Below, piece after piece: positions 1 to 64,000 of a stretch of 64,000 bases of DNA. Source of the DNA: Saprospiraceae bacterium (lineage in GTDB: Bacteria > Bacteroidota > Bacteroidia > Chitinophagales > Saprospiraceae); assembly GCA_958295895.1 (NCBI GenBank), contig CATQHI010000027.1:1-64000 (forward strand), read 5' to 3'. Both the position numbers and the translations under genes were made by a program. How positions within the stretch are numbered: the stretch's first letter is position 1; the number at the start of each line of letters is the position of its first letter. A model generated the notes under the pieces. It saw nothing but the letters and a program-made list of their open reading frames with translations. It searched no databases and had not been told where the DNA came from.

Positions 1-1
1 C

Positions 2-1065
2 CTCGCTAGCCCCCTACTAGCCCAGACCAACACCGACATCTACAACGCCGAGGCCCCCGAGCTCGTCCTGGTGTGGAACCGGGTGGGCGATGTCTCCGCC
101 GGACTACAGTCCGTGGAGGCCGCCGAGTTCAGCCCCGACGGGAGCCTGGCGGTGAGTGGAGGGAAGTTCGGGTATAAGGTAATGCTGTGGCGGGTGGCCG
201 ATGGGAGTCTGCTGTGGGAAAGCGCCCACGAGAGCGAGGTGGAGTGCGTGACCTTTTCGCCCGACGGCCGGCGGATCGCCACCGGCGGCGAGGACTATTT
301 TCTACGCGTATGGGATACCGCCACCGGCGAGCAGTTGCACGGCGTGGAGATGGAGGAAGCCGGCTTCGATGGTATCACCTGGTCGCCCGATGGAAAGTAC
401 ATCGTGGGCGGTGATGAACTCGGCAATGCCATATTCTTCGACGGGGAGACCTATGAAGAGGTAGCCCGCATCGACTGCGGCTCCACCATCAACTCCCTAC
501 AGTTTACGCAGGACGGTACCCGGATGGTAGTGGGCGGCAACATCCAAACCCCCGATCCCGCGGGGCCCGGTGGTAATAAGTACACCGGCTTGCCAAGGTG
601 ATCGACATCGCTAGCATGGAGGTCGTGCAGGACATCGGCGAGCAACCCGGCAGCATCAAGAGCGTACGCTATAGCCCGGATGAGCAGTACTTCGCTACCG
701 GCGGCTTCGACAATAAGGTGCGGCTTTTCGATGTAGCATCCGGTAAGCTAGTGCGCGAGTTCACCGACTCGCTCAAGATCGAGGCCGTCGCCTTCACCCC
801 CGATGGGCACTACCTGGCTACCGGCGGCCACGATCAGGCCATCAACTTCTACCGCCTCTCCGACGGAGAGCTCGCCCTTCGCCTGCCCATGGCCCGCGTC
901 GAGTACATCGACTTCACCGACAACGGCCGTATGATGCTCACCAGCCATGAAGACTCCGGCCTACTAAGCTGCTACCTGCTGCAGAGCAACACCCAGTCCC
1001 GCGGCAACTACCAGCAGATCGCCGATAAGCAGCTCAATAACCGCGACCTCAAGGGCGGGCACTAA
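2..1065 (+). pseudogene. Exported WD40-repeat protein, 5' end off the window, one frameshift
   Basis: Beta-propeller protein of unknown role. The frame is open from the window edge and begins LASPLLAQ, which looks like the end of a signal peptide, so the start lies just upstream. Repeats of the FSPDG...ATGG...VRVWD type recur (VTFSPDGRRIATGG, VRYSPDEQYFATGG, VAFTPDGHYLATGG). The first frame stops at TGA 599-601; a second frame, open through about 590, carries the next blade on without loss (AKVIDIASMEVV). This is therefore one indel at about 545-595 and not a domain boundary. The stop at 1063-1065 abuts the next ATG, suggesting co-transcription. Whether the indel is biological or a sequencing error cannot be decided here. 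WD40 propellers usually act as scaffolds. Confidence 0.8.
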
Positions 1066-2183
1066 ATGGACCGCCGCAGTATTCTCAGGGGCATCGCCGC
1101 CGGCACCATCGGACTTCCGCTGGCTCTGCGGTTACTAGCCGGAAAGGGACACGCGCAATCGCGCGGCGAGGCCACCGTAAGCGGCGAGCGCTTCGACTGG
1201 AAAATGGTGACTACCTGGCCCCCGGGCTTCCCGATCCTTGGGGAGGGCTGTCAGAAACTGGCCGATCTGTGCCACGCCATGTCCGGCGGACGGCTCCACA
1301 TCACGGTCTACGGGGGTGGCGAGCTCGTGCCCCCCCTGGAAGCCTTCGACGCCGTACGCCAGGGCGCCGCTGAGGTAGGCAGTGGTGCGGCCTACTACTG
1401 GGCCGGTAAGCTGCCCGCCGCCCAGTTCTTCGCCGGCTTTCCCTTCGGCCTCAACGCCCAGCAGATGAACGCCTGGCTCCTCAGCGGCGGCGGGCATGGA
1501 GCTCTGGCGCGAGCTCTACGCCACGGTCGGACTCCTCCCCTTCGCCGGCGGCAACACCGGCGTACAGATGGGCGGCTGGTTCAATCGCCGCATCGATAGC
1601 GTAGCCGACTTCCGCGGGCTCAAGATGCGCATGCCCGGCCTCGGCGGACGGGTACTCGAACGCCTCGGTGGCACCCCCGTCCTCCTGCCCGGCGGCGAAA
1701 TCTACACCGGCCTGGAACGCGGCATCCTCGACGCCACGGAGTGGGTGGGGCCCTACCACGACTACATTATGGGCTTCCACGAGATTGCCAAGTACTATTA
1801 CTACCCCGGCTGGCACGAACCGGGCACCAACTTTGAGTTCTTCGTTAATCAAGAAAAGTACGAGGCCCTCCCCCCCCGACCTACAGCAGATCTTCGCCAC
1901 GGCCACTCACTACATCAATATGTACACTCTCTCGGCCTTTGAGGCGAAGAATGCCGAGTACCTCGCTAAGCTCAAACAGGTAGCGGGGCTCTCCATCCTC
2001 CCCTTTCCGGAACCCCTCATCACACGGGCCCGGCAGGCCGCCGCGGAAGTCATGGAGGAATACGCCGCCTCGGACGCCACGACGCAAAAAGTCTATGCCT
2101 CCATTCAACAGTTCCGCACCCAGGCCAAACCCTGGAGCACCATCACCGAACGCCGCTTCTACGACGACCTCGAAGCCCTATAA
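1066..2183 (+). pseudogene. TRAP transporter substrate-binding protein, TakP/DctP type, two frameshifts
   Basis: Periplasmic binding protein of a TRAP transporter, closest by motif to TakP-type 2-oxo-acid binders. It begins with a Tat-like signal (MDRRSILRG, hydrophobic stretch, GHAQ). Conserved blocks follow in order across three frames: WKMVTTWPPGFPI, GELVPPLEAFDAV, GNTGVQMGGWFN, LKMRMPGLGG, PGGEIYTGLE, DATEWVGPYHDY and YYPGWHEPGTNFEF, a run typical of TakP. Frame changes fall near 1487-1500 (a GGCGGCGGGC run) and at 1869-1880 (eight Cs). The total length of about 370 residues is normal once joined. No dctM/dctQ membrane genes follow; the next gene is convergent and overlaps by 6 bp. Substrate assignment is inference. 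Confidence 0.85.
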
Positions 2184-3173
2184 CTGATGATCCTCCGGTA
2201 CCCGACTAGGCACCGTAATCTCCGTCGGGTCCTCCACGTGCTCGGCCGGCACCTTACGCATCAGCGATACGACAATACCGGCGGCTAGGACGGTAAAGAT
2301 CACCGCCAGACTTACCCACTCCTCCGGGTGCCACACCTCGTGCAGCATGAGCTTTACGCCCACGAAGGTCAGGATCAGCCCCAAACTATACTTCAGGTAG
2401 CTGAACTTGTCGATCATCGAGCTCAGCACGAAGTAGAGCGCACGTAGCCCCAGCACCGCCAAAATGTTGGAAGAAAACACCAGGAAGGAGTCCGTCGTGA
2501 TGCCCAGTATGGCGGGGATAGAGTCTACCGCAAAGATGATATCCGTGGTTTCCACCATAATCAAGGCTACGAACAGCGGCGTAGCGGCCCGTACCCCGTT
2601 CTGCCGCACCCAAAAGTCATGACCGTGGTAGTCGTTGGTCACCGGTACCAGCTTCTTCACGAACTTAATGATGGGGTTCTCCGAGGGGTGCACCTCCTCC
2701 CCCTCCCCCACCATCTTGTAGGCCGAGTACAGCAGTAGCACCCCGAAGACGTAGAACATCCAGTCGAACTTTTCCAGCAGGTACACCCCGGCCAGGATCA
2801 TCGCCAGACGAAACACCACGGCCCCCAGAATGCCCCAAAACAGCACCCGGTGCTGGTACTTGGCCGGCACCTGAAAGTAGGCAAAAATCACCGCGATCAC
2901 GAACACATTGTCCATGCTCAGCGACAGCTCCACCAGGTAGCCCGTCAGGTAGTTGATCATCGCCGTATGCGGCGGCAGGGTCGAGTTCACCCAGCCATTA
3001 TTGTACGCTAGGTAGATGAAGCCGCTGAAGCCCAGTCCGATCGCCATCCACAGCGCCGTCTGCCCCAGCGCCTCCCGCGTGCGCGGCACGTGGTCGTGCT
3101 TATTGAGCACGAACAGGTCCAGAAACAGCAGCAGGGCAACGAAGGCAGCAAAGCCGATCCAGACGTAAAGCAT
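2178..3173 (-). CDS. TerC/Alx family integral membrane protein
   Basis: Multi-pass membrane protein of the TerC family (Alx/TerC), members of which are linked to manganese export and tellurite resistance. The chosen start gives 331 residues beginning MLYVWIGF, the usual family length; a longer frame upstream lacks membrane character. Hallmarks are LSLSMDNVFVIAVIF in an early helix and ETTDIIFAVDSIPAILGI in a later one; the paired acidic residues in these helices are the family's conserved metal-site candidates. About eight to nine hydrophobic helices are visible. It is divergent from the haloperoxidase gene and convergent with the TRAP gene. I saw no yybP-ykoY-like leader upstream. Substrate is not shown by the sequence. 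Confidence 0.9.
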   Translation of the reverse strand: MLYVWIGFAAFVALLLFLDLFVLNKHDHVPRTREALGQTALWMAIGLGFSGFIYLAYNNGWVNSTLPPHTAMINYLTGYLVELSLSMDNVFVIAVIFAYFQVPAKYQHRVLFWGILGAVVFRLAMILAGVYLLEKFDWMFYVFGVLLLYSAYKMVGEGEEVHPSENPIIKFVKKLVPVTNDYHGHDFWVRQNGVRAATPLFVALIMVETTDIIFAVDSIPAILGITTDSFLVFSSNILAVLGLRALYFVLSSMIDKFSYLKYSLGLILTFVGVKLMLHEVWHPEEWVSLAVIFTVLAAGIVVSLMRKVPAEHVEDPTEITVPSRVPEDHQL

Positions 3174-3295
3174 GAAGGGGTCAGTTAAGGTGGGTATAAC
3201 GAGCCGTAGCCGGGGGATGTTCCACAAACGTCGCACCGGCGTCCCCCGCCCCAGCGCCTCACGTTTTACCTTTACTTGCCTAACTGATTCGTGCC

Positions 3296-5473
3296 GTGTA
3301 CCGACTCGCCCCGCTTCTTCTCGCTCTCCTGTTTTGCGCGGCCGCAGGTGCACAGCCCATCGAACAAAGCGTAGCCCGCCAGTGGAACGAGGTGTACCTA
3401 CAGGCCATCCGCCAGGACTTCGCCCGCCCGGTCGTACACGCCCGTAACCTCTACCATAGCGCGGCGGCGATGTACGACGCCTGGGCCACGGTACAGGGAA
3501 AACGGGCCCTGCCGCTGCTGGATACCTACCCCGGCTCCGCCAACCTACCCCGCACCGCCGCCGCCGCCGACGAGGCCGTGAGCTACGCCGCCTACCGCCT
3601 GCTCGTGCACCGCTACCGTAGCTCGCCCGGTGCCGCCCGCACTTTACTGCAGGCCCGTACGCTGATGGAGCACCTTGGCTACGACACCACCTACGTAGCG
3701 ACGGATTACCGGCAGGGGAACCCCGCCGCCGTGGGCAACTTTATCGCCGAGCAGATCATCGCCTACGGCCGTACCGACGGGGCCAACGAGGCGCTCAACT
3801 ACGGCAACCAGGACTACCCCGACCCCGTCAATCTCCCCCTAGAGTTGAACCGCCCCTTCAGTATCTTCGGACTGCGCGACCCGGGGCGCTGGCAACCCCT
3901 GGCGTTTTCCGGCGTAGTGATCGACCAGTCGGGGCAGGTACTGGAGGGTAGCATCCCGAGCTTTCTGGGCGCCAGCTGGGGTCGGGTCACGCCCTTCGCC
4001 CTACCCGATAGCGTTAGGGTCGTGCCCACCGTTACCGATAGCATCTACGGCAACAGCCCGGTGTACCACGATCCCGGTCCGCCACCCGGCTTTGTACCCA
4101 CCAATATCGCCGAATTCAACTTCTACCGCTGGAACTTCGAGACGGTGCTGAAGTGGTCGAGCCACCTGGACCCCGACGATGGCGTAATGTGGGATATCTC
4201 CCCCGGGGCCCGCGGCAACCGCACTACGCCGCTACCCACCACCCCGGCCGAATATCGCGCCTTTTACGACGAACACGAGGGGGGGCAGGCCGGCGATGGT
4301 CACCCCCTCAACCCCGTGACCGGTCAGCCCTATACCCCCAACGTAGTGCCCCGCGGCGACTACACCCGCGTACTGGCCGAGTTCTGGGCCGACGGACCGG
4401 CCTCGGAGACCCCGCCGGGCCACTGGTTCACCATCCTCAATACCGTGATGGACCACCCCCTCTTCGCGCGTAGGCTCTGGGGCGAGGGACCGGAACTCGA
4501 TCCCCTGGAGTATGACGTAAAGGCCTACCTCACCCTGGGCGGGGCGCTGCACGACGCGGCCATTACGGCCTGGAGTATCAAGGGGAAGTACGACTACGTA
4601 CGCCCCATCTCGGCTATCCGCTACCTGAGCGCCCTGGGACAGGCCTCGGAGCCGGACAGCCGCAACTATAACGCCAACGGCATCCGGCTCGATCCGGGTT
4701 ACATCGAGTTGGTCGATAGCGCCGCCGAGGTCGTCAATAGCCCTGCCTTACTGCGGGTAAAGGCGCGTGCCTGGACCGGTAATCTGTTCGTAGCCGACAG
4801 CCCCGGAGGCTACGCCGGCGTGGACTGGATCAACCCCTCGGTGTGGGAGCCCTACCAGCGGCCGAACTTCGTCACGCCCAATTTTGCCGGCTACATCTCG
4901 GGCCACTCCACCTTTTCGAGCGCGGCAGCTACGGTGCTGGAGCAGCTTACCGGCTCGCCCTACTTCCCGGGGGGGCTGGGGGAGTTCGTGGCGAAGAAAA
5001 ACGAGTTCCTGGTCTTCGAAAAGGGGCCGAGCGTAGAGGTGGTGCTGCAGTGGGCCACCTACCTGGATGCCGCCTCCGAAACCAGCCTGAGCCGTATCTG
5101 GGGCGGTATTCACCCACCGGTCGACGATATTCCGGGCCGCAAGATCGGTCCGCGCGTGGCCCAGGATGCCGCCATCCTAGCCAGGCAGATCTTTGCCGAA
5201 GAGGCGCTGGTGCTCAGCCTGGGTGACCGAAAGCCGGTAGCCGCCGCCATCTACCCCAATCCAGCCGGGGCGGGGACGCAGGTGCGGGTAGAACTACCGG
5301 TGCAACTCATCGATGTGGAGCGACTCATCGTGTACAGCGGGGTAGGTCAGCGCCTGCGCGAGGTGAGCGTACGGCAGGGAGTGGCGGAGGTGAGCACGGT
5401 AGGTTTTGCGCCGGGGCTGTACTTCCTGACCGACCCGTCACGGCGCGTAGTGGGCAAGCTACTACTGCGGTAG
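3296..5473 (+). CDS. Vanadium-dependent haloperoxidase / PAP2 family protein with T9SS sorting tail
   Basis: Secreted protein of the vanadium haloperoxidase-acid phosphatase superfamily, 725 residues from a GTG start that gives a clean signal peptide ending AAAGAQ. The vanadate/phosphate site is complete: KGKYDYVRP (K-x6-RP, about residue 430), ISGHSTFSSA (SGH, about 535) and SRIWGGIHPPVDD (SRx5Hx3D, about 600). The last 75 or so residues form a type A sorting domain (IYPNPAGAG ... GLYFLTD ... GKLLLR), so the product should leave by the type IX system and be attached to the cell surface or released. Whether it oxidises halides or is a phosphatase cannot be told from these motifs. A copy of the dispersed GC-rich motif lies at the signal-peptide end. 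Confidence 0.92.
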   Translation: MYRLAPLLLALLFCAAAGAQPIEQSVARQWNEVYLQAIRQDFARPVVHARNLYHSAAAMYDAWATVQGKRALPLLDTYPGSANLPRTAAAADEAVSYAAYRLLVHRYRSSPGAARTLLQARTLMEHLGYDTTYVATDYRQGNPAAVGNFIAEQIIAYGRTDGANEALNYGNQDYPDPVNLPLELNRPFSIFGLRDPGRWQPLAFSGVVIDQSGQVLEGSIPSFLGASWGRVTPFALPDSVRVVPTVTDSIYGNSPVYHDPGPPPGFVPTNIAEFNFYRWNFETVLKWSSHLDPDDGVMWDISPGARGNRTTPLPTTPAEYRAFYDEHEGGQAGDGHPLNPVTGQPYTPNVVPRGDYTRVLAEFWADGPASETPPGHWFTILNTVMDHPLFARRLWGEGPELDPLEYDVKAYLTLGGALHDAAITAWSIKGKYDYVRPISAIRYLSALGQASEPDSRNYNANGIRLDPGYIELVDSAAEVVNSPALLRVKARAWTGNLFVADSPGGYAGVDWINPSVWEPYQRPNFVTPNFAGYISGHSTFSSAAATVLEQLTGSPYFPGGLGEFVAKKNEFLVFEKGPSVEVVLQWATYLDAASETSLSRIWGGIHPPVDDIPGRKIGPRVAQDAAILARQIFAEEALVLSLGDRKPVAAAIYPNPAGAGTQVRVELPVQLIDVERLIVYSGVGQRLREVSVRQGVAEVSTVGFAPGLYFLTDPSRRVVGKLLLR

Positions 5474-5617
5474 CTTGGTAAGCTGGCCGACCGAAAAGGT
5501 GTTTCCGGGAGACAAGATGTAAAAAGAGGGGGTTGTATTTTACACCTCGCTTTGAGTTCCGTAAGTCGGTGTCGCTCGGTGCAAGTGCGTATCCCGACTG
5601 GTTTTTCCAATTAGCTA

Positions 5618-5650
5618 AATCCCCGTTCCAGATCTTCTGGGATGGGGATT
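5618..5650. other. Intergenic hairpin upstream of the repeat protein
   Basis: AATCCCC pairs with GGGGATT and an inner CCAGA pairs with TCTGG around a 3-nt loop. There is no T-run, so this is not a standard terminator. It lies between the haloperoxidase stop and the next promoter. Confidence 0.45.
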
Positions 5651-5689
5651 CGTCATGTAGGTTGCTTTAATTAGGTGACGAAACCGTGA

Positions 5690-5716
5690 TTTGCAGTGAT
5701 GTTTCCGCTATGTTTG
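5690..5716 (+). promoter_or_regulatory. Bacteroidota-type promoter for the repeat protein
   Basis: TTTG (5690-5693), 15 nt, then TATGTTTG (5709-5716), which fits the TAnnTTTG -7 element of Bacteroidota. The ATG at 5762 is about 45 nt further on. The spacer is a little short of the usual length. Confidence 0.5.
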
Positions 5717-5761
5717 GCATAACATTCACCGTGTACGCACGCAAAACCAAACCAACCACGC

Positions 5762-6811
5762 ATGAACACCTTTACTTCCACTGCCCTTTCGGGCCTAGCC
5801 GCTCTGTTGCTAGCACTCTCCTTTCCTATCGCCGTATCAGCGCAGACCTGCCCCGACGGCAGCGACGTAGCCGGCGGTACCATCGCCTTTGCCGACATGA
5901 CGGGCGATACGACCTCCATCTGCGCCGGTGACGGTCAGGCCGACTCCATCACCGTTACGCTGACCGGTGCCACGGGAGACAGCAGCGTCTACGTCATCAC
6001 GGACGATAGCCTCAATATTCTCGCGCTCTCCCCCAGCCCGACCGTCAATCTGGAGGGGGCCGGCGGCGGCACCTGCCTGTTGTGGCACCTTTCGTACGAT
6101 GCATCGCTTGGCGGCGCCGCGATTGGTGCCCGGGCCGATAGCCTGACTGGTTGCTTCGAGTTGTCTAACCCACTTACCGTACTGCGCGGAGGTGTTGCTG
6201 GCGGGACGCTCTCCCTCACTACCGGTGGTGATTCGATCACGATCTGCGCCGGTGACTCCATCGATGATTTCTTCGAGGTCGTGCTTGTCGATACCGTAGA
6301 ATCTAATAGTGCCTGGGTTATTACTGACACCAGCCTCAACATCCTGGGCCTACCTACCGGCCCGCCCTTCAATCTAGAAGATGCTGGCCCCGGGCTCTGC
6401 TACGTTTGGCACCTTTCCTACAGTGGTGACAACCTGCCCGGTGGTACCATGGTGGGGGCCAATGCCGCCGACCTGACGGGCTGTTTCGACTTGTCTAACC
6501 AGATTTACGTCACCCGCGATACCGGCGTGAACTGTGTCACCACCGCCGTAGAGGCTCCTCTCAATCCCGGTACGGTAACGCTCTTCCCCAACCCGACGGG
6601 CAGCACGCTGACCCTCGACCTTAGTGATCTAACCAGTGGCAGGACCACCATTCAGATCCTGGATCTAACGGGCCGTCTGGTAGAGCAGCGTACACTGGAT
6701 GCTGCTAACGGCCGGCACGCCTTCGACCTGAGCGACGCACCGGCGGGTGCCTACCTGCTACGGGTACGCAACGACGGTAGGGCACTTACGCGCCGCTTCG
6801 TCAAGCAGTAG
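5762..6811 (+). CDS. Secreted two-repeat protein with T9SS sorting tail
   Basis: 349-residue exported protein of unknown function. Signal peptide about 1-28 (ending AVSAQ). Two homologous modules of roughly 105 residues follow, at about 38-141 and 147-252, each reading GGT...SICAGD...(V/I)ITD.SLNIL...NLE.AG.G.C..WHLSY...LTGCF.LSN. Each carries three or four cysteines, probably disulfide-linked outside the cell. The C-terminal 80 or so residues form a type A sorting domain (TLFPNPTGSTLTLDL ... GAYLLRVRNDG ... RRFVKQ), indicating type IX export. WHLSY/CF modules of this kind recur in Bacteroidota surface proteins; no enzyme motif is visible. It stands alone between its own promoter and a shared terminator. 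Confidence 0.85.
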   Translation: MNTFTSTALSGLAALLLALSFPIAVSAQTCPDGSDVAGGTIAFADMTGDTTSICAGDGQADSITVTLTGATGDSSVYVITDDSLNILALSPSPTVNLEGAGGGTCLLWHLSYDASLGGAAIGARADSLTGCFELSNPLTVLRGGVAGGTLSLTTGGDSITICAGDSIDDFFEVVLVDTVESNSAWVITDTSLNILGLPTGPPFNLEDAGPGLCYVWHLSYSGDNLPGGTMVGANAADLTGCFDLSNQIYVTRDTGVNCVTTAVEAPLNPGTVTLFPNPTGSTLTLDLSDLTSGRTTIQILDLTGRLVEQRTLDAANGRHAFDLSDAPAGAYLLRVRNDGRALTRRFVKQ

Positions 6812-6834
6812 TAGACCGGTCGCGAAAGTCTCCG

Positions 6835-6879
6835 AAAAGAAAAGCCCCACGCTAACCGCTAGCGTGGGGCTTTTCTTTT
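6835..6879. terminator. Bidirectional intrinsic terminator
   Basis: A near-perfect 20-bp stem (AAAAGCCCCACGCTA pairing with TAGCGTGGGGCTTTT) with a 5-nt loop, flanked by A-rich and T-rich tracts. It can stop transcription from both the plus-strand repeat protein and the minus-strand E2 gene, which converge here. Confidence 0.9.
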
Positions 6880-6898
6880 GTCTACTGCCTAAAGGTAA

Positions 6899-8335
6899 TT
6901 ACACCATCAGTCGGATAGGCTCCTCCAGACTAGCCTTCACGTCATTGAGGAACTGAGCGGCGGAGGCCCCATCGACTACCCGGTGGTCACTGCTGAGGGT
7001 GACCTTCATGATCTTACCGGGTACCACCTGGCCGCCGCGCACGACGGGTTTATCGATGATGCCGCCTACGGCCAGGATACAGGCGTCGGGCGGGTTGATA
7101 ATAGCGGTGAACTCCTCTACCCCGAACATGCCGAGGTTAGAGATCGTGAAGGTGTTACCACTCATCTCCTCGGGGGTGAGGCGCTTAATTTTGGCGCGAC
7201 CGGCGAGCTCCTTGACCTCGACGTTGATCTGGCTGAGCGACTTCATGTTGGCGTGGCGGATCACGGGTACCAGCAGTCCGTCGGCGATAGCTACGGCTAC
7301 TCCGATGTTTACATCTTGATTGACGCGGATCTTATCGCCTTCCCAGCTGGAGTTGATGGCCGGGTGATTGGGCAGGTTCGTGGCACAAGCCTTCAGAACG
7401 AGGTCGTTGAAGCTGATTTTGACGGGGGCTACTTCGTTGATGCGCTTACGCATCTCCCACACCTTGCCCATATCGATCTCGACGGTAACGTAGAAGTGGG
7501 GGGCGGTGAACTTGCTCTCCGCCAGCCGCCGGGCGATCACCTTGCGCATCTGGCTAACGCTGGAGGTGGTGAAGTTTTCCTGTCCGGTACCGAGGGAGAA
7601 GGGAGCTACCTTGGGCTTGTTGTCCTCGGGGTCCACGGTCACGCCGGGGCTGGGCTCGGCCTGCGGTTTGGGTTGGGGGGGATGGGCGATTGCCTGACCG
7701 CTCTGGGGTTGCGAACCGCCGGCCACTGCTGCGCTGCTGCCTTTGCTCTGCGCTTCTTCGACGTCGCGCTTCACGATACGACCGCCCTCGCCGCTGCCAC
7801 TGACGCTTTTTAGGTCGATGCCGGCCGATTTGGCCATGGCGCGGGCCAGGGGACTGGCTTTAAGGCGGTCGTCATGTTCCCCCGAAGCCGTGGGTGCAGA
7901 CCCATCCGTCGTAGTCCGACCTGGGCTAGCGGGAGCGGCGTTCGCCGGAGCGGTATTATCGGCGGCGCTTTCGGCCTGGTCTACGGTGTCGGTGACCTCT
8001 ACCTCGTCTTGCTCGTCGGCGGCGGGCTCTCCGGCAGAGTCGCTACCATTACTGCTCGCTCCGTTTCCGGCTCCGTCGATGGCCGACTGCCAGTCCTCGC
8101 CCGCCTCCCCGATCACGGCGATGACCCCGTCGATGGGTACGGCTCCTTCCTTGACGGCGATGTGGAGCAGGGTGCCCTCGAAGAAGGAGTCGAGCTCCAT
8201 GGTGGCCTTATCGGTCTCCACCTCGGCCAGTGTCTGACCGGGCTCCACGGCCTCGCCCTCTTCGACGAGCCAGGCAACGATGTTGCCTTCTTCCATGGTG
8301 TCGCTCATGCGCGGCATACGTATAACCTCGGCCAT
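6899..8335 (-). CDS. pdhC: Pyruvate dehydrogenase complex E2, dihydrolipoamide acetyltransferase
   Basis: Acetyltransferase core of the pyruvate dehydrogenase complex, 478 residues from MAEVIRMPRMSDTM; the longer frame upstream adds no conserved sequence. One lipoyl domain (1-80, lipoyl lysine in ETDKATMELDSF), a long Ala/Pro/Asp-rich linker, an E3-binding domain (about 155-190, SPLARAMAKSAGIDL...GRIVKRDV) and the CAT catalytic domain, whose active-site HRVVDG motif lies near the C-terminus. E1 and E3 genes are not adjacent. The linker is long and acidic for a single-lipoyl E2. An E2 of another 2-oxo-acid complex is possible, but MPRMSDTMEEG is characteristic of the pyruvate enzyme. Confidence 0.92.
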   Translation of the reverse strand: MAEVIRMPRMSDTMEEGNIVAWLVEEGEAVEPGQTLAEVETDKATMELDSFFEGTLLHIAVKEGAVPIDGVIAVIGEAGEDWQSAIDGAGNGASSNGSDSAGEPAADEQDEVEVTDTVDQAESAADNTAPANAAPASPGRTTTDGSAPTASGEHDDRLKASPLARAMAKSAGIDLKSVSGSGEGGRIVKRDVEEAQSKGSSAAVAGGSQPQSGQAIAHPPQPKPQAEPSPGVTVDPEDNKPKVAPFSLGTGQENFTTSSVSQMRKVIARRLAESKFTAPHFYVTVEIDMGKVWEMRKRINEVAPVKISFNDLVLKACATNLPNHPAINSSWEGDKIRVNQDVNIGVAVAIADGLLVPVIRHANMKSLSQINVEVKELAGRAKIKRLTPEEMSGNTFTISNLGMFGVEEFTAIINPPDACILAVGGIIDKPVVRGGQVVPGKIMKVTLSSDHRVVDGASAAQFLNDVKASLEEPIRLMV

Positions 8336-8468
8336 AATCTCTGCGTGTTTTGGGTGGTGATCGGGGGCCGGCAAATTTGGGGCCTAATCACGGGATAAAC
8401 AAACTGTAAGGGGGTGTGATTGTTTTCTCTATTCACCTTGCACCTGCGCGCGCGCCCCAACCTTCTGC

Positions 8469-9068
8469 ATGCAATTTTCGTCTCGCCTCATTGAAGATGC
8501 CGTCAATGCCTTTGCCGGTCTACCCGGTATCGGACCCAAAACCGCCCTGCGCTTGGTGCTTCACCTCGTACAACGGCCTACCGAAGACAGCAGTCAATTG
8601 GCCCGCGCCATCGCCACCATGCGGCAGAACATCCAGCACTGCATCACCTGCGGTAACCTCAGCGACCAGAACGTGTGTAGCATCTGCCGCGACACTCGCC
8701 GGGATAAGACGATCATCTGCGTCGTGGAGAGTATCCGGGATGTCATGGCCATCGAAGAAACGCAGCAGTACCGCGGGGTGTACCACGTGCTGGGCGGGGT
8801 GATCTCGCCCATCGAGGGCATTGGCCCGGCCGACCTCAACATCGATACCCTCGTGCAACGTGCCCGGGTGCCGGAGGTGGAAGAGGTGATCATGGCCATC
8901 AGCCCCACCATCGAGGGTGATACGACCATCTTTTACATCAACAAGCAACTCGCCGAGGCCGAGGTGCAGGTCAGTAGCATCGCCCGCGGGGTGAGCTTCG
9001 GGGGCGAGCTGGAGTACGCCGACGAGGTGACCCTAGGCCGGAGCATCGTGGCGCGCCGGAAGCTGTAG
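8469..9068 (+). CDS. recR: Recombination mediator RecR
   Basis: 199-residue RecR, which works with RecO (and RecF) to load RecA at single-stranded gaps. Helix-hairpin-helix near the N-terminus (FAGLPGIGPKTALRLVLHL), a C4 zinc site (CITCGNLSDQNVCSIC, about 58-73), then a Toprim domain (CVVESIRDVMAIE ... HVLGGVISP) and the conserved C-terminus with GVSFGGELEYADEVTLGRS. Length is normal. Its 3' end overlaps coaD on the opposite strand by 36 bp. The upstream intergenic region carries a copy of the dispersed GC-rich motif (8439-8458). Confidence 0.97.
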   Translation: MQFSSRLIEDAVNAFAGLPGIGPKTALRLVLHLVQRPTEDSSQLARAIATMRQNIQHCITCGNLSDQNVCSICRDTRRDKTIICVVESIRDVMAIEETQQYRGVYHVLGGVISPIEGIGPADLNIDTLVQRARVPEVEEVIMAISPTIEGDTTIFYINKQLAEAEVQVSSIARGVSFGGELEYADEVTLGRSIVARRKL

Positions 9069-9512
9069 GGTATCCGGCAGGAAGGGCCGTGCATCCCCGC
9101 CACCCTTAATGATCTCGCGCACGATGGTAGAGCTGATGTGGCTGTAGGCCGGCTGGCTGATGAGAAAGAAGGTCTCGAGTCCGTCGCCGACGATGCCGTT
9201 GAGCTGAGAGATCGTCTTTTCGTAGTCGAAGTCGCTGCTGTTACGCAGTCCCCGGAGCAAGTAGCGGGCCCCAATCCGCGAGCAATAATGAGCCGTAAGC
9301 CCCTCGAAACTGTCCACACTCACCGTCGGCTCATCGGCGAACACCTCGCGCAGCCATTCCATGCGCTGCCCCAACCCGAAGAGGTAGTGCTTCTGGCTGT
9401 TGATGCCCACGGCCACCACGATACGGTCGAACAGCGGTACGGCGCGGCGCACCAGGTCGACGTGGCCGGTGGTGATGGGGTCGAAGGATCCGGGGAAGAC
9501 GGCGGTGTGCAT
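9033..9512 (-). CDS. coaD: Phosphopantetheine adenylyltransferase
   Basis: Penultimate enzyme of coenzyme A synthesis: ATP plus 4'-phosphopantetheine gives dephospho-CoA. 159 residues. Nucleotidyltransferase motif GSFDPITTGHVDLV near the start, RGLRNSSDFDYE in the middle (substrate loop) and ISSTIVREII near the end, all characteristic of CoaD. Convergent with recR with a 36-bp coding overlap and divergent from the glycosyltransferase pair. Confidence 0.97.
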   Translation of the reverse strand: MHTAVFPGSFDPITTGHVDLVRRAVPLFDRIVVAVGINSQKHYLFGLGQRMEWLREVFADEPTVSVDSFEGLTAHYCSRIGARYLLRGLRNSSDFDYEKTISQLNGIVGDGLETFFLISQPAYSHISSTIVREIIKGGGDARPFLPDTLQLPARHDAPA

Positions 9513-9558
9513 GGGGGTAAGTTAGCCCATTCAATAGTAAATTTACCCGCCTACTCTC

Positions 9559-10584
9559 ATGCACACCCCTCCTACTAGTCCGTATCATTTGCCCCCCGTG
9601 CTCCAGGATTGGCGCCAGGAAAACTGGCCGGAGGTAAGCGTCTCGGTAGTTACCTACAATCAGGCGCACCTGATCGAGCGGGCGCTGGATAGCATCCTGG
9701 CCCAGCGGGTCAGCTTCGCCTACGAGATCGTGGTGGGTGACGACTGCTCCACGGATGGCACCCGCGCTATCCTGGAGCGCTACCGGTCCCACCATCCCGA
9801 TAAGATCAGGCTGCTACTGTACGAACAACGTCTTCCAGGCACCCCCGGCCGGCAAAACAACATGCGCAATCCCGTGGCCTGCCGCGGCAAGTACACCGCA
9901 CTCCTGGATGGAGACGATTACTGGATCGACCCCAACAAACTACAGTCGCAGTACGAGGTGATGGAGCGGTACCCCGAGCTGAGTATCTGTCTCCACGATA
10001 CGCGTTGCACCATCATCGGCCCCGATGGCCGGCTCATGCCCGACGAGACCCACCTCCGCAGCGGCCCCCCGGAGCGTAAGCCTGCCGCCGGCTTTTACGA
10101 TCACGCCTTTTTCTGCGCCGACCGTAACATTCGGGTCCATACCAGTTCGTTCTTTTTCCGTACCCGCATCTTCGGCGACTGGCCGCCGGGCTATGAGAAA
10201 GTGGTGGCGGCCGACCACTACTTATTTCTACTCATCAGCCAGCGCGGCCCGGCTTACTACGACCCCACCGTGCGCTCCGTCTATGAGGTCCAGACGGTGA
10301 GCCTCACCCAGGGCCCGGCCTACCTCAGCGAGCCCCGTGTCGCCCAACGTATCCGTGACCTTAGGACCTATCGCCGCCGTTTTCCGGCTACCCGACTTAC
10401 CGTTTCCTATAGTGTTTTTGCTGCTCGTCACCTCAAGTGGCTCATCTTTATGGCGCTACGTAGGGGGGAGATCCGGCAGGCGTCTTCCTGGTTCGTGCAG
10501 CTGCTGGCCGAACCCCGGGGGCTCTACGAAATGATCCGGTACCGCATCCGTAAAAGCATGAAGCCCCATACTCTACGCCGATGA
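9559..10584 (+). CDS. Family 2 glycosyltransferase
   Basis: GT-A fold glycosyltransferase, 341 residues, cytoplasmic or membrane-peripheral. Family 2 hallmarks: VSVVTYNQAHLIERALDSIL, the nucleotide-sugar loop VGDDCSTDGT, and the metal-binding DGDDYW (DxD equivalent) at about residue 120. C-terminal part is basic and partly hydrophobic (LKWLIFMALRRGEIRQA), perhaps membrane-associated. The stop overlaps the start of the next glycosyltransferase (ATGA, 10581-10584), so the two are translationally coupled. Sugar and acceptor are not evident; no other polysaccharide genes are nearby. Confidence 0.9.
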   Translation: MHTPPTSPYHLPPVLQDWRQENWPEVSVSVVTYNQAHLIERALDSILAQRVSFAYEIVVGDDCSTDGTRAILERYRSHHPDKIRLLLYEQRLPGTPGRQNNMRNPVACRGKYTALLDGDDYWIDPNKLQSQYEVMERYPELSICLHDTRCTIIGPDGRLMPDETHLRSGPPERKPAAGFYDHAFFCADRNIRVHTSSFFFRTRIFGDWPPGYEKVVAADHYLFLLISQRGPAYYDPTVRSVYEVQTVSLTQGPAYLSEPRVAQRIRDLRTYRRRFPATRLTVSYSVFAARHLKWLIFMALRRGEIRQASSWFVQLLAEPRGLYEMIRYRIRKSMKPHTLRR

Positions 10585-11555
10585 AGGTCTCCATCATCAT
10601 CCCTGCCTACAACGCAGCCCCTTTCCTCCAGCGGGCCATCCACTCAGCCATGCGGGCGGGGTCGCAGGTGCGGGGCGGGTGGGAGGTGATCCTGGTCGAT
10701 AACGGTTCCACGGACGCTACCGGTGAATTGATCGCTCAGGCAGTGCGAGCCCACGAAGGACGCATCCGCGCCACCAACTGTAGCCAACCGGGAGCAGGCG
10801 CGGCCCGAAACCTGGGCGCCGCGATGAGTAGCGGAGAGTGGCTTCAATTCCTGGATGCTGACGATACCCTGGCCCCCGAAAAGATCGGCCACCAGCTCGG
10901 TCTGGCCGGAAAGGCCAAATGGGTGGTTGGGGCTTACCGGCATCTGTACTCCGATGGAAGCACCGAAGACTCGCTACCGCATCCCGACCTCTGGCGGGGC
11001 TTATTTCACAATTACCGCACGGGGCATACCATATCCAACCTCGTACACCGCAGTGCCTTCGACGCCATTGGTGGCTGGGACGAAACCCTGCCCAGCAATC
11101 AGGACCCCGACCTGCACTACCGCCTGCTCAGGGCGAAAATCCCCTACGTGATCGACAACCACGTTGCCAGTTTCTACCACCACCACGACGGGCCCCGCAT
11201 CATCGCTTCCGATCCCGCCACAAAAATGCACATCCGCGTGCGCTTCCTGGCCGACGCCAACGACTACCTATTCACCACCCGCCCCACCTACTGGCAGCAG
11301 CACGCCCCCTACTTTCTCGGTGCCCTCCTGCGCGCCGTGCGCATGCTAGCCACCCACGACCTGCCGGCCGCCAGTACAGCCTACACCAGCTACTTCGGCC
11401 CCACCCGCCCCTGGCCACTGCCGGACCGGCCGCTCGAACTGATGCCCCGCTACACCCGCCTTTACCCCTACCTCGGCTTCCGCACCCTAGAGTCTGCTCG
11501 CCTATCCCTCACCCGCTACCTCCCCCCTACCCTTAGGCAGCTCCTGAAATCGTAG
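10581..11555 (+). CDS. Family 2 glycosyltransferase
   Basis: 324-residue GT2 enzyme coupled to the preceding one by an ATGA overlap. N-terminal [18 protein letters not shown], the [12 protein letters not shown] nucleotide loop, [25 protein letters not shown] with the metal-binding DADD at about residue 95, and a later [12 protein letters not shown] segment with the catalytic-base-like acidic residue. Substrate unknown. The two enzymes probably act in sequence on one glycan. Confidence 0.9.
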
Positions 11556-11568
11556 TACCTTCCCGCCC

Positions 11569-12645
11569 TTGAACACCTTCGGCACCCTCTTCCGCATCAC
11601 CACCTTCGGCGAAAGCCACGGCCGCGGCCTGGGGGTGACCATCGACGGCTGCCCCGCCGGACTGCCCCTCGATGTAGAAGCAATTCAGCACGAGATGGCC
11701 CGCCGCCGCCCCGGCCAGAGCCGCCTGGTCACCCAGCGCAAGGAGGGCGATACCGTGGAGCTGCTCAGTGGCACCTTCGAGGGCCTCACTACGGGCACCC
11801 CCATCGGTATGGTGATCTATAATGAAGATCAGCGGAGTAAGGACTACAGCCACATCTACGACAAGTACCGGCCCAGCCACGCCGACTACACCTTCGCGGC
11901 CAAGTACGGTCACCGCGACTACCGCGGCGGCGGTCGCTCCTCGGCCCGCGAGACCGCCGCCCGCGTGGCCGCCGGTGCCGTGGCCAAGCAACTGCTGGCC
12001 CACCTTGGCATCAGCATCCATAGCTACGTCGACCAGGTAGGCAGTATCGCCACCGACCTTCCGCACGAGGAGTTGAACCTTGACCGGATCGACAGCAACG
12101 ACGTACGCTGCCCCGATCCGGCCACCGCCGCCGAGATGGAACAAGAGATACTCGCCGTACGCAAGGCCGGCGATACCATCGGCGGCATCGTCAAGTGTGT
12201 CATCCGTGGCGTACCCCCGGGCTGGGGCGAGCCGGTCTTCGACAAATTACACGCCGACCTGGGCAAGGCCATCCTGAGCATTAACGCCTGCAAGGGCTTC
12301 GACTACGGCAGCGGCTTCGCGGGGGTCACCCTGCGGGGCAGCGCACACAACGATGCCTTTTATACCGATGACGACGGCCGCGTACGCACCCGCACCAACC
12401 GCAGCGGCGGCATCCAGGGCGGGATCTCCAACGGAGAGGATATCTACTTCCGCGCCGCCTTCAAGCCGGTGGCCACCATCATCTCCGACCAGGAAAGTGT
12501 GAATGAGGCCGGTGAGGCCGTGACCGTGGTGGGTAAGGGCCGCCACGATCCCTGTGTGCTTCCCCGCGCCGTGCCGATCGTAGACGCGATGGTTGCTCTG
12601 GTGCTGGCCGACCACGGCCTGCGGGCGCGAATCAACAAACTGTAG
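11569..12645 (+). CDS. aroC: Chorismate synthase
   Basis: Last step of the shikimate pathway: 5-enolpyruvylshikimate-3-phosphate to chorismate, needing reduced FMN. 358 residues from a TTG start (the only start consistent with the conserved [18 protein letters not shown]). Signatures: [63 protein letters not shown] and, near the end, [17 protein letters not shown]. Full length and intact. It follows the glycosyltransferases by 13 bp and could be transcribed with them. Confidence 0.97.
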
Positions 12646-12656
12646 CCACCACTCCG

Positions 12657-13274
12657 TTAATCCGTATAGCCCTCCGGTAGGGCCCACCCATAGCCGAGCC
12701 AGTCCTCCAGATGGTCTACATCGCTCAGGTAGGGCAGTTGGTAGGTCGACAGGCCCTGCACCTGCGTCCGCGCCAGCGTTTCTTCCAGGACCTCGGAGGT
12801 GCTCCAGGGCATATCGGTAAATAAGAACGGTTGCGGCCGCCGCATGCCTAGCAGGTAGTAACCGCCGTCGTTCGCCGGGCCTACCACGACGTCATGGTCG
12901 GTGAGGGATGCAAAGGCCTCTTCGAGCAACTCGGTAGTGACGCCCGGACAGTCGCTGCCGATGATAAGGACCCGGTCGTGCCCGTGGGCGAAGGCGTGCT
13001 CGAAGGCCCCGGCCATGCGCTGCCCCAGGTCCTGCCCTACCTGGAGAAGTTTGACGAAGCGGTTAGCGGGCCAGTCGTCATCCGTAGCTACGTGATCGGA
13101 GTAGTAGAGGTAGCACGTGGCGTCCTGCAAGCCGAGTGCCTGATCGCGGGTGTACCGCAGCAAAATACCGTACATGTGCAGGGCCATAGCGTCGCCTACA
13201 TCCTGGGCCAGGCGGGTCTTGGTCCGGCCGGCGATGGGGTTTTTGACCATGACGATCAGAGCGGGCTGGGGCAT
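12657..13274 (-). CDS. DUF2064 / TIGR04282 family glycosyltransferase-like protein
   Basis: 205-residue GT-A fold protein related to sugar-nucleotide transferases. The start MPQPALIVMVKNPIAGRTKTRLA is chosen because the conserved nucleotide-binding loop (KNP..GR.KTRLA) begins there. Other family blocks: LGQRMAGAFEHAF, VLIIGSDCPGV (metal-binding aspartate) and VVGPANDGGYYLLGM, then PWST. Activity of the family is not firmly known. Converges on aroC with an 11-bp gap. Confidence 0.88.
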   Translation of the reverse strand: MPQPALIVMVKNPIAGRTKTRLAQDVGDAMALHMYGILLRYTRDQALGLQDATCYLYYSDHVATDDDWPANRFVKLLQVGQDLGQRMAGAFEHAFAHGHDRVLIIGSDCPGVTTELLEEAFASLTDHDVVVGPANDGGYYLLGMRRPQPFLFTDMPWSTSEVLEETLARTQVQGLSTYQLPYLSDVDHLEDWLGYGWALPEGYTD

Positions 13275-13329
13275 GGCGGCAAGATAAGTGATGCCGCGCC
13301 CAACCCCCGGCTGTACGGAATCGTTGCAT

Positions 13330-13424
13330 GGAGGCTTACGTCCATCGCCGATCCGCCGCCGCGGGCCGAACACATTCGTGGCTACGTGGCGTTCTGGAAG
13401 GAAGTGAAAGTGCAGAAAAATTAA
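13330..13424 (+). pseudogene. Possible 3' remnant of a small DUF427-like gene
   Basis: The plus frame ending at TAA 13422-13424 reads ADPPPRAEHIRGYVAFWKEV, which resembles the C-terminus of DUF427-type proteins (AHI.GYVAFW). No matching N-terminal part exists upstream, where the DUF2064 gene lies on the other strand. It may be a truncated leftover or chance similarity. Confidence 0.3.
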
Positions 13425-13433
13425 GCCAGACGC

Positions 13434-14696
13434 GTGACGCGAACCATTACTACCCCCTCTTCCGAAGTCGCGCGGCATTACACCCGGGTGCGGGAGCAGT
13501 CCGTCTATCTATGTGCTCCCCTGCAGCAGGAGGATTACGTTGTCCAGCCGCGGGCTGAGGTGAGCCCCCCCAAGTGGCACCTGGGGCATTCCAGCTGGTT
13601 TTTTGAAAACTTCCTCCTAGCTGAATACCTGCCCGGCTACCGGCGCTTCGACGAGCGGCTCAACTACTTCTTTAACAGCTACTACGAGAGCCAGGGGCCC
13701 CGCATTCAGCGGAGCCAGCGCGGTAATATGAGCCGCCCCGGCCTGAAGGTGATCCTGGACTACCGCGCTCACGTAGACGCGGCCATGCAGCAGCTACTGG
13801 GCCTACGTCTTCCCCAGGTTGCTACCCTGACCGAGCTTGGATTGCACCACGAGCAGCAGCACCAGGAACTGCTACTGACGGACATCAAGTATATTTTCGG
13901 CACCAACCCGCTTTACCCTCCGTACCGCGACCTGGTCATCCCCACCTCCCCCCCACCCTCGCTTGCTTACGTCTCCATTCCCGGAGGCCGTTACGGAATC
14001 GGGCACCGGAGCCCGGGCTTTTGCTGGGACAACGAGCTCGGCGCCCACGAGGTCCTGCTCCAGGATTACGGCATCGCCTCACGCCTGGTGACTAACGGCG
14101 AATACCTGGCCTTCATGGCTGACGGGGGCTATGAGCGCTTCGAGCTCTGGCAGATGGACGGGATCGAATGGGCGCGCGGGCTGGCCGAGCAAGCGCCCCT
14201 CTACTGGTACCGGACCGAGGCCGGCTGGCGGCACTACACCCTGCACAAGGGCCTGGAGGAGATCGACCCCAACCTACCGGTCACCCACATCAGCTGGTAC
14301 GAGGCCGATGCCTACGCCCGCTGGGCGGGGGCCCGTCTGGCCACCGAGTTTGAGTGGGAGATCGCCTGTAACACGCTCAGCCCGGAGGTCGACCCGCGGG
14401 GCAACTGGGTCGAGCGCGAAGCCTACCACCCGCTGGCTGCTACCGATACGTCCGATTACCAGTTTCTAGGTCACTGCTGGGAATGGACGAATTCGGCGTA
14501 CCTTCCCTACCCCCGCTACCCCCGTCCGCAGGGTGCTCTGGGGGAGTACAACGGTAAGTTCATGATTAATCAAATGGTGCTGCGGGGGGGTAGCTGCGCC
14601 ACCCCCCGCAGTCATATCCGCTCCACGTACCGTAATTTCTTTCAGCCCGACAAGCGGTGGCAATTTACCGGCATCCGCCTCGCCAAAGATCAATAA
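13434..14696 (+). CDS. egtB: Ergothioneine biosynthesis protein EgtB
   Basis: Non-haem iron sulfoxide synthase that joins a sulfur donor (gamma-glutamylcysteine or cysteine) to hercynine with O2. 420 residues from GTG. N-terminal DinB-like four-helix domain with the iron-ligand motif HHEQQHQEL (about residue 140) and an upstream histidine in WHLGHSSWFFE; C-terminal formylglycine-enzyme/sulfatase-modifying domain (about 170-420) ending GGSCATPRSHIRSTYRNFF. Lies 3 bp before egtD, a clear two-gene operon. The sequence does not say which thiol donor is used; no egtA/egtC/egtE is present here. Confidence 0.94.
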   Translation: MTRTITTPSSEVARHYTRVREQSVYLCAPLQQEDYVVQPRAEVSPPKWHLGHSSWFFENFLLAEYLPGYRRFDERLNYFFNSYYESQGPRIQRSQRGNMSRPGLKVILDYRAHVDAAMQQLLGLRLPQVATLTELGLHHEQQHQELLLTDIKYIFGTNPLYPPYRDLVIPTSPPPSLAYVSIPGGRYGIGHRSPGFCWDNELGAHEVLLQDYGIASRLVTNGEYLAFMADGGYERFELWQMDGIEWARGLAEQAPLYWYRTEAGWRHYTLHKGLEEIDPNLPVTHISWYEADAYARWAGARLATEFEWEIACNTLSPEVDPRGNWVEREAYHPLAATDTSDYQFLGHCWEWTNSAYLPYPRYPRPQGALGEYNGKFMINQMVLRGGSCATPRSHIRSTYRNFFQPDKRWQFTGIRLAKDQ

Positions 14697-14699
14697 CCC

Positions 14700-15671
14700 A
14701 TGACGTTTACCCCTACTTCCCGTATAAGTGCCTTTGCCCAGGACGTGCTGGATGGGCTGAACCGCCCCGTGCGCCAATTAAGTAGCAAGTGGTTTTACGA
14801 TGACCGGGGTACGGAACTCTTTCGGCAGATCATGCGCTGCCCGGAATACTACCTCACGGAAGCCGAAGCGTGCATCTACCGCCAGAGCGTACCACAACTT
14901 ATCGGGGCCCTCGACGGCCGTCCGTTCGATCTCATCGAGCTCGGGGCCGGTGATGGTAGCAAGACCCAAATTCTCATCGAGGAGTTCCTTCGGGTGGGCC
15001 TTAGGTTCAGCTACCGGCCCATCGACCTGAGTGGTAGCGCCCTGGCCGAACTCGGCAACCTCATCAAATTGCGCTGGCCGACGCTCGATTTCGACCCCAT
15101 TCAGGCCGATTACTTCGAGGCACTCAACCGACTGGGCACCGCTACCGGTGGCCGGCAGCGCCTACTGCTCTTCCCGGGGGCTAACATCGGCAATTTTAGC
15201 CCCGCCGAAGCCGTCGCCGTACTCCAGCGATTATATTCCTTCCTGAGCCCTGATGATCTTTTGCTCACGGGCTTCGACCTGAAAAAAGACCCTAGCATGG
15301 TGCTAGCCGCCTACAACGATGCCGATGGGCTCACCGCGGCCTTCAACCTGAATCTGCTGGTGCGCATCAACCGAGAGCTTGGAGGCAACTTCGAGCTCGA
15401 CTGCTGGCGGCACTGGGAGACTTATGATCCGGCGGAGGGAGCGGCCCGTAGCTTCCTGCTGCCCATCGAACCACAGACGGTGCACCTACAGGCACTCAAG
15501 CGGCAGTTCCAGTTCCGGGCCTGGGAGCCCATTGCCGTAGAGATCAGTCAGAAGTACAACCTGCGCGAGATCGAGGGCATGGCCGACGCGGCGGGCTTCA
15601 GCTTTCAAGACCACTTTACGGACGACCGGCTGCTGTTCACGAATAGCCTATGGCGAGTGCCCAACCCGTAA
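14700..15671 (+). CDS. egtD: L-histidine N-alpha-methyltransferase EgtD
   Basis: SAM-dependent enzyme that trimethylates histidine to hercynine, the substrate of EgtB. 323 residues. Family motifs: SSKWFYDDRGTELFRQIMRC and PEYYLTEAE near the N-terminus, the SAM loop IELGAGDGSKT (about residue 80), FPGANIGNF (about 160) and LTGFDLKKDP. Normal length, intact. Its 3' end overlaps the opposing glycosyltransferase by 35 bp. Confidence 0.95.
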   Translation: MTFTPTSRISAFAQDVLDGLNRPVRQLSSKWFYDDRGTELFRQIMRCPEYYLTEAEACIYRQSVPQLIGALDGRPFDLIELGAGDGSKTQILIEEFLRVGLRFSYRPIDLSGSALAELGNLIKLRWPTLDFDPIQADYFEALNRLGTATGGRQRLLLFPGANIGNFSPAEAVAVLQRLYSFLSPDDLLLTGFDLKKDPSMVLAAYNDADGLTAAFNLNLLVRINRELGGNFELDCWRHWETYDPAEGAARSFLLPIEPQTVHLQALKRQFQFRAWEPIAVEISQKYNLREIEGMADAAGFSFQDHFTDDRLLFTNSLWRVPNP

Positions 15672-16512
15672 TCCACCACTTCAGTTTGAGCATATCCAGC
15701 GCCCTGAGACTATGCGTGCGGTGCAGGTAGCGCAGTAACCACTCCTCGGGAAACGCCTCCGTCACCTGGGAAAGGCGGGGGTACCGGTCGGCAAAGATCG
15801 TGAGCCGCGTGGTCAGTGTAGGGTGCGCTCTGCGTAAATCCTTGAGGGTTTCTACCGCCTGCCGTTGCTTAGCCAGGAATACTTCGGTACGATCCAGTCC
15901 CAGATGGGTCACGGGATTATCGATGTACTCGATGTGCGTGCCGGCGGGGGCCAGTAGCTGCCCCCAGAGCGTATCCTCGTGCCCGTAGCTATGCACTTCG
16001 GGAAAAGGGTGATCGAGAAAAAATTGCCGGTCGACCCGAAAATTGTTACTCTGAAAGTGCAGGTAGGGACGCGGGCGGCGGCGCGCGGGTGCCAGGGCCT
16101 CGCGGTACCGGCCGTAGTGCCAGTGGAGATACAAGTCCGGGTCGGCGGGGGGCTGCTCAAAGTAGCTGGTGCCGCCCACCACTACGGTAGCCGCTGTGGG
16201 CCGGCTCAGGTAGTTGCGTAGGTAATTGGGATTTGGCTCGCTATCCACATCCAGCATCACCAGCATGGCATACTGTGCATCACGCGCCATGCGGTTGCGG
16301 ATACTGGCCCGACCGGTATTTTCTGTCAGTGCCCGGTAGCGGACGGTGGGTAGCTCGGTGAGGGGTTGGTTTACGCGTTGCTGCTGCGGGTGGCTACCGT
16401 CTTCGTAGACCAATACCTCGATGGGCTCGCTCAGTGCTGCTGCCTGGCGCAGTAGCGTTTGGACGAGGGGACGCGCATCATAGTTGTAGACGGGTACACA
16501 AATCGAAAGCAT
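15637..16512 (-). CDS. Family 2 glycosyltransferase
   Basis: 291-residue GT2 protein: MLSICVPVYNYDARPLVQTL, VLVYEDGSHPQQQ (nucleotide loop), ENTGRASIRNRMA and LVMLDVDSEPN with the DxD metal site at about residue 90. The C-terminal half has FPEVHSYGHEDTLWG, a typical acceptor-side ED motif. Function and acceptor unknown. Next gene on the same strand is 32 bp upstream. Confidence 0.88.
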   Translation of the reverse strand: MLSICVPVYNYDARPLVQTLLRQAAALSEPIEVLVYEDGSHPQQQRVNQPLTELPTVRYRALTENTGRASIRNRMARDAQYAMLVMLDVDSEPNPNYLRNYLSRPTAATVVVGGTSYFEQPPADPDLYLHWHYGRYREALAPARRRPRPYLHFQSNNFRVDRQFFLDHPFPEVHSYGHEDTLWGQLLAPAGTHIEYIDNPVTHLGLDRTEVFLAKQRQAVETLKDLRRAHPTLTTRLTIFADRYPRLSQVTEAFPEEWLLRYLHRTHSLRALDMLKLKWWITGWALAIGYS

Positions 16513-16544
16513 AGCGGGAGCTAAGGAACGGCCAAAGCTACGCC

Positions 16545-17234
16545 CTAGGTGCCGGAATGCTTTCGCCGATCTGTATGAATATACGCTACGGGAAGTGTGC
16601 GCCGGCGTAGCTGTTGCACAAATAGCTGCAACAGGATCTTCCCCTCTACTTCACCGACTCCGGGTAAATAGCGGGTAAGTAGGCCCCGCGACAGGCGGTA
16701 GGCATCTTCTACCACAGAGGCCTGCTGCTCATAGTTAAATTTACAGATATGTCGGGTAGCCGTCAGTCCGGCCCGCCCCCCGTAGTCATATCCGGCTACG
16801 GTACGTTGGGCGGCTAGTGCCCGGGGGATATAGCAGGCTCCGTGGTGGACGTACTGCCAGACGTGCATCACCTCGTGCACTAGGATCGCGGGTGGAACAG
16901 GCCCCCAGCTATTGATGGTATGAAAACTGACGTAGCAGATATGGTAGCAACGGGGGCCCACATGGGCACGCTCGTCGATACGGATACGATCGTAGGGCAC
17001 ACTGTCACCGAAGATATCGTACAGCCGATCGTACTCGAGTGGTGTGAGCCGGCGCAGGCTAGGTGTAAGTTGGTTACTGACCGCCTCGTAGGCATCGAAT
17101 ACAAAGAGTAGGTCGAGCACCTGAAACAGCCGATCCAGCCAGGAGGTGTCGACCCCAGAAGAGGTTAGAGAAACCGATAAGCGCGAGAGCCGTAGACAAA
17201 AAATTGCTATCAGATACCGCCCGTGATCAATCAT
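16545..17234 (-). CDS. Putative zinc metallopeptidase-like protein (HEVMH motif)
   Basis: 229 residues, not assigned with certainty. A hydrophobic N-terminus (about 1-22) is followed by VPYDRIRIDE, then ILVHEVMHVWQ (HExxH at about residue 120) and, about 50 residues later, FNYEQQASVVEDAYRL, where a glutamate could be the third zinc ligand as in gluzincins. The spacing and the EQQ...V.D.YRL element resemble Bacteroidota vgr-related / DUF4157-like predicted peptidases. No Rhs, Vgr or contractile-injection genes are close, so a toxin role is not supported by context. The other possibility is a structural, inactive homologue. Confidence 0.6.
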   Translation of the reverse strand: MIDHGRYLIAIFCLRLSRLSVSLTSSGVDTSWLDRLFQVLDLLFVFDAYEAVSNQLTPSLRRLTPLEYDRLYDIFGDSVPYDRIRIDERAHVGPRCYHICYVSFHTINSWGPVPPAILVHEVMHVWQYVHHGACYIPRALAAQRTVAGYDYGGRAGLTATRHICKFNYEQQASVVEDAYRLSRGLLTRYLPGVGEVEGKILLQLFVQQLRRRTLPVAYIHTDRRKHSGT

Positions 17235-17643
17235 CGACTAGCCAACTTAGCACAAAGCTAGTATCCGTCCGCAACCAAATCGTACATCGCACTTCTAAAA
17301 TAGTACATCGTAAATCCAATGAGGCTGTAGGGGTAGGAGTCGAACCTACACGGGGCGGTTAGCCACACTTCAGCGCTCCACGGAGGCGGAGCGGCGCTCA
17401 CGCGGAGCCCTGAACTGCGTTTATTCCGGCTTCCCCACCCGCGAGACCGGCGGGCATGGCTGCCAATTTCATCACCCTACAGTATAATCGAACGCTGCCG
17501 TTGCTTCGTCCTTTCAATAGCAAAGATGCAATCATTCAGTAACTATATGCAAGCATTTTTGCAAAGAAAAAGATATATTTATATCAATTGTACAACTGAA
17601 TACATGATTCGTTAAAAAACGCACGGACAAGACACCGTCTTAG
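17235..17643. other. 409-bp intergenic region with tRNA-like gene and AT-rich stretch
   Basis: Holds the tRNA-like gene (17326-17481) and, at about 17520-17620, an unusually AT-rich stretch (CAAAGATGCAATCATTC through AAGATATATTTATATCAATT) in an otherwise GC-rich sequence, which may carry the promoter of the tRNA-like gene on the minus strand. No open reading frame with recognisable motifs. Confidence 0.6.
17326..17481 (-). tRNA. tRNA-like gene, class II, with very long variable arm and atypical anticodon loop
   Basis: Read on the minus strand: acceptor TGTAGGG (17481-17475) pairs with CCCTACA (17332-17326); TG at positions 8-9; D-arm ATG-AAATTGGCAGC-CAT, strongly like tRNA-Leu; a 5-bp anticodon-like stem CCCGC/GCGGG with 7-nt loop CGGTCTC; T-arm GTAGG-TTCGACT-CCTAC. 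Between the anticodon and T arms lie about 85 nt that fold into one extended hairpin (GGGG..AGCC..TTCAG.GCTCC pairing with GGAGC.CTGAA..GGCT..CCCC). The total of 156 nt is far above the normal 85-95 for class II. The loop lacks U33, and the discriminator base would be G. A tRNA-derived or decoy RNA, or a pseudo-tRNA, fits better than a working tRNA-Leu. CCA is not encoded. Confidence 0.55.
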
Positions 17644-18035
17644 CTAGTCAGATTGCGAATCTTTCACCGCGAACCACAAACCCTCCCGCTCGTCTCCCGC
17701 CATGTAGTCAATCAATAATTCCTCGCCGGCGGCTATGGGCAGAGGGCAGAGAACCGATCTGCTGAAACGCATAGTCCATCTCGTAGTCTAGGTTAGGTGC
17801 AGCCGAATGATTGTACAGGGAGCCGAAGCCTAGTGCGAGCGCTGCACCCTCCCCCCCAGATAAAATAGTAATCGTGTAGTGCGGTGCGGTGGATGAGCTC
17901 CCGGTCGGCGGCACTCAGCTCAATCACCGGAGCAAGCTCGACGATAGACTCCGCCGCAATGGGCTCGGCGGTAAACACACCGCGACCACCCCGCAGACTG
18001 GGCTTGAGGTATAATCCAGGAATCTGTACAGACAT
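17644..18035 (-). pseudogene. Small SET-domain protein, two frameshifts
   Basis: Single-domain SET protein (putative lysine methyltransferase family) of about 130 residues when joined. First frame: MSVQIPGLYLKPSLRGGRGVF ... VELAPVIELS; second frame after a run of seven C (about 17850): ALGFGSLYNHSAAPNLDYEM, the SET core NHS motif; third frame: IAAGEELLIDYM, the conserved C-terminal GEEL..DY. The stop TAG is at 17646-17644. Both breaks preserve motif order, so indels and not decay are likely. Lies 14 bp after the MoxR gene on the same strand. Confidence 0.75.
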
Positions 18036-18049
18036 GACAGGTCTTAGCG

Positions 18050-19019
18050 CTAAAAGAGCCCCTCGATGACCCGCTCTTCCGTGATACCCTCCGCCTCAGC
18101 CTTGTAGTTGCGCACGATACGGTGGCGCAGCACGTACTTGGCGATGGCCTGTACGTCCTCGATGTCGGGGCTGTACTTACCGTTGATGGCGGCGTGGCAC
18201 TTAGCGCCGAGCACCAGGTACTGACTGGCCCGTGGACCGGCCCCCCAGCTGATGTACTCGTTTACGCTGGTACCCGCACGACTAGTATTGGGGCGCGTCT
18301 TGCCGGTGAGCTTGACGGCGTATTCGAGCACGTTATCGCTGATTGGGATCTTACGGACGAGCTGCTGAAAAAACAGGATCTCCTCGCCACTCAGCACGTG
18401 ATTGACGCTGCTGCGGTCGATGCCGGTCGTTCCCCGCACCACGGCCAGTTCCTCCTCGTAGCTGGGGTAGTCGAGCGGAATGTTGAACATGAAGCGTCGA
18501 GTTTGCGCCTCGGTAGGGGGTAGGTCCCCTCCTGCTCGATGGGGTTCTGGGTGGCGAGTACGAAGAAGGGGGCCGGCAGCTTGTGGCGTACTCCACTCAC
18601 GGTCACGGAGCGTTCCTGCATTGCCTCAGCAGGGCAGCCTGCGTCTTGGGGGGCGTACGGTTGATCTCGTCGGCCAGTACGATATTGGCGAACAGCGGGC
18701 CGGGGTTGAATTCAAAGTGGCGCTCGTCGTTGAGGATTTCCGAGCCGGTGATGTCAGTCGGCATCAGGTCGGGAGTGAACTGAACGCGCTTGAAGTCTAG
18801 GTCCAGCACCTCCGAGATGGTCGATACCAGTAAGGTTTTGGCTAGGCCGGGTACGCCGACCAGCAACGAATGACCATTAGAGAATAGGGAGATCAGGACG
18901 GTTTTAACGACTTCCTGCTGGCCAACGATGACCTTACCGATCTCGGTACGCAGGTCTTGGTAAGCTTGGGCCAGGGCGTCGACGGCCTCGACGTCAGAGG
19001 TAAATGGGGGGGTAGCCAT
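18050..19019 (-). pseudogene. MoxR-family AAA+ ATPase, frameshifted
   Basis: MoxR ATPase, a chaperone-like AAA+ protein usually paired with DUF58/VWA proteins. Starts at the CAT of 19017-19019 ([16 protein letters not shown]). Walker [11 protein letters not shown], Walker [19 protein letters not shown], then sensor-1 region [19 protein letters not shown] in a second frame, and the lid domain ([14 protein letters not shown] ... GASPRASQ-like GPRASQYLVLGAK) in a third. Breaks lie near 18620, just before the expected AMQER, and near 18510. Joined length of about 323 residues is normal. A SET protein follows instead of the usual DUF58 gene. Confidence 0.85.
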
Positions 19020-19086
19020 AGGGGTAAGGTGGTAGTGGTCTAAAAAGGTGTTGGGTGCCGGAATGTTGTGCAGTCGCCCGGCCAGT

Positions 19087-20618
19087 TTACCCCCGGCCCG
19101 CCGAAAAGCTCCGGTAGGCCAGCCGCCCCAGACCCACCGCTCCCAGGATCAGCAGCGCCATGGCCGGAAAACCGCCGAGGGTAGAGATGAGCCGGATCCG
19201 TCCAGCCCGGCAAACGACACCAGCACCCAGGAGGTCGTACCGATCACCATGCCCCAGAGCAGTTTAATTCCCACTGGAGCCTCGGCTGAGTCCGGACCGA
19301 TGTCGTGCATACAAAGCGCGCTCATGGCCGATACGTTAGAGTCTGCCGCCGTGACGTAGGACAGGAACACCAACAGTAAAAACATGACCGCCGTCACCCG
19401 CACCCCTGGCAGCTCCCCCAGCAGGGCGTAGGCTACGGCTTCCGGTCCGCCGGAGGCCAGCGTGGTGGATAGTACCCCACCCGACTGCCCGTCCAGCACC
19501 AGGCCGTACCCCCGAAGGCCACCATCCAGAAGGCCCCGAACAGGGACGTAGCCAGCAGATTCACTTCGATGAAGCGCCGCACCGTATACCCCCGCGCCAG
19601 CCGCCCCAGAAAGAGTGCCGTAATGGGGGCCCAGGCGTACCAGTTGGCCCAGTAAAACGTCGTCCAGGCGTGGCTCCAGTCGGCCGGAATCCCCGGGTCG
19701 ATGCCCAGATTGCGGGGAACAAAGGTTGCCACGAAGTCCGCCGCCGCCCGCCCCGCCAGCCCCAGCGTCTCCCCACAGGTCCCGTGAAGAAGACGAAGAG
19801 GGCCAGCAGAATGAAGCCGATGATATTCCAGTTGGATAGTAGCCGTATCCCCCGTTGCAGGCCACTCGCAGCCGAGAGGCTAAAGGCAATGACGATGGCA
19901 GCGATAAATGCCCCCAACTCGAGCGGGCTTGCACCGGCGGCCCCGCCCACATATCCCGCAAGACCGCCCCGTAGCGCCAGGCTACCCGCCCCGAGCGCCG
20001 CTGCCATCCCCGCCACCAGGGCAAATAGGCAGACCGCATCGATGGCCGCCGCCCCGTGGGTGTGCGCCCCGCTCCCCGAACAGCGGCACCAGCAGGGTAC
20101 TGAGTGAAAAGGGCTCGCGGTGGTTATAAAAGCCGAGGGCGAAGAGCAGTCCGCCGACCGTATAGATGGCGTAGGGCGTGAGCGTCCAGTGCAGAAAGAG
20201 CGTGGAAAGGGCAAACACGGCCGGCTCCCCCACCCCCCGCCGGCGGCGGCGCACTCACGTGGTACACCGGCTCGGCGATACCCCAGAAAAGAATGCCGGT
20301 AGCGATGGTGGTACAGGCCGTAATGGCAAACCAACGCCAGGGCGAAAGTAGCCGCTCGGCCCCTACCCCACCGATCACGGTACGTCCCAGGGGGCTCAGG
20401 TACACCACCCCGAGTAGCACCAAGAAAGCACTGCACGACCAGGAGAATAGCCAGTCGAAGTGCTGTAGGATCCAGTCACTGGCCCCGCGGGCGTAGGCGA
20501 TGAGTTCGAGCGGATCACGCAGGGCCAGCACGGCGCACAGCAGCAGGGGCAGTAGGGGCGGCAGGAGCACGCCGTAGCGGATGCGGGCGGGGGCTATTCG
20601 GCACAGTCCCAGGTCCAT
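19087..20618 (-). pseudogene. BCCT-family (betaine/choline/carnitine) transporter, many frameshifts
   Basis: Multi-helix secondary transporter of the BCCT family, broken into at least five frames. Conserved segments in order: TIATGILFWGIAEPVYH (BCCT helix 3 signature), LFLHWTLTPYAIYT, the amphipathic IAFSLSAASGLQRGIRLLSN, WTTFYWANWYAWAPITALFLG (the Trp-rich substrate box), FLSYVTAADSNVSAMSAL, and a C-terminal [19 protein letters not shown] ending at TAA 19089-19087. Breaks sit at G/C runs. Order and content are complete for the family, so the indels may be sequencing errors. Start is approximate; the 5' end overlaps the end of the VanX gene. Family members import glycine betaine or choline with Na+ or H+. 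Confidence 0.8.
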
Positions 20619-21283
20619 TCGCTCAGCGGGTAGCGCGGCCCGGTGAAGTTGAAGTGCCACCATTCGGTGCGGATCGTGGCAAAGCCGTAGCGGAGGAGCA
20701 CGTCCTGGAGGATGGCCCGGTTTTGCAGCACGTCGGCCGGCAGGTCGGTGGTGGTGGTGTAGGCCGCCTCGCCGAAAAAGTCATAGGGGGGTACCCATAT
20801 CCAGTTCCACGCCGGTGTCCAGGTTGATGAGGGTGAGGTCGGCAGCAGCCCGCGGCTGTGCAGGCTACCGCGTTTGGGGTTGGCCACGTAGCGGGCATCC
20901 GGCAGTACGTCCCAGAGCCGCTGCTGGTAGGGGCCGGGGCGGTAGCAGTCGTACAGCTTGAGGCCGAGGCCGCGGGCAGTGAGTTCTTGCTGGGCGTCGG
21001 CTAGGGCCCTGGCTACCTTGGGACGATAAAAGCAGCGACCGCAGTCGTAGATCTTGCGCTCCATGAAGTTGTCCGTAGTCGCGTAGCGCAGCTCGAGCGC
21101 GATGGTAGAATCCAGCCGGATGAGCTCGGTCCACTCCGTCGTATCGTAATCGGGTGGCGGGGCGAGCAGCTCCACGGCCACCACCGGCGGGTGATCGGAA
21201 AGGCTGCCTGCAGCACGGTACGCTGCTCCGGGGCGGGGGCCGCAGGTGCAAACGAACAGGAAGAGCAGGGCGAATCGGTACAC
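20594..21283 (-). CDS. D-alanyl-D-alanine dipeptidase (VanX/DdpX family) with two compensating frameshifts
   Basis: Zinc dipeptidase of the M15D family, probably exported (hydrophobic N-terminus from GTG at 21283). Family blocks: LELRYATTDNFM, YDCYRPGPYQQRLWD, GSLHSRG and EWWHFNF (catalytic Glu and zinc His). The reading frame stays open, but between about 20860 and 20796 it runs out of phase: the other frame gives AADLTLINLDTGVELDMGT, exactly the zinc-ligand segment expected after GSLHSRG. A missing base near CGCGGGCT and an extra C in a six-C run explain this. The protein as written would lack the ligand Asp. In non-pathogens such enzymes recycle peptidoglycan peptides. Confidence 0.85.
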   Translation of the reverse strand: MYRFALLFLFVCTCGPRPGAAYRAAGSLSDHPPVVAVELLAPPPDYDTTEWTELIRLDSTIALELRYATTDNFMERKIYDCGRCFYRPKVARALADAQQELTARGLGLKLYDCYRPGPYQQRLWDVLPDARYVANPKRGSLHSRGLLPTSPSSTWTPAWNWIWVPPYDFFGEAAYTTTTDLPADVLQNRAILQDVLLRYGFATIRTEWWHFNFTGPRYPLSEWTWDCAE

Positions 21284-21321
21284 GGGGTCAAATTAAGGTG
21301 CGGCGTGTACTTTGTCGTCCC

Positions 21322-22925
21322 ATGGCTCACGACGCAGGCTCCCCGGATACGCTCCGCCCCCTTCTCTTCCTGGGGCTTACTACTCGGTAGCGCGGCCGGC
21401 TACCTGTATTTTTTACCGACGAGGAGGTGCACTGGCTGGCCTTCGGTAGCATGGCCATGTTTTACGCCCTGGTATACTATATCGGGGCACGGGCAGCCGG
21501 TAAGCGGCGGGCGGAGGACAACGATGCCGACGGCATGATGCTCGCCGGCCGTAACCTGCCCCTCTTCGTGGCGATCTGCACCATGAGTGCCACCTGGGTG
21601 GGTGGGGGCTTCATCAACGGTACGGCGGAGTACACGGCCACTCAGGGGCTGGTGTGGGTACAGGCACCGTGGGGCTACGCGCTTTCGCTGGTCGTGGGTG
21701 GACTGTTCTTTGCCCGCACGATGCGACGCCGACGCTACCGCACGATGCTCGACCCGCTGACGGAGCGCTACGGCACTCGCCTGACCGCCGTATTGTTCCT
21801 GCCGGCCCTGACCGGGGAGCTGTTCTGGACGGCCGCGATCCTGACCGCCCTGGGGGCCACCTTCGGCACGGTACTGGGGATTGATTTGGAAACGGCCATC
21901 TTGCTTTCGGCTGCCATTGCTGTAGCCTACACCGCTCTGGGGGGGCTCTGGGCCGTGGCGATGACGGATGTGGTACAGCTGTTGATCCTGCTGTTCGGTC
22001 TTGCGCTGATCGTGCCCTTTGCCCTGTCATTCACCGGGGGACTGGCGGCTACCTACGCGGCCTATACGGCGAAGTTTGGGGCGGCGGCCAGCCTCTTTCC
22101 CTCCCGGGAGGCCCTGGGTACAAGCTACTGGACCTGGTGGGACTACGCGCTGCTGCTCGTCTTCGGGGGCATCCCTGGCAGGTGTACTTTCAACGGGTGC
22201 TGGCGGCGCGCGACGAGGGTACGGCCGTGGGGCTCAGCTTGATCGCCGGCGTGGTATGCCTGCTAGCGGCCGTGGCACCGGTGCTGATCGGGATGGTCTC
22301 GGCTACGGTCGATTGGTCGGCCCTGGCGGTGGGCCCGCCGCCGGACGCTAGCGCTACCCTACCCTGGGCGGTGCGCTACCTTACCAATCCGGTTAGTAGC
22401 GGTAATCGGATTGGGGCGGTAGCGGCGGCCGTAATGTCGAGCGTAGACAGCAGCGTACTGAGTGCCAGTAGCATGGGGGTGTGGAATGTGTACCGGCCAC
22501 TGGTCGATCCGGGGCTACCGGACGGTAAGCTGGCCAGGTTCATCCAGCGTACAATCTGGATCGTGGGCACGGCCGCTACCCTGATCGCTTTTCAGGTAAA
22601 GAGCGTATATGCCCTGTGGTTCCTCTGCTCGGACTTCGTGTACTGTCTACTGTTTCCGGCCCTGGTCTGTGCGCTATTCGACCGGCGGGCGAATGGCTAC
22701 GGGGCGTTAGCCGGCTTTCTACTCGCGGCCTTTCTACGCTTCGGTGGGGGTGATGAGACGCTGGGGCTGCCGGCCTACCTGCCCTACCCGGCAGATTTCC
22801 CCTTTCGTACGCTGGCAATGGTAAGCGGTTTGGTTGCAATCCTGGGAGTTTCACGGCTGTCGCCACAGCCGGGGCGGCTAGGCGAAAAAACCCGGACAAG
22901 CGAAAGCCTGTCCGGGTCGAAATGA
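21322..22925 (+). pseudogene. Sodium:solute symporter resembling the CHT1 (SLC5A7) choline transporter, frameshifted
   Basis: SSS-family symporter with striking resemblance to animal high-affinity choline transporters: TMSATWVGGGFINGTAEYTA, APWGYALSLVVGGLFFA, YRTMLDPLTERYG, FLPALTGELFWTAAI, VAMTDVVQLLILLFGL, GGIP/WQVYFQRVL, AAVMSSVDSSVLSASSM and FPFRTLAMV. Frame changes occur at about 21375-21425 (two) and near 22179, inside GGIPWQ; conserved motifs continue across each. Start ATG 21322 (MAHDAG) is tentative. The last 15 or so codons lie on the terminator of the opposite-strand small RNA. Likely role is Na+-coupled choline or related quaternary-amine uptake (inference from similarity). Confidence 0.85.
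22885..22916 (-). terminator. Intrinsic terminator of the minus-strand small RNA
   Basis: On the minus strand: CCCGGACA, loop GGCTTTCGCT, TGTCCGGG, then TTTTTT. Nothing on the plus strand follows with a T-run, so it acts on a minus-strand transcript. Confidence 0.85.
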
Positions 22926-23113
22926 AAATGTGTAAGTCACAGTGTCGAATACAATACTCGTGTTACGGTAATCCAGTGCGTGTGAAAATGGGTGTTCCCA
23001 ACGTATGAAAAGCGGCTCCCCACGTCCCGGGAGCCCAAATCAAAACCCTAGCTCAATTCCAGTTATCGGTAGCTGGCCCTGCCCCATCGGGCGGTAGGGC
23101 CGCTAGCGTAGTT
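22885..23113 (-). ncRNA. Candidate structured small RNA (about 228 nt) with own promoter and terminator
   Basis: Bounded by a TAnnTTTG promoter (23120-23146) and a strong terminator. No protein frame. Inside are several hairpins on the minus strand: GCCC-GATG-GGGC within GCCCT...AGGGC near the 5' end, GGCTCCC-GGGACGT-GGGGAGCC in the middle, and an unpaired, A/T-richer 3' half containing ACGTTGGGAACACCC. Length and isolated position resemble 6S RNA of Bacteroidota, but I cannot match it to the known consensus. rnpB, SRP RNA and tmRNA hallmarks are absent. Confidence 0.55.
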
Positions 23114-23304
23114 CGCCCGCAAAACTACTAGGCCCACGCCCCCAAACTGGTATTAAGTCAGGGAGGGACCGTAATGATTCTGGGAAGGGGGGATTTATTC
23201 CAGGGAAGGGCACCACAGCAGGCAGTCGCTTGTGCAGTCTTGGTAGCCCCGTTTCATATCCTTTCGGTAGCTACGCTATCTTTAGTGCCGAATATCCGAC
23301 CTGC
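22926..23304. other. 379-bp intergenic region
   Basis: Contains most of the minus-strand small RNA and its promoter; the remainder (about 23150-23304) shows no convincing gene before the sensor-kinase start. Confidence 0.6.
23120..23146 (-). promoter_or_regulatory. Promoter of the minus-strand small RNA
   Basis: On the minus strand: TTTG (23146-23143), 15 nt, TAGTTTTG (23127-23120), matching the Bacteroidota TTTG/TAnnTTTG pattern with the same spacing as the promoter at 5690-5716. Confidence 0.55.
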
Positions 23305-25176
23305 ATGCGGCTACGTTTTCCTTTGCTGTGGATGCTACTGGGGCTAGCTAGTTATTCCTCCGGTCCCAACACGCCACAGTTGCGGATAGCCTACTCAACC
23401 GTGCGCTGTACTTCACCGTCGTGCAGCTGGACAGCGTGCGTGATATTTCCCGGGAGGCCCCTACGGTGGGCAGCGCAGGGGAGTGACTCTTTGTACTGGC
23501 GGAAGCCAACGAGCTCGTCGGTGACTACTACGCAGAAATGGCGGCTTCGGATTCAGTGGTTCGCTACCTGGGCGAGCCGAGCAAATCTATGCTCGCGACA
23601 CTAGCCGCTTCGCTACCTACTACGCCCTGAGTGCGCGGGCTGCGATCGCCCAGGCCCGCGGGGACGACCCCAGTGCTCTACGCATCAGCCTGGAGCTCCT
23701 GGAAGAATGCCGACGCCTCCACGATGATACGTGCATGGCCGACGCCTACTGGCAGGGTGGGCCTCCGCCTTCTACTACCAGGATCTGCACCACGAGGCGG
23801 CCAAGTACACTATCGGGCCTGGGGGTGGCTGAAGAAGAACCGCGACACCCTGGCCTACGCCGATGGACTCATTGATTACAGCGAATCCCTGCGTAAGCAG
23901 GGCTGACTTCCAGGGAGCTCAGGCCGTGCTGGTGGAGGCCCGCAATCTACTCCTGCCCTTCGAGGCCCCCGTGCTCACACACCAAGTTATACCTTCAGGC
24001 GGGGGCTAACCACCTAGCCAGCGGAGACCTCGAGCTAGCCGAACCCAGTCTGCGCACCAGCCTCCAACTGGCTACCCGTAGCGGTGCGCACCTTGCCGAG
24101 GCCTCTGCCCTGGGCTATCTCGGTCAGCTGTACCTCTCCCGGGCCGACTACCCCGCCGCGGTAGGCTACCTGCGCCAAAGTCTGACGCGGCCGGTACGGG
24201 AAACGGACCAACGCTACCTCAACGAACAGCAGCGTTACCTGGCGGATGGCTTTGCCGGGCTGGGTCGCTACGATAGTTGCCTACCACTACAGCAGCATGG
24301 CAGAGCGCAACTACCGACTGGGGGTACAACAGGATCACGCCCAGCAACTGGCCGCCCTACAGGTAAACTTCGATACCGCCGAGCAGGAGCGGCAGATTCA
24401 GGAGCAACGTGCCCCTCCTGCGCTGGCAGCGCAAGCAACTCTACGGGTTGATCGGCGTGGCCCTACTCCTGCTTACCCTCGGTATTCTTCTCACCCTACT
24501 GGCGCGCCGGTTGCGCCACCGCAACAATGAGAATCTCCGGCTCGTGGCCCAAAAAGAGACCCTCATCGGGGAGATTCACCACCGCGTCAAAAATAACCTG
24601 CAGGTAATTTCCAGCCTGCTTCAGCTACAGATCAGGGGACTACAGTCCGGTGACGAACGCGCTCGCTCCGCCCTGCTCGAAAGTCAGGCCCGCGTGGAGG
24701 CCATGGGCCTCATTCACCAGCGCCTCTACCAAGAAGGGCGAGACTTCAACCAGGTGCATATGCCCGATTACCTGCAGGAACTCGGCATTACCCTTCTGGA
24801 CGCCTACCGTCTGCATCAGCGCGTGCGGCTAGTCTTCGACGTGGAGGATACTACGCTAGACGTGGACGTGGCCATCCCCGTAGGGCTCATCGTCAATGAG
24901 CTCATCACGAATTCCCTCAAGCATGCCTTTCCCCAGGCGGCGAGTGGCAACATCTACATCCGCCTACGGCAACTCTCCGAAGAGGTCCTGCTGCAGATCA
25001 GTGACGATGGCGTAGGCCTATCGCCCGCCGCACGGCACCACCAGGAGGTTTCCTTTGGTACTAACCTCATTACGCTACTGAGTAAGAAACTACACGGTAC
25101 GGTGCGGACTCTTACGGCGGAGAGCTACGGCACCGAAATTCGCTTTCCCTACCCCGCTGCCGTCACAGGTTATTGA
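23305..25176 (+). pseudogene. TPR-type sensor histidine kinase (HisKA_2), N-terminal half frameshifted
   Basis: Membrane sensor kinase. Signal-like start MRLRFPLLWMLLGLAS; then a helical TPR-like region seen in pieces in different frames (LGQLYLSRADYPAAVGYLRQ, ANELVGDYYAEMAASDSVV); a single transmembrane helix (LYGLIGVALLLLTLGILLTLL, about 24435-24500); a HisKA_2 dimerisation domain with the phospho-accepting H in GEIHHRVKNNLQVISSLLQL; and a HATPase_c domain (IVNELITNSLKHAF N-box, DDGVG G1 box). The part from 24409 to the stop is one intact frame. At least five frame changes precede it. Converges with the response-regulator gene, overlapping by 14 bp, and presumably phosphorylates it. Confidence 0.82.
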
Positions 25177-25923
25177 TGCGGGCCATCAACTCACTACGCT
25201 TCGAGCGACTCACGGGCAGCTGCTTATCTCCCACAAATAGGTAGAGCTCTCCGATGCTAGTCACCCGCCTGTAAATTCACCAGGTAAGACCGGTGACAAC
25301 GAAAGAAGGGGGCCTCCTGTGGTAATAGCTTTCCGAAGCGCTTGAGCGTCTTGGTCACCAGGTACTTCTGGCTGCGCGTGCACACCCAACAGTAATAGTC
25401 GTCAGCCTCCACCCACAGGATATCCTTGAGCATGATACGGGCCAGGCGTTCCTTTACCCTGATAAACAGTCGATCCTGAAAAAGCATGGCCGATTCCCCG
25501 CGGGGAAAGTCCGGTAGCGCAGTCAGGGTAGCGGGGCTTGCACGTGCGGCGGCGGAACTACGGAGCGCGAGTTCGATCGCAAAGGTGAGGTCCCGCCCCC
25601 GGAAGGGTTTAGACAAAAACGCGCTGGGCTCCGCCTCCCGGGCTCGACGAAAGGTAGCATCGTCGCTATTACTCGTCAAAAAGATCAGCGGAATATCGTA
25701 CTCCGACCGGACGCGCATTGCCGTCTCCACCCCATCGAGCAGTCCGGCGAGTTGCACGTCCATCAGGATTAAATCAGGGGGAGACTGCCCGTACCCACTG
25801 AAGCGCGGCCTCGCCGGTATCCAGGCTACCTACCACGGTGTAACCGAGCTGTTCAAGTCGGTCCTGCAGATCGGCGGCGATGATGGGCTCGTCCTCCACG
25901 ATCAGGATACGCGTGTTCGGCAT
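25163..25923 (-). pseudogene. LytTR-type response regulator, two frameshifts
   Basis: Receiver plus LytTR DNA-binding regulator, about 253 residues when joined. Receiver: ILIVEDEPIIAADLQDRL (acidic pocket), phospho-acceptor D in LILMDVQL, T/S in FLTSNSD and the lysine in LSKPF. LytTR domain about 140-253: RLARIMLKDILWVEADDYYC ... FFRCHRSYLVNL, completed in another frame by SIGELYLFVGDKQLPVSRSK and ending at TGA 25165-25163. Breaks at a C run (about 25786) and at about 25258, each after fully conserved sequence. Likely partner of the adjacent kinase. Confidence 0.85.
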
Positions 25924-25950
25924 GGGCTAAAAGTACACTACCCCACTCGC

Positions 25951-27159
25951 TTACGCTCGCCCGATCAAGTAGCCGCCCGTCCAGGCCGCCTGAAAATTAA
26001 AGCCCCCCGTGATCGCGTCGATATCCAGTACCTCGCCGGCCAGGTAGAGGCTCGGATGCACCCGGGACTGGAAGGTACGAAAGTCGATCTCCCGCAGGTC
26101 CACTCCACCGGCCGTCGTAAACTCCTCCTTGTTGGTAGCTTTACCGTCTACGCAGTAGCGGCTGTCCGTCAGGGTGCTCCCCAGGGCCAGCAACTCCCGC
26201 TTACTTACCTGCGCCCACTGCGTAGCGGCATCCACTGCGGCCACGCTCAGCAGATTACTGCCATAAGCGTTGCGGTAGGCCAAACTGCGCCAGCGTTCCT
26301 AGCTGCTTACGGGCTAGCTCCCGCTTGAGGACTCTGAGCTCCTCGCCTACCTCCTGCGCCCGCCGGGCCACCCAGTTCACTCCGATATCGAAGGCGTACT
26401 TCCGGGGGTGAAGCTCCCGTGCCCCCCAGGCACTCAGCCGCAGTACGGCCGGCCCACTCAGCCCCTTATGGTGTGATCAGTAGCGGCCCTTCCGCCTGCA
26501 ATTTATCCCGGCGACGTTGCAGTTGCGCCCACGGCAGACTTACCCCGGCTAGCTCCGTCAAACGCGGCTCGTCAATATTGAAGGCAAACAGCGAGGGTAC
26601 GGGATCGACGATTGCCCAGTTCGGCCAGTAGCTTCCACACGGCCGGGTTGCTGCCCGTGGTCACCACCAGGCGTTCTGCTTCGTAAGCCTGCCCGTCAAC
26701 GTACACCGTCCAGGAGGCAGCGGGCGGGCGCGCAGGTGCAAGCAGTCGGGTCACCCGGGCTCCGGTAAGGACCCGTACTCCCAGTCGCTTTGCCTCCCCC
26801 CACAGACAGTCGATAATGGTCTGGGAGCTATCCGAAACGGGAAACACCCGGCCGTCCTCCTCGATTTTGAGCTCCACCCCACGCTCCGCGAACCAGGCCA
26901 TGGTATCCCCGCAGGCGAAGCTGTGGAAGGGTCCTAGCAGCTCCCTACCGCCACGGGGATAATACTTGACAAGCTCGCGCGGCTCCCAGCAGGCATGGGT
27001 CACGTTGCAGCGGCCCCCACCACTGATGCGTACCTTCTGTAGGACCGACTTGCCCCGCTCCAGCAGCACGATCTGTTCGCCGGGGTGAGCCTTGGCTAGC
27101 GCAATGGCGGAGAAAAAGCCGGCCGCGCCCCCGCCGACGATGATTGTGCGTCGACTCAT
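25951..27159 (-). pseudogene. HI0933/YhiN family FAD-dependent oxidoreductase, frameshifted
   Basis: Flavoprotein of the HI0933 family. Begins MSRRTIIVGGGAAGFFSAIA (Rossmann GGGAAG for FAD) and continues LERGKSVLQKVRISGGGRCN, the family signature, then VVTTGSNPAVW. The middle lies in other frames (PVPSLFAFNIDEPRLTELAG; LSGPAVLRLSAWGARELH) and the C-terminus in the 25951-26283 frame (TTAGGVDLREID ... LYLAGEVLDIDAITGGFNFQ), the second FAD-contact block. Breaks near 26610, 26475 and 26285. The start overlaps the MATE stop (ATGA), so the two are co-transcribed. Reaction unknown; some relatives act on RNA or reduce flavin-bound substrates. Confidence 0.85.
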
Positions 27160-28538
27160 ATCTCCTTGGTTTTCCAGGTTCCCCGTCGGAACAAGATCAG
27201 CGCGAGTATAGCCAGTGTGATCTCCGCCACCACCGTCGCCGAAATCACCCCCTGCACCGCATAGCCCAGGTGTACGGCCAGGTAATAACTCAGGGGAATA
27301 CCCAGTACCCACTGGCACAGGAAATTGAGCACCGTAGGGGTAAATGTGTCGCCCGCTCCGTTGAACGCCTGCACCGGAATAAGTCCTAGCCCAAAGAAGA
27401 CGTAGCCCAGCGCGAACACCCGTAGCGCATCGATGCCGTAGTCCACTGCCTCGGTGTCGTTCGTGAAGGATTGCACCAGCGGCCCCGCCAGGAGGTAGTA
27501 GCCTACGGAGAGAAGGGCCAGATAGACACAGGTGATGCGCAGTGTCCACCATACCCCGGATTCCGCACGTTCGGCCTGCCTGGCACCAAGATTCTGCCCT
27601 ACGAAGGTTGCCGCTGCGTTGGAAAGCCCCCAGGCCGGTAGGAGCGTGAAGAGAATGAGCCGAATGCTGACCGTGTACCCCGCTACGGCCGCCGCCCCAA
27701 AACTAGCTACGATCCGCGCCAGAAAGATCCAGCAGGCGGAGTTGATGAGGTACTGAAATGCTCCGTTGCCCGCGATCCTGAGTATGCGTACCTGCATCGC
27801 CAAATCAATGGCCCAGCGCGTAGTACGTAGCCGGACCACCGAGCGACCGGAGTAGAGGATGTAGAGTTGGTAGGCCACCCCCGTGCCCCGCCCGATCGTA
27901 GTAGCGATGGCGGCTCCCTCCACCCCAAAGCCCGGCACCGGCCCCAGGCCGAATATCAATACCGGATCGAGGACGATATTGATGCCATTGGCAACCCACA
28001 GCACCCGCATGGCCGTAGCGGCCTCTCCCGCCCCACGAAACACCCCGTTGAGTAGAAACAGGAGCATGATGATGCCGTTACCGGCGAACAGAATACGGGT
28101 GTAGCCCACCCCTGCGGCGACTACCTCAGGGCCGGCTCCCATCAGGCGCAGCAGATCGCCCGCGTAGAAGTAAGCCGGCACGGCAATGATGAGGCTAATC
28201 AGTACGGTGAGGGCGATGGACTGTCCGGCCGCCCGGCTTGCCAGCGCGGGATTCTTCTCGCCGATAAAGCGCGCGATGAGCGCCATGGGGGCTACGCTAA
28301 GCCCCACGCCTAGTGCATAGACGAGGGTCATCATCACCTCCGTAAGGCCGACCGTAGTGAGCGCTGCCACTCCGATACGGCCTACGAAGAAGGCATCGAC
28401 AAGGGCGAAGATGCTCTCCATGGCCATTTCCAGCATCATGGGGATGGCCAGCAGTACGATAGCGCGGCGCACGCTGCCCCGGGTGTAGTCGTAGGCATCT
28501 CCCCGAACGGCGGATCGCACTAGCTGCCAGATCTTCAT
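27156..28538 (-). CDS. MATE family efflux transporter
   Basis: Multidrug and toxin extrusion family antiporter, 460 residues from MKIWQLV; upstream codons read through the secY terminator and are excluded. Twelve hydrophobic helices in two halves, with IVLLAIPMMLEMAMESIFAL and VDAFFVGRIGVAALTTVGL at the N-terminus, typical of the NorM/DinF clan. Substrate and coupling ion unknown. Its stop overlaps the flavoprotein start by ATGA. It is separated from secY by a strong terminator, so it needs its own promoter or read-through. Confidence 0.92.
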   Translation of the reverse strand: MKIWQLVRSAVRGDAYDYTRGSVRRAIVLLAIPMMLEMAMESIFALVDAFFVGRIGVAALTTVGLTEVMMTLVYALGVGLSVAPMALIARFIGEKNPALASRAAGQSIALTVLISLIIAVPAYFYAGDLLRLMGAGPEVVAAGVGYTRILFAGNGIIMLLFLLNGVFRGAGEAATAMRVLWVANGINIVLDPVLIFGLGPVPGFGVEGAAIATTIGRGTGVAYQLYILYSGRSVVRLRTTRWAIDLAMQVRILRIAGNGAFQYLINSACWIFLARIVASFGAAAVAGYTVSIRLILFTLLPAWGLSNAAATFVGQNLGARQAERAESGVWWTLRITCVYLALLSVGYYLLAGPLVQSFTNDTEAVDYGIDALRVFALGYVFFGLGLIPVQAFNGAGDTFTPTVLNFLCQWVLGIPLSYYLAVHLGYAVQGVISATVVAEITLAILALILFRRGTWKTKEI

Positions 28539-28555
28539 GGTCGCGGGGGGTGAGC

Positions 28556-28589
28556 AAAAAAAGAGCGGATACCCTGGGGGCATCCGCTC
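28556..28589 (-). terminator. Intrinsic terminator closing the ribosomal operon
   Basis: Minus strand: GAGCGGAT, loop GCCCCCAGGGT, ATCCGCTC, then seven Ts, 26 nt after the secY stop. Marks the end of the S10-spc transcript. Confidence 0.92.
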
Positions 28590-28614
28590 GGAAGATAAAT
28601 TCTGATTTTGAAGG

Positions 28615-29985
28615 CTAAAAATCGGCACCAATCTGCTGCATCCGGCTGCCGGTTCCCCGACCCTGTAGACGACCCTCCTTAGAAAGCCCGTCGTACTTGC
28701 GCATGAGCAGATAAGTATCTATTTGTTGTAAAGTATCGAGCACCACGCCTACCATGATGATCAGTGAGGTACCACCGAAGAAGATGGCAAACTGCTGGTT
28801 GACGCCGAGCCCGGCTACGAAGGCAGGCAATATAGCGATCAATCCCAAAAGGATGGACCCCGGCAGGGTGATTCGGCTCGTGATGGAGTCGATGTACTCC
28901 TCGGTTTCGGTACCGCCACGGATGCCGGGAATGAAGGCATTCTGCCGCTTGAGGTACTCGGTGTACTGACTGGGGTTGACCACCAAGGCGGTATACACAT
29001 AAGTAAAGGCTACCACGAGCACGAAGTACACGATGTTGTAAACCGGAGAGGTAAAGTCGTTGAACTGTAGGGCCAGCCAGCTGGTTTCGGCATCGCCGCC
29101 GGCAAAGCCGGCAAGGCTAGCGGGAACAAACATGAGCGCCTGGGCAAAGATGATCGGCATCACGCCCGAGGCGTTGACCTTGAGGGGGATGTAGTCCCGG
29201 GAAGTAGCCGAGGGCGCCGCACCCTGGCCACGCCCCACCATACGCTTGGCGAACTGAATGGGGATCTTACGCACTCCGGTGACGATCATCACCGTAGCCA
29301 TGGTGACCAGGAAGAAACCGAGCATTTCGAGAACGAAAATGAGGAGCGCACCGGCCTGTAGGCGGGACTGTAGCTCGAAGCCAAGGGCAGCTGGTAGCCC
29401 GACGATGATACCTACCGTGATGAGCAAGGAAACACCGTTACCGATTCCCCGATCCGTAATCCGCTCACCCAGCCACATGGCGAAGATGGTGCCGGTGGAA
29501 AGGATGATGATACCGCTGATCCAGAAAATCGACTCCGATACGGCCGGGCTCACCCCACCCTGTGAGCGGATGTAGGTGAGGTAGCCAGCACCCTGTACGA
29601 GCGTGATGGCCACGGTAAGGGCTCGGGTGATTTGGGTAAGTTTCTTACGGCCGCTTTCTCCCTCTGTTTTCTGTAGCTTCTGGAAGTAGGGCACCGCGAA
29701 ACCAAGCAGCTGCACGATGATACTGGCCGTGATGTAGGGCATGATGCCCAGGGCCATGATGGAGGCGTTGTTGAAGGCCCCACCGGTGAAGAGGTTGATC
29801 AGTCCCAGCAGGTCGTTGGCGTCCCCCTGGTTGGCGAGACTGGCCTGGAGGGCCGCTACGTCGGCACCGGGTAGTACGATGAAGGATCCGAGACGGTACA
29901 CGGCCATCAGCGCGAGCGTGAAGAGAATGCGGTTACGCAGCTCGTCGATCGCCCAGATGTTCTTTATGTTCTCGAAAAACTTCAT
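28615..29985 (-). CDS. secY: Protein translocase subunit SecY
   Basis: Channel subunit of the Sec translocon, 456 residues, ten transmembrane helices. Recognised by FFENIKNIWAIDELRNRILF at the start, the plug/helix-2 region GIMPYITASIIVQLL, the cytoplasmic loop YIPLKVNASGVMPIIFAQAL and SEY-like QYTEYLKRQNAFIPGIRGG, all typical of SecY. Last gene of the ribosomal block here; map, infA, rpmJ, rpsM, rpsK, rpsD, rpoA and rplQ, which often follow, are absent. Confidence 0.97.
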   Translation of the reverse strand: MKFFENIKNIWAIDELRNRILFTLALMAVYRLGSFIVLPGADVAALQASLANQGDANDLLGLINLFTGGAFNNASIMALGIMPYITASIIVQLLGFAVPYFQKLQKTEGESGRKKLTQITRALTVAITLVQGAGYLTYIRSQGGVSPAVSESIFWISGIIILSTGTIFAMWLGERITDRGIGNGVSLLITVGIIVGLPAALGFELQSRLQAGALLIFVLEMLGFFLVTMATVMIVTGVRKIPIQFAKRMVGRGQGAAPSATSRDYIPLKVNASGVMPIIFAQALMFVPASLAGFAGGDAETSWLALQFNDFTSPVYNIVYFVLVVAFTYVYTALVVNPSQYTEYLKRQNAFIPGIRGGTETEEYIDSITSRITLPGSILLGLIAILPAFVAGLGVNQQFAIFFGGTSLIIMVGVVLDTLQQIDTYLLMRKYDGLSKEGRLQGRGTGSRMQQIGADF

Positions 29986-29997
29986 GGCGGGTACTGT

Positions 29998-30444
29998 TTA
30001 GGCGATGGTCACACTACCACCGGCTTGCTCGATAGCTTCCTTAGCGGAGGTGCTGGCGGCGTGGGCCGTCACGGTGAGTCCGGTAGTGACCGATCCGTTA
30101 CCCAGCAACTTGACCCGATCATTTTTCTTGATGATGCCGGCATCGTGCAGGGTGGTGGGGGTAATTTCGGTCAGGCCATACTTTTCGCTGATCTCCTGGA
30201 GCTTCCTGAGGTTCAAAGCTACGTATTCCACACGATTCGGGCTGTTAAAACCGCGTTTTGGCAACCGCATTTGCAACGGCATCTGACCGCCCTCGAAGTT
30301 ACGCTTGCGCTTATAGCCGCTGCGCGACTTAGCTCCCTTGTGACCGCGAGTGGAGGTACCACCGCGTCCGGATCCCTGCCCCCGTGCTACGCGCTTGCGG
30401 GATTTGGTGGAGCCGGCGGCTGGTTTTAGATTATTGAGTTCCAT
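29998..30444 (-). CDS. rplO: 50S ribosomal protein L15
   Basis: 148 residues, basic, binding 23S rRNA late in assembly. MELNNLKPAAGSTKSRKRVA, then RGQGSGRGGTSTRGHKGAKS and the FEGGQMPLQMRLPKRGF block are diagnostic. 12 bp upstream of secY in the same transcript. The gap to rpmD carries tandem TTAGATCGCTTCGCTCG repeats. Confidence 0.97.
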   Translation of the reverse strand: MELNNLKPAAGSTKSRKRVARGQGSGRGGTSTRGHKGAKSRSGYKRKRNFEGGQMPLQMRLPKRGFNSPNRVEYVALNLRKLQEISEKYGLTEITPTTLHDAGIIKKNDRVKLLGNGSVTTGLTVTAHAASTSAKEAIEQAGGSVTIA

Positions 30445-30453
30445 GGTTGGGTA

Positions 30454-30487
30454 TTAGATCGCTTCGCTCGTTAGATCGCTTCGCTCG
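30454..30487. repeat. Tandem 17-bp repeat between rpmD and rplO
   Basis: TTAGATCGCTTCGCTCG occurs twice in direct succession (30454-30470, 30471-30487), followed by a further TTAGAT. Each unit contains the short palindrome CGCTTCGCTCG-like core. It lies inside the ribosomal transcript. Confidence 0.85.
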
Positions 30488-30537
30488 TTAGATGCTGCCC
30501 GTATAACCAGCAATAGCGTCTAACTGCCGAAGGCAGT

Positions 30538-30711
30538 CTATTCGACTACGACTAAGTGAGATACTTTATTAACCATGCCGCGGATCACTGGAGTATCCTC
30601 CCGCTCTACGGTCTGGTGCATTTTTTTTATTCCGAGGGCCTTCATGGTATCCTTCTGGCTTTTGGGCCGGTCGATCACACTTTTGACCTGGGTAATTTTG
30701 ATGGTAGCCAT
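30538..30711 (-). CDS. rpmD: 50S ribosomal protein L30
   Basis: 57 residues from MATIKITQVKSVID; the longer frame upstream is the rpsE 3' end and is excluded. Conserved RPKSQKDTMKALGIKKM and the C-terminal VIRGMVNKVSHLV. Normal bacterial length, intact, in the usual position between rpsE and rplO. Confidence 0.95.
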   Translation of the reverse strand: MATIKITQVKSVIDRPKSQKDTMKALGIKKMHQTVEREDTPVIRGMVNKVSHLVVVE

Positions 30712-30748
30712 ACTAGCTGATTTGTGCCCGGCGGGCGGGTGAGGAAGG

Positions 30749-31321
30749 CTAGCCTTCGAAAAGCTTCTCCATGGAGATGCCGCGCTGCTTGGCGATGGTC
30801 TGCGGGCTGCGCAGCTTCTGTAGGGCGTCAATGGTCGCTTTGATCACGTTGTGAGGATTGGAGGAGCCCTGTGACTTGGCCAGTACGTTGTGCACCCCGG
30901 CGATATCGAGGACGGCGCGCATAGCACCTCCGGCAATTACACCGGTACCCTCGCTGGCGGGCTTCAAAAGCACCTTACCGGCACCGTACTTTCCGAGCTG
31001 TTCGTGGGGAATGGTCCCCTTGAAGAGCGGCACCTTGATCATACTCTTACGGGCCACGTCGGTGGCTTTCTGAATGGCCTCGGAGATATCCCGGGCCTTA
31101 CCCATTCCGTGTCCGACTTTTCCCTTACCGTCACCTACTACTACGATAGCGGCAAAGGTAAAGGTGCGTCCTCCCTTAGTGACTTTGGATACCCGGTTGA
31201 GGGAGACCATTTTTTCCTTCAGGTCGGACTCGTGCTGGTCCCCGCGGTTGTTGCGGCCACGATTGTTGTCACGCCGGTTGCGGCCACCGCCGCCACTGCT
31301 ATTATTTCTATTATCAGCCAT
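30749..31321 (-). CDS. rpsE: 30S ribosomal protein S5
   Basis: 190 residues. N-terminal Asn/Gly/Arg-rich tail (about 1-28), then the double-stranded RNA-binding [20 protein letters not shown] and the fidelity-loop region [34 protein letters not shown] in the C-terminal domain. The low-complexity tail is longer than in E. coli S5. Follows rplR by 11 bp. Confidence 0.97.
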
Positions 31322-31332
31322 CAGAGCTTGCT

Positions 31333-31686
31333 TTAGAGGTTGAGGCCACCCTCCCGGGCACCTTCTGCGAGTGACTTCACCCGACCGTGATATAAGTAGC
31401 CGCCCCGATCAAAGAGCGCCCGTTCGATGCCGGCAGCCTTAGCCCGCTCGGCGATGAGCTTACCGACCTCCTTGGCCTGATCCGCTTTATTACCATCGTT
31501 GGCCACCGCAGCTTCGTAGCTAGAGGCACTGGCGAGGGTATGTCCGTTCTCATCGTCGATGAGCTGGACATAGATATACTTGTTGCTACGGAAAACGTTG
31601 AGGCGTGGCTTCTGGGCCGTACCCTTAATTTTCTTGCGTACGCGCTGGTGGATGCGCTTGCGCCGCTTGAGTTTTGTGAGTTGCAT
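31333..31686 (-). CDS. rplR: 50S ribosomal protein L18
   Basis: 117-residue 5S rRNA-binding protein: [37 protein letters not shown], and the ending [20 protein letters not shown] are diagnostic. 6 bp after rplF. Intact and normal length. Confidence 0.97.
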
Positions 31687-31692
31687 GGCGTC

Positions 31693-32250
31693 TTACTTTT
31701 TAGCGGCGGTTTTACCGGCTTTGCGGCGGATGGTTTCTCCCTCAAAGCGGATACCTTTTCCTTTGTAGGGCTCGGGCTTACGCAGGCTACGGATCTTAGC
31801 GGCGACCTGACCGATCAACTGCTTGTCCATGCTCTTCAGCGTAATGATGGGGTTTTTACCCTTGGCGGTAACCGTTTCTATGGATACCTCCTGGGGAACC
31901 ATGAAATAGATGGGGTGGGAATACCCCAGGGTCAGGATAAGTAGGTTACCCTTATTCTCGGCCCGGTAGCCCACACCGATCACCTCCAGGTTATGGGTGT
32001 AGCCATTAGTAACCCCCTCGATCATATTGGCGATCAAGGCGCGGTACAGCCCGTGGAAGCTCCGGTGCCGCTTGCTATCGGTGGGCCGGGTGACCTGTAC
32101 CTCGAAATCTTTGATCTCAATTCCCATAGCGGGATCGACCTGCTGGGTGAGTTCGCCCTTAGGGCCCTTTACCGTTACCAGATTGCTCTTGCTGACGGAT
32201 ACGGTGACCCCCTGAGGTAGGTCGACCGGATGTTTGCCTATTCTAGACAT
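31693..32250 (-). CDS. rplF: 50S ribosomal protein L6
   Basis: 185 residues with the duplicated L6 fold: MSRIGKHPVDLPQGVTVSV, LVTVKGPKGEL, the second half IGVGYRAENKGNLLILTLGY and the C-terminal EPYKGKGIRFEGE signature. Intact and in its usual place between rpsH and rplR. Confidence 0.97.
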   Translation of the reverse strand: MSRIGKHPVDLPQGVTVSVSKSNLVTVKGPKGELTQQVDPAMGIEIKDFEVQVTRPTDSKRHRSFHGLYRALIANMIEGVTNGYTHNLEVIGVGYRAENKGNLLILTLGYSHPIYFMVPQEVSIETVTAKGKNPIITLKSMDKQLIGQVAAKIRSLRKPEPYKGKGIRFEGETIRRKAGKTAAKK

Positions 32251-32316
32251 GATGATTGGATTGCTCTTACGCGGGACGGAAACCTCCTATGCCCGCTGCA
32301 GATGTGGACGATTGAT

Positions 32317-32727
32317 TTAATATACGTACGCCAGGACTTCACCGCCTACCTTTTGATCGGCAGCTTGCTTACCGGTCATCACGCCGTGGCTGGTGGAGAC
32401 GATGGCGATACCTAACCCGTTGATTACCCGGGGCATGGCGTCTGACTTCGCATACTGACGAAGACCGGGCTTTGAGACGCGAACGAGTTTGCGGATTACC
32501 GGCTGCTTCGTGTCTTTCTCGTACTTAAGGGCAATGGAGATTTCGCCCTGCTTACCCTTCCCGGCCTCGTCATCAAACTTATACTTCAGGATATACCCCT
32601 GATCGTACAGGATCTCGGTGATACGCTTTTTGGTGCGCGAGGCGGGAATGGTTACTACCCGGTGACCGGCAATCTGTGCATTGCGGATGCGGGTCAAATA
32701 GTCGGCGATTGGATCGGTGACTGCCAT
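32317..32727 (-). CDS. rpsH: 30S ribosomal protein S8
   Basis: 136 residues; primary 16S rRNA binder. DPIADYLTRIRNAQ at the N-terminus and GLGIAIVSTSHGVMTGKQA with the conserved STS.G.....A near the end. Slightly longer than E. coli S8 because of a central loop. Also a translational regulator of spc operons in enterobacteria; no such site is evident here. Confidence 0.97.
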   Translation of the reverse strand: MAVTDPIADYLTRIRNAQIAGHRVVTIPASRTKKRITEILYDQGYILKYKFDDEAGKGKQGEISIALKYEKDTKQPVIRKLVRVSKPGLRQYAKSDAMPRVINGLGIAIVSTSHGVMTGKQAADQKVGGEVLAYVY

Positions 32728-32792
32728 GTTATACTGTTGCGTCCCGTGGTTTTCCAGGAGTGGAACTTCCGGGACTGTGAAAATTTTGGTTA

Positions 32793-33062
32793 TTACCAGG
32801 AAGCCTTGCGAACGCCGGGGATCTTACCGTCTAGGGCCATCTCGCGGAACTTCACGCGGCAGAGGCCGAACTTACGCATATACCCCTTAGGGCGACCGGT
32901 CAGGCCGCAGCGGTTATGCAGGCGGATGGGGTTAGAGTTACGCGGCATCGCGTCCAGGGCCTCCCAGTCTCCGGCGGCCTTTAGCGCGGCACGCTTCTCG
33001 GCGTACTTGGCGACCATGCGCTCCCGCTTACGTTCGCGGGCAATCAGTGATTTACGAGCCAT
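32793..33062 (-). CDS. rpsN: 30S ribosomal protein S14 (zinc-independent type)
   Basis: 89 residues without the C-x2-C zinc motif, so the long C-minus form: [40 protein letters not shown]. Its ATG overlaps the rplE stop by one base (TAATG), indicating coupling. Confidence 0.96.
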
Positions 33063-33634
33063 TAGTCGTTGGTATTATTCTGGTTCTGATTTTTGAAGGG
33101 GAGTCCGAGCTCCCGCAGTAGGGCGAGCGCCTCGGCGTCCGTCTTGGCACTGGTCACGAAGGTGATATCGTAGCCGGTAATATTAGCTACGTCGTCTAGG
33201 CTGATCTCGGGAAAGATGATCTGCTCCGTAACCCCCATAGTATAGTTACCGCGGCCGTCAAAGCTGCGATCGCTGATCCCCCGGAAGTCACGCACCCGTG
33301 GCAGGGCGGTGCTGATCAGCCGGTCTAGGAAATCGTACATCTTCTCTCGCCGCAGGGTGACTTTAGCACCGATGGCCATGCCGTCCCGCAGCTTGAAGTT
33401 AGAAACCGACTTTTTAGACTTCGTGGTAACGGCCTGCTGACCGGCTACCAAGGTCATCTCCTTGACGGCGTTTTCCACCAACTTACGGTCCTGGGTACCC
33501 TTACCGACGCCCTGGTTGATGACGACTTTAAGCAGGCGGGGCACCTCCATCGGTGACTTGTAGCCGAACTGTTCCAGCAGCTTACTGCGGACCTCCTCGT
33601 CGTACTTTTTCTTTAATCTTGGTGTGTAGCTCAT
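33062..33634 (-). CDS. rplE: 50S ribosomal protein L5
   Basis: 190 residues; 5S rRNA binder contacting P-site t[40 protein letters not shown], and [20 protein letters not shown] are family blocks. Start shares one base with the rplX stop. Confidence 0.97.
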
Positions 33635-34005
33635 CAGGCTATGATATTGTTGTTACGCTTCCCGTAGCGCTGCATCTTACCGTTGTCGTCCTGCTTACGG
33701 CCAACTCGGGTAGGCATCACCTCGTCGCTCACGGAAGGATCCACGAGCATCAGGTTGCTGATATGAATGGGGACAGTCTTATCTACAACCCCTCCAGCAG
33801 CCCCCTCGGTAGGCTTCTGGTGCTTCTTACGCACGTTGACTCCCTCTACGAGGGCGCGGTTCTCGTTGGGGTATACCTCCAGCACTTCACGCGCAACCGT
33901 ACGGTCTTTGTATGCCCCACTGATCACGACCACCCGATCGCCCTTCTTAATCTTGAGCTTCGGCGTATGCCGCCGCTGCTTGTCTTTGTATGTCTTGTTG
34001 GCCAT
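33634..34005 (-). CDS. rplX: 50S ribosomal protein L24
   Basis: 123 residues; assembly initiator with a KOW motif ([20 protein letters not shown]) followed by [16 protein letters not shown] and the [11 protein letters not shown] block. C-terminal basic tail. Intact, normal order after rplN. Confidence 0.97.
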
Positions 34006-34017
34006 GGCTGCTTTAAA

Positions 34018-34386
34018 TTAAATTACCTCAGGGGCAAGGGACACAATCTTCATATAGTCACGGTCACGGAGCTCACGGGCCACGGGGCCGAAGATGCGGG
34101 TTCCGCGGGGCTCTAGCGCTGCATTGAGTAACACAACCGCGTTATCGTCAAAGCGAATGTAGGAGCCATCGGGGCGACGGATCTCTTTCTTCGTCCGCAC
34201 GACTACGGCCTTGCTCACGGAGCCCTTCTTGACGTTCCCCCCGGGGGAGGCTTCCTTGACCGAGACGACGATCTGGTCGCCGATCGATGCATAGCGCCGC
34301 TTCGAGCCGCCGAGTACACGGATGCAGAGCACTTCCTTCGCACCGCTGTTGTCCGCTACGCGCAAACGTGATTCCTGTTGGATCAT
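34018..34386 (-). CDS. rplN: 50S ribosomal protein L14
   Basis: 122 residues: [20 protein letters not shown], then [20 protein letters not shown] and [21 protein letters not shown]. The most conserved of the spc proteins; exact family length. Confidence 0.98.
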
Positions 34387-34419
34387 GACTAAATATTTTT
34401 ACTGCGTTACGGGCAGGGC

Positions 34420-35064
34420 TTACTTCGCTTTTTCGAGTACGGTGATCAAGCGCCAGCGCTTGCGCCGACTTAGGGGACGACATTCCATGATGCGGACTAC
34501 ATCCCCGATTTGGCATTCGTTACCTTCGTCGTGGGCGATCAGCTTCTTTGATTTCTTCACGAACTTGCCGTAAATAGGGTGCTGTAGGCGACGTTCGATG
34601 AGCACACTGATGGTTTTATCCATTTTGTTACTCACGACAATACCATCACGGGTCTTGCGCTCCTTACGCGTCGTGCTCTTTTGTTCGGTATCGGCTTCCG
34701 AATACGTCCCGACGACCCGGGGAGCAGCGGCTACTGCAGCAGCGGCGGGCGCGTCCGCGGGTGCAGCCGCGGGTGCAGCCGCGGTGATAGGAGCGCTTTG
34801 TACTTCCTCGTTCTCGGAAGTCTGGTTGGCTTCAGTAGTATCCTCAGGTACTACTTCAGGCTCAGGTTCCTCTTTCTCGGTACCAGTGACTTTTTTGCGC
34901 GCTGTTTCCACAATCCCCGAGGTGGATTCCACGGCATCTTCTACTACGTGAGTAGCCGAATCAATCGCATCGTCAATGGCGTGGGTAATCCTTCCCAGCA
35001 GACCCTCCTGAGGCGCATTCTGCTCCTGCTCGTTTTCCGGGCTGTTCTTTTCCTCGTTGCTCAT
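34420..35064 (-). CDS. rpsQ: 30S ribosomal protein S17 with long N-terminal extension
   Basis: 214 residues from [13 protein letters not shown]; the S17 core is only the last 85 or so ([20 protein letters not shown] ... [20 protein letters not shown]). The first 128 residues or so are extra: an acidic amphipathic stretch ([20 protein letters not shown]), a Glu/Pro segment, and an Ala/Pro run ending near [12 protein letters not shown]. No in-frame internal start with a better context is obvious, and the stop of rpmC lies 5 bp upstream of this ATG, which supports it. Extended S17 proteins are rare. The Ala/Pro part carries copies of the dispersed GC-rich motif. Confidence 0.88.
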
Positions 35065-35068
35065 GGTC

Positions 35069-35329
35069 TTACTTTTTGCGGCGGCGGCGGCGAATGTCAT
35101 CCCGCTTTTCGAGTACTTCGGCGGGTAGGGAAGCTAGTTCGCGACGGCGAATTTCGGTTTTGATGCGGGCGATGTCACGACGGACAGTGCGCAAATGGAG
35201 CGGGTGCTCGATACCATTCACGGTATGGTCAAACTTCATCTTCTCAAAACTACCCGTAGTCTCGTTCAGCTGGTCCTGTAGATCGCTGTCGGATACATCC
35301 CGAAGTTCTAATGTCTTATTACTCGCCAT
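35069..35329 (-). CDS. rpmC: 50S ribosomal protein L29
   Basis: 86 residues, slightly long for L29. Helical hairpin protein at the exit tunnel: [35 protein letters not shown], and a basic tail RRRRRKK. Intact. Confidence 0.94.
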
Positions 35330-35389
35330 TTATTTTGGTTATTGTGCGATTCCAGATCGGACTGGAAGTGAATGCGCAGTGAAGTCGAA

Positions 35390-35809
35390 TTAGCCCTGGT
35401 AATCGACGCGGGTGATCGTCTTGGTGAGTACCGGTAGCTTTTGGGCCGCAAGACGCAGTGCTTCTTCGGCCACTTCACGGGTTACGCCGTCGAGCTCGAA
35501 GAGGACGCGGCCGGGTTGAATCTGGGCTACCCAGTGGTCCAGAGCACCCTTACCCTTACCCATACGTACCTCGAGGGGTTTACTCGTGATGGGTTTATCG
35601 GGAAAAATACGGATCCATACCTTGCCTTCCCGCTTCATATGGCGAGTCATGGCAATACGCGCCGCTTCAATCTGCCGGTTGGTTATCCGTCCGGAATCCA
35701 GGCTTTTAAGCCCAAAACTTCCGAAGGACACCAGGTTACCCCGCCCAGCCAGTCCGGTATTGCGACCCTTCTGCTGCTTGCGGTATTTCGTTCTTTTCGG
35801 CTGTAACAT
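35390..35809 (-). CDS. rplP: 50S ribosomal protein L16
   Basis: 139 residues: [40 protein letters not shown], and [20 protein letters not shown]. Intact. Preceded by its own candidate promoter in a 265-bp gap after rpsC. Confidence 0.98.
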
Positions 35810-35844
35810 GGGAAAAATTTTGAAAGGGCTCTCTTAGAGCGGGG

Positions 35845-35852
35845 CAAAGGTA
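35845..35852 (-). promoter_or_regulatory. Internal promoter upstream of rplP
   Basis: TACCTTTG on the minus strand, the Bacteroidota -7 consensus, 36 nt before the rplP start. The surrounding 265-bp rpsC-rplP gap is far longer than other gaps in the block. Confidence 0.5.
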
Positions 35853-36074
35853 CAGTTTCCGCCCCACATAGAAAAGAATGCTGCTCGTTTTATTCCAAGC
35901 AACGTACAGCAAGGTAATGCGGGAAGTGGGACCCGGACTACCCTGCTGCGGTGAAAAGAGAAGCAGCGCAAGCACTTTGCTTGATGCATCCCGGTCGGTT
36001 GTTCTCGCCGGAGGCGGTTAAGTCAGTCGATCAGTGAGTAGTTCCCTACCCTTCCGACTAAGTGAGTTGCTTTT

Positions 36075-36839
36075 CTAGCGCCGTCCACCGCCGCCACCGC
36101 CTCTGCGGTTGCCACGATCATTACGGTCGCCGCGGTCACGTCCGCCACCACGGCCGCCCCGATCGTCCCGGTCGCCCTTGGTGACTAGGCCGGCATTCGG
36201 GTTGAGGTCACGCTTACCGAGCACCTCCCCCTTGCACAGCCATACCTTGATGCCGATCCGGCCGTATACCGTGTGGGCCTCTTTGTGTGCATAGTCGATA
36301 TCTGCCCGGAACGTATGTAGGGGGGTACGTCCCTCCTTATATTCCTCGGTGCGGCTCATGTCCGAACCATTCAGACGACCCGAGATACGAATCTTGATGC
36401 CCTCGGCACCGGCCCGCATGGTAGAGGCGATGCTGGTCTTGATGGCGCGGCGGTAGTTGATGCGGGCCTCAATTTGGTTGGCGACCGACTCGGCTACGAT
36501 ATTGGCATCCATCTCTGGCTTGCGGATCTCGATGATGTTGATCTGTACATCCTTATCCGTCAGTCGGCGAAGCTCTTCCCGGATCTGGTCGATCTCCTTA
36601 CCCCCCTTACCGATGATGATGCCGGGACGGGAGGTGTGGATAGTGAGGGTAACCCGCTTTAGGGTACGCTCGATAATGATGCGTGCGATGCCTCCTTTGT
36701 TGATACGGGTATCGAGGTAGGTACGCAGTTTCTCGTCCTCGATGACGTTGGCGGCATAGTCTTTGTCGGCGAACCAGTTACTGTCCCAGCCACGAATGTA
36801 ACCGAGGCGGTTACCGATTGGATTTGTCTTTTGACCCAT
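36075..36839 (-). CDS. rpsC: 30S ribosomal protein S3 with Arg/Gly-rich tail
   Basis: 254 residues. KH domain with [17 protein letters not shown] and the S3 C-terminal domain ([51 protein letters not shown]). A tail of about 35 residues is almost only Gly, Arg and Asp ([18 protein letters not shown]), resembling RGG-box RNA-binding tails. The tail has no counterpart in E. coli S3. Confidence 0.97.
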
Positions 36840-36845
36840 GATACG

Positions 36846-37265
36846 TTATGCTTGGACGGTTTGTGCTTCGGTGGTGGTGGCAGTTACGGTCGGCTCCTCG
36901 TTACCCTCCGTGGGTAGGGGCTTAGCGTTGCTTACCTTAATAGTAACGTGACAGCTGTGCTTACGGATGCGGTGGGCGCGCCCGTGGGGGGCGGGGCGGA
37001 ATCGCTTAATTTGGGCTCCTCCATCAGCGAAAATTTCACTGATCACCAAGCCGTACTCGTCTGCGCTTTCCAGTCCGTCGGTTTTATACTCCCAGTTAGC
37101 GATGGCGGAAAGAAGGTTTTTCTTGAGCCAGATGGCAGCCTCCTGCTTGCTGTACTCGAGAATACCTATGGCCTGACCGACTTGCTTACCGCGGATCAGG
37201 TCGACGACGAGGCGCATCTTGCGCACCGACATCGGAATGCTATTTAAACTTGCTGTTGCTTCCAT
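36846..37265 (-). CDS. rplV: 50S ribosomal protein L22
   Basis: 139 residues: SVRKMRLVVDLIRGKQVGQA, the beta-hairpin region FRPAPHGRAHRIRKHSCHVT that reaches the exit tunnel, and a Thr/Glu-rich tail of about 25 residues. Intact. Confidence 0.97.
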   Translation of the reverse strand: MEATASLNSIPMSVRKMRLVVDLIRGKQVGQAIGILEYSKQEAAIWLKKNLLSAIANWEYKTDGLESADEYGLVISEIFADGGAQIKRFRPAPHGRAHRIRKHSCHVTIKVSNAKPLPTEGNEEPTVTATTTEAQTVQA

Positions 37266-37351
37266 GATTGGATTAAATTACGAGGGAATGGGTTAGTAAG
37301 CCGGGCCGGGATTGACGAGGACTTACTCTTCCTTCACTCTATGATGGTCTG

Positions 37352-37405
37352 GTAGGAGGTAGTGCGGTAGTGCTCGCATGACGGCACTACTGGACTACCT
37401 CCTAC
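37352..37405. repeat. Long hairpin between rpsS and rplV
   Basis: GTAGGAGGTAGT...GTAGTGC pairs with GCACTAC...ACTACCTCCTAC around a 10-nt loop: 19 paired bases with one 3-by-3 internal loop. No T-run on either side. Could be an RNA-processing site or a small dispersed palindrome inside the transcript. Confidence 0.8.
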
Positions 37406-37414
37406 TTATTCCCC

Positions 37415-37681
37415 CTACTTCTTCTTCCCTCCGTGGCCGCGGAACGAACGGGTAGGAGCAAACTCACCGAGCTTGTGCCCTACCATGTTCTCCGTAACGT
37501 AGACGGGGACATGGGTTTTGCCGTTGTGTACCGCGATGGTCAGTCCCACCATATCGGGAATGATCATCGAGGAGCGCGACCAAGTTTTGATCATGCCCTT
37601 GCGACCGCCTTCCTGTGCTTTGACGAGCTTGTCGTACAACTTGTGGAAAACGTAAGGACCTTTCTTAAGCGAACGTGCCAT
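37415..37681 (-). CDS. rpsS: 30S ribosomal protein S19
   Basis: 88 residues: [40 protein letters not shown] and [20 protein letters not shown]. Intact, 3 bp after rplB. Confidence 0.98.
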
Positions 37682-37684
37682 AAG

Positions 37685-38521
37685 TTACTTCTTATTCTTT
37701 GTCTTGCGACGGCTGATGATCATTTTGTTACTTGCTTTCTTCACGCTGCGTGTCTTCTGACCCTTCGCCATGATGCCCGTGCGGGAGCGGGGGTGACCAC
37801 CCGACGCACGACCCTCACCACCGCCCATGGGGTGATCAACGGGGTTCATCGCTACACCTCGTACGCGGGGACGGCGACCGAGCCAGCGGCTACGACCGGC
37901 CTTACCGGCTACGGTCAATGCGTGATCCGGGTTGGAGGTGGCACCGATGACGGCGCGGCAGGTCTTCAGGATACGGCGGACCTCTCCACTTGGTAATTTT
38001 ACTGAGACGAAGCGACCCTCCTTTCCCATCAGAACACCGTTGGTACCCGCCGACCGGGCCAGTGCGGCACCCTTACCGGGTTGCAGTTCAATGGAGTGGA
38101 TTTGCGCACCAAGGGGTACCTCTCCCAGCAGCATACAGTTGCCTACATTGGGGGTAGCTTCGGGGCCGCTCACGATGGTATCACCCACGGTGAGCCCCTG
38201 GGGGGCGATGATGTAGCGCTTTTCGCCGTCGGTATACTCTACCAGTGCGATAAAAGCGGTACGATTGGGATCGTACTCAATGGTTTTGACCTCGGCGCGT
38301 ACGCCGTCCTTTTCCCGCTTAAAATCGACGATACGGTAGCGGCGCTTGTGTCCGCCGCCACGCTGACGGACGGTCATCTTACCCGTACGATTACGACCGC
38401 CGGTACGCTTGACCGGGGCCAGTAGGCTCTTTTCCGGCTTGTCTCCCGTTAGCTCGGTAAACTTGTTACCCACGTGAAAGCGGGAACCGGCCGAGACGGG
38501 CTTAAACTTCTTAATTGGCAT
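37685..38521 (-). CDS. rplB: 50S ribosomal protein L2
   Basis: 278 residues; needed for subunit joining and peptidyl-transferase structure. [20 protein letters not shown], and the diagnostic [20 protein letters not shown] near the end with its essential histidine. Intact, full length. Confidence 0.98.
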
Positions 38522-38608
38522 TATCGCACTGGTTATCCGGTAGATCTCGGAGCGAAACGACGGCTATCCAGATCGACTCCGGTCCGTTGCTCCCCACCTA
38601 CCGGGGGT

Positions 38609-38905
38609 CTATAATTCGTTATACAAGTCGATCGTATCGCCCTCAATCAGGGTCACAATAGCCTTTTTAAAGCCACTGACCCGACCGCGGATGACGCCCG
38701 ACTTGGTCGATCTATTCTTACGCTTGCCCGGCATATTCATCGTGTTGACACTATCTACGGTGACCCCGTAGCGTGCCTCGACGGCGTTGCGGACTTCGAT
38801 TTTATTGGCAGCCTTATTGACCACGAAGGTGTACTGCGTCTGGTTTTCGCTCAGTAGCTCGGCCTTTTCCGAGACTACCGTTTTGAGGATAATCTGCTTA
38901 TTCAT
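38609..38905 (-). CDS. rplW: 50S ribosomal protein L23
   Basis: 98 residues; at the tunnel exit, docking site for trigger factor and SRP. KTVVSEKAELLSENQTQYTF, KIEVRNAVEARYGVTVDSVN and MNMPGKRKN. Overlaps the rplD 3' end by 8 bp. Confidence 0.97.
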   Translation of the reverse strand: MNKQIILKTVVSEKAELLSENQTQYTFVVNKAANKIEVRNAVEARYGVTVDSVNTMNMPGKRKNRSTKSGVIRGRVSGFKKAIVTLIEGDTIDLYNEL

Positions 38906-39551
38906 TGATCGCGGTGGTTTCGAGGGTAGCGAACTGCTCCTTCAGTTTCTCAATGGCACTCTCGGCAACCAGTACGGTGCCGGCGCGCATGATCTCGTAG
39001 GTGTTCACTGTGCCTACGCTAAGGACAGTGCTATCGGGCAGGTTGCGTCCACTACGGTATACGTTTGGCTCGTTGTCGGCCGTGATCAGCAGTACCTTTC
39101 CTTCCGTAGCCTGTACCCCGTTAAGAAAGTTGACGAAATCTTTCGTTTTCGGGGCATCGAACTTTAGATCTTCGACCAGTTTCACCCTGCCCTCCGCCGC
39201 TTTAGCGGAGTAAGCCGAAGCACGAGCATTAAGTTTGACTTTCTTATTCAACTTGATCCCGTAGGTACGGGGGCGGGGGCCGAAGATGCGGCCACCACTC
39301 CGGAACAGTGGGTTCTTAATGTCGCCCTTACGCGAGCCACCGGTACCCTTTTGCTTGTGTAGCTTTTTAGTGGAGCCGGCCACCTCACCCCGTTCTTTTG
39401 CCTTGTGGGTACCCTGGCGTTGTGCGGCCAGATAAGCCTTTACGGCTAGATATACGGCATGCTCATTAGGCTCGACGCCAAAAATATTTTCGGGTAGTTC
39501 GACCTCCCGGCCCGTTTCGGCACCCGTTGCGCTGTAGACTTGTAATTTCAT
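38898..39551 (-). CDS. rplD: 50S ribosomal protein L4
   Basis: 217 residues. Tunnel loop KQKGTGGSRKGDIKNPLFRS and GGRIFGPRPRTYGIKLNKKV. In E. coli L4 represses its own operon; no matching leader is evident here. Intact. Confidence 0.97.
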   Translation of the reverse strand: MKLQVYSATGAETGREVELPENIFGVEPNEHAVYLAVKAYLAAQRQGTHKAKERGEVAGSTKKLHKQKGTGGSRKGDIKNPLFRSGGRIFGPRPRTYGIKLNKKVKLNARASAYSAKAAEGRVKLVEDLKFDAPKTKDFVNFLNGVQATEGKVLLITADNEPNVYRSGRNLPDSTVLSVGTVNTYEIMRAGTVLVAESAIEKLKEQFATLETTAINE

Positions 39552-39578
39552 TGCTATTCGATTTAGAGGCGGGCCGCC

Positions 39579-40199
39579 TTACTTGTGGAGGATAACGGTA
39601 CCACCCTTTGGACCGGGTACGGCACCTTTGACCAAAATGAGGTTACGCTCGGGAAACACCTTGAGCACCCGGAGATTCTGGACGGTAACCCGACCACCTC
39701 CATCGCGACCGGCCATTCGCATGCCTTTGAAGACACGGGCGGGATAGCTTGCCGCACCGATCGAGCCCGGGGCCCGCTGGCGGTTGTGCTGTCCGTGAGT
39801 AGCATCGTTCACACCCCGGAAGTTGTGACGCTTCACTACCCCCTGAAAACCCTTACCCTTGCTAGTGCCTACGGCTGCGATTTTGTCACCTTCCGTAAAC
39901 ACCTCGTCGACGGTCACAGTCTCGCCGAGGGTTTTGGTAAGGTCCATATCGCGAAACTCGACCACGTCAGATTTGGGGCCGGTACCGGCGGCCTTAAAGT
40001 GGCCGATCAATTGCTGGGTACTGCTCTTCTCTTTCTTATCGCCGTAGGCAAGTTGGAGGGCGTTGTACTGGTCGGTATCGTCCGTTTTGACCTGGGTAAC
40101 CACACAGGGGCCGGCCTCAATGACCGTACAGGCTACATTGCGGCCTGCGTCGTCGAAAATGGAGGTCATCCCGACTTTCTTACCAATTATACCGTTCAT
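39579..40199 (-). CDS. rplC: 50S ribosomal protein L3
   Basis: 206 residues from [19 protein letters not shown]; an in-frame upstream extension lacks conservation and is excluded. Conserved [20 protein letters not shown] and [20 protein letters not shown] around the methylated-glutamine loop ([11 protein letters not shown]). Intact. Confidence 0.97.
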
Positions 40200-40328
40200 C
40201 GGTCTATAATTTGCCGCCTTCTCCCACGAGAGGAGAGCGGGCGGTACACTCCCCAACCGGTGGTCGGGGGGGAGCAGTTTATTAATTAGGTTTCGTCCGC
40301 TGGAATAGCGGGGGGAAGTTGCGTAGTC

Positions 40329-40637
40329 CTAGGTAAGCTTGACCTGAATATCTACGCCACTGGGAAGCTCCAGCTTGGCTAGGGCATCCACCGTCTTTTG
40401 GTTGGGGGTATAGATCTCGATCAGGCGCTTATGGGTGCGCAACTGAAACTGCTCCCGGGATTTCTTATTCACGTGCGGCGAGCGCAGCACGGTGTATATA
40501 TCCTTCTCGGTGGGCAGCGGAATCGGGCCGGTAACGATGGCCCCACTGTTCTTAACGGTCTTTACAATCTTCTCGGTGGACTTGTCCACCAGGTTGTGAT
40601 CGTAAGAACGCAGCTTAATGCGAATTTTCTGATTCAT
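40329..40637 (-). CDS. rpsJ: 30S ribosomal protein S10
   Basis: 102 residues; also the transcription factor Nus[41 protein letters not shown] and [19 protein letters not shown] are diagnostic. tuf is not present between fusA and rpsJ. Confidence 0.98.
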
Positions 40638-40723
40638 GCCAGTTTGTTTATCAAGGGATTGAGGAGTAAGGGGATCAGGGTGTTTAACCCCCTCACATCC
40701 TGGGAACCGGAAAGCATTCTCTC

Positions 40724-40731
40724 CGAAGGTA
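40724..40731 (-). promoter_or_regulatory. Weak candidate promoter upstream of rpsJ
   Basis: TACCTTCG on the minus strand, one base from the TAnnTTTG consensus, in the 101-bp fusA-rpsJ gap. Confidence 0.3.
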
Positions 40732-40738
40732 CTTACGT

Positions 40739-42871
40739 TTAGGCCTCGCCGCGTGCTTTAGCGATGATCTCCTTTGCTACGCCCTGGGGGGCTTCGGTAT
40801 AGTGAGAGAAGGTCATAGCAGAGCTAGCGCGTCCCGAAGTGATGGTCCGTAGGTCGGTAACATAGCCAAACATCTCGCTTAGGGGTACGTCGGCCGTAAT
40901 TTTGACTGCACCACCTGCTACCGGATTTTGACCCTTAGGCAGGCCCCGGCGGCGGTTAAGGTCGCCGATGACATTACCGGTGTACTCCTCCGGCGTGGTG
41001 ATGACCACGTCCATGATCGGTTCGAGCAGTTTGGGTTGAGCGGAATTAGCGGCTGCTTTAAAACCTTCCTTCGCGCAGAGCTCGAAGGCGATCGGCTTAG
41101 AGTCGACCGAGTGCATGGCACCATCAAATACGCGCACTTTCATGCTGTCGATGTTGTAGCCGGCCAGGACGCCGTTTTTCATCATCGACTTGAACCCGTC
41201 GCGGATCGGCTTTTGGTAGTTCTTGTCGATCGAACCACCGACGATATCCCACACAAACTGTAGGTTTTCCTTGCCACTCTTGAAGTCCTCGCTTTCTAGG
41301 AATTCCTCGTCGGCGGGGCCAAGATCGAAGCTCATATCGGCAAACAGACCCGAACCACCGGACTGCTTCTTGAGCCGCTCGCGGTGTGTAACGGTGTTGA
41401 AGAGGGCCTCTTTATAGTTCACTTGGGGTGCACCTACGTTGGCCTCCACCTTAAACTCACGCTTCAGGCGATCTACGATGATCTCAAGGTGCAGTTCACC
41501 CATGCCGCTAATCACGGTCTGGTTGGTATCCTCGTCATACTTGACCTGGAAGGTGGGATCTTCTTCAGCCAGCTTAGCGAGGGCCATACCGAGCTTATCG
41601 ATGTCCTTCTGCGTCTTGGGCTCAACGGCTACTCCGATCACGGGGTCGGGGAAGACCATGGATTCCAGCACGATGGGGTGGTTCTCGTCACACAGGGTAT
41701 CTCCGGTGCGGATGTCCTTAAAGCCCACCGCGGCAGCGATGTCGCCGGCTTCTACCTTGTCGATGCTCTCCTGCTTGTTGGCGTGCATCTGGTAGAGACG
41801 GGAGATACGCTCCTTGTTATCGCTGCGGGTATTCTTCACGTAAGAACCGGCATCGAGGCGACCGGAGTAAACCCGCATGAACGCCAGGCGACCTACGAAG
41901 GGGTCGGTAGCAATCTTAAAGGCTAATGCGGCAAAAGGCTCATCCACGCTAGGCTTACGCTCCAAAACTTTTTCGTCATCATCGGGATCGGTTCCCTTGA
42001 TGGCGGGTACGTCGAGCGGGCTGGGCAGGTAGGCGCATACGGCATCGAGTACAGCTTGTACACCTTTGTTCTTAAAGGCGGAGCCACACATCATGGGTAC
42101 GAAAGCAGCATCCATGACGGCGTCGCGCACGGCCTTGCGTACTTCTTCGACACTGATGCTCTCAGGATCCTCGAAGTACTTTTCCAGTAGTGACTCATCA
42201 TACTCAGCGACCGCTTCGAGCAGCTTTTCGCGCCACTCGTTAACGGTCTCCTCTAGGTCGGCGGGCATTTCGATGACTTCGAAAGTCATTCCCTGGTCCT
42301 CCTCGTTCCAGACAATGGCCTGCATAGTGATCAGGTCCACTACGCCCCTGAAGCGTTCCTCCGCTCCGATCGGTACCTGTAGGGGAATGGCTTTGGAGCC
42401 GAGTTTCTCCTGTACATCACGAACGACGCTGAAGAAGTCGGCCCCCGAGCGGTCCATCTTATTGACAAATCCGATCCGGGGTACCTTGTAGTTATTGGCT
42501 AGCCGCCAGTTGGTCTCCGACTGCGGCTCCACCCCCGACACGGCACAGAACAGAAAGACCAAGCCGTCCAGTACACGCAGCGAACGGTTAACCTCTACGG
42601 TGAAGTCCACGTGACCCGGGGTATCGATAATGTTAAATACGTACTTCTGGTCCTTCCAACTCCAGTTGGTGTGGGTAGCGGCCGAGGTAATGGTGATACC
42701 ACGCTCCTGCTCCTGCTCCATCCAGTCCATGGTGGCGGCACCATCGTGTACCTCACCGATCTTGTGTGAGATACCCGTATAGTAGAGGATACGCTCAGTG
42801 GTAGTTGTCTTACCGGCATCGATGTGCGCAGCAATCCCGATGTTGCGGGTATATTTCAGGTCCGTAGCCAT
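40739..42871 (-). CDS. fusA: Elongation factor G
   Basis: 710-residue translocation GTPase. G1 [15 protein letters not shown], switch-[13 protein letters not shown]3 DTPGHVDF, G4 NKMD; then domains II-V with [18 protein letters not shown] and the domain IV tip region [15 protein letters not shown]. Full length. Lies between rpsG and rpsJ as in other Bacteroidota. Confidence 0.98.
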
Positions 42872-42916
42872 GGCTTGGGGTATTATAGATTAGGGGAATG
42901 AGAGGCGGGCGGTAGC

Positions 42917-43393
42917 TTAGCGGCCGTAGTGCGCGAAGGCACGGTTGGACTCGGCCATCTTGTGGGTTTCCTCCTTCCGCTTGACGGCCAGGCCCTCGTT
43001 GCGGCTGGCGGCCAGCAGCTCGGCGGCGAGTTTTTCGGCGAATCCCTTACCGCTACGCTGGCGGGCGAAGCGCACGAGCCACTTCATACCGATCGACATC
43101 TTACGCTTTCCGCGAATCTCGGTCGGAATCTGGAAGGTAGCGCCTCCAATGCGGCGGCTGCGTACCTCTACCTGGGGCATGGCGTTGTTGATAGCACGTT
43201 TCCATACCTCGTACTCGTCGATCTCCTCGTTAGCCACTCGTTCCTTAATGATGTCCATCGCACCGTAAAACACAGCAAAGGCCGTACTTTTTTTACCGGA
43301 GTACATCAGGTTATTCACGAACTGGGTCACGAGGGTATCGCCGAAGCGGGGGTCCGGAGTGACGATCCGGAGTTTTGGTTTTCTTTTACGCAT
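42917..43393 (-). CDS. rpsG: 30S ribosomal protein S7
   Basis: 158 residues; nucleates the 30S head. TQFVNNLMYSGKKSTAFAVF, RSRRIGGATFQIPTEIRGKR and KRKEETHKMAESNRAFAHYG are family blocks. Intact. Confidence 0.98.
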   Translation of the reverse strand: MRKRKPKLRIVTPDPRFGDTLVTQFVNNLMYSGKKSTAFAVFYGAMDIIKERVANEEIDEYEVWKRAINNAMPQVEVRSRRIGGATFQIPTEIRGKRKMSIGMKWLVRFARQRSGKGFAEKLAAELLAASRNEGLAVKRKEETHKMAESNRAFAHYGR

Positions 43394-43465
43394 GGTTGCT
43401 TTGCTTCAGATGGTCGTTGCCGACCGCTGGGCTCCTATTCGAGGTGACCCGTCTTACTTAATTAG

Positions 43466-43840
43466 TTATTTCTTGGGGCGCTTGGCACCGTACTTCGAGC
43501 GGGCCTGCTTACGGTTAGCAACGCCGGCCGTATCCAGGGCACCCCGGACGATGGTATAGCGTACACCGGGAAGGTCCTTTACCCGGCCCCCACGGATGAG
43601 CACGATACTGTGCTCCTGCAGGTTGTGTCCCTCTCCGGGAATGTAGGCGATCACCTCGATACCGTTGGTCAGACGCACCTTAGCCACCTTCCGCAGGGCG
43701 GAGTTCGGCTTTTTCGGAGTGGTGGTGTACACACGGGTGCATACCCCCCGTTTCTGCGGACAGGCATCCAGCGCACGCGACTTACTGGTCTCCTTGATCT
43801 GCTTGCGGCCCTTGCGGACCAATTGGTTAATTGTAGGCAT
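43466..43840 (-). CDS. rpsL: 30S ribosomal protein S12
   Basis: 124 residues; decoding-centre protein. [34 protein letters not shown] with the lysine whose change gives streptomycin resistance still present, and [16 protein letters not shown]. First gene of the block, behind a candidate promoter. Confidence 0.98.
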
Positions 43841-43906
43841 ACGTTTTCTTTGCTTTACGAACGCTTTTTTGATTCACCAGAGGCCTACCTCCTGAAAAAG
43901 CGAGCA

Positions 43907-43914
43907 CAAAGGTA
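43907..43914 (-). promoter_or_regulatory. Promoter of the rpsL operon
   Basis: TACCTTTG on the minus strand, 67 nt before the rpsL ATG; matches TAnnTTTG. The -33 element is not clear. Confidence 0.55.
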
Positions 43915-43945
43915 CTGTTTTGTTTTCAGACTTCCTAATGGTTGA

Positions 43946-44177
43946 GGGGGGGGTTGTTGAGTTGGTTGGTTGTTGAGTGGCCGTTGTTGTAGGTGTGGTA
44001 GGAGTCATAGGTGTGGTAGACGTCGCGTTCACTTAGCATGCCTGGTAGGTGTGATCCTGAGATGCGCTTTCCGGATGCACGAAATATTCTTTGCACCTGC
44101 GGCCCCGTCCCCTATCACGCCTGCCACACTTCCGACAACCGCACCGCAACAACCCACCAATTCAACAACGCCCCCCC
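43946..44177. repeat. Imperfect inverted-repeat element, arms about 66 bp
   Basis: Arm 1 (43946-44011) runs GGGGGG, GTTGTTGAGTTGGTTGG, GTTGTTG, GGTGTGG, ATAGG. Arm 2 (44111-44177) read on the minus strand runs GGGGGGCGTTGTTGAATTGG, GGTTGTTG, GTGTGG, GATAGG in the same order. About 100 bp lies between, including TTGCACCTGCGGCCCCGTCC. The outer edge of arm 2 touches the ftsY stop. It may be a MITE-like element or a large bidirectional terminator. Confidence 0.7.
44091..44112 (+). repeat. Dispersed GC-rich motif, representative copy
   Basis: TTGCACCTGCGGCCCCGTCC. Copies close to TGCACCTGCGGCCCCGCCCC were found by eye on the plus strand at 3233-3252, 8439-8458, 12757-12774, 19929-19948, 44091-44112, 50580-50596, 52699-52717 and 58861-58880, and on the minus strand at 3336-3352, 10654-10671, 21230-21250, 26722-26740, 34744-34765, 49805-49825, 54638-54657 and 59409-59427. 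The most variable positions are the seventh base (T, G or C) and the eleventh. Confidence 0.75.
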
Positions 44178-45139
44178 TAAAACTGGTCCCCAAACAAGCT
44201 ATCCACAAATGCGCGCTTGTTGAACACCTGCAGGTGGTCGATACCCTCCCCGATACCAATGTAACGGATGGGTACCTGGAACTGATCGGTGATGCCGATG
44301 GCCACCCCACCCTTGGCGGTGCCGTCAAGTTTGGTGAGGGTTAGGGCGGTGACGTCGGTGGCCTCGGTGAAGGCCTTGGCCTGTTCGATGGCGTTCTGGC
44401 CGGTGGTGGCGTCAAGGACGAGCATGACCTGGTGAGGGGCCGAGGGCATGGCCTTAGTCACGGAGCGCTTAATCTTGGACAGCTCCTTCATAAGGTTGAA
44501 CTTAGTGTGCAAGCGGCCGGCCGTGTCGATGATGGCCACGTCGCAGTTGTTCTTCTGGGCGTAGGTGACGGTCTCGTAGGCTACGGCGGCGGGGTCGGTG
44601 TTCATGCCCTTAGAGTAGAAGTCGCAGCCGACGCGCTCGGCCCAGATGCCAAGCTGGTCTACGGCAGCGGCGCGGAAGGTGTCGGCGGCTCCGAGCACGA
44701 CCTTGTACCCGCGGCGCTTATACTGATTGGCGAGCTTACCGATGGTGGTGGTCTTGCCTACGCCATTGACACCCACCACGAGAATAATGGCGGGGCGTTC
44801 GGTGGTAGGCAGCACGTAGTCGTCGAAGTCCTCCTCGTTCTGTTCGGCCAGGAGGTTGACGATCTCGTCGCGCAGGATATGGTTGAGCTCGCTGGTGTTG
44901 AGGTACCGGTCTTCGGCCACGCGGGCCTCGATACGCGCGATGATCTTGATGGTGGTATCGAGGCCAACATCGCTGGAGATGAGCACGGTCTCGAGCTCAT
45001 CGAGTACCTCCTCGTCGACACGGTCTTTACCGGCCACGGCCCGGCCCAGCTTATTGAAAAACCCCTGCTTGGTTTTTTCCAGCCCCTTGTCGAGGTCCTC
45101 CTTCTTCTCGGGGGTAAAAAACTTCTTAAAAAAACTCAT
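44177..45139 (-). CDS. ftsY: Signal recognition particle receptor FtsY
   Basis: SRP receptor GTPase that delivers ribosome-nascent-chain complexes to SecYEG. 320 residues from [20 protein letters not shown], giving a short amphipathic N-terminus. N domain helices, then G1 [35 protein letters not shown] (G3), [10 protein letters not shown] (G4) and [12 protein letters not shown]. The acidic A domain of E. coli is lacking, as in many Bacteroidota. Confidence 0.97.
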
Positions 45140-45159
45140 GTGCCGGCAAATTGAGGCGG

Positions 45160-45167
45160 CAAAGGTA
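45160..45167 (-). promoter_or_regulatory. Promoter of ftsY
   Basis: TACCTTTG on the minus strand, 20 nt before the ftsY ATG, giving a very short leader. Confidence 0.5.
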
Positions 45168-45170
45168 CGT

Positions 45171-45752
45171 TTAGCCCCCGTGTAATGGCCGCGGCAGCTG
45201 CAGGCGGTGCGTCGGCCTGGTCGGCTCGGGTAAGTGCTCGATGACAAAGTTAGGGAGCTGGCGGAGGTTATCCAGCATGGCGTGGTGGGGAGCGGTGGCC
45301 AGTTGGTGATACGAAGAGCGGCCGTTGCAGATAGCGAGGTTGAAGTGGACGCGGGCGGCGTTGCTTTGCTCCAGGAGCCGGGGGGTATCGACGGCGGCCA
45401 TGCTGAAGCGTGGATTGCTCAGACCGGCCAATTCCTGTGCTCTGGCAATCGGGTTTTCCTGTTCCTGTTGCTGGGTGATGATCTGCTGTACGGTACCATC
45501 CTCATCGACGGACCACCTGAGGCGTTGCAGGATGACCAGGGTGTGCTCGCGGTCGTAATCACTCAGTAGACAGATCCGCACGCCCCGTTTACGCAGCCAG
45601 ATGAAGGTGGCCTCCACGCCCGGCATCCGTTCGAGGGAGGCAGTGGCCAGAAAGCGGTCCATACCCTCTTGTACCGCAACGCACATATCGTTGAGGTGAA
45701 ACACCGCGAGTTGGAGGTGTGCATCGATCATGCGATGGGCGGGCTGAATCAC
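45171..45752 (-). CDS. HAD-like protein with degenerate catalytic motif I
   Basis: 193 residues (or 186 from the second ATG, MIDAHLQLAVF). Resembles phosphonatase-like HAD hydrolases: motif II LLSDYD after LRKRGVRIC, and a helical cap (MPGVEATFIWL). However, motif I reads LAVFHLNDM where the family has VFDxxGT, so the nucleophile Asp is His and the general acid position is not Asp. It is probably not a phosphatase. C-terminal 25 residues are Pro/Arg/Leu-rich. Stands between ftsY and a divergent hydrolase. Confidence 0.6.
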   Translation of the reverse strand: MIQPAHRMIDAHLQLAVFHLNDMCVAVQEGMDRFLATASLERMPGVEATFIWLRKRGVRICLLSDYDREHTLVILQRLRWSVDEDGTVQQIITQQQEQENPIARAQELAGLSNPRFSMAAVDTPRLLEQSNAARVHFNLAICNGRSSYHQLATAPHHAMLDNLRQLPNFVIEHLPEPTRPTHRLQLPRPLHGG

Positions 45753-45932
45753 TTTTTTTGGTATCCTAAGTCGATAAATACATGGAAGTCACGCATTTAT
45801 AACGATGAAAGTAATGCTATAGATTTTGCTACCGTTTGTTAGGCTTCTAAATTAATGTAGACTTAATATTGCGGGGCGGTCCTCGCTGCTGACGGTCACA
45901 AACCCTTAACCTCCCGCATACGTTCCCGTATT

Positions 45933-46751
45933 ATGAAGCAAATGGAGCTTCCTCCGGGTATTTTGCACCACCTGATCCACCAGCGGGATGACACTTCGGA
46001 ATGGATGGTGTTCATCCACGGTGCGGGCGGCAGCTCCATCACCTTCAAGCACCAGGTGCGGGCCTTTAAGCCCTTTTTCAACCTGTTACTGATCGATATG
46101 CGCGATCACGGCTACAGCAAGGACCTTGAGCCCAAGTATTCCACCTACGATTTTGACATCGTCACCGACGACGTACTGCGTACGATAGATTACGTAGGCA
46201 TCAAGCGGGCACACTTTCTTTCCCTTTCCCTGGGCAGCATCGTACTCCAGCGTCTTTATGATCGCCGTCCCGATCTGATCGAGTCGATGATCATGGCCGG
46301 CGGCGTATTCAAGGCCGACTGGAAGATTCGCCTCTTCGCCCACAGCGGTAAGTTCCTCAGTTACTTCATCCCCTTCCGCTGGATCTACGACACCTTCATC
46401 ATGATCGTGCTACCGCGGGAAAACCACGCCCCGAGCCGGCGGCTCTACCGCCTACAATCCAAGAAACTGACCCCGACAGAGTTTCTTAAGTGGCTCGGAC
46501 TGTACCGCGACTTCTTCTCCATCGTCAGGCGCTTCTACCGCCGCAAACTGCTGACCTCAAGCCTGATCGTGATGGGGGGGCAGGACCACGTCTTCCTCCA
46601 GGCCGCCCAGCGGTTTGCCAAAAAACAGGCGCACCATGCGGAACTAGTGGTGATCGAGGGCTGCGGGCACCTTTGTAATCTGGAGGAGGTGCAACGGTTT
46701 AATGAGGCGGTGCTGCGGTTTTTGGGGAAGCCGGTGGTAGTTGGCAGCTAG
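45933..46751 (+). CDS. Alpha/beta-fold hydrolase
   Basis: 272 residues. Oxyanion-hole motif FIHGAGGSS (about residue 28), DMRDHGYSKD, nucleophile elbow LSLSLGSIV (the usual first Gly replaced by Ser), the acid in MGGQDHVF and the catalytic His in GCGHLCNLEE. A basic, partly hydrophobic lid (FLSYFIPFRWIYDTFIMIVL) suggests a lipid-like or membrane-near substrate. Substrate unknown. Converges with atpC, overlapping by 4 bp. Confidence 0.9.
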   Translation: MKQMELPPGILHHLIHQRDDTSEWMVFIHGAGGSSITFKHQVRAFKPFFNLLLIDMRDHGYSKDLEPKYSTYDFDIVTDDVLRTIDYVGIKRAHFLSLSLGSIVLQRLYDRRPDLIESMIMAGGVFKADWKIRLFAHSGKFLSYFIPFRWIYDTFIMIVLPRENHAPSRRLYRLQSKKLTPTEFLKWLGLYRDFFSIVRRFYRRKLLTSSLIVMGGQDHVFLQAAQRFAKKQAHHAELVVIEGCGHLCNLEEVQRFNEAVLRFLGKPVVVGS

Positions 46752-47058
46752 CGCATATTCCGAGCCCCCTGCACCAACAAGTTCACCTCATTATTCAGCA
46801 CCTCTACGAAGCCGCGATCGATACTAAAGGTCAGGCTATGGTTGGGATTAGTTTCCTTAGTCATGCCGCTGGTATCCTCGTTGTAGTAGCTGTACTCGCC
46901 TGCACCGGTAACCATAGTGATGCGGCCGGCGGTAAGGCTGGAAACCAGGGGGGCGTGGTTATCCAGGAGCTGGAAGCTACCATCGGCACCGGGTAGGGCT
47001 ACGCGAGTGACGTTGCCGGTGAAGATGGTGCGGTCAGGAGTGAGAACGGAAATTTTCA

Positions 47059-47059
<1 letters not shown>
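46748..47059 (-). CDS. atpC: ATP synthase F1 subunit epsilon
   Basis: 103 residues: MKISVLTPDRTIFTGNVTRV, LPGADGSFQLLDNHAPLVSS. It contains the beta-sandwich but little of the C-terminal helical hairpin, so inhibition by that hairpin is probably absent. Its ATG shares one base with the atpD stop. Confidence 0.95.
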
Positions 47060-48672
<1,613 letters not shown>

Positions 48673-48713
48673 TTAGGCGCAGCATTTCCCTACCCTAGTT
48701 CCTTCCCGCCCAC

Positions 48714-49283
48714 ATGTCCCAGCACCGTCGAACCATCCTCTACCGCGCCGGGCGCTACGTAACCCAGTTGCTCATCAAGGAGCTGCCCAAGGACCGTGTT
48801 TTCCACAACCTCCACCACACCATCAACGTCATGCAGGGTGCCCTCAAGATCGGCAAGGCCGAGGGCCTGAGCGAGGAAGACCTCGAAATCGTCATGCTCG
48901 CCGCCTGGTTCCACGACACCGGCCACGTCAAGACCTACACCGGCCACGAGCGCGTGAGCATGCAGATCGCCGAAGACTGGCTACGAGCCGAAAACTACCC
49001 CGCCGACCGCACCCAGGCTGTGCTGCGCTGCATCGAGGTCACCACCATGCCGCAACGCCCTACTACGACCATGGAGTCGGTCATGTGCGACGCCGACCTC
49101 TACCACCTCTCCTTCAATACCTACGATCACTACCAGGAGATGCTGCGCGAAGAGTGGCGTCGTGAACTCGGTATTGAGGTCTCCGACGAGGACTGGAACC
49201 TCCAAAATGCCGCCTTCCTCAACGCCCACCACTACTTCACCAACTACGGCAAGGAGGTCCTGGAATGCCGCAAAAGCGTCTAG
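48714..49283 (+). CDS. HD-domain phosphohydrolase
   Basis: 189 residues. HD-superfamily metal site: FHNLHHTINVM (first His), AAWFHDTGH (HD pair) and CDADLYHLS (final Asp). Such proteins hydrolyse nucleotides or cyclic nucleotides; the substrate is not evident. No partner domain is fused. It lies 3 bp before uxaA and may be in that operon. Confidence 0.82.
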   Translation: MSQHRRTILYRAGRYVTQLLIKELPKDRVFHNLHHTINVMQGALKIGKAEGLSEEDLEIVMLAAWFHDTGHVKTYTGHERVSMQIAEDWLRAENYPADRTQAVLRCIEVTTMPQRPTTTMESVMCDADLYHLSFNTYDHYQEMLREEWRRELGIEVSDEDWNLQNAAFLNAHHYFTNYGKEVLECRKSV

Positions 49284-49286
49284 CCC

Positions 49287-50942
49287 ATGCCCCCCCGCGA
49301 CTGGCTCCGGCTCCACTCCGCAGATAACTTGATCGTGGCCCTGCGCGACCTGGCCGCCGGTACGCTGCTGCAGATCGACGGTACGAGCATCCGGCTACCG
49401 CAACCCGTGCGTGCCAAACATAAATTTACCCTCCACCCCACCGCAATTGGTACGTCCTTATATATGTACGGTGTGGTAGTGGGCACGCCGACCGTATCGC
49501 TTCCCGCGGGCTCGGCCATCACGACTGCAAATACGGTACACGCTACTCAGCCCTATACCGCTACCTTCCGGCCACCTAGTTGGTCGCCACCCGATGTCTC
49601 TCACCTGCGGCGCCTACACTTTCAGGGCTACCACCGCTCCGATGGCCAGGTCGGTACCGCCAATCACTGGCTCGTCATCCCCCTGGTCTTCTGCGAAAAC
49701 CGCAACGTCGAGGTCCTCAAAACCGCCCTCCTCGAACCCCTGGGCTACGCCACTCCCCCACTCCAGCAGGCACTCACCCGGCAGCTCATCCAGTCGTACC
49801 GGGCGGGCGGGGCCGCCGGTGCAAAGTCTATGGAGGATCCTTCGAGTCCTGCGGTTGGCCCCACCAGTGAACGTGTATTCCCCAATGTAGACGGGATCAA
49901 ATTCCTGACCCATCAGGGCGGCTGCGGCGGCACCCGGCAGGATGCCCAGTCCCTCTGCGAGCTGCTAGCCGGCTACCTCTGCAACCCCAATGTAGGCGGA
50001 GCAACCGTACTGAGTCTGGGTTGCCAGAACGCCCAGATTACTCTACTACAGGAGGCCCTGGCCCGCCGGGATCCCAACTTTGGTAAGCCCCTCTACATCC
50101 TCGAGCAGCAGGGCGGCGGCACCGAACCCGAATTCCTCGACCGGGCCATCCGCCAGACCTTCGCCGGTCTTGCCACTATCAACGAAGCGACCCGCCAGCC
50201 CGCCCCCCTCAGCAAGCTTACGCTCGGCCTCGAGTGCGGCGGCTCCGACGGCTTTTCCGGTATCTCGGCCAATCCCGCCCTCGGCCACGCCTGCGACCTA
50301 CTGGTAGCCCTTGGCGGCCGGGCCATGCTGGCGGAGTTTCCCGAGCTCAATGGCGTGGAGCAGGAACTCGTCAACCGTTGCACGACGCCGGAAGCCGCCG
50401 AAACCTTCACCCGTCTGATGCGCAGCTACGCCGCTGCGGCCGCAGCGGTAGGTTCCAGCTTCGCCAGCAACCCCTCCCCCGGCAACATCCGCGATGGATT
50501 GATTACGGATGCGATGAAGTCGGCGGGTGCCGCAAAAAAGGGCGGCTCCTCTCCCATCGTTGCCGTGCTCGATTACGCCGCACCTGCGCCCCCGGCAGGA
50601 CTGAGCTTGCTATGTACACCAGGAAATGACGTGGAAAGTACCACCGCTCTGGCTGGCTCCGGCGCTAACCTAATCGCCTTTACGACCGGTCTGGGTACCC
50701 CCACCGGTAACCCCGTAGTGCCGGTGATCAAGATCAGCTCCAACGACGCGCTGGCCGCCCGGATGCCCGACCTGATCGACTTCAACGCCGGGGGCATCAT
50801 CACCGGCCGGCAGACCGTGGTTGAGGCCGGAGAAGAACTACTCCATCTTCTGATTGAGGTAGCTAGTGGCCGCACCCTTACCGCCGCCCAGCGCCTCGGG
50901 CAGGACGATTTCATCCCCTGGAAACGCGGTATATCGCTCTAA
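49287..50942 (+). CDS. uxaA: Altronate dehydratase
   Basis: 551 residues; dehydrates D-altronate to 2-keto-3-deoxygluconate in galacturonate breakdown. N-terminal SAF-like domain (VALRDLAAGTLLQIDG), then the UxaA core with HQGGCGGTRQDAQSL (conserved Cys, iron-linked), LECGGSDGFSGISANPALG and ISSNDALAARMPDLIDFNAG. Normal length. Two copies of the dispersed GC-rich motif fall in variable stretches (49805, 50580). uxaB follows by 3 bp. Confidence 0.93.
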   Translation: MPPRDWLRLHSADNLIVALRDLAAGTLLQIDGTSIRLPQPVRAKHKFTLHPTAIGTSLYMYGVVVGTPTVSLPAGSAITTANTVHATQPYTATFRPPSWSPPDVSHLRRLHFQGYHRSDGQVGTANHWLVIPLVFCENRNVEVLKTALLEPLGYATPPLQQALTRQLIQSYRAGGAAGAKSMEDPSSPAVGPTSERVFPNVDGIKFLTHQGGCGGTRQDAQSLCELLAGYLCNPNVGGATVLSLGCQNAQITLLQEALARRDPNFGKPLYILEQQGGGTEPEFLDRAIRQTFAGLATINEATRQPAPLSKLTLGLECGGSDGFSGISANPALGHACDLLVALGGRAMLAEFPELNGVEQELVNRCTTPEAAETFTRLMRSYAAAAAAVGSSFASNPSPGNIRDGLITDAMKSAGAAKKGGSSPIVAVLDYAAPAPPAGLSLLCTPGNDVESTTALAGSGANLIAFTTGLGTPTGNPVVPVIKISSNDALAARMPDLIDFNAGGIITGRQTVVEAGEELLHLLIEVASGRTLTAAQRLGQDDFIPWKRGISL

Positions 50943-50945
50943 GCT

Positions 50946-52331
50946 ATGCTCTCACTCACGCGTACGACCGCCGAAGACCTGCCGCCCCTCCGTATCCTAC
51001 AGTTCGGTGGGGGAAATTTTATCCGCGGCTACTTCGACTGGATGGTGGACCTGCTGAATGAGCGGACCGACTTTTACGGTAGCGTACTGGTAGCGAAACC
51101 TACCGCGGAGGGATTTTACAGCGATCTGATCCTACAGCAAGGGCTCTTCCATGTCGTGCTCGACGGGGTACGCGGGGGTGAGCCGGTGCACGAGACGCGG
51201 CTGGTGAAGAGTGTGACGGACGTGGTGCACCCCCACCAGGACTACACCGACTTCATCAACTACGTGGTGGAGGACATCGACTTCATCGTCTCCAATACCA
51301 CCGAGGCCGGTATCCGCTTCCGGCCCGAACCCTGGGTGGAGGGACGCTGCGCCGAGGAATTCCCCGGGAAGCTCACCCAGTGGCTCTACTACCGCTGGCA
51401 GGAGATTCAGCCGGGCTGCCACATCATCCCCCTGGAACTGATCGAGAACAATGGGGACGAGCTGCGGCGCTGCGTCCTGGCCTACGCCAAGCACTGGGAC
51501 CTTGGCGATAACTTCCAGGACTGGATCCGCGAGAACAACCGCTTCTACAATACCTTGGTGGACCGGATCGTCTCCGGCTTCCCCGTGAATGCTGAAGCGT
51601 TGTGGGAGCAAACCGGCCGGCGGGATAAGCTGGTCGTAGCCGGCGAGTACTACCATAGCCTCGTAATCGAGGCCCCACCGACGGGCATCCCCGGCTTACC
51701 TCTCCACGAGGCTGGCATCAATGTGATTTACACCGACGACCTCACCCCCTACCGCGAGCGCAAGGTGCGGCTACTCAATGGGGCCCATACCGCGATAGTG
51801 CCCACCGGCTACCTCGCCGGGCTAGAAACTGTCGGTGAGGTGATGCAGGATAGTGCCATGACGGCCTACCTGGAGTGGGTGCTCTACGAGGAGATCATAC
51901 CTAGTCTAGACCAGTCGGAGGAGGAGCTACGTGCTTACGCCGCCGATGTCCTCGACCGCTTTCGCAACCCTACACTGTACCATAAGCTGCTCGATATTTC
52001 CCTGAATAGTACTACTAAGTTTCGGACGCGATTGCTACCTAGTCTGCTGGCTTACCAGCGGCAGTTTGATAAGCTACCGACCGGTATTGTACGGGCGCTG
52101 GCAGCGCTGCTAGTCTTTTACCGGGGCCGGCGGGGGGAGGCCAAAATTCTGCTGCGTGATGAGACTGATCGGTTGGCGTTTTTCCGGGAGGTGTGGGCGG
52201 GTGATCCAAGCAGCGGGGAGGTGGTGCGGCAGGTGCTGGGCCGGGAGGATTGGTGGGGGCGGGAGCTTACTGCTATCCCCGGATTGACTACGGCGGTGAC
52301 TGAGCAGGTCGATCAGACACGGGTCGGATGA
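50946..52331 (+). CDS. uxaB: Tagaturonate reductase (mannitol dehydrogenase family)
   Basis: 461 residues; NADH-linked reduction of D-tagaturonate to D-altronate, feeding UxaA. Nucleotide-binding ILQFGGGNFIRGYFDWMV, SNTTEAGIRF, and the polyol-dehydrogenase catalytic region RKVRLLNGAHTAIVPTGYLA with the catalytic lysine. The upstream enzymes (uxaC isomerase) and 2-keto-3-deoxygluconate kinase are not in the window. Its stop overlaps the next ATG (ATGA). Confidence 0.92.
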   Translation: MLSLTRTTAEDLPPLRILQFGGGNFIRGYFDWMVDLLNERTDFYGSVLVAKPTAEGFYSDLILQQGLFHVVLDGVRGGEPVHETRLVKSVTDVVHPHQDYTDFINYVVEDIDFIVSNTTEAGIRFRPEPWVEGRCAEEFPGKLTQWLYYRWQEIQPGCHIIPLELIENNGDELRRCVLAYAKHWDLGDNFQDWIRENNRFYNTLVDRIVSGFPVNAEALWEQTGRRDKLVVAGEYYHSLVIEAPPTGIPGLPLHEAGINVIYTDDLTPYRERKVRLLNGAHTAIVPTGYLAGLETVGEVMQDSAMTAYLEWVLYEEIIPSLDQSEEELRAYAADVLDRFRNPTLYHKLLDISLNSTTKFRTRLLPSLLAYQRQFDKLPTGIVRALAALLVFYRGRRGEAKILLRDETDRLAFFREVWAGDPSSGEVVRQVLGREDWWGRELTAIPGLTTAVTEQVDQTRVG

Positions 52332-52795
52332 CGGCGCAGTCGGTAGACTGCATGCAACCCCGCGGCTGGAAGCCGCGTTGTACTGCCGTGCAGGCAATTG
52401 CCCCTCTCTTCCTGTCTTTCCTGATGCTCGTCGGCTCCGTCGGTGTGACGGTGAACCGGCATTTTTGCAGGGGGGAGCTGAAGTCGGTGGCAGTGTTCGC
52501 CGAGGTGGAGGCATGCCACCAGGAGGCCACTGAGCCAGTCTGTCCGCTGCACGCCGCCGCTAAGAAGGGTTGCTGCAATGACGAGCACGAGTTCGTGAAG
52601 TCCGACATCGACAAACAGCTGGTCGATGCTACCGACTTACCCACCCCGCCCGCCTTTACCCCCTTACTCCTTAAGCCCCTTACCCCTCCACCGGCCCAGC
52701 ACCTGCGGCCCCGCCCCACGGAGACGTACCTGCACTACCGACCGCCGCCGCTGCTGATCGACGTGCCGCGCCTGTACCAGGTGTTTCGCATTTAA
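52328..52795 (+). CDS. HYC/CC/PP-type small membrane-anchored protein of copper clusters
   Basis: 155 residues at most; function unknown. Hydrophobic segment AIAPLFLSFLMLVGSVGV, then NRHFCRGELKSVAVF, a KKGCCNDEH pair of cysteines, and a Pro-rich end (TPPPAQHLRPRPTE ... RPPPLLIDV). This layout matches a Bacteroidota family named for its HYC, CC and PP motifs that sits next to CusA genes. Here HFC replaces HYC. The first 20 residues or so are encoded partly by a palindrome (52361-52377), so the real start may be internal. Cys/His content suggests metal binding (inference). Confidence 0.7.
   Translation: MTAQSVDCMQPRGWKPRCTAVQAIAPLFLSFLMLVGSVGVTVNRHFCRGELKSVAVFAEVEACHQEATEPVCPLHAAAKKGCCNDEHEFVKSDIDKQLVDATDLPTPPAFTPLLLKPLTPPPAQHLRPRPTETYLHYRPPPLLIDVPRLYQVFRI
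52361..52377. repeat. Palindrome in the 5' end of the HYC-type gene
   Basis: CGCGGCT-GGA-AGCCGCG: 7-bp arms, 3-nt loop. Similar in layout to the palindrome at 56686-56701. Confidence 0.7.
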
Positions 52796-52868
52796 CTACC
52801 GCTGCTTTATCCTGACTGCTTTTCGCATGCCTGCGAGGAGCTATTCGTGTTTGTGATAATGCACTGGC

Positions 52869-56613
<3,745 letters not shown>

Positions 56614-56615
<2 letters not shown>

Positions 56616-56652
56616 TATGCGATATGCGATACTCGATATGTGATATACGATT
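56614..56652. repeat. Short tandem GATATGC-like repeat at the cusA-tolC junction
   Basis: GATATGC-GATATGC-GATACTC-GATATGT-GATATAC-GAT: about five 7-8 bp units starting at the cusA stop codon. Confidence 0.85.
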
Positions 56653-56659
56653 TACGGGG

Positions 56660-57883
56660 ATGCTCGCTGCGCTCGTGTGTGTAGCGACGGCTTTAGCCGT
56701 CCTGCTGCCTACAACACTAGCCGGTCAGTCGCTCGACTCCCTACGCACCCTGCTACGGGAAAACAATCCCGAACTAAAGGCACTCACCTACGACTACCGG
56801 GCCGCCCTGGCCATCAGCCCACAACTGTCGCAGCTACCCGACCTGGAGATCGGCGGCGGGGTATCCATACTACCCGTAGAAACCCGCCTCGGTCCACAGC
56901 GCGCCCGGGTCATGGTCACTCAGATGCTGCCCTGGCCGGGTACGCTGGCGGCCATGTCGGCGCTGGCCGATGCCCGGGCACAACCGGTGCTCGAACAGAC
57001 GGCCGCACTACAGCTGGAACTGCTATACACCCTGGAGACCACCTACTACGCCATCGTAGCCGCCGGAGAGCAAATGGAAGCCCTGACCGAAAGCCTTAGG
57101 CTGTACGAAAGCCTGCGGGAGCTGGCCATTAGTCGGGTCGAGAACTCCCGCGGCAGCTCCGTCGATGTGTACCGCACCGAGCTACGGGCGAATGCCGAGC
57201 GGCGAGGTATCGAGCAGCGGCGGGCGGAAATCGCGATGTCCTGGTCTACCATTGAAGAGCTAGTCAATCGAGACCTACCCCGCATAGTCGTCGTACCCCA
57301 GGTGGCCGTACCCCGCAGTATACCGAACGAGCTCGACCTGGCGAGCCACCCTCAACTGCGCATATTCGCGCTGCAGGAGGAGATATCCCGCCGTACCGTA
57401 GCCCTGAATGACCTGGAGGCGCGGCCGGACTTCGGTGTGGGGGCAGACTACATCATCACTGGCCGACGTACCGACATGGACCCCGAGGGCAACGGCCGTG
57501 ACGCCATCCTACCCCGGGTCATGCTACGTATACCCCTCGGCGGGGGCCGGTTCCGGGCCGTCCGTGACGAGGAAGCACTGCGTATCCAAGCCATTGCCAG
57601 CCGCCGGACGGCCGTGGTCAGTCAGTTCACCACCGCCATCGACCGCGCCGACATCGCCCGTCTGGATGCTCAGCATCGCCTAGTTTTCCTGCGCGAGCAG
57701 GTTACCACCCTGGAGGCCGCCCTAACCATTGCCCGCGCGGAGTACGCCAATGGCCGGCGCGCCTTCGACGAGTTGCTCGAGCTACAGGAACAACTCATCG
57801 ACTACCGTACCGAGGCCACCACGGCCCAGCAAACTGTCTTCACCCAGTCCGCACTTATCGACCGCTACCTGCCGTCCCGCTAA
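56660..57883 (+). CDS. TolC/CusC-family outer-membrane channel
   Basis: Outer-membrane efflux protein forming the exit duct of the Cus pump. Start ATG 56660 gives MLAALVCVATALAVLLPTTL plus AGQ, a good signal peptide; in-frame ATGs further upstream lie in a tandem repeat. Coiled-coil repeats of the OEP family: ALQLELLYTLETTYYAIVAA, SVDVYRTELRANAERRGIEQ, and AEYANGRRAFDELLELQEQL near the end. About 407 residues. The signal-peptide coding region contains the palindrome at 56686-56701. Unlike cusC of enterobacteria no lipobox is seen. Confidence 0.88.
   Translation: MLAALVCVATALAVLLPTTLAGQSLDSLRTLLRENNPELKALTYDYRAALAISPQLSQLPDLEIGGGVSILPVETRLGPQRARVMVTQMLPWPGTLAAMSALADARAQPVLEQTAALQLELLYTLETTYYAIVAAGEQMEALTESLRLYESLRELAISRVENSRGSSVDVYRTELRANAERRGIEQRRAEIAMSWSTIEELVNRDLPRIVVVPQVAVPRSIPNELDLASHPQLRIFALQEEISRRTVALNDLEARPDFGVGADYIITGRRTDMDPEGNGRDAILPRVMLRIPLGGGRFRAVRDEEALRIQAIASRRTAVVSQFTTAIDRADIARLDAQHRLVFLREQVTTLEAALTIARAEYANGRRAFDELLELQEQLIDYRTEATTAQQTVFTQSALIDRYLPSR
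56686..56701. repeat. Palindrome in the tolC signal-peptide coding region
   Basis: GACGGC-TTTA-GCCGTC: 6-bp arms, 4-nt loop. Confidence 0.7.
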
Positions 57884-57894
57884 TCCCCTTTCCC

Positions 57895-59667
57895 ATGAGG
57901 CTACAGACCATTCTCTATATCGGCTTTGCCCTGCTTATCGGCCTACTGGGCGGCTACCTCCTATTTAGTGGAACGCCTCCGTCGGCGGACGAGCAAGCTT
58001 CGCAGACGATGGAGGCTGAGATATACACCTGCTCCATGCACCCCCAGATCCAGCGCGATGAGCCCGGCGACTGCCCCATCTGCGGTATGGACCTCATCCC
58101 GCTTGACGCAGCGAGCAGTACCGACCCCACCGTGCTGACCATGACCGATGCCGCCGTAGCCATGGCAAGGGTACGGACTACCGAGGTAGGCAGCGGCGGG
58201 GCAGACAATCCCGCTACCCCGACTGCGATTCAGCTGACCGGCCGGCTGGCCCTGGACGAGTCCTCCGCCACCGTCCAATCCGTCAACTACCCCGGCCGGC
58301 TGGAGCGCCTGCTGGTCACCTACGCCGGCGAGGAGGTGCGCGCCGGCCAGCAGATCGGTACCATCTACAGCCCCGAGCTCGTGGTGGCCCAGGAGGAGTT
58401 GCTGGAAGCCACCAAACTAGCCAACCTTTCCCCCGAGCTCCTCACCGCCGCCCGCAGTAAACTCCGCAACCTCAAGATCAGCGACGAGCGGATCGCCGAA
58501 GTAGAGCGCAGCGGGGAGGTGATCACCAACTTCCCCGTGTACGCCGAGCGCGGTGGTACCGTGCTGGAGGTACGTGCCCGCGTGGGAGACTACGTTGTGG
58601 CCGGCGAGGCACTCTACACCCTCACCAACCTGAGCGAGCTCTGGGCCCTATTCGATGCCTACGAAGCGGATCTGGCCCGGGTGCGGGTCGGTGACCGCGT
58701 CAAGTTCACCGTGGCTTCCTTACCGGAGCAGACCTTTACGGCACGGGTAGCCTTCATCGATCCGCTGATCGACCCGCAGACGCGCACGGCGTCCATCCGC
58801 GCCGAAGTCACGAACCGTTCCGGTCGGCTCAAACCGGACATGTTTATTCGCGGAACGCTCGCACCTGCGGCCGCGCCCCCTAGTGGGAACAGCGAGGAGC
58901 TGGTGGTGCCTAAATCCGCCGTGCTCTGGACCGGCGAGCGCTCCGTGGTCTACGTAGAGCTTCCAGACACAGAGGTGCCCACCTACCAGTTTCGCGAGGT
59001 GGAGCTGGGGCCGGCTACCGGCAACGGCTACGCGGTACGGTCGGGCCTGGAGGCAGGCGAACGGGTGGTCACCAACGGTGCTTTCCAGCTCGACGCCGCC
59101 GCCCAGCTCCGTAATCAATCTAGTATGATGAACCGCGACGTGGTGATACAGGGCCGTGAAGCAGGGGAGGTGACCGCTATGGTGCTACCCGACTACCGGG
59201 AGGAAACACCGGACGCGTTCCGGCAGCAACTGGCGCGAGTGGCCGAGGCCTACCTACCCCTCAAGGATCGCATGGTGAGCAGTGAGGTAGCGGATGAATC
59301 GCTACTACAGCCCCTGCGGCAGGCACTCGCGGAAGTAGATATGTCGCTAGTCGAAGACGAGGCCCACCGCTACTGGATGGAGCAGCTAGGGGCTCTGCGC
59401 ACCCACCTGGGCGGGGTCGCAGGTGCAGAGTCGGTAGGTGAACAGCGCGAGCAATTCGGTTTCCTCTCCCAGGCTTTGATCAATACCCTGAGCGTTTTCG
59501 GGGCCGCAGCCCCCCTGTACGTGCAGCACTGCCCGATGGCCTTCGACGGGGCCGGAGTCAACTGGCTTAGCAAAGACGCCACCATCCGCAATCCCTACTA
59601 CGGTGACGCCATGCTAACCTGCGGCTCCACCATCGACACGCTTGGAAAAGGAATTCCCGCCTTATGA
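57895..59667 (+). CDS. cusB: CusB-type efflux adaptor with heavy-metal-binding and DUF3347 domains
   Basis: 590-residue periplasmic adaptor linking CusA to the TolC duct. N-terminal membrane anchor (8-25), a heavy-metal-binding domain (YTCSMHP at 44-50, CPICGMDLIPL at 60-70), then lipoyl/barrel-sandwich and beta-barrel domains (GRLERLLVTYAGEEVRAGQQ, VVAGEALYTLTNLSELWALF, RLKPDMFIRG). The last 160 or so residues form a DUF3347 domain ending YVQHCPMAFDGAGVNWLSKD...AMLTCGSTID, with Cys/Met/His likely binding copper. Two dispersed-motif copies lie in its linkers. Stop overlaps the araC-type start (ATGA). Confidence 0.93.
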   Translation: MRLQTILYIGFALLIGLLGGYLLFSGTPPSADEQASQTMEAEIYTCSMHPQIQRDEPGDCPICGMDLIPLDAASSTDPTVLTMTDAAVAMARVRTTEVGSGGADNPATPTAIQLTGRLALDESSATVQSVNYPGRLERLLVTYAGEEVRAGQQIGTIYSPELVVAQEELLEATKLANLSPELLTAARSKLRNLKISDERIAEVERSGEVITNFPVYAERGGTVLEVRARVGDYVVAGEALYTLTNLSELWALFDAYEADLARVRVGDRVKFTVASLPEQTFTARVAFIDPLIDPQTRTASIRAEVTNRSGRLKPDMFIRGTLAPAAAPPSGNSEELVVPKSAVLWTGERSVVYVELPDTEVPTYQFREVELGPATGNGYAVRSGLEAGERVVTNGAFQLDAAAQLRNQSSMMNRDVVIQGREAGEVTAMVLPDYREETPDAFRQQLARVAEAYLPLKDRMVSSEVADESLLQPLRQALAEVDMSLVEDEAHRYWMEQLGALRTHLGGVAGAESVGEQREQFGFLSQALINTLSVFGAAAPLYVQHCPMAFDGAGVNWLSKDATIRNPYYGDAMLTCGSTIDTLGKGIPAL

Positions 59668-60233
59668 AAAAGCAAGACATCTACATCGACAACATGGTCT
59701 GCGACCGCTGCATCCTGGCGGTCCGGCAGGTGGCGACTAACCTGGGCTGGCGCATCGACCAGCTCGAGCTGGGAAGGCTTTCCGGCTGGCCACCGGAGGG
59801 GCATGGGGAGGCAGTGGTAATTCTGGGGCAGCAGTTGCACACGCTGGGCTTCCGGCTGCGGGAGGGGCAGGGCGGGGTGATCAGCCGGATCAAGGGCCTG
59901 ATCGTGGACCATGTCTACAACGATCAGGTTAATAGATCGCAGCCGCTATCCGATCTGATCAGCGCCGACATCGGACAAAGCTACAGCCACCTCAGTCGGG
60001 TATTCTCCCAGGAGGAGGGGCGCACCATCGTTGAATTTTACCGTCTGCACCGGATGGAAAGGGCCAAGCAACTGCTGGTACAAACGGATGAGCCGGTGTC
60101 CAGCATCGCCGATCGGTTGAACTACGGTACGGCGGGCCGGTTTGCGGCGGTATTTAAGCAGGAAACCGGGATGTCACCTACGGCCTTTCGGGCCCGGGGG
60201 GAGTACATACCCCGGCTGCTGGATGAGTTGTAG
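59664..60233 (+). CDS. AraC-family regulator with CxxC metal-site-like N-terminus
   Basis: 189 residues. N-terminal 75 or so resemble half of a heavy-metal-associated domain: IYIDNMVCDRCILAVRQV (CxxC as in copper chaperones). C-terminal two-helix-turn-helix AraC domain: YSHLSRVFSQEEGRTIVEFY and ISSIADRLNYG-like VSSIADRLNYGTAGRFAAVF, ending TGMSPTAFRARG. Position between cusB and the DUF3347 lipoprotein gene suggests a copper-responsive regulator of this cluster (inference). Translationally coupled to cusB by ATGA. The family is common in Bacteroidota, but the metal response is not shown here. Confidence 0.85.
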   Translation: MKKQDIYIDNMVCDRCILAVRQVATNLGWRIDQLELGRLSGWPPEGHGEAVVILGQQLHTLGFRLREGQGGVISRIKGLIVDHVYNDQVNRSQPLSDLISADIGQSYSHLSRVFSQEEGRTIVEFYRLHRMERAKQLLVQTDEPVSSIADRLNYGTAGRFAAVFKQETGMSPTAFRARGEYIPRLLDEL

Positions 60234-60268
60234 CGTCGAGCGCATAAAACGGTAAGTGTTAGCAAATT

Positions 60269-60314
60269 GTAACCAAGCGAAGGTTACCACATCGCTGTTT
60301 TGTTATCAAACAGC
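60269..60314 (+). promoter_or_regulatory. Two adjacent inverted repeats upstream of the DUF3347 gene
   Basis: GTAACC-N7-GGTTAC (60269-60287) and GCTGTTT-N7-AAACAGC (60294-60314), both with 7-nt centres, 5 nt before the ATG at 60320. They may be operators or leader hairpins. Confidence 0.5.
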
Positions 60315-60319
60315 ATACG

Positions 60320-60868
60320 ATGAAACGCTACGCTTTCCTGCTCCTATTACCAGTGTTGCTACTGAGCTGCGCCGACGGCACCGCTCAGATGGAAAACGCC
60401 ACCAACACCGGCATCAGCACCCCGGACGAGGTCAAAGCCGAGCACACCGACGCCCCCGCTAATTCCGATGCGGAGTTTGCCGATGCGCTGACCGACAAAG
60501 TCTTTCAGAACTACCTCCATCTTCGTACCGCCCTGGTCAACGGCGATGCCGGGGAGGCAGCTACCGTGGCCGGTAACCTAGCCGAGAGCTTCGGCCCCGA
60601 GCGCGCCGGCCTGAAAGAGCTTGCCGCCCAGCTTGCCGCGACCGACGACCTGGCCGCCCAGCGCAAAACCTTCGCCACCCTTACCCCCGAACTGGAGCCT
60701 CTCCTGACTGAGGGATTGACTGGCGGTACCATCTACAAGTTGCACTGCCCCATGGCCTTCGACGGTGCGGGGGCCGACTGGTTCAGCGAGGTGGCCGAGG
60801 TACGCAACCCCTTCTTCGGGCAGGAGATGCTGACCTGCGGTAACGTAAGCCAAGAAATCACCAGGTAA
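60320..60868 (+). CDS. DUF3347 lipoprotein
   Basis: 182 residues. Lipoprotein signal with lipobox LLSC (Cys 17), an acidic linker, then a helical DUF3347 domain (FADALTDKVFQNYLHLRTAL ... LAESFG) ending in YKLHCPMAFDGAGADWFSE...FFGQEMLTCGNV. The same CPMAFDGAG motif ends CusB, so the cluster has two copies of the domain, one fused and one free. Probably a periplasmic or outer-membrane copper binder (inference). The stop overlaps the next ATG. Confidence 0.85.
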   Translation: MKRYAFLLLLPVLLLSCADGTAQMENATNTGISTPDEVKAEHTDAPANSDAEFADALTDKVFQNYLHLRTALVNGDAGEAATVAGNLAESFGPERAGLKELAAQLAATDDLAAQRKTFATLTPELEPLLTEGLTGGTIYKLHCPMAFDGAGADWFSEVAEVRNPFFGQEMLTCGNVSQEITR

Positions 60869-61395
60869 TGATGAGTCCTACACCAAAAACTAAGCACCGG
60901 CGCGCCGCCGCCCAAAACCACGACGGGCAGATGCAGCAGAGCATGAACTCCTACCTGAAATTCGGCCTCATGATGGCTACCTCCTTCGTGATCATGTACG
61001 CCGTGATGTTCCTCAATGTGGACAAGCTCGACCACGTCATGCTGAGTCCCACACGTACCTATATGACATTTTTGATGATTGTCCCCATGGCCGTGACCAT
61101 GATGGCCTACATGTGGGGGATGTACAAGAAGAAGGTTTGGAACTACGCGATCCTGGGCCTGGCGGTCGCGACCTTCGCCCTCTGCTACGCCGGCCTACGG
61201 GAGCAGGTATTCGTCGAGGACGTGCAGTGGATGAAGGCCATGATCCCCCACCACTCCTCGGCTATCATGGTGAGTCAGAAGGCCCACCTGAAGGACCCCG
61301 AGGCCATTAAACTCGCCGAAGAAATCATCGAGTCCCAGGAGCGGGAAATCGCCGAGATGAAGCGCATCATCTACCGCCTGGAACACCAAGACTAA
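60868..61395 (+). CDS. DUF305 membrane protein
   Basis: 175 residues. Three hydrophobic helices (about 30-100: MMATSFVIMYAVMFLNV, TFLMIVPMAVTMMAYMWGMY, ILGLAVATFALCYAGL) followed by a DUF305 domain facing the periplasm: DVQWMKAMIPHHSSAIMVSQ with the conserved M...M..HH...M pattern. Met/His-rich DUF305 proteins accompany copper resistance genes. Start overlaps the DUF3347 stop (TAATG). Confidence 0.88.
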   Translation: MMSPTPKTKHRRAAAQNHDGQMQQSMNSYLKFGLMMATSFVIMYAVMFLNVDKLDHVMLSPTRTYMTFLMIVPMAVTMMAYMWGMYKKKVWNYAILGLAVATFALCYAGLREQVFVEDVQWMKAMIPHHSSAIMVSQKAHLKDPEAIKLAEEIIESQEREIAEMKRIIYRLEHQD

Positions 61396-61411
61396 CCAAA
61401 CCCGTTTTACT

Positions 61412-61744
61412 ATGAGTGCATTGATTAAAGCCGAGTACCAAAGTTGCCTGGACGCCTGCGTCGAGTGCCTGATCGACTGCAAGGTCTGTCTGGCCAAGAT
61501 GGTAGGTCAGAAGAGCATGAACGACTGCCCCTACTGCTGCGTGCAGTGCATCGCTACCCTGGAAGCTACCATTGCCCTGCTCACCGCCGAGAGCGACCTG
61601 AGCAAGGAACAGTGCGCCCTGTGCGCCAAGGCCTGCCAGTTCTGCGCCGAGCAGTGCGCCGAGCACACCGACCACGAACACTGCCAGCAGTGCGCCGAGA
61701 GCAGCCGCCGCTGCGCCGAGGCGTGCCGCAAGATGGCTGCCTAA
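61412..61744 (+). CDS. Csp/DUF326-type cysteine-rich four-helix copper-storage protein
   Basis: 110 residues with 18 cysteines spaced along amphipathic helices (C-x3-C-x2-C-x3-C-x2-C at 12-26; CPYCCVQC; CALCAKACQFC; CQQC). This is the layout of Csp proteins, four-helix bundles that hold many Cu(I) ions through thiolates. No signal peptide, so the protein should be cytosolic (Csp3-like). Last gene before a terminator. Confidence 0.9.
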   Translation: MSALIKAEYQSCLDACVECLIDCKVCLAKMVGQKSMNDCPYCCVQCIATLEATIALLTAESDLSKEQCALCAKACQFCAEQCAEHTDHEHCQQCAESSRRCAEACRKMAA

Positions 61745-61756
61745 ATCCCAGTTTTA

Positions 61757-61790
61757 CCGTTGGGCGCCACTTGCGCGTCCAACGGTTTTT
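61757..61790 (+). terminator. Intrinsic terminator after the Csp gene
   Basis: CCGTTGG, about 15-nt loop, CCAACGG, then TTTTT. Separates the cus-csp operon from the multicopper oxidase. Confidence 0.88.
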
Positions 61791-61804
61791 ACACCCCCCC
61801 TACC

Positions 61805-64000
61805 ATGAAGACTTATCTCAGTTTATCCTTCTTGCTGCTTTGCTTCTGGGTTACCGCACAGGAGACCAGTGACGGCCAGCTGAGTACCTACGAAATGATC
61901 CCGGGCCAGTCGCTAACGGACGGCACGGGTAACGTGGTGACCTACCACCTTACAGTAGCGGATACTACCGTCAACTTTACCGGCAAACCTACTTCGGCCC
62001 TGGCTACGAATGGTTCCATTCCGGCTCCTACGCTGAGATTCACGGAGGGAGATTCGGCGCGCATTTACGTGACCAACCGTACGGACCGTACCGTATCCTT
62101 CCACTGGCACGGCCTGCTGCTTCCCAACAAATATGATGGGGTACCGATGCTTAACACCACCCTGATTGAGCCGGGCGATACCTACCTCGCGGACTTTCCT
62201 ATCATTCAGCACGGTACCTACTGGTACCATTCACATACGGAGCTACAAGAGCAATCGGGGCTTTATGGCTCTATTGTGATCCAACCCAAGTCCGGCACCG
62301 CAACCAAGGAAAAAGTCGTCGTACTATCGGATTTCACGGAGCAAAACCCCCACGAGGTACTGCGCCAGATCAAACGGCACACCGACTGGTACGCCATCAA
62401 ACGCAATGCCGTGCAGAGCTACGGCAAAGCCCTGGTAACGGGTAACTTGGGTAAGCAAACCTGGCTGGAGTGGAACCGGATGCCGAGTATGGACCTGGCC
62501 GATGTCTACTACGATGCCTTCCTGGCCAACGGAAAGATTGCCGACGAATACACTGACTTGACCGCCGGACAAACCATCCGCCTGCGTGTGATCAACGGAT
62601 CCGCCTCTTCCCACTTCTGGCTTCAATTTGCCGGTGGGAAGATGCGCGTAGTTTCTGCCGACGGACAGGAAGTAGCGCCCGTAGAGGTCGATAAGCTCCT
62701 GATCGCCACGGCCGAGACCTACGATATCGAGGTTACCCTACCCGCCGACGGGCGCTACGAGTTCCGGGCTACCTCCTGGGACCGCTACAAGCATACTACC
62801 GTATGGCTGGGCAATGGCACCGAGCATGCCGCCCCCACCCTACCCCCGGTCGACTACTACGCTTTGACTAAAGAAATGAAGGACATGATGGCCGATATGC
62901 CCGATATGCAGATGGGCAAGGCACCCAACGACATTCCCGAACCCAAAGTCTACGCCCCCGGAAAAGCTCCCAGTAACGACGACATTCTCATGAAGTCCAT
63001 GATGGATATGGGCATGAAGATGGATATGAATATGGGCATGGGTATGGGCGGTGATGTGGACACTAGCATGCCCGGCATGGACCACAGTAAAATGGACCAC
63101 AGTAAAATGGGTCACGATATGCCCGGAATGAACGAGGGCACCACGTACAAGGCGTCGGAGATGGATAGTAAAACGATGGACATGAAAATGGGAGCCGATA
63201 CTCCCATGGGTGTCATGATGACCGGCTACTACGAGCTGAAAAAGGAGTATCCCGAGGAGACGATCTTCGACTACAACATGCTACGTTCCGAAGAGCCTAC
63301 GGAGCTTAAAGCGGATCGTCATGTGCGCGTCGTCCATCTTTACTTAGGCGGTAATATGCTGCGTTACGTGTGGATGATCAATAATAAGCCGCTGTCCGAA
63401 GCCGACAAGATCATGATCGAAAAGGGCGAAAACGTCCGCTTCGTGTTCCACAACACCACCATGATGAGCCACCCGATGCATTTGCACGGTCACTTCTTCC
63501 GGGTGGTCAACGAGCAGGGAGCATACGCTCCGCTTAAGCATACCGTCAACGTGGCCCCTATGGAGACGACCATCATTGAGTTCGCGGCCACGGAGGACAA
63601 AGACTGGTTCTTCCACTGCCACCTCCTGTACCACATGATGTCGGGTATGGCGCGCATCATCGGCTATCAGGGAAGCTCGGACTTGCTTATTCCCGACCGG
63701 GTCGCCTACGATAAGTTCGCTATGGACGACCGGCAGTACTTCGGGATGGCCAGCGTAAGTGGACTCAGCAATGGGGCCTGGGTGGATTTCGCTTACTTCA
63801 ACAAGCGCAATGAGCTAAGTCTCGAAGGGGAAACTGACTATGATGGCACCTACGAGGTCGAGGGCAAAGCCATGCGTTACCTCGACCCCCGGCAGTACTT
63901 CTCGGCTTACCTCGGCTTCGAATACGATCGGGGGCTAAGCGAAGACCCCGGTAGCGATGCTATACGCCCGCAGAATGAGACGGTGGCCCTGGCCGGTGTG
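61805..64000 (+). CDS. Met-rich multicopper oxidase (CopA type), 3' end off the window
   Basis: At least 732 residues. Signal peptide 1-19 (ending VTAQ). All copper-ligand blocks are present: HWHG (about 100), WYHSH (about 140), HPMHLHGHFF (about 555) and HCHLLYHMMSGM (about 603, type-1 Cys with Met axial ligand). Between the second and third cupredoxin domains lies a Met/His/Asp-rich insert (about 355-460) with DMQMG, MDMNMGMGMG and repeated DHSKM units, typical of copper-binding loops in CopA/CueO. After the last domain more than 100 further residues (VAYDKFAMDDRQYFGM ... YFSAYLGFEYDRG) continue past the window, an unusual fused C-terminal region. Likely oxidises Cu(I) in the periplasm. Confidence 0.93.
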   Translation, partial: MKTYLSLSFLLLCFWVTAQETSDGQLSTYEMIPGQSLTDGTGNVVTYHLTVADTTVNFTGKPTSALATNGSIPAPTLRFTEGDSARIYVTNRTDRTVSFHWHGLLLPNKYDGVPMLNTTLIEPGDTYLADFPIIQHGTYWYHSHTELQEQSGLYGSIVIQPKSGTATKEKVVVLSDFTEQNPHEVLRQIKRHTDWYAIKRNAVQSYGKALVTGNLGKQTWLEWNRMPSMDLADVYYDAFLANGKIADEYTDLTAGQTIRLRVINGSASSHFWLQFAGGKMRVVSADGQEVAPVEVDKLLIATAETYDIEVTLPADGRYEFRATSWDRYKHTTVWLGNGTEHAAPTLPPVDYYALTKEMKDMMADMPDMQMGKAPNDIPEPKVYAPGKAPSNDDILMKSMMDMGMKMDMNMGMGMGGDVDTSMPGMDHSKMDHSKMGHDMPGMNEGTTYKASEMDSKTMDMKMGADTPMGVMMTGYYELKKEYPEETIFDYNMLRSEEPTELKADRHVRVVHLYLGGNMLRYVWMINNKPLSEADKIMIEKGENVRFVFHNTTMMSHPMHLHGHFFRVVNEQGAYAPLKHTVNVAPMETTIIEFAATEDKDWFFHCHLLYHMMSGMARIIGYQGSSDLLIPDRVAYDKFAMDDRQYFGMASVSGLSNGAWVDFAYFNKRNELSLEGETDYDGTYEVEGKAMRYLDPRQYFSAYLGFEYDRGLSEDPGSDAIRPQNETVALAGV

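Follow-up and report, generated by a model that had tools for sequence, protein, structure and literature searches.

Neisseriaceae and Pasteurellaceae import DNA through type IV pili. Where uptake sequences are introduced in the relevant parts of two reports, these are the families named (PMC7811141; PMC12616744). As described in the sections concerned, the DNA uptake sequences (DUS) of Neisseriaceae occur in many copies, with one consensus per species and dialects among relatives (PMC3630211), and the USS of Pasteurellaceae consist of a core with A/T tracts, reaching about 32 nt (PMC12616744); USS orientation was reported to be without effect on uptake in the passage dealing with it (PMC1939737). 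Riemerella, a competent member of the Bacteroidota, requires proteins of the ComEC, DprA, DUF1343 and HHH_3 families according to the sections on its competence genes (PMC8459023), and a preference for its own DNA was reported for R. columbina; in the same source, the top Riemerella 10-mers listed are A-rich runs (PMC7965970). In the literature, we found no self-recognition tag for DNA exchange described in the group treated here, and no report of transformation in its genus.

The motif described below was noticed in a stretch of 64,000 nucleotides from a Saprospiraceae bacterium (the window, i.e., the whole stretch of DNA that was analysed), and DNA uptake sequences are the closest known kind of motif. 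Like DUS and USS, it repeats one consensus hundreds to thousands of times per genome, and like the DUS of Neisseriaceae, it comes in dialects between related species. Unlike DUS, it has a core of ~20 bp, belongs to another phylum, shows strand-specific spacing and occurs in genomes in which no pilus ATPase was found; it differs from USS in sequence, phylum and machinery, and from the A-rich 10-mers listed for Riemerella. Type IV pilus machinery with a minor-pilin receptor, which goes with DUS and USS, was not found here, and we liken the signal to DUS without claiming that it is one. The reading that we prefer, at roughly even confidence and on the strength of sequence comparison, is that the motif might be a genome-wide, species-specific self-DNA signal that behaves like a DNA uptake sequence and would be kept up by biased transformation.

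Abundance and Sequence of the Motif

A sequence-only reading of the window had reported a recurrent 20-bp motif in about 16 copies, at a density beyond chance, and had suggested a mobile mini-repeat, a site bound by a protein, or a signal of chi-like, methylation or segregation type. The motif is confirmed: with up to 3 mismatches allowed, 13 sites in the window match the 20-mer TGCACCTGCGGCCCCGCCCC, whereas 100 dinucleotide shuffles average 0.03. The earlier tally was correct within the choice of threshold, with 17 window sites when the 18-mer GCACCTGCGGCCCCGCCC is allowed up to 3 mismatches and 18, nine per strand, for a weight matrix built from the organism's own genome (score ≥14). With the same matrix, first-order Markov windows (n = 20) hold a mean of 0.4 sites. 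A pattern count over the whole genome gives 1060 sites (one per 4.5 kb; 511 and 549 on the two strands), compared with 55 for a reversed-pattern control. Chance arising from base or codon composition is ruled out by the shuffles, the reversed control and the Markov windows, and a conserved protein motif as the source by genic sites that lie on both strands and in all six codon phases (phases counted without G011). Sites are denser between genes (0.65 per kb) than within them (0.18 per kb) on crude ORF calls, gene context being the longest non-overlapping ORFs of at least 100 aa, with no annotation used.

The core reads yTGCACCTGCGnCCCCGCCC (~20 bp) and has an information content of ~23–36 bits across ~20 or more positions; its copies are dispersed and have unrelated flanks. 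In several species, T/C-rich bases lie upstream of the core and an A-tract downstream, and the consensus of N. persica and G013 comprises the core with both tracts, an arrangement that resembles USS. A known RNA element was rejected, as an Rfam scan of the window at gathering scores returned no match. A phage-borne element was rejected as well: a viral collection, which may omit records close to the organism's own genome, gave a single exact match each for the organism's own core and the G011 pattern.

Copies in the Window

At the left end of the window lie a weak copy, TCGCACCGGCGTCCCCCGCC (3231..3250, plus strand; PWM 22.1), for which no orthologous site was found in four relatives, and the copy GTGCACCTGCGGCCGCGCAA (3334..3353, minus; PWM 20.4), which is not shared. 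The former is one of three copies that had been placed in gaps between genes, and it has 5 mismatches to the 20-mer; the other two, at 8439 and 44091, are borne out. The copy at 8438..8457 (plus; PWM 27.2) adjoins a 2-oxoacid dehydrogenase E2-like gene (6899-8374), and a G004 dialect copy lies there too. Near the intergenic copy at 44091..44110 (plus; PWM 23.8), a G001 dialect copy lies ~4 bp and a G004 copy ~30 bp off, both on the plus strand as well, by positions interpolated over alignment gaps of 232-238.

The placements within genes were upheld. A haloperoxidase/PAP2-like gene (3296-5473; Pfam) carries a copy at 5268..5287 (minus; PWM 26.8), a site that G009 has as well; a VanX-type D-Ala-D-Ala dipeptidase gene (20594-21283; Pfam) carries one at 21232..21251 (minus; PWM 27.4), with a G004 copy ~12 bp off when interpolated over an alignment gap of 234; and the N-terminal extension in a ribosomal protein S17 gene (34420-35100; Pfam) carries one at 34747..34766 (minus; PWM 24.0), with a G004 copy ~4 bp off when interpolated over a gap of 292. 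Both copies in an altronate/galactarate dehydratase-like gene (49287-50942; Pfam), at 49805..49824 (minus; PWM 28.6) and 50578..50597 (plus; PWM 23.3), also occur in G009. A variable linker of a CusA-like gene (52869-56615) holds a copy at 54638..54657 (minus; PWM 29.7) that is found in G004 and G017, with the G001 dialect aligned there; the linker also contains a G011 dialect copy of the same orientation. Of the two copies in a CusB-like gene (57895-59667), the one at 58859..58878 (plus; PWM 25.5) is missing from four relatives, which differ in length there by 1-6 bp, and the one at 59409..59428 (minus; PWM 30.8) recurs in G004, G009 and G017.

Further copies lie within a glycosyltransferase gene (10581-11555; Pfam) at 10654..10673 (minus; PWM 28.8; also in G009 and G017), and, each also present in G004, G009 and G017, within a DUF2064 gene (12657-13478; Pfam) at 12756..12775 (plus; PWM 27.5), within an ORF (19149-20039) at 19929..19948 (plus; PWM 28.6), as TTGCACCAGCGGCCCCGCCA at 27471..27490 (plus; PWM 26.6), and, as the exact 18-mer core (0 mismatches), within an ORF (52328-52795) at 52697..52716 (plus), where a multiple alignment places the G001 dialect at the same position. 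A HI0933-like flavoprotein ORF (26572-27552) has a copy at 26722..26741 (minus; PWM 28.8), matched inside the alignment by copies in G004 and G017 and by the G001 dialect copy, all with identical position and strand.

Distribution and Dialects

The host genus contains Neolewinella species (Bacteroidota). Hundreds of copies of the core, at more than three times the control, are present in 17 of 20 congeners, and G007 stands at 2.7 times the control. Dialects are carried by G001, G011 and G007, the own dialect of G001 numbering 623 copies against 0 in the control and that of G011 1133 against 14; the dialect of G020 is unsettled, and the exact form was analysed for part of the congeners. Among 59 genomes of other genera, the core count never exceeded 35 and the excess over control never exceeded 9. 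Samples of 40-100 kb from six sister genera, short enough to miss such a motif, contained none comparable, and the strongest 9-mers of G023 in these samples were packed into 3-9 one-kb bins. The existence of species dialects supports a sequence read by a trans-acting protein, a putative reader, in line with the protein-bound site among the earlier suggestions.

Strand-Specific Spacing

Neighbouring copies on the same strand avoid each other over ~3-4 kb, whereas neighbours on opposite strands do not. Same-strand pairs closer than 3 kb account for 53 of 245, compared with 122 expected from gene context, and convergent opposite-strand pairs are near expectation (0.57-1.27). G020 was left out of the spacing, same-strand-pair, phase and gene-density counts, as were the six short G011 contigs (L153-L158) and the N. 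persica loci, the latter because they had been chosen for holding exact copies; the N. persica loci did enter one further count, from which G020 was likewise left out. The strand-specific spacing argues against an orientation-independent action of the motif, and the signal is probably polar. We tentatively propose, at somewhat less than even confidence, that the motif is a polar self-DNA signal of Bacteroidota, with a separate spaced set of copies on each chromosome strand. A single copy would act in one direction along ~4 kb and license one strand for uptake or recombination; the machine would work without a pilus, and its reader protein would set the species dialect.

The spacing, though not the motif, might have another origin if close direct repeats were lost by deletion and inverted repeats kept, whatever the role of the motif. 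We regard this as improbable: the depletion is indeed strong at short range and in strong sites (18 same-strand versus 132 opposite-strand, compared with 13 versus 11 for weak sites), but same-strand pairs still reach only 0.41 of expectation at 2-3 kb, a distance that would be far for deletions between 20-bp repeats.

The motif itself has two main rival explanations: a recombination signal of the Chi type and a site that organises the chromosome. Chi sites are polar and widespread and have species-specific forms. In a Chi-like system, a helicase-nuclease entering at a broken or incoming DNA end would be switched at a correctly oriented motif, leading to one-sided recombination, and a copy every few kb on each strand would suffice. 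Same-strand repulsion over ~3-4 kb without avoidance between strands would fit such a signal, as would the species-specific forms and a density near that of E. coli Chi. However, known Chi sites are 5-8 nt long and recognised by AddAB or RecBCD, whereas the motif spreads its ~23-36 bits over ~20 informative positions. Moreover, E. coli Chi is biased in orientation to the direction of replication, and the orientation of the motif agrees with local GC skew in 161 cases and disagrees in 159, with flat skew in a further 105. We consider a Chi-like role unlikely. The same lack of orientation bias leaves unsupported a replication-polar segregation signal, which had been among the first suggestions.

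The analysis of exact copies drew on six contigs and set aside the copies listed for C4, C7 and C9. In the six contigs, 45 of 87 neighbouring exact copies are on the same strand, with no strand alternation, and contig C3 has six exact copies on the minus strand followed by six on the plus strand. These non-alternating exact copies lie far apart, yet they give polarity no support.

Conservation, Gain and Loss

At 15 of 19 window sites, at least one of four relatives has a site on the same strand within 15 bp, compared with a chance value of 0.22, which supposes uniform placement and ignores permissive places that attract sites; without positions interpolated over alignment gaps, 12 of 19 remain. 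Different dialects also occupy the same sites: 5 of 9 projected G001 sites lie within 30 bp of another species' site on the same strand (2 aligned, 3 interpolated). In addition, a 72-kb stretch without any copy of the motif contains a transposase and type I restriction-modification genes; a search with 20 kb of this stretch within the genus gave short scattered matches only. This single stretch looks like an acquired island.

These observations bear on the second main rival, a binding site for a chromosome-organising or nucleoid protein that would be dispersed for the spacing of loops or domains, with independent orientations. Per-strand spacing and the retention of the same sites in relatives are consistent with such a site, and it would not require transformation. 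Against it stand the missing copies in the acquired-looking island and the complete change of dialect between G011 and the rest, since the binding protein and its roughly one thousand sites would have had to switch in concert with nothing driving them; we think it doubtful that the motif is of this type.

Among the ordered comparisons that can be aligned through the site, the copy is shared in 112 and absent in 43, while 245 that cannot be so aligned were dropped from the presence/absence counts. Gain and loss occur mostly by substitution and not by insertion, as 35 of the 43 absent comparisons differ by at most 6 bp in length. Identity is 0.84 in the motif compared with 0.64 in the flank, a difference that is partly built in because shared sites were picked by motif score. 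As with DUS and USS, the copies fit an origin in place, via mutation or conversion, rather than by insertion. The mobile mini-repeat that had also been suggested, or a REP/MITE-like element inserting copies, is very improbable despite dispersed copies with unrelated flanks, because clean insertion fits only 2 of the 43 absent comparisons (both at one G017 site, +21 bp versus two relatives), differing dialects share orthologous positions and strand, and the consensus has no palindrome evident by eye.

Competence Genes and a Putative Reader

ComEC is encoded in 21 of 21 genomes of the genus. DprA, DUF1343-family proteins and HHH_3 proteins are each encoded in 18 of 19, and the exception, G010, is a 55%-complete genome. 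The genus thereby resembles Riemerella with its pilus-independent competence, but these families indicate capacity only, because they are common in motif-free genera too. In contrast to Riemerella, whose surface protein RS04920 belongs to the DUF5689 family, 20 of 21 genus genomes lack DUF5689, which leaves it unsupported as the receptor family. A type IV pilus or T2SS ATPase (PF00437, PilB/PilT-like) was found in none of the 21; the known DUS/USS route is therefore missing. The genus has PF00437 matches of 19-25.5 bits over part of the profile only: 11 of 21 genomes reach the 24.9-bit cut-off, exceeding it by no more than 0.6 bit, and these marginal matches cover ~83 of the 370 positions, in ORFs roughly 940-1070 aa long. 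Three other genomes, by comparison, exceed 400 bits.

If the preferred reading of a self-DNA signal is correct, DNA would be taken up by transformation, with a DNA-binding component of the cell favouring signal-bearing DNA. Incoming DNA of the same species would then recombine into the chromosome, and the signal would accumulate in place through point mutation and biased recombination. Given polarity, there would be one useful copy per strand per ~4 kb. Instead of a type IV pilin, the reader might be a protein of the cell surface or periplasm, and changes in this putative reader could make species diverge into dialects. The motif would then represent an independent case of uptake sequences in a phylum without the pilus, implying that genome self-marking can evolve with other uptake machines, and its strand-specific spacing would show directly, at the genome level, that bacterial DNA exchange has polarity. 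The reader protein would then be findable as a surface protein that covaries with dialect across the ~20 related species. In a weakly resolved, midpoint-rooted tree of part of the CusA-like gene from 10 genomes, the dialect carrier G011 has the longest branch.

Abundance and dialects of the motif

The sequence-only reading described a motif of about 20 bp that recurs in the window on both strands more often than chance allows, and this stands: with up to 3 mismatches, its 20-mer has 13 window matches against 0.03 expected, and a weight matrix built from the window's own genome (G000, judging by its congeners Neolewinella or a close genus) finds 18 sites, 9 per strand, against 0.4 in Markov sequences. 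Throughout this genome (4.77 Mb searched, 35 contigs), the 18-mer core of the consensus yTGCACCTGCGnCCCCGCCC occurs at 1060 sites with up to 3 mismatches (511 forward, 549 reverse), compared to 55 sites for the control, i.e., the pattern read backwards, so that the density is above control genome-wide as well. Sequence flanking different copies is unrelated, and the information of the motif is spread over about 20 positions, with one middle position nearly free.

The core exceeds three times its control in 17 of the 20 congeners searched and reaches 2.7 times in G007; it is not enriched in G001 (31 versus 32 in the control) or G011 (16 versus 10). Among 59 genomes of other genera, the core count is 35 or lower everywhere, and the excess over each genome's own control is at most 9. 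An exact-match scan of named genomes returned at least 88 loci, at least 71 of them titled Neolewinella or Lewinella (Neolewinella being placed by NCBI in Bacteroidota, Saprospirales). A literature search, with subscription journals and preprints mostly outside its coverage, found neither this motif nor any uptake sequence reported for Neolewinella, Lewinella or Saprospiraceae.

Both core-negative congeners have a species-specific form, or dialect, of their own: TTTACCTGCGCTCCGCCGCC in G001 (623 copies versus 0 for the control) and TTGCTACTTTGnnAGYCAAA in G011 (1133 versus 14), the latter present in at most 12 copies per genome elsewhere in the genus. A third form, approximately CTCCTGCGCTCCGGCGCCC, belongs to G007, and variants differing by a few bases occur in G004 (GCTCCCGCGnCCCCGCCC), G013 (GCACCTGCGGCAGCGCCC) and G019 (GCACCCGCGACCGCGCCC); the analysis of G020 yielded no resolved form. 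In N. persica and G013, the consensus is longer, with additional T/C-rich bases on its upstream side and an A-tract on its downstream side, and its total information is 36.4 and 34.1 bits, respectively. Samples of G011 contain several copies as close inverted pairs, where hairpins are possible, resembling published terminators formed by DNA uptake sequences (DUS) or uptake signal sequences (USS) (PMC2397512; PMC7811141). In samples of G019 (L269-L273), several 9-mers with about 68 copies are crowded into five to six 1-kb bins, which may reflect a tandem array such as a CRISPR.

Conservation of sites in relatives

Stretches of 100 kb in G009, G017, G001 and G004 align collinearly with the window, which allowed the comparison of orthologous sites that the earlier reading had proposed: 15 of the 19 scored window sites have a same-strand site within 15 bp in at least one of these four relatives (chance value 0.22, from uniform random placement); 12 of 19 are shared once positions interpolated across alignment gaps are dropped. 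Of the nine sites projected from G001, five have a same-strand counterpart from another species at most 30 bp away and are themselves in the G001 dialect (two within alignment, three interpolated), and multiple alignment places this dialect also at window sites 52697 and 54638. The latter lies in a linker of the CusA-like gene (52869-56615), where the own genome, G017, G004, G001 and G011 all have a copy in the same orientation, each in its own form. Ordered comparisons whose alignment runs through the site, which are non-independent and exclude 245 non-alignable ones, comprise 112 shared and 43 absent cases; among the latter, the length difference is at most 6 bp in 35 (zero in 18) and 21 bp in two (one site). 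At shared sites, motif identity is 0.84 versus 0.64 in the flanks, a difference inflated by the selection of shared sites by motif score. Because positions are shared across dialects and length differences are small where a site is absent, copies mostly originate and alter in place.

Strand-specific spacing and genomic context

Pair spacing in ten genomes from four dialect groups differs by strand: up to 3 kb, pairs on the same strand occur at 0.11-0.51 of the expected frequency, with a return to 1 near 5 kb, whereas convergent opposite-strand pairs remain at about 1 (0.57-1.27 for distances under 5 kb) and divergent pairs are about twice as frequent as expected below 1 kb. Of 245 pairs closer than 3 kb, 53 are same-strand, versus a mean of 122 (minimum 89 in 2000 runs) under a gene-context strand model. 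Strong sites form 18 same-strand and 132 opposite-strand pairs, weak sites 13 and 11, and opposite-strand pairs prevail in all ten genomes. Considered by themselves, exact copies lie far from each other and show no strand alternation on six contigs (45 of 87 neighbors same-strand). Since same-strand pairs are depleted at short range and opposite-strand pairs are not, the motifs seem to be spaced out separately on each strand, over a range of a few kb. Part of this spacing could also result from deletions that remove direct repeats lying close together.

Crude ORF calls in ten genomes (150 intergenic and 327 genic sites) give 0.65 sites per kb in intergenic and 0.18 in genic sequence. Genic sites represent all six phases; the same strand is favored in the first 120 bp of genes (58 versus 25), the opposite strand in the last third (63 versus 29). 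A replication-related strand bias, also considered earlier, was not found by GC skew (161 sites agree, 159 disagree, 105 flat). An acquired-looking 72-kb island (G000:C3:230000-302000, L130-L134) has no motif sites; it carries genes of a type I system (restriction, specificity and methylase) as well as a DDE transposase, of which the own genome has seven more near-whole copies, and the 20 kb of it that were searched gave only short and scattered matches in the genus.

Relation to uptake sequences

In copy number, species dialects, permissive core sites and in-place origin, the motif resembles DUS and USS as published (PMC3630211; PMC2397512; PMC7811141; PMC12616744), and the one motif-free island may parallel their rarity in acquired DNA. 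The motif differs in its length, the missing pilus and the strand-specific spacing, and the USS is reported to act in uptake regardless of orientation (PMC1939737). In view of both the likeness and the departures, we propose that the motif may work like an uptake sequence, probably a polar one, without classing it as a DUS. That it is instead a Chi-like polar recombination signal appears unlikely, and we would give a chromosome-organizing site equally little credit.

Regarding the machinery for such uptake, a profile search for PF00437 (PilB/PilT/GspE ATPases) gave only partial hits of 19-25 bits in the genus, barely reaching the cut-off in 11 of 21 genomes, versus more than 400 bits in three other genomes; the partial hits are presumably unrelated P-loop proteins. 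ComEC is present in all 21 genus genomes, and DprA, the DUF1343 family and HHH_3 proteins each in 18 of 19; each of the four is also widespread in other genera. In the competent Bacteroidota species Riemerella anatipestifer, the set reported as essential comprises ComEC, DprA, ComF, RecA, one protein each of the HHH and DUF1343 families and two surface proteins, one of these predicted in a fimbrium, and no type IV pilus gene (PMC8459023). R. columbina is reported to favor its own DNA (PMC7965970). DUF5689, the family of the predicted-fimbrium protein, is missing from all but one of the 21 genomes of the genus; it is present in G011 (C115:8691-10592, L299) and in eight of the nine other genera searched in the same taxonomic family, a distribution that possibly reflects a swap of the DNA-binding surface protein.

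Additional observations

An exact motif copy lies within the own comEC (G000:C2:226251, L279:11251), with a weaker copy 70 bp upstream of the called start. The window contains further repeats: intergenic GATATGCGATAT-like repeats with the short inverted repeat GACGGCTTTAGCCGTC at 56613-56720, with short matches (76-93%) elsewhere in several genus genomes; a 39-bp stretch (55235-55273) with 92% matches at unrelated positions on contig C2 of the own genome and in G009; and a 112-bp repeat of 71% identity between the DUF3347 part of the CusB-like gene (59513-59624; gene 57895-59667) and a downstream copy (60729-60840).
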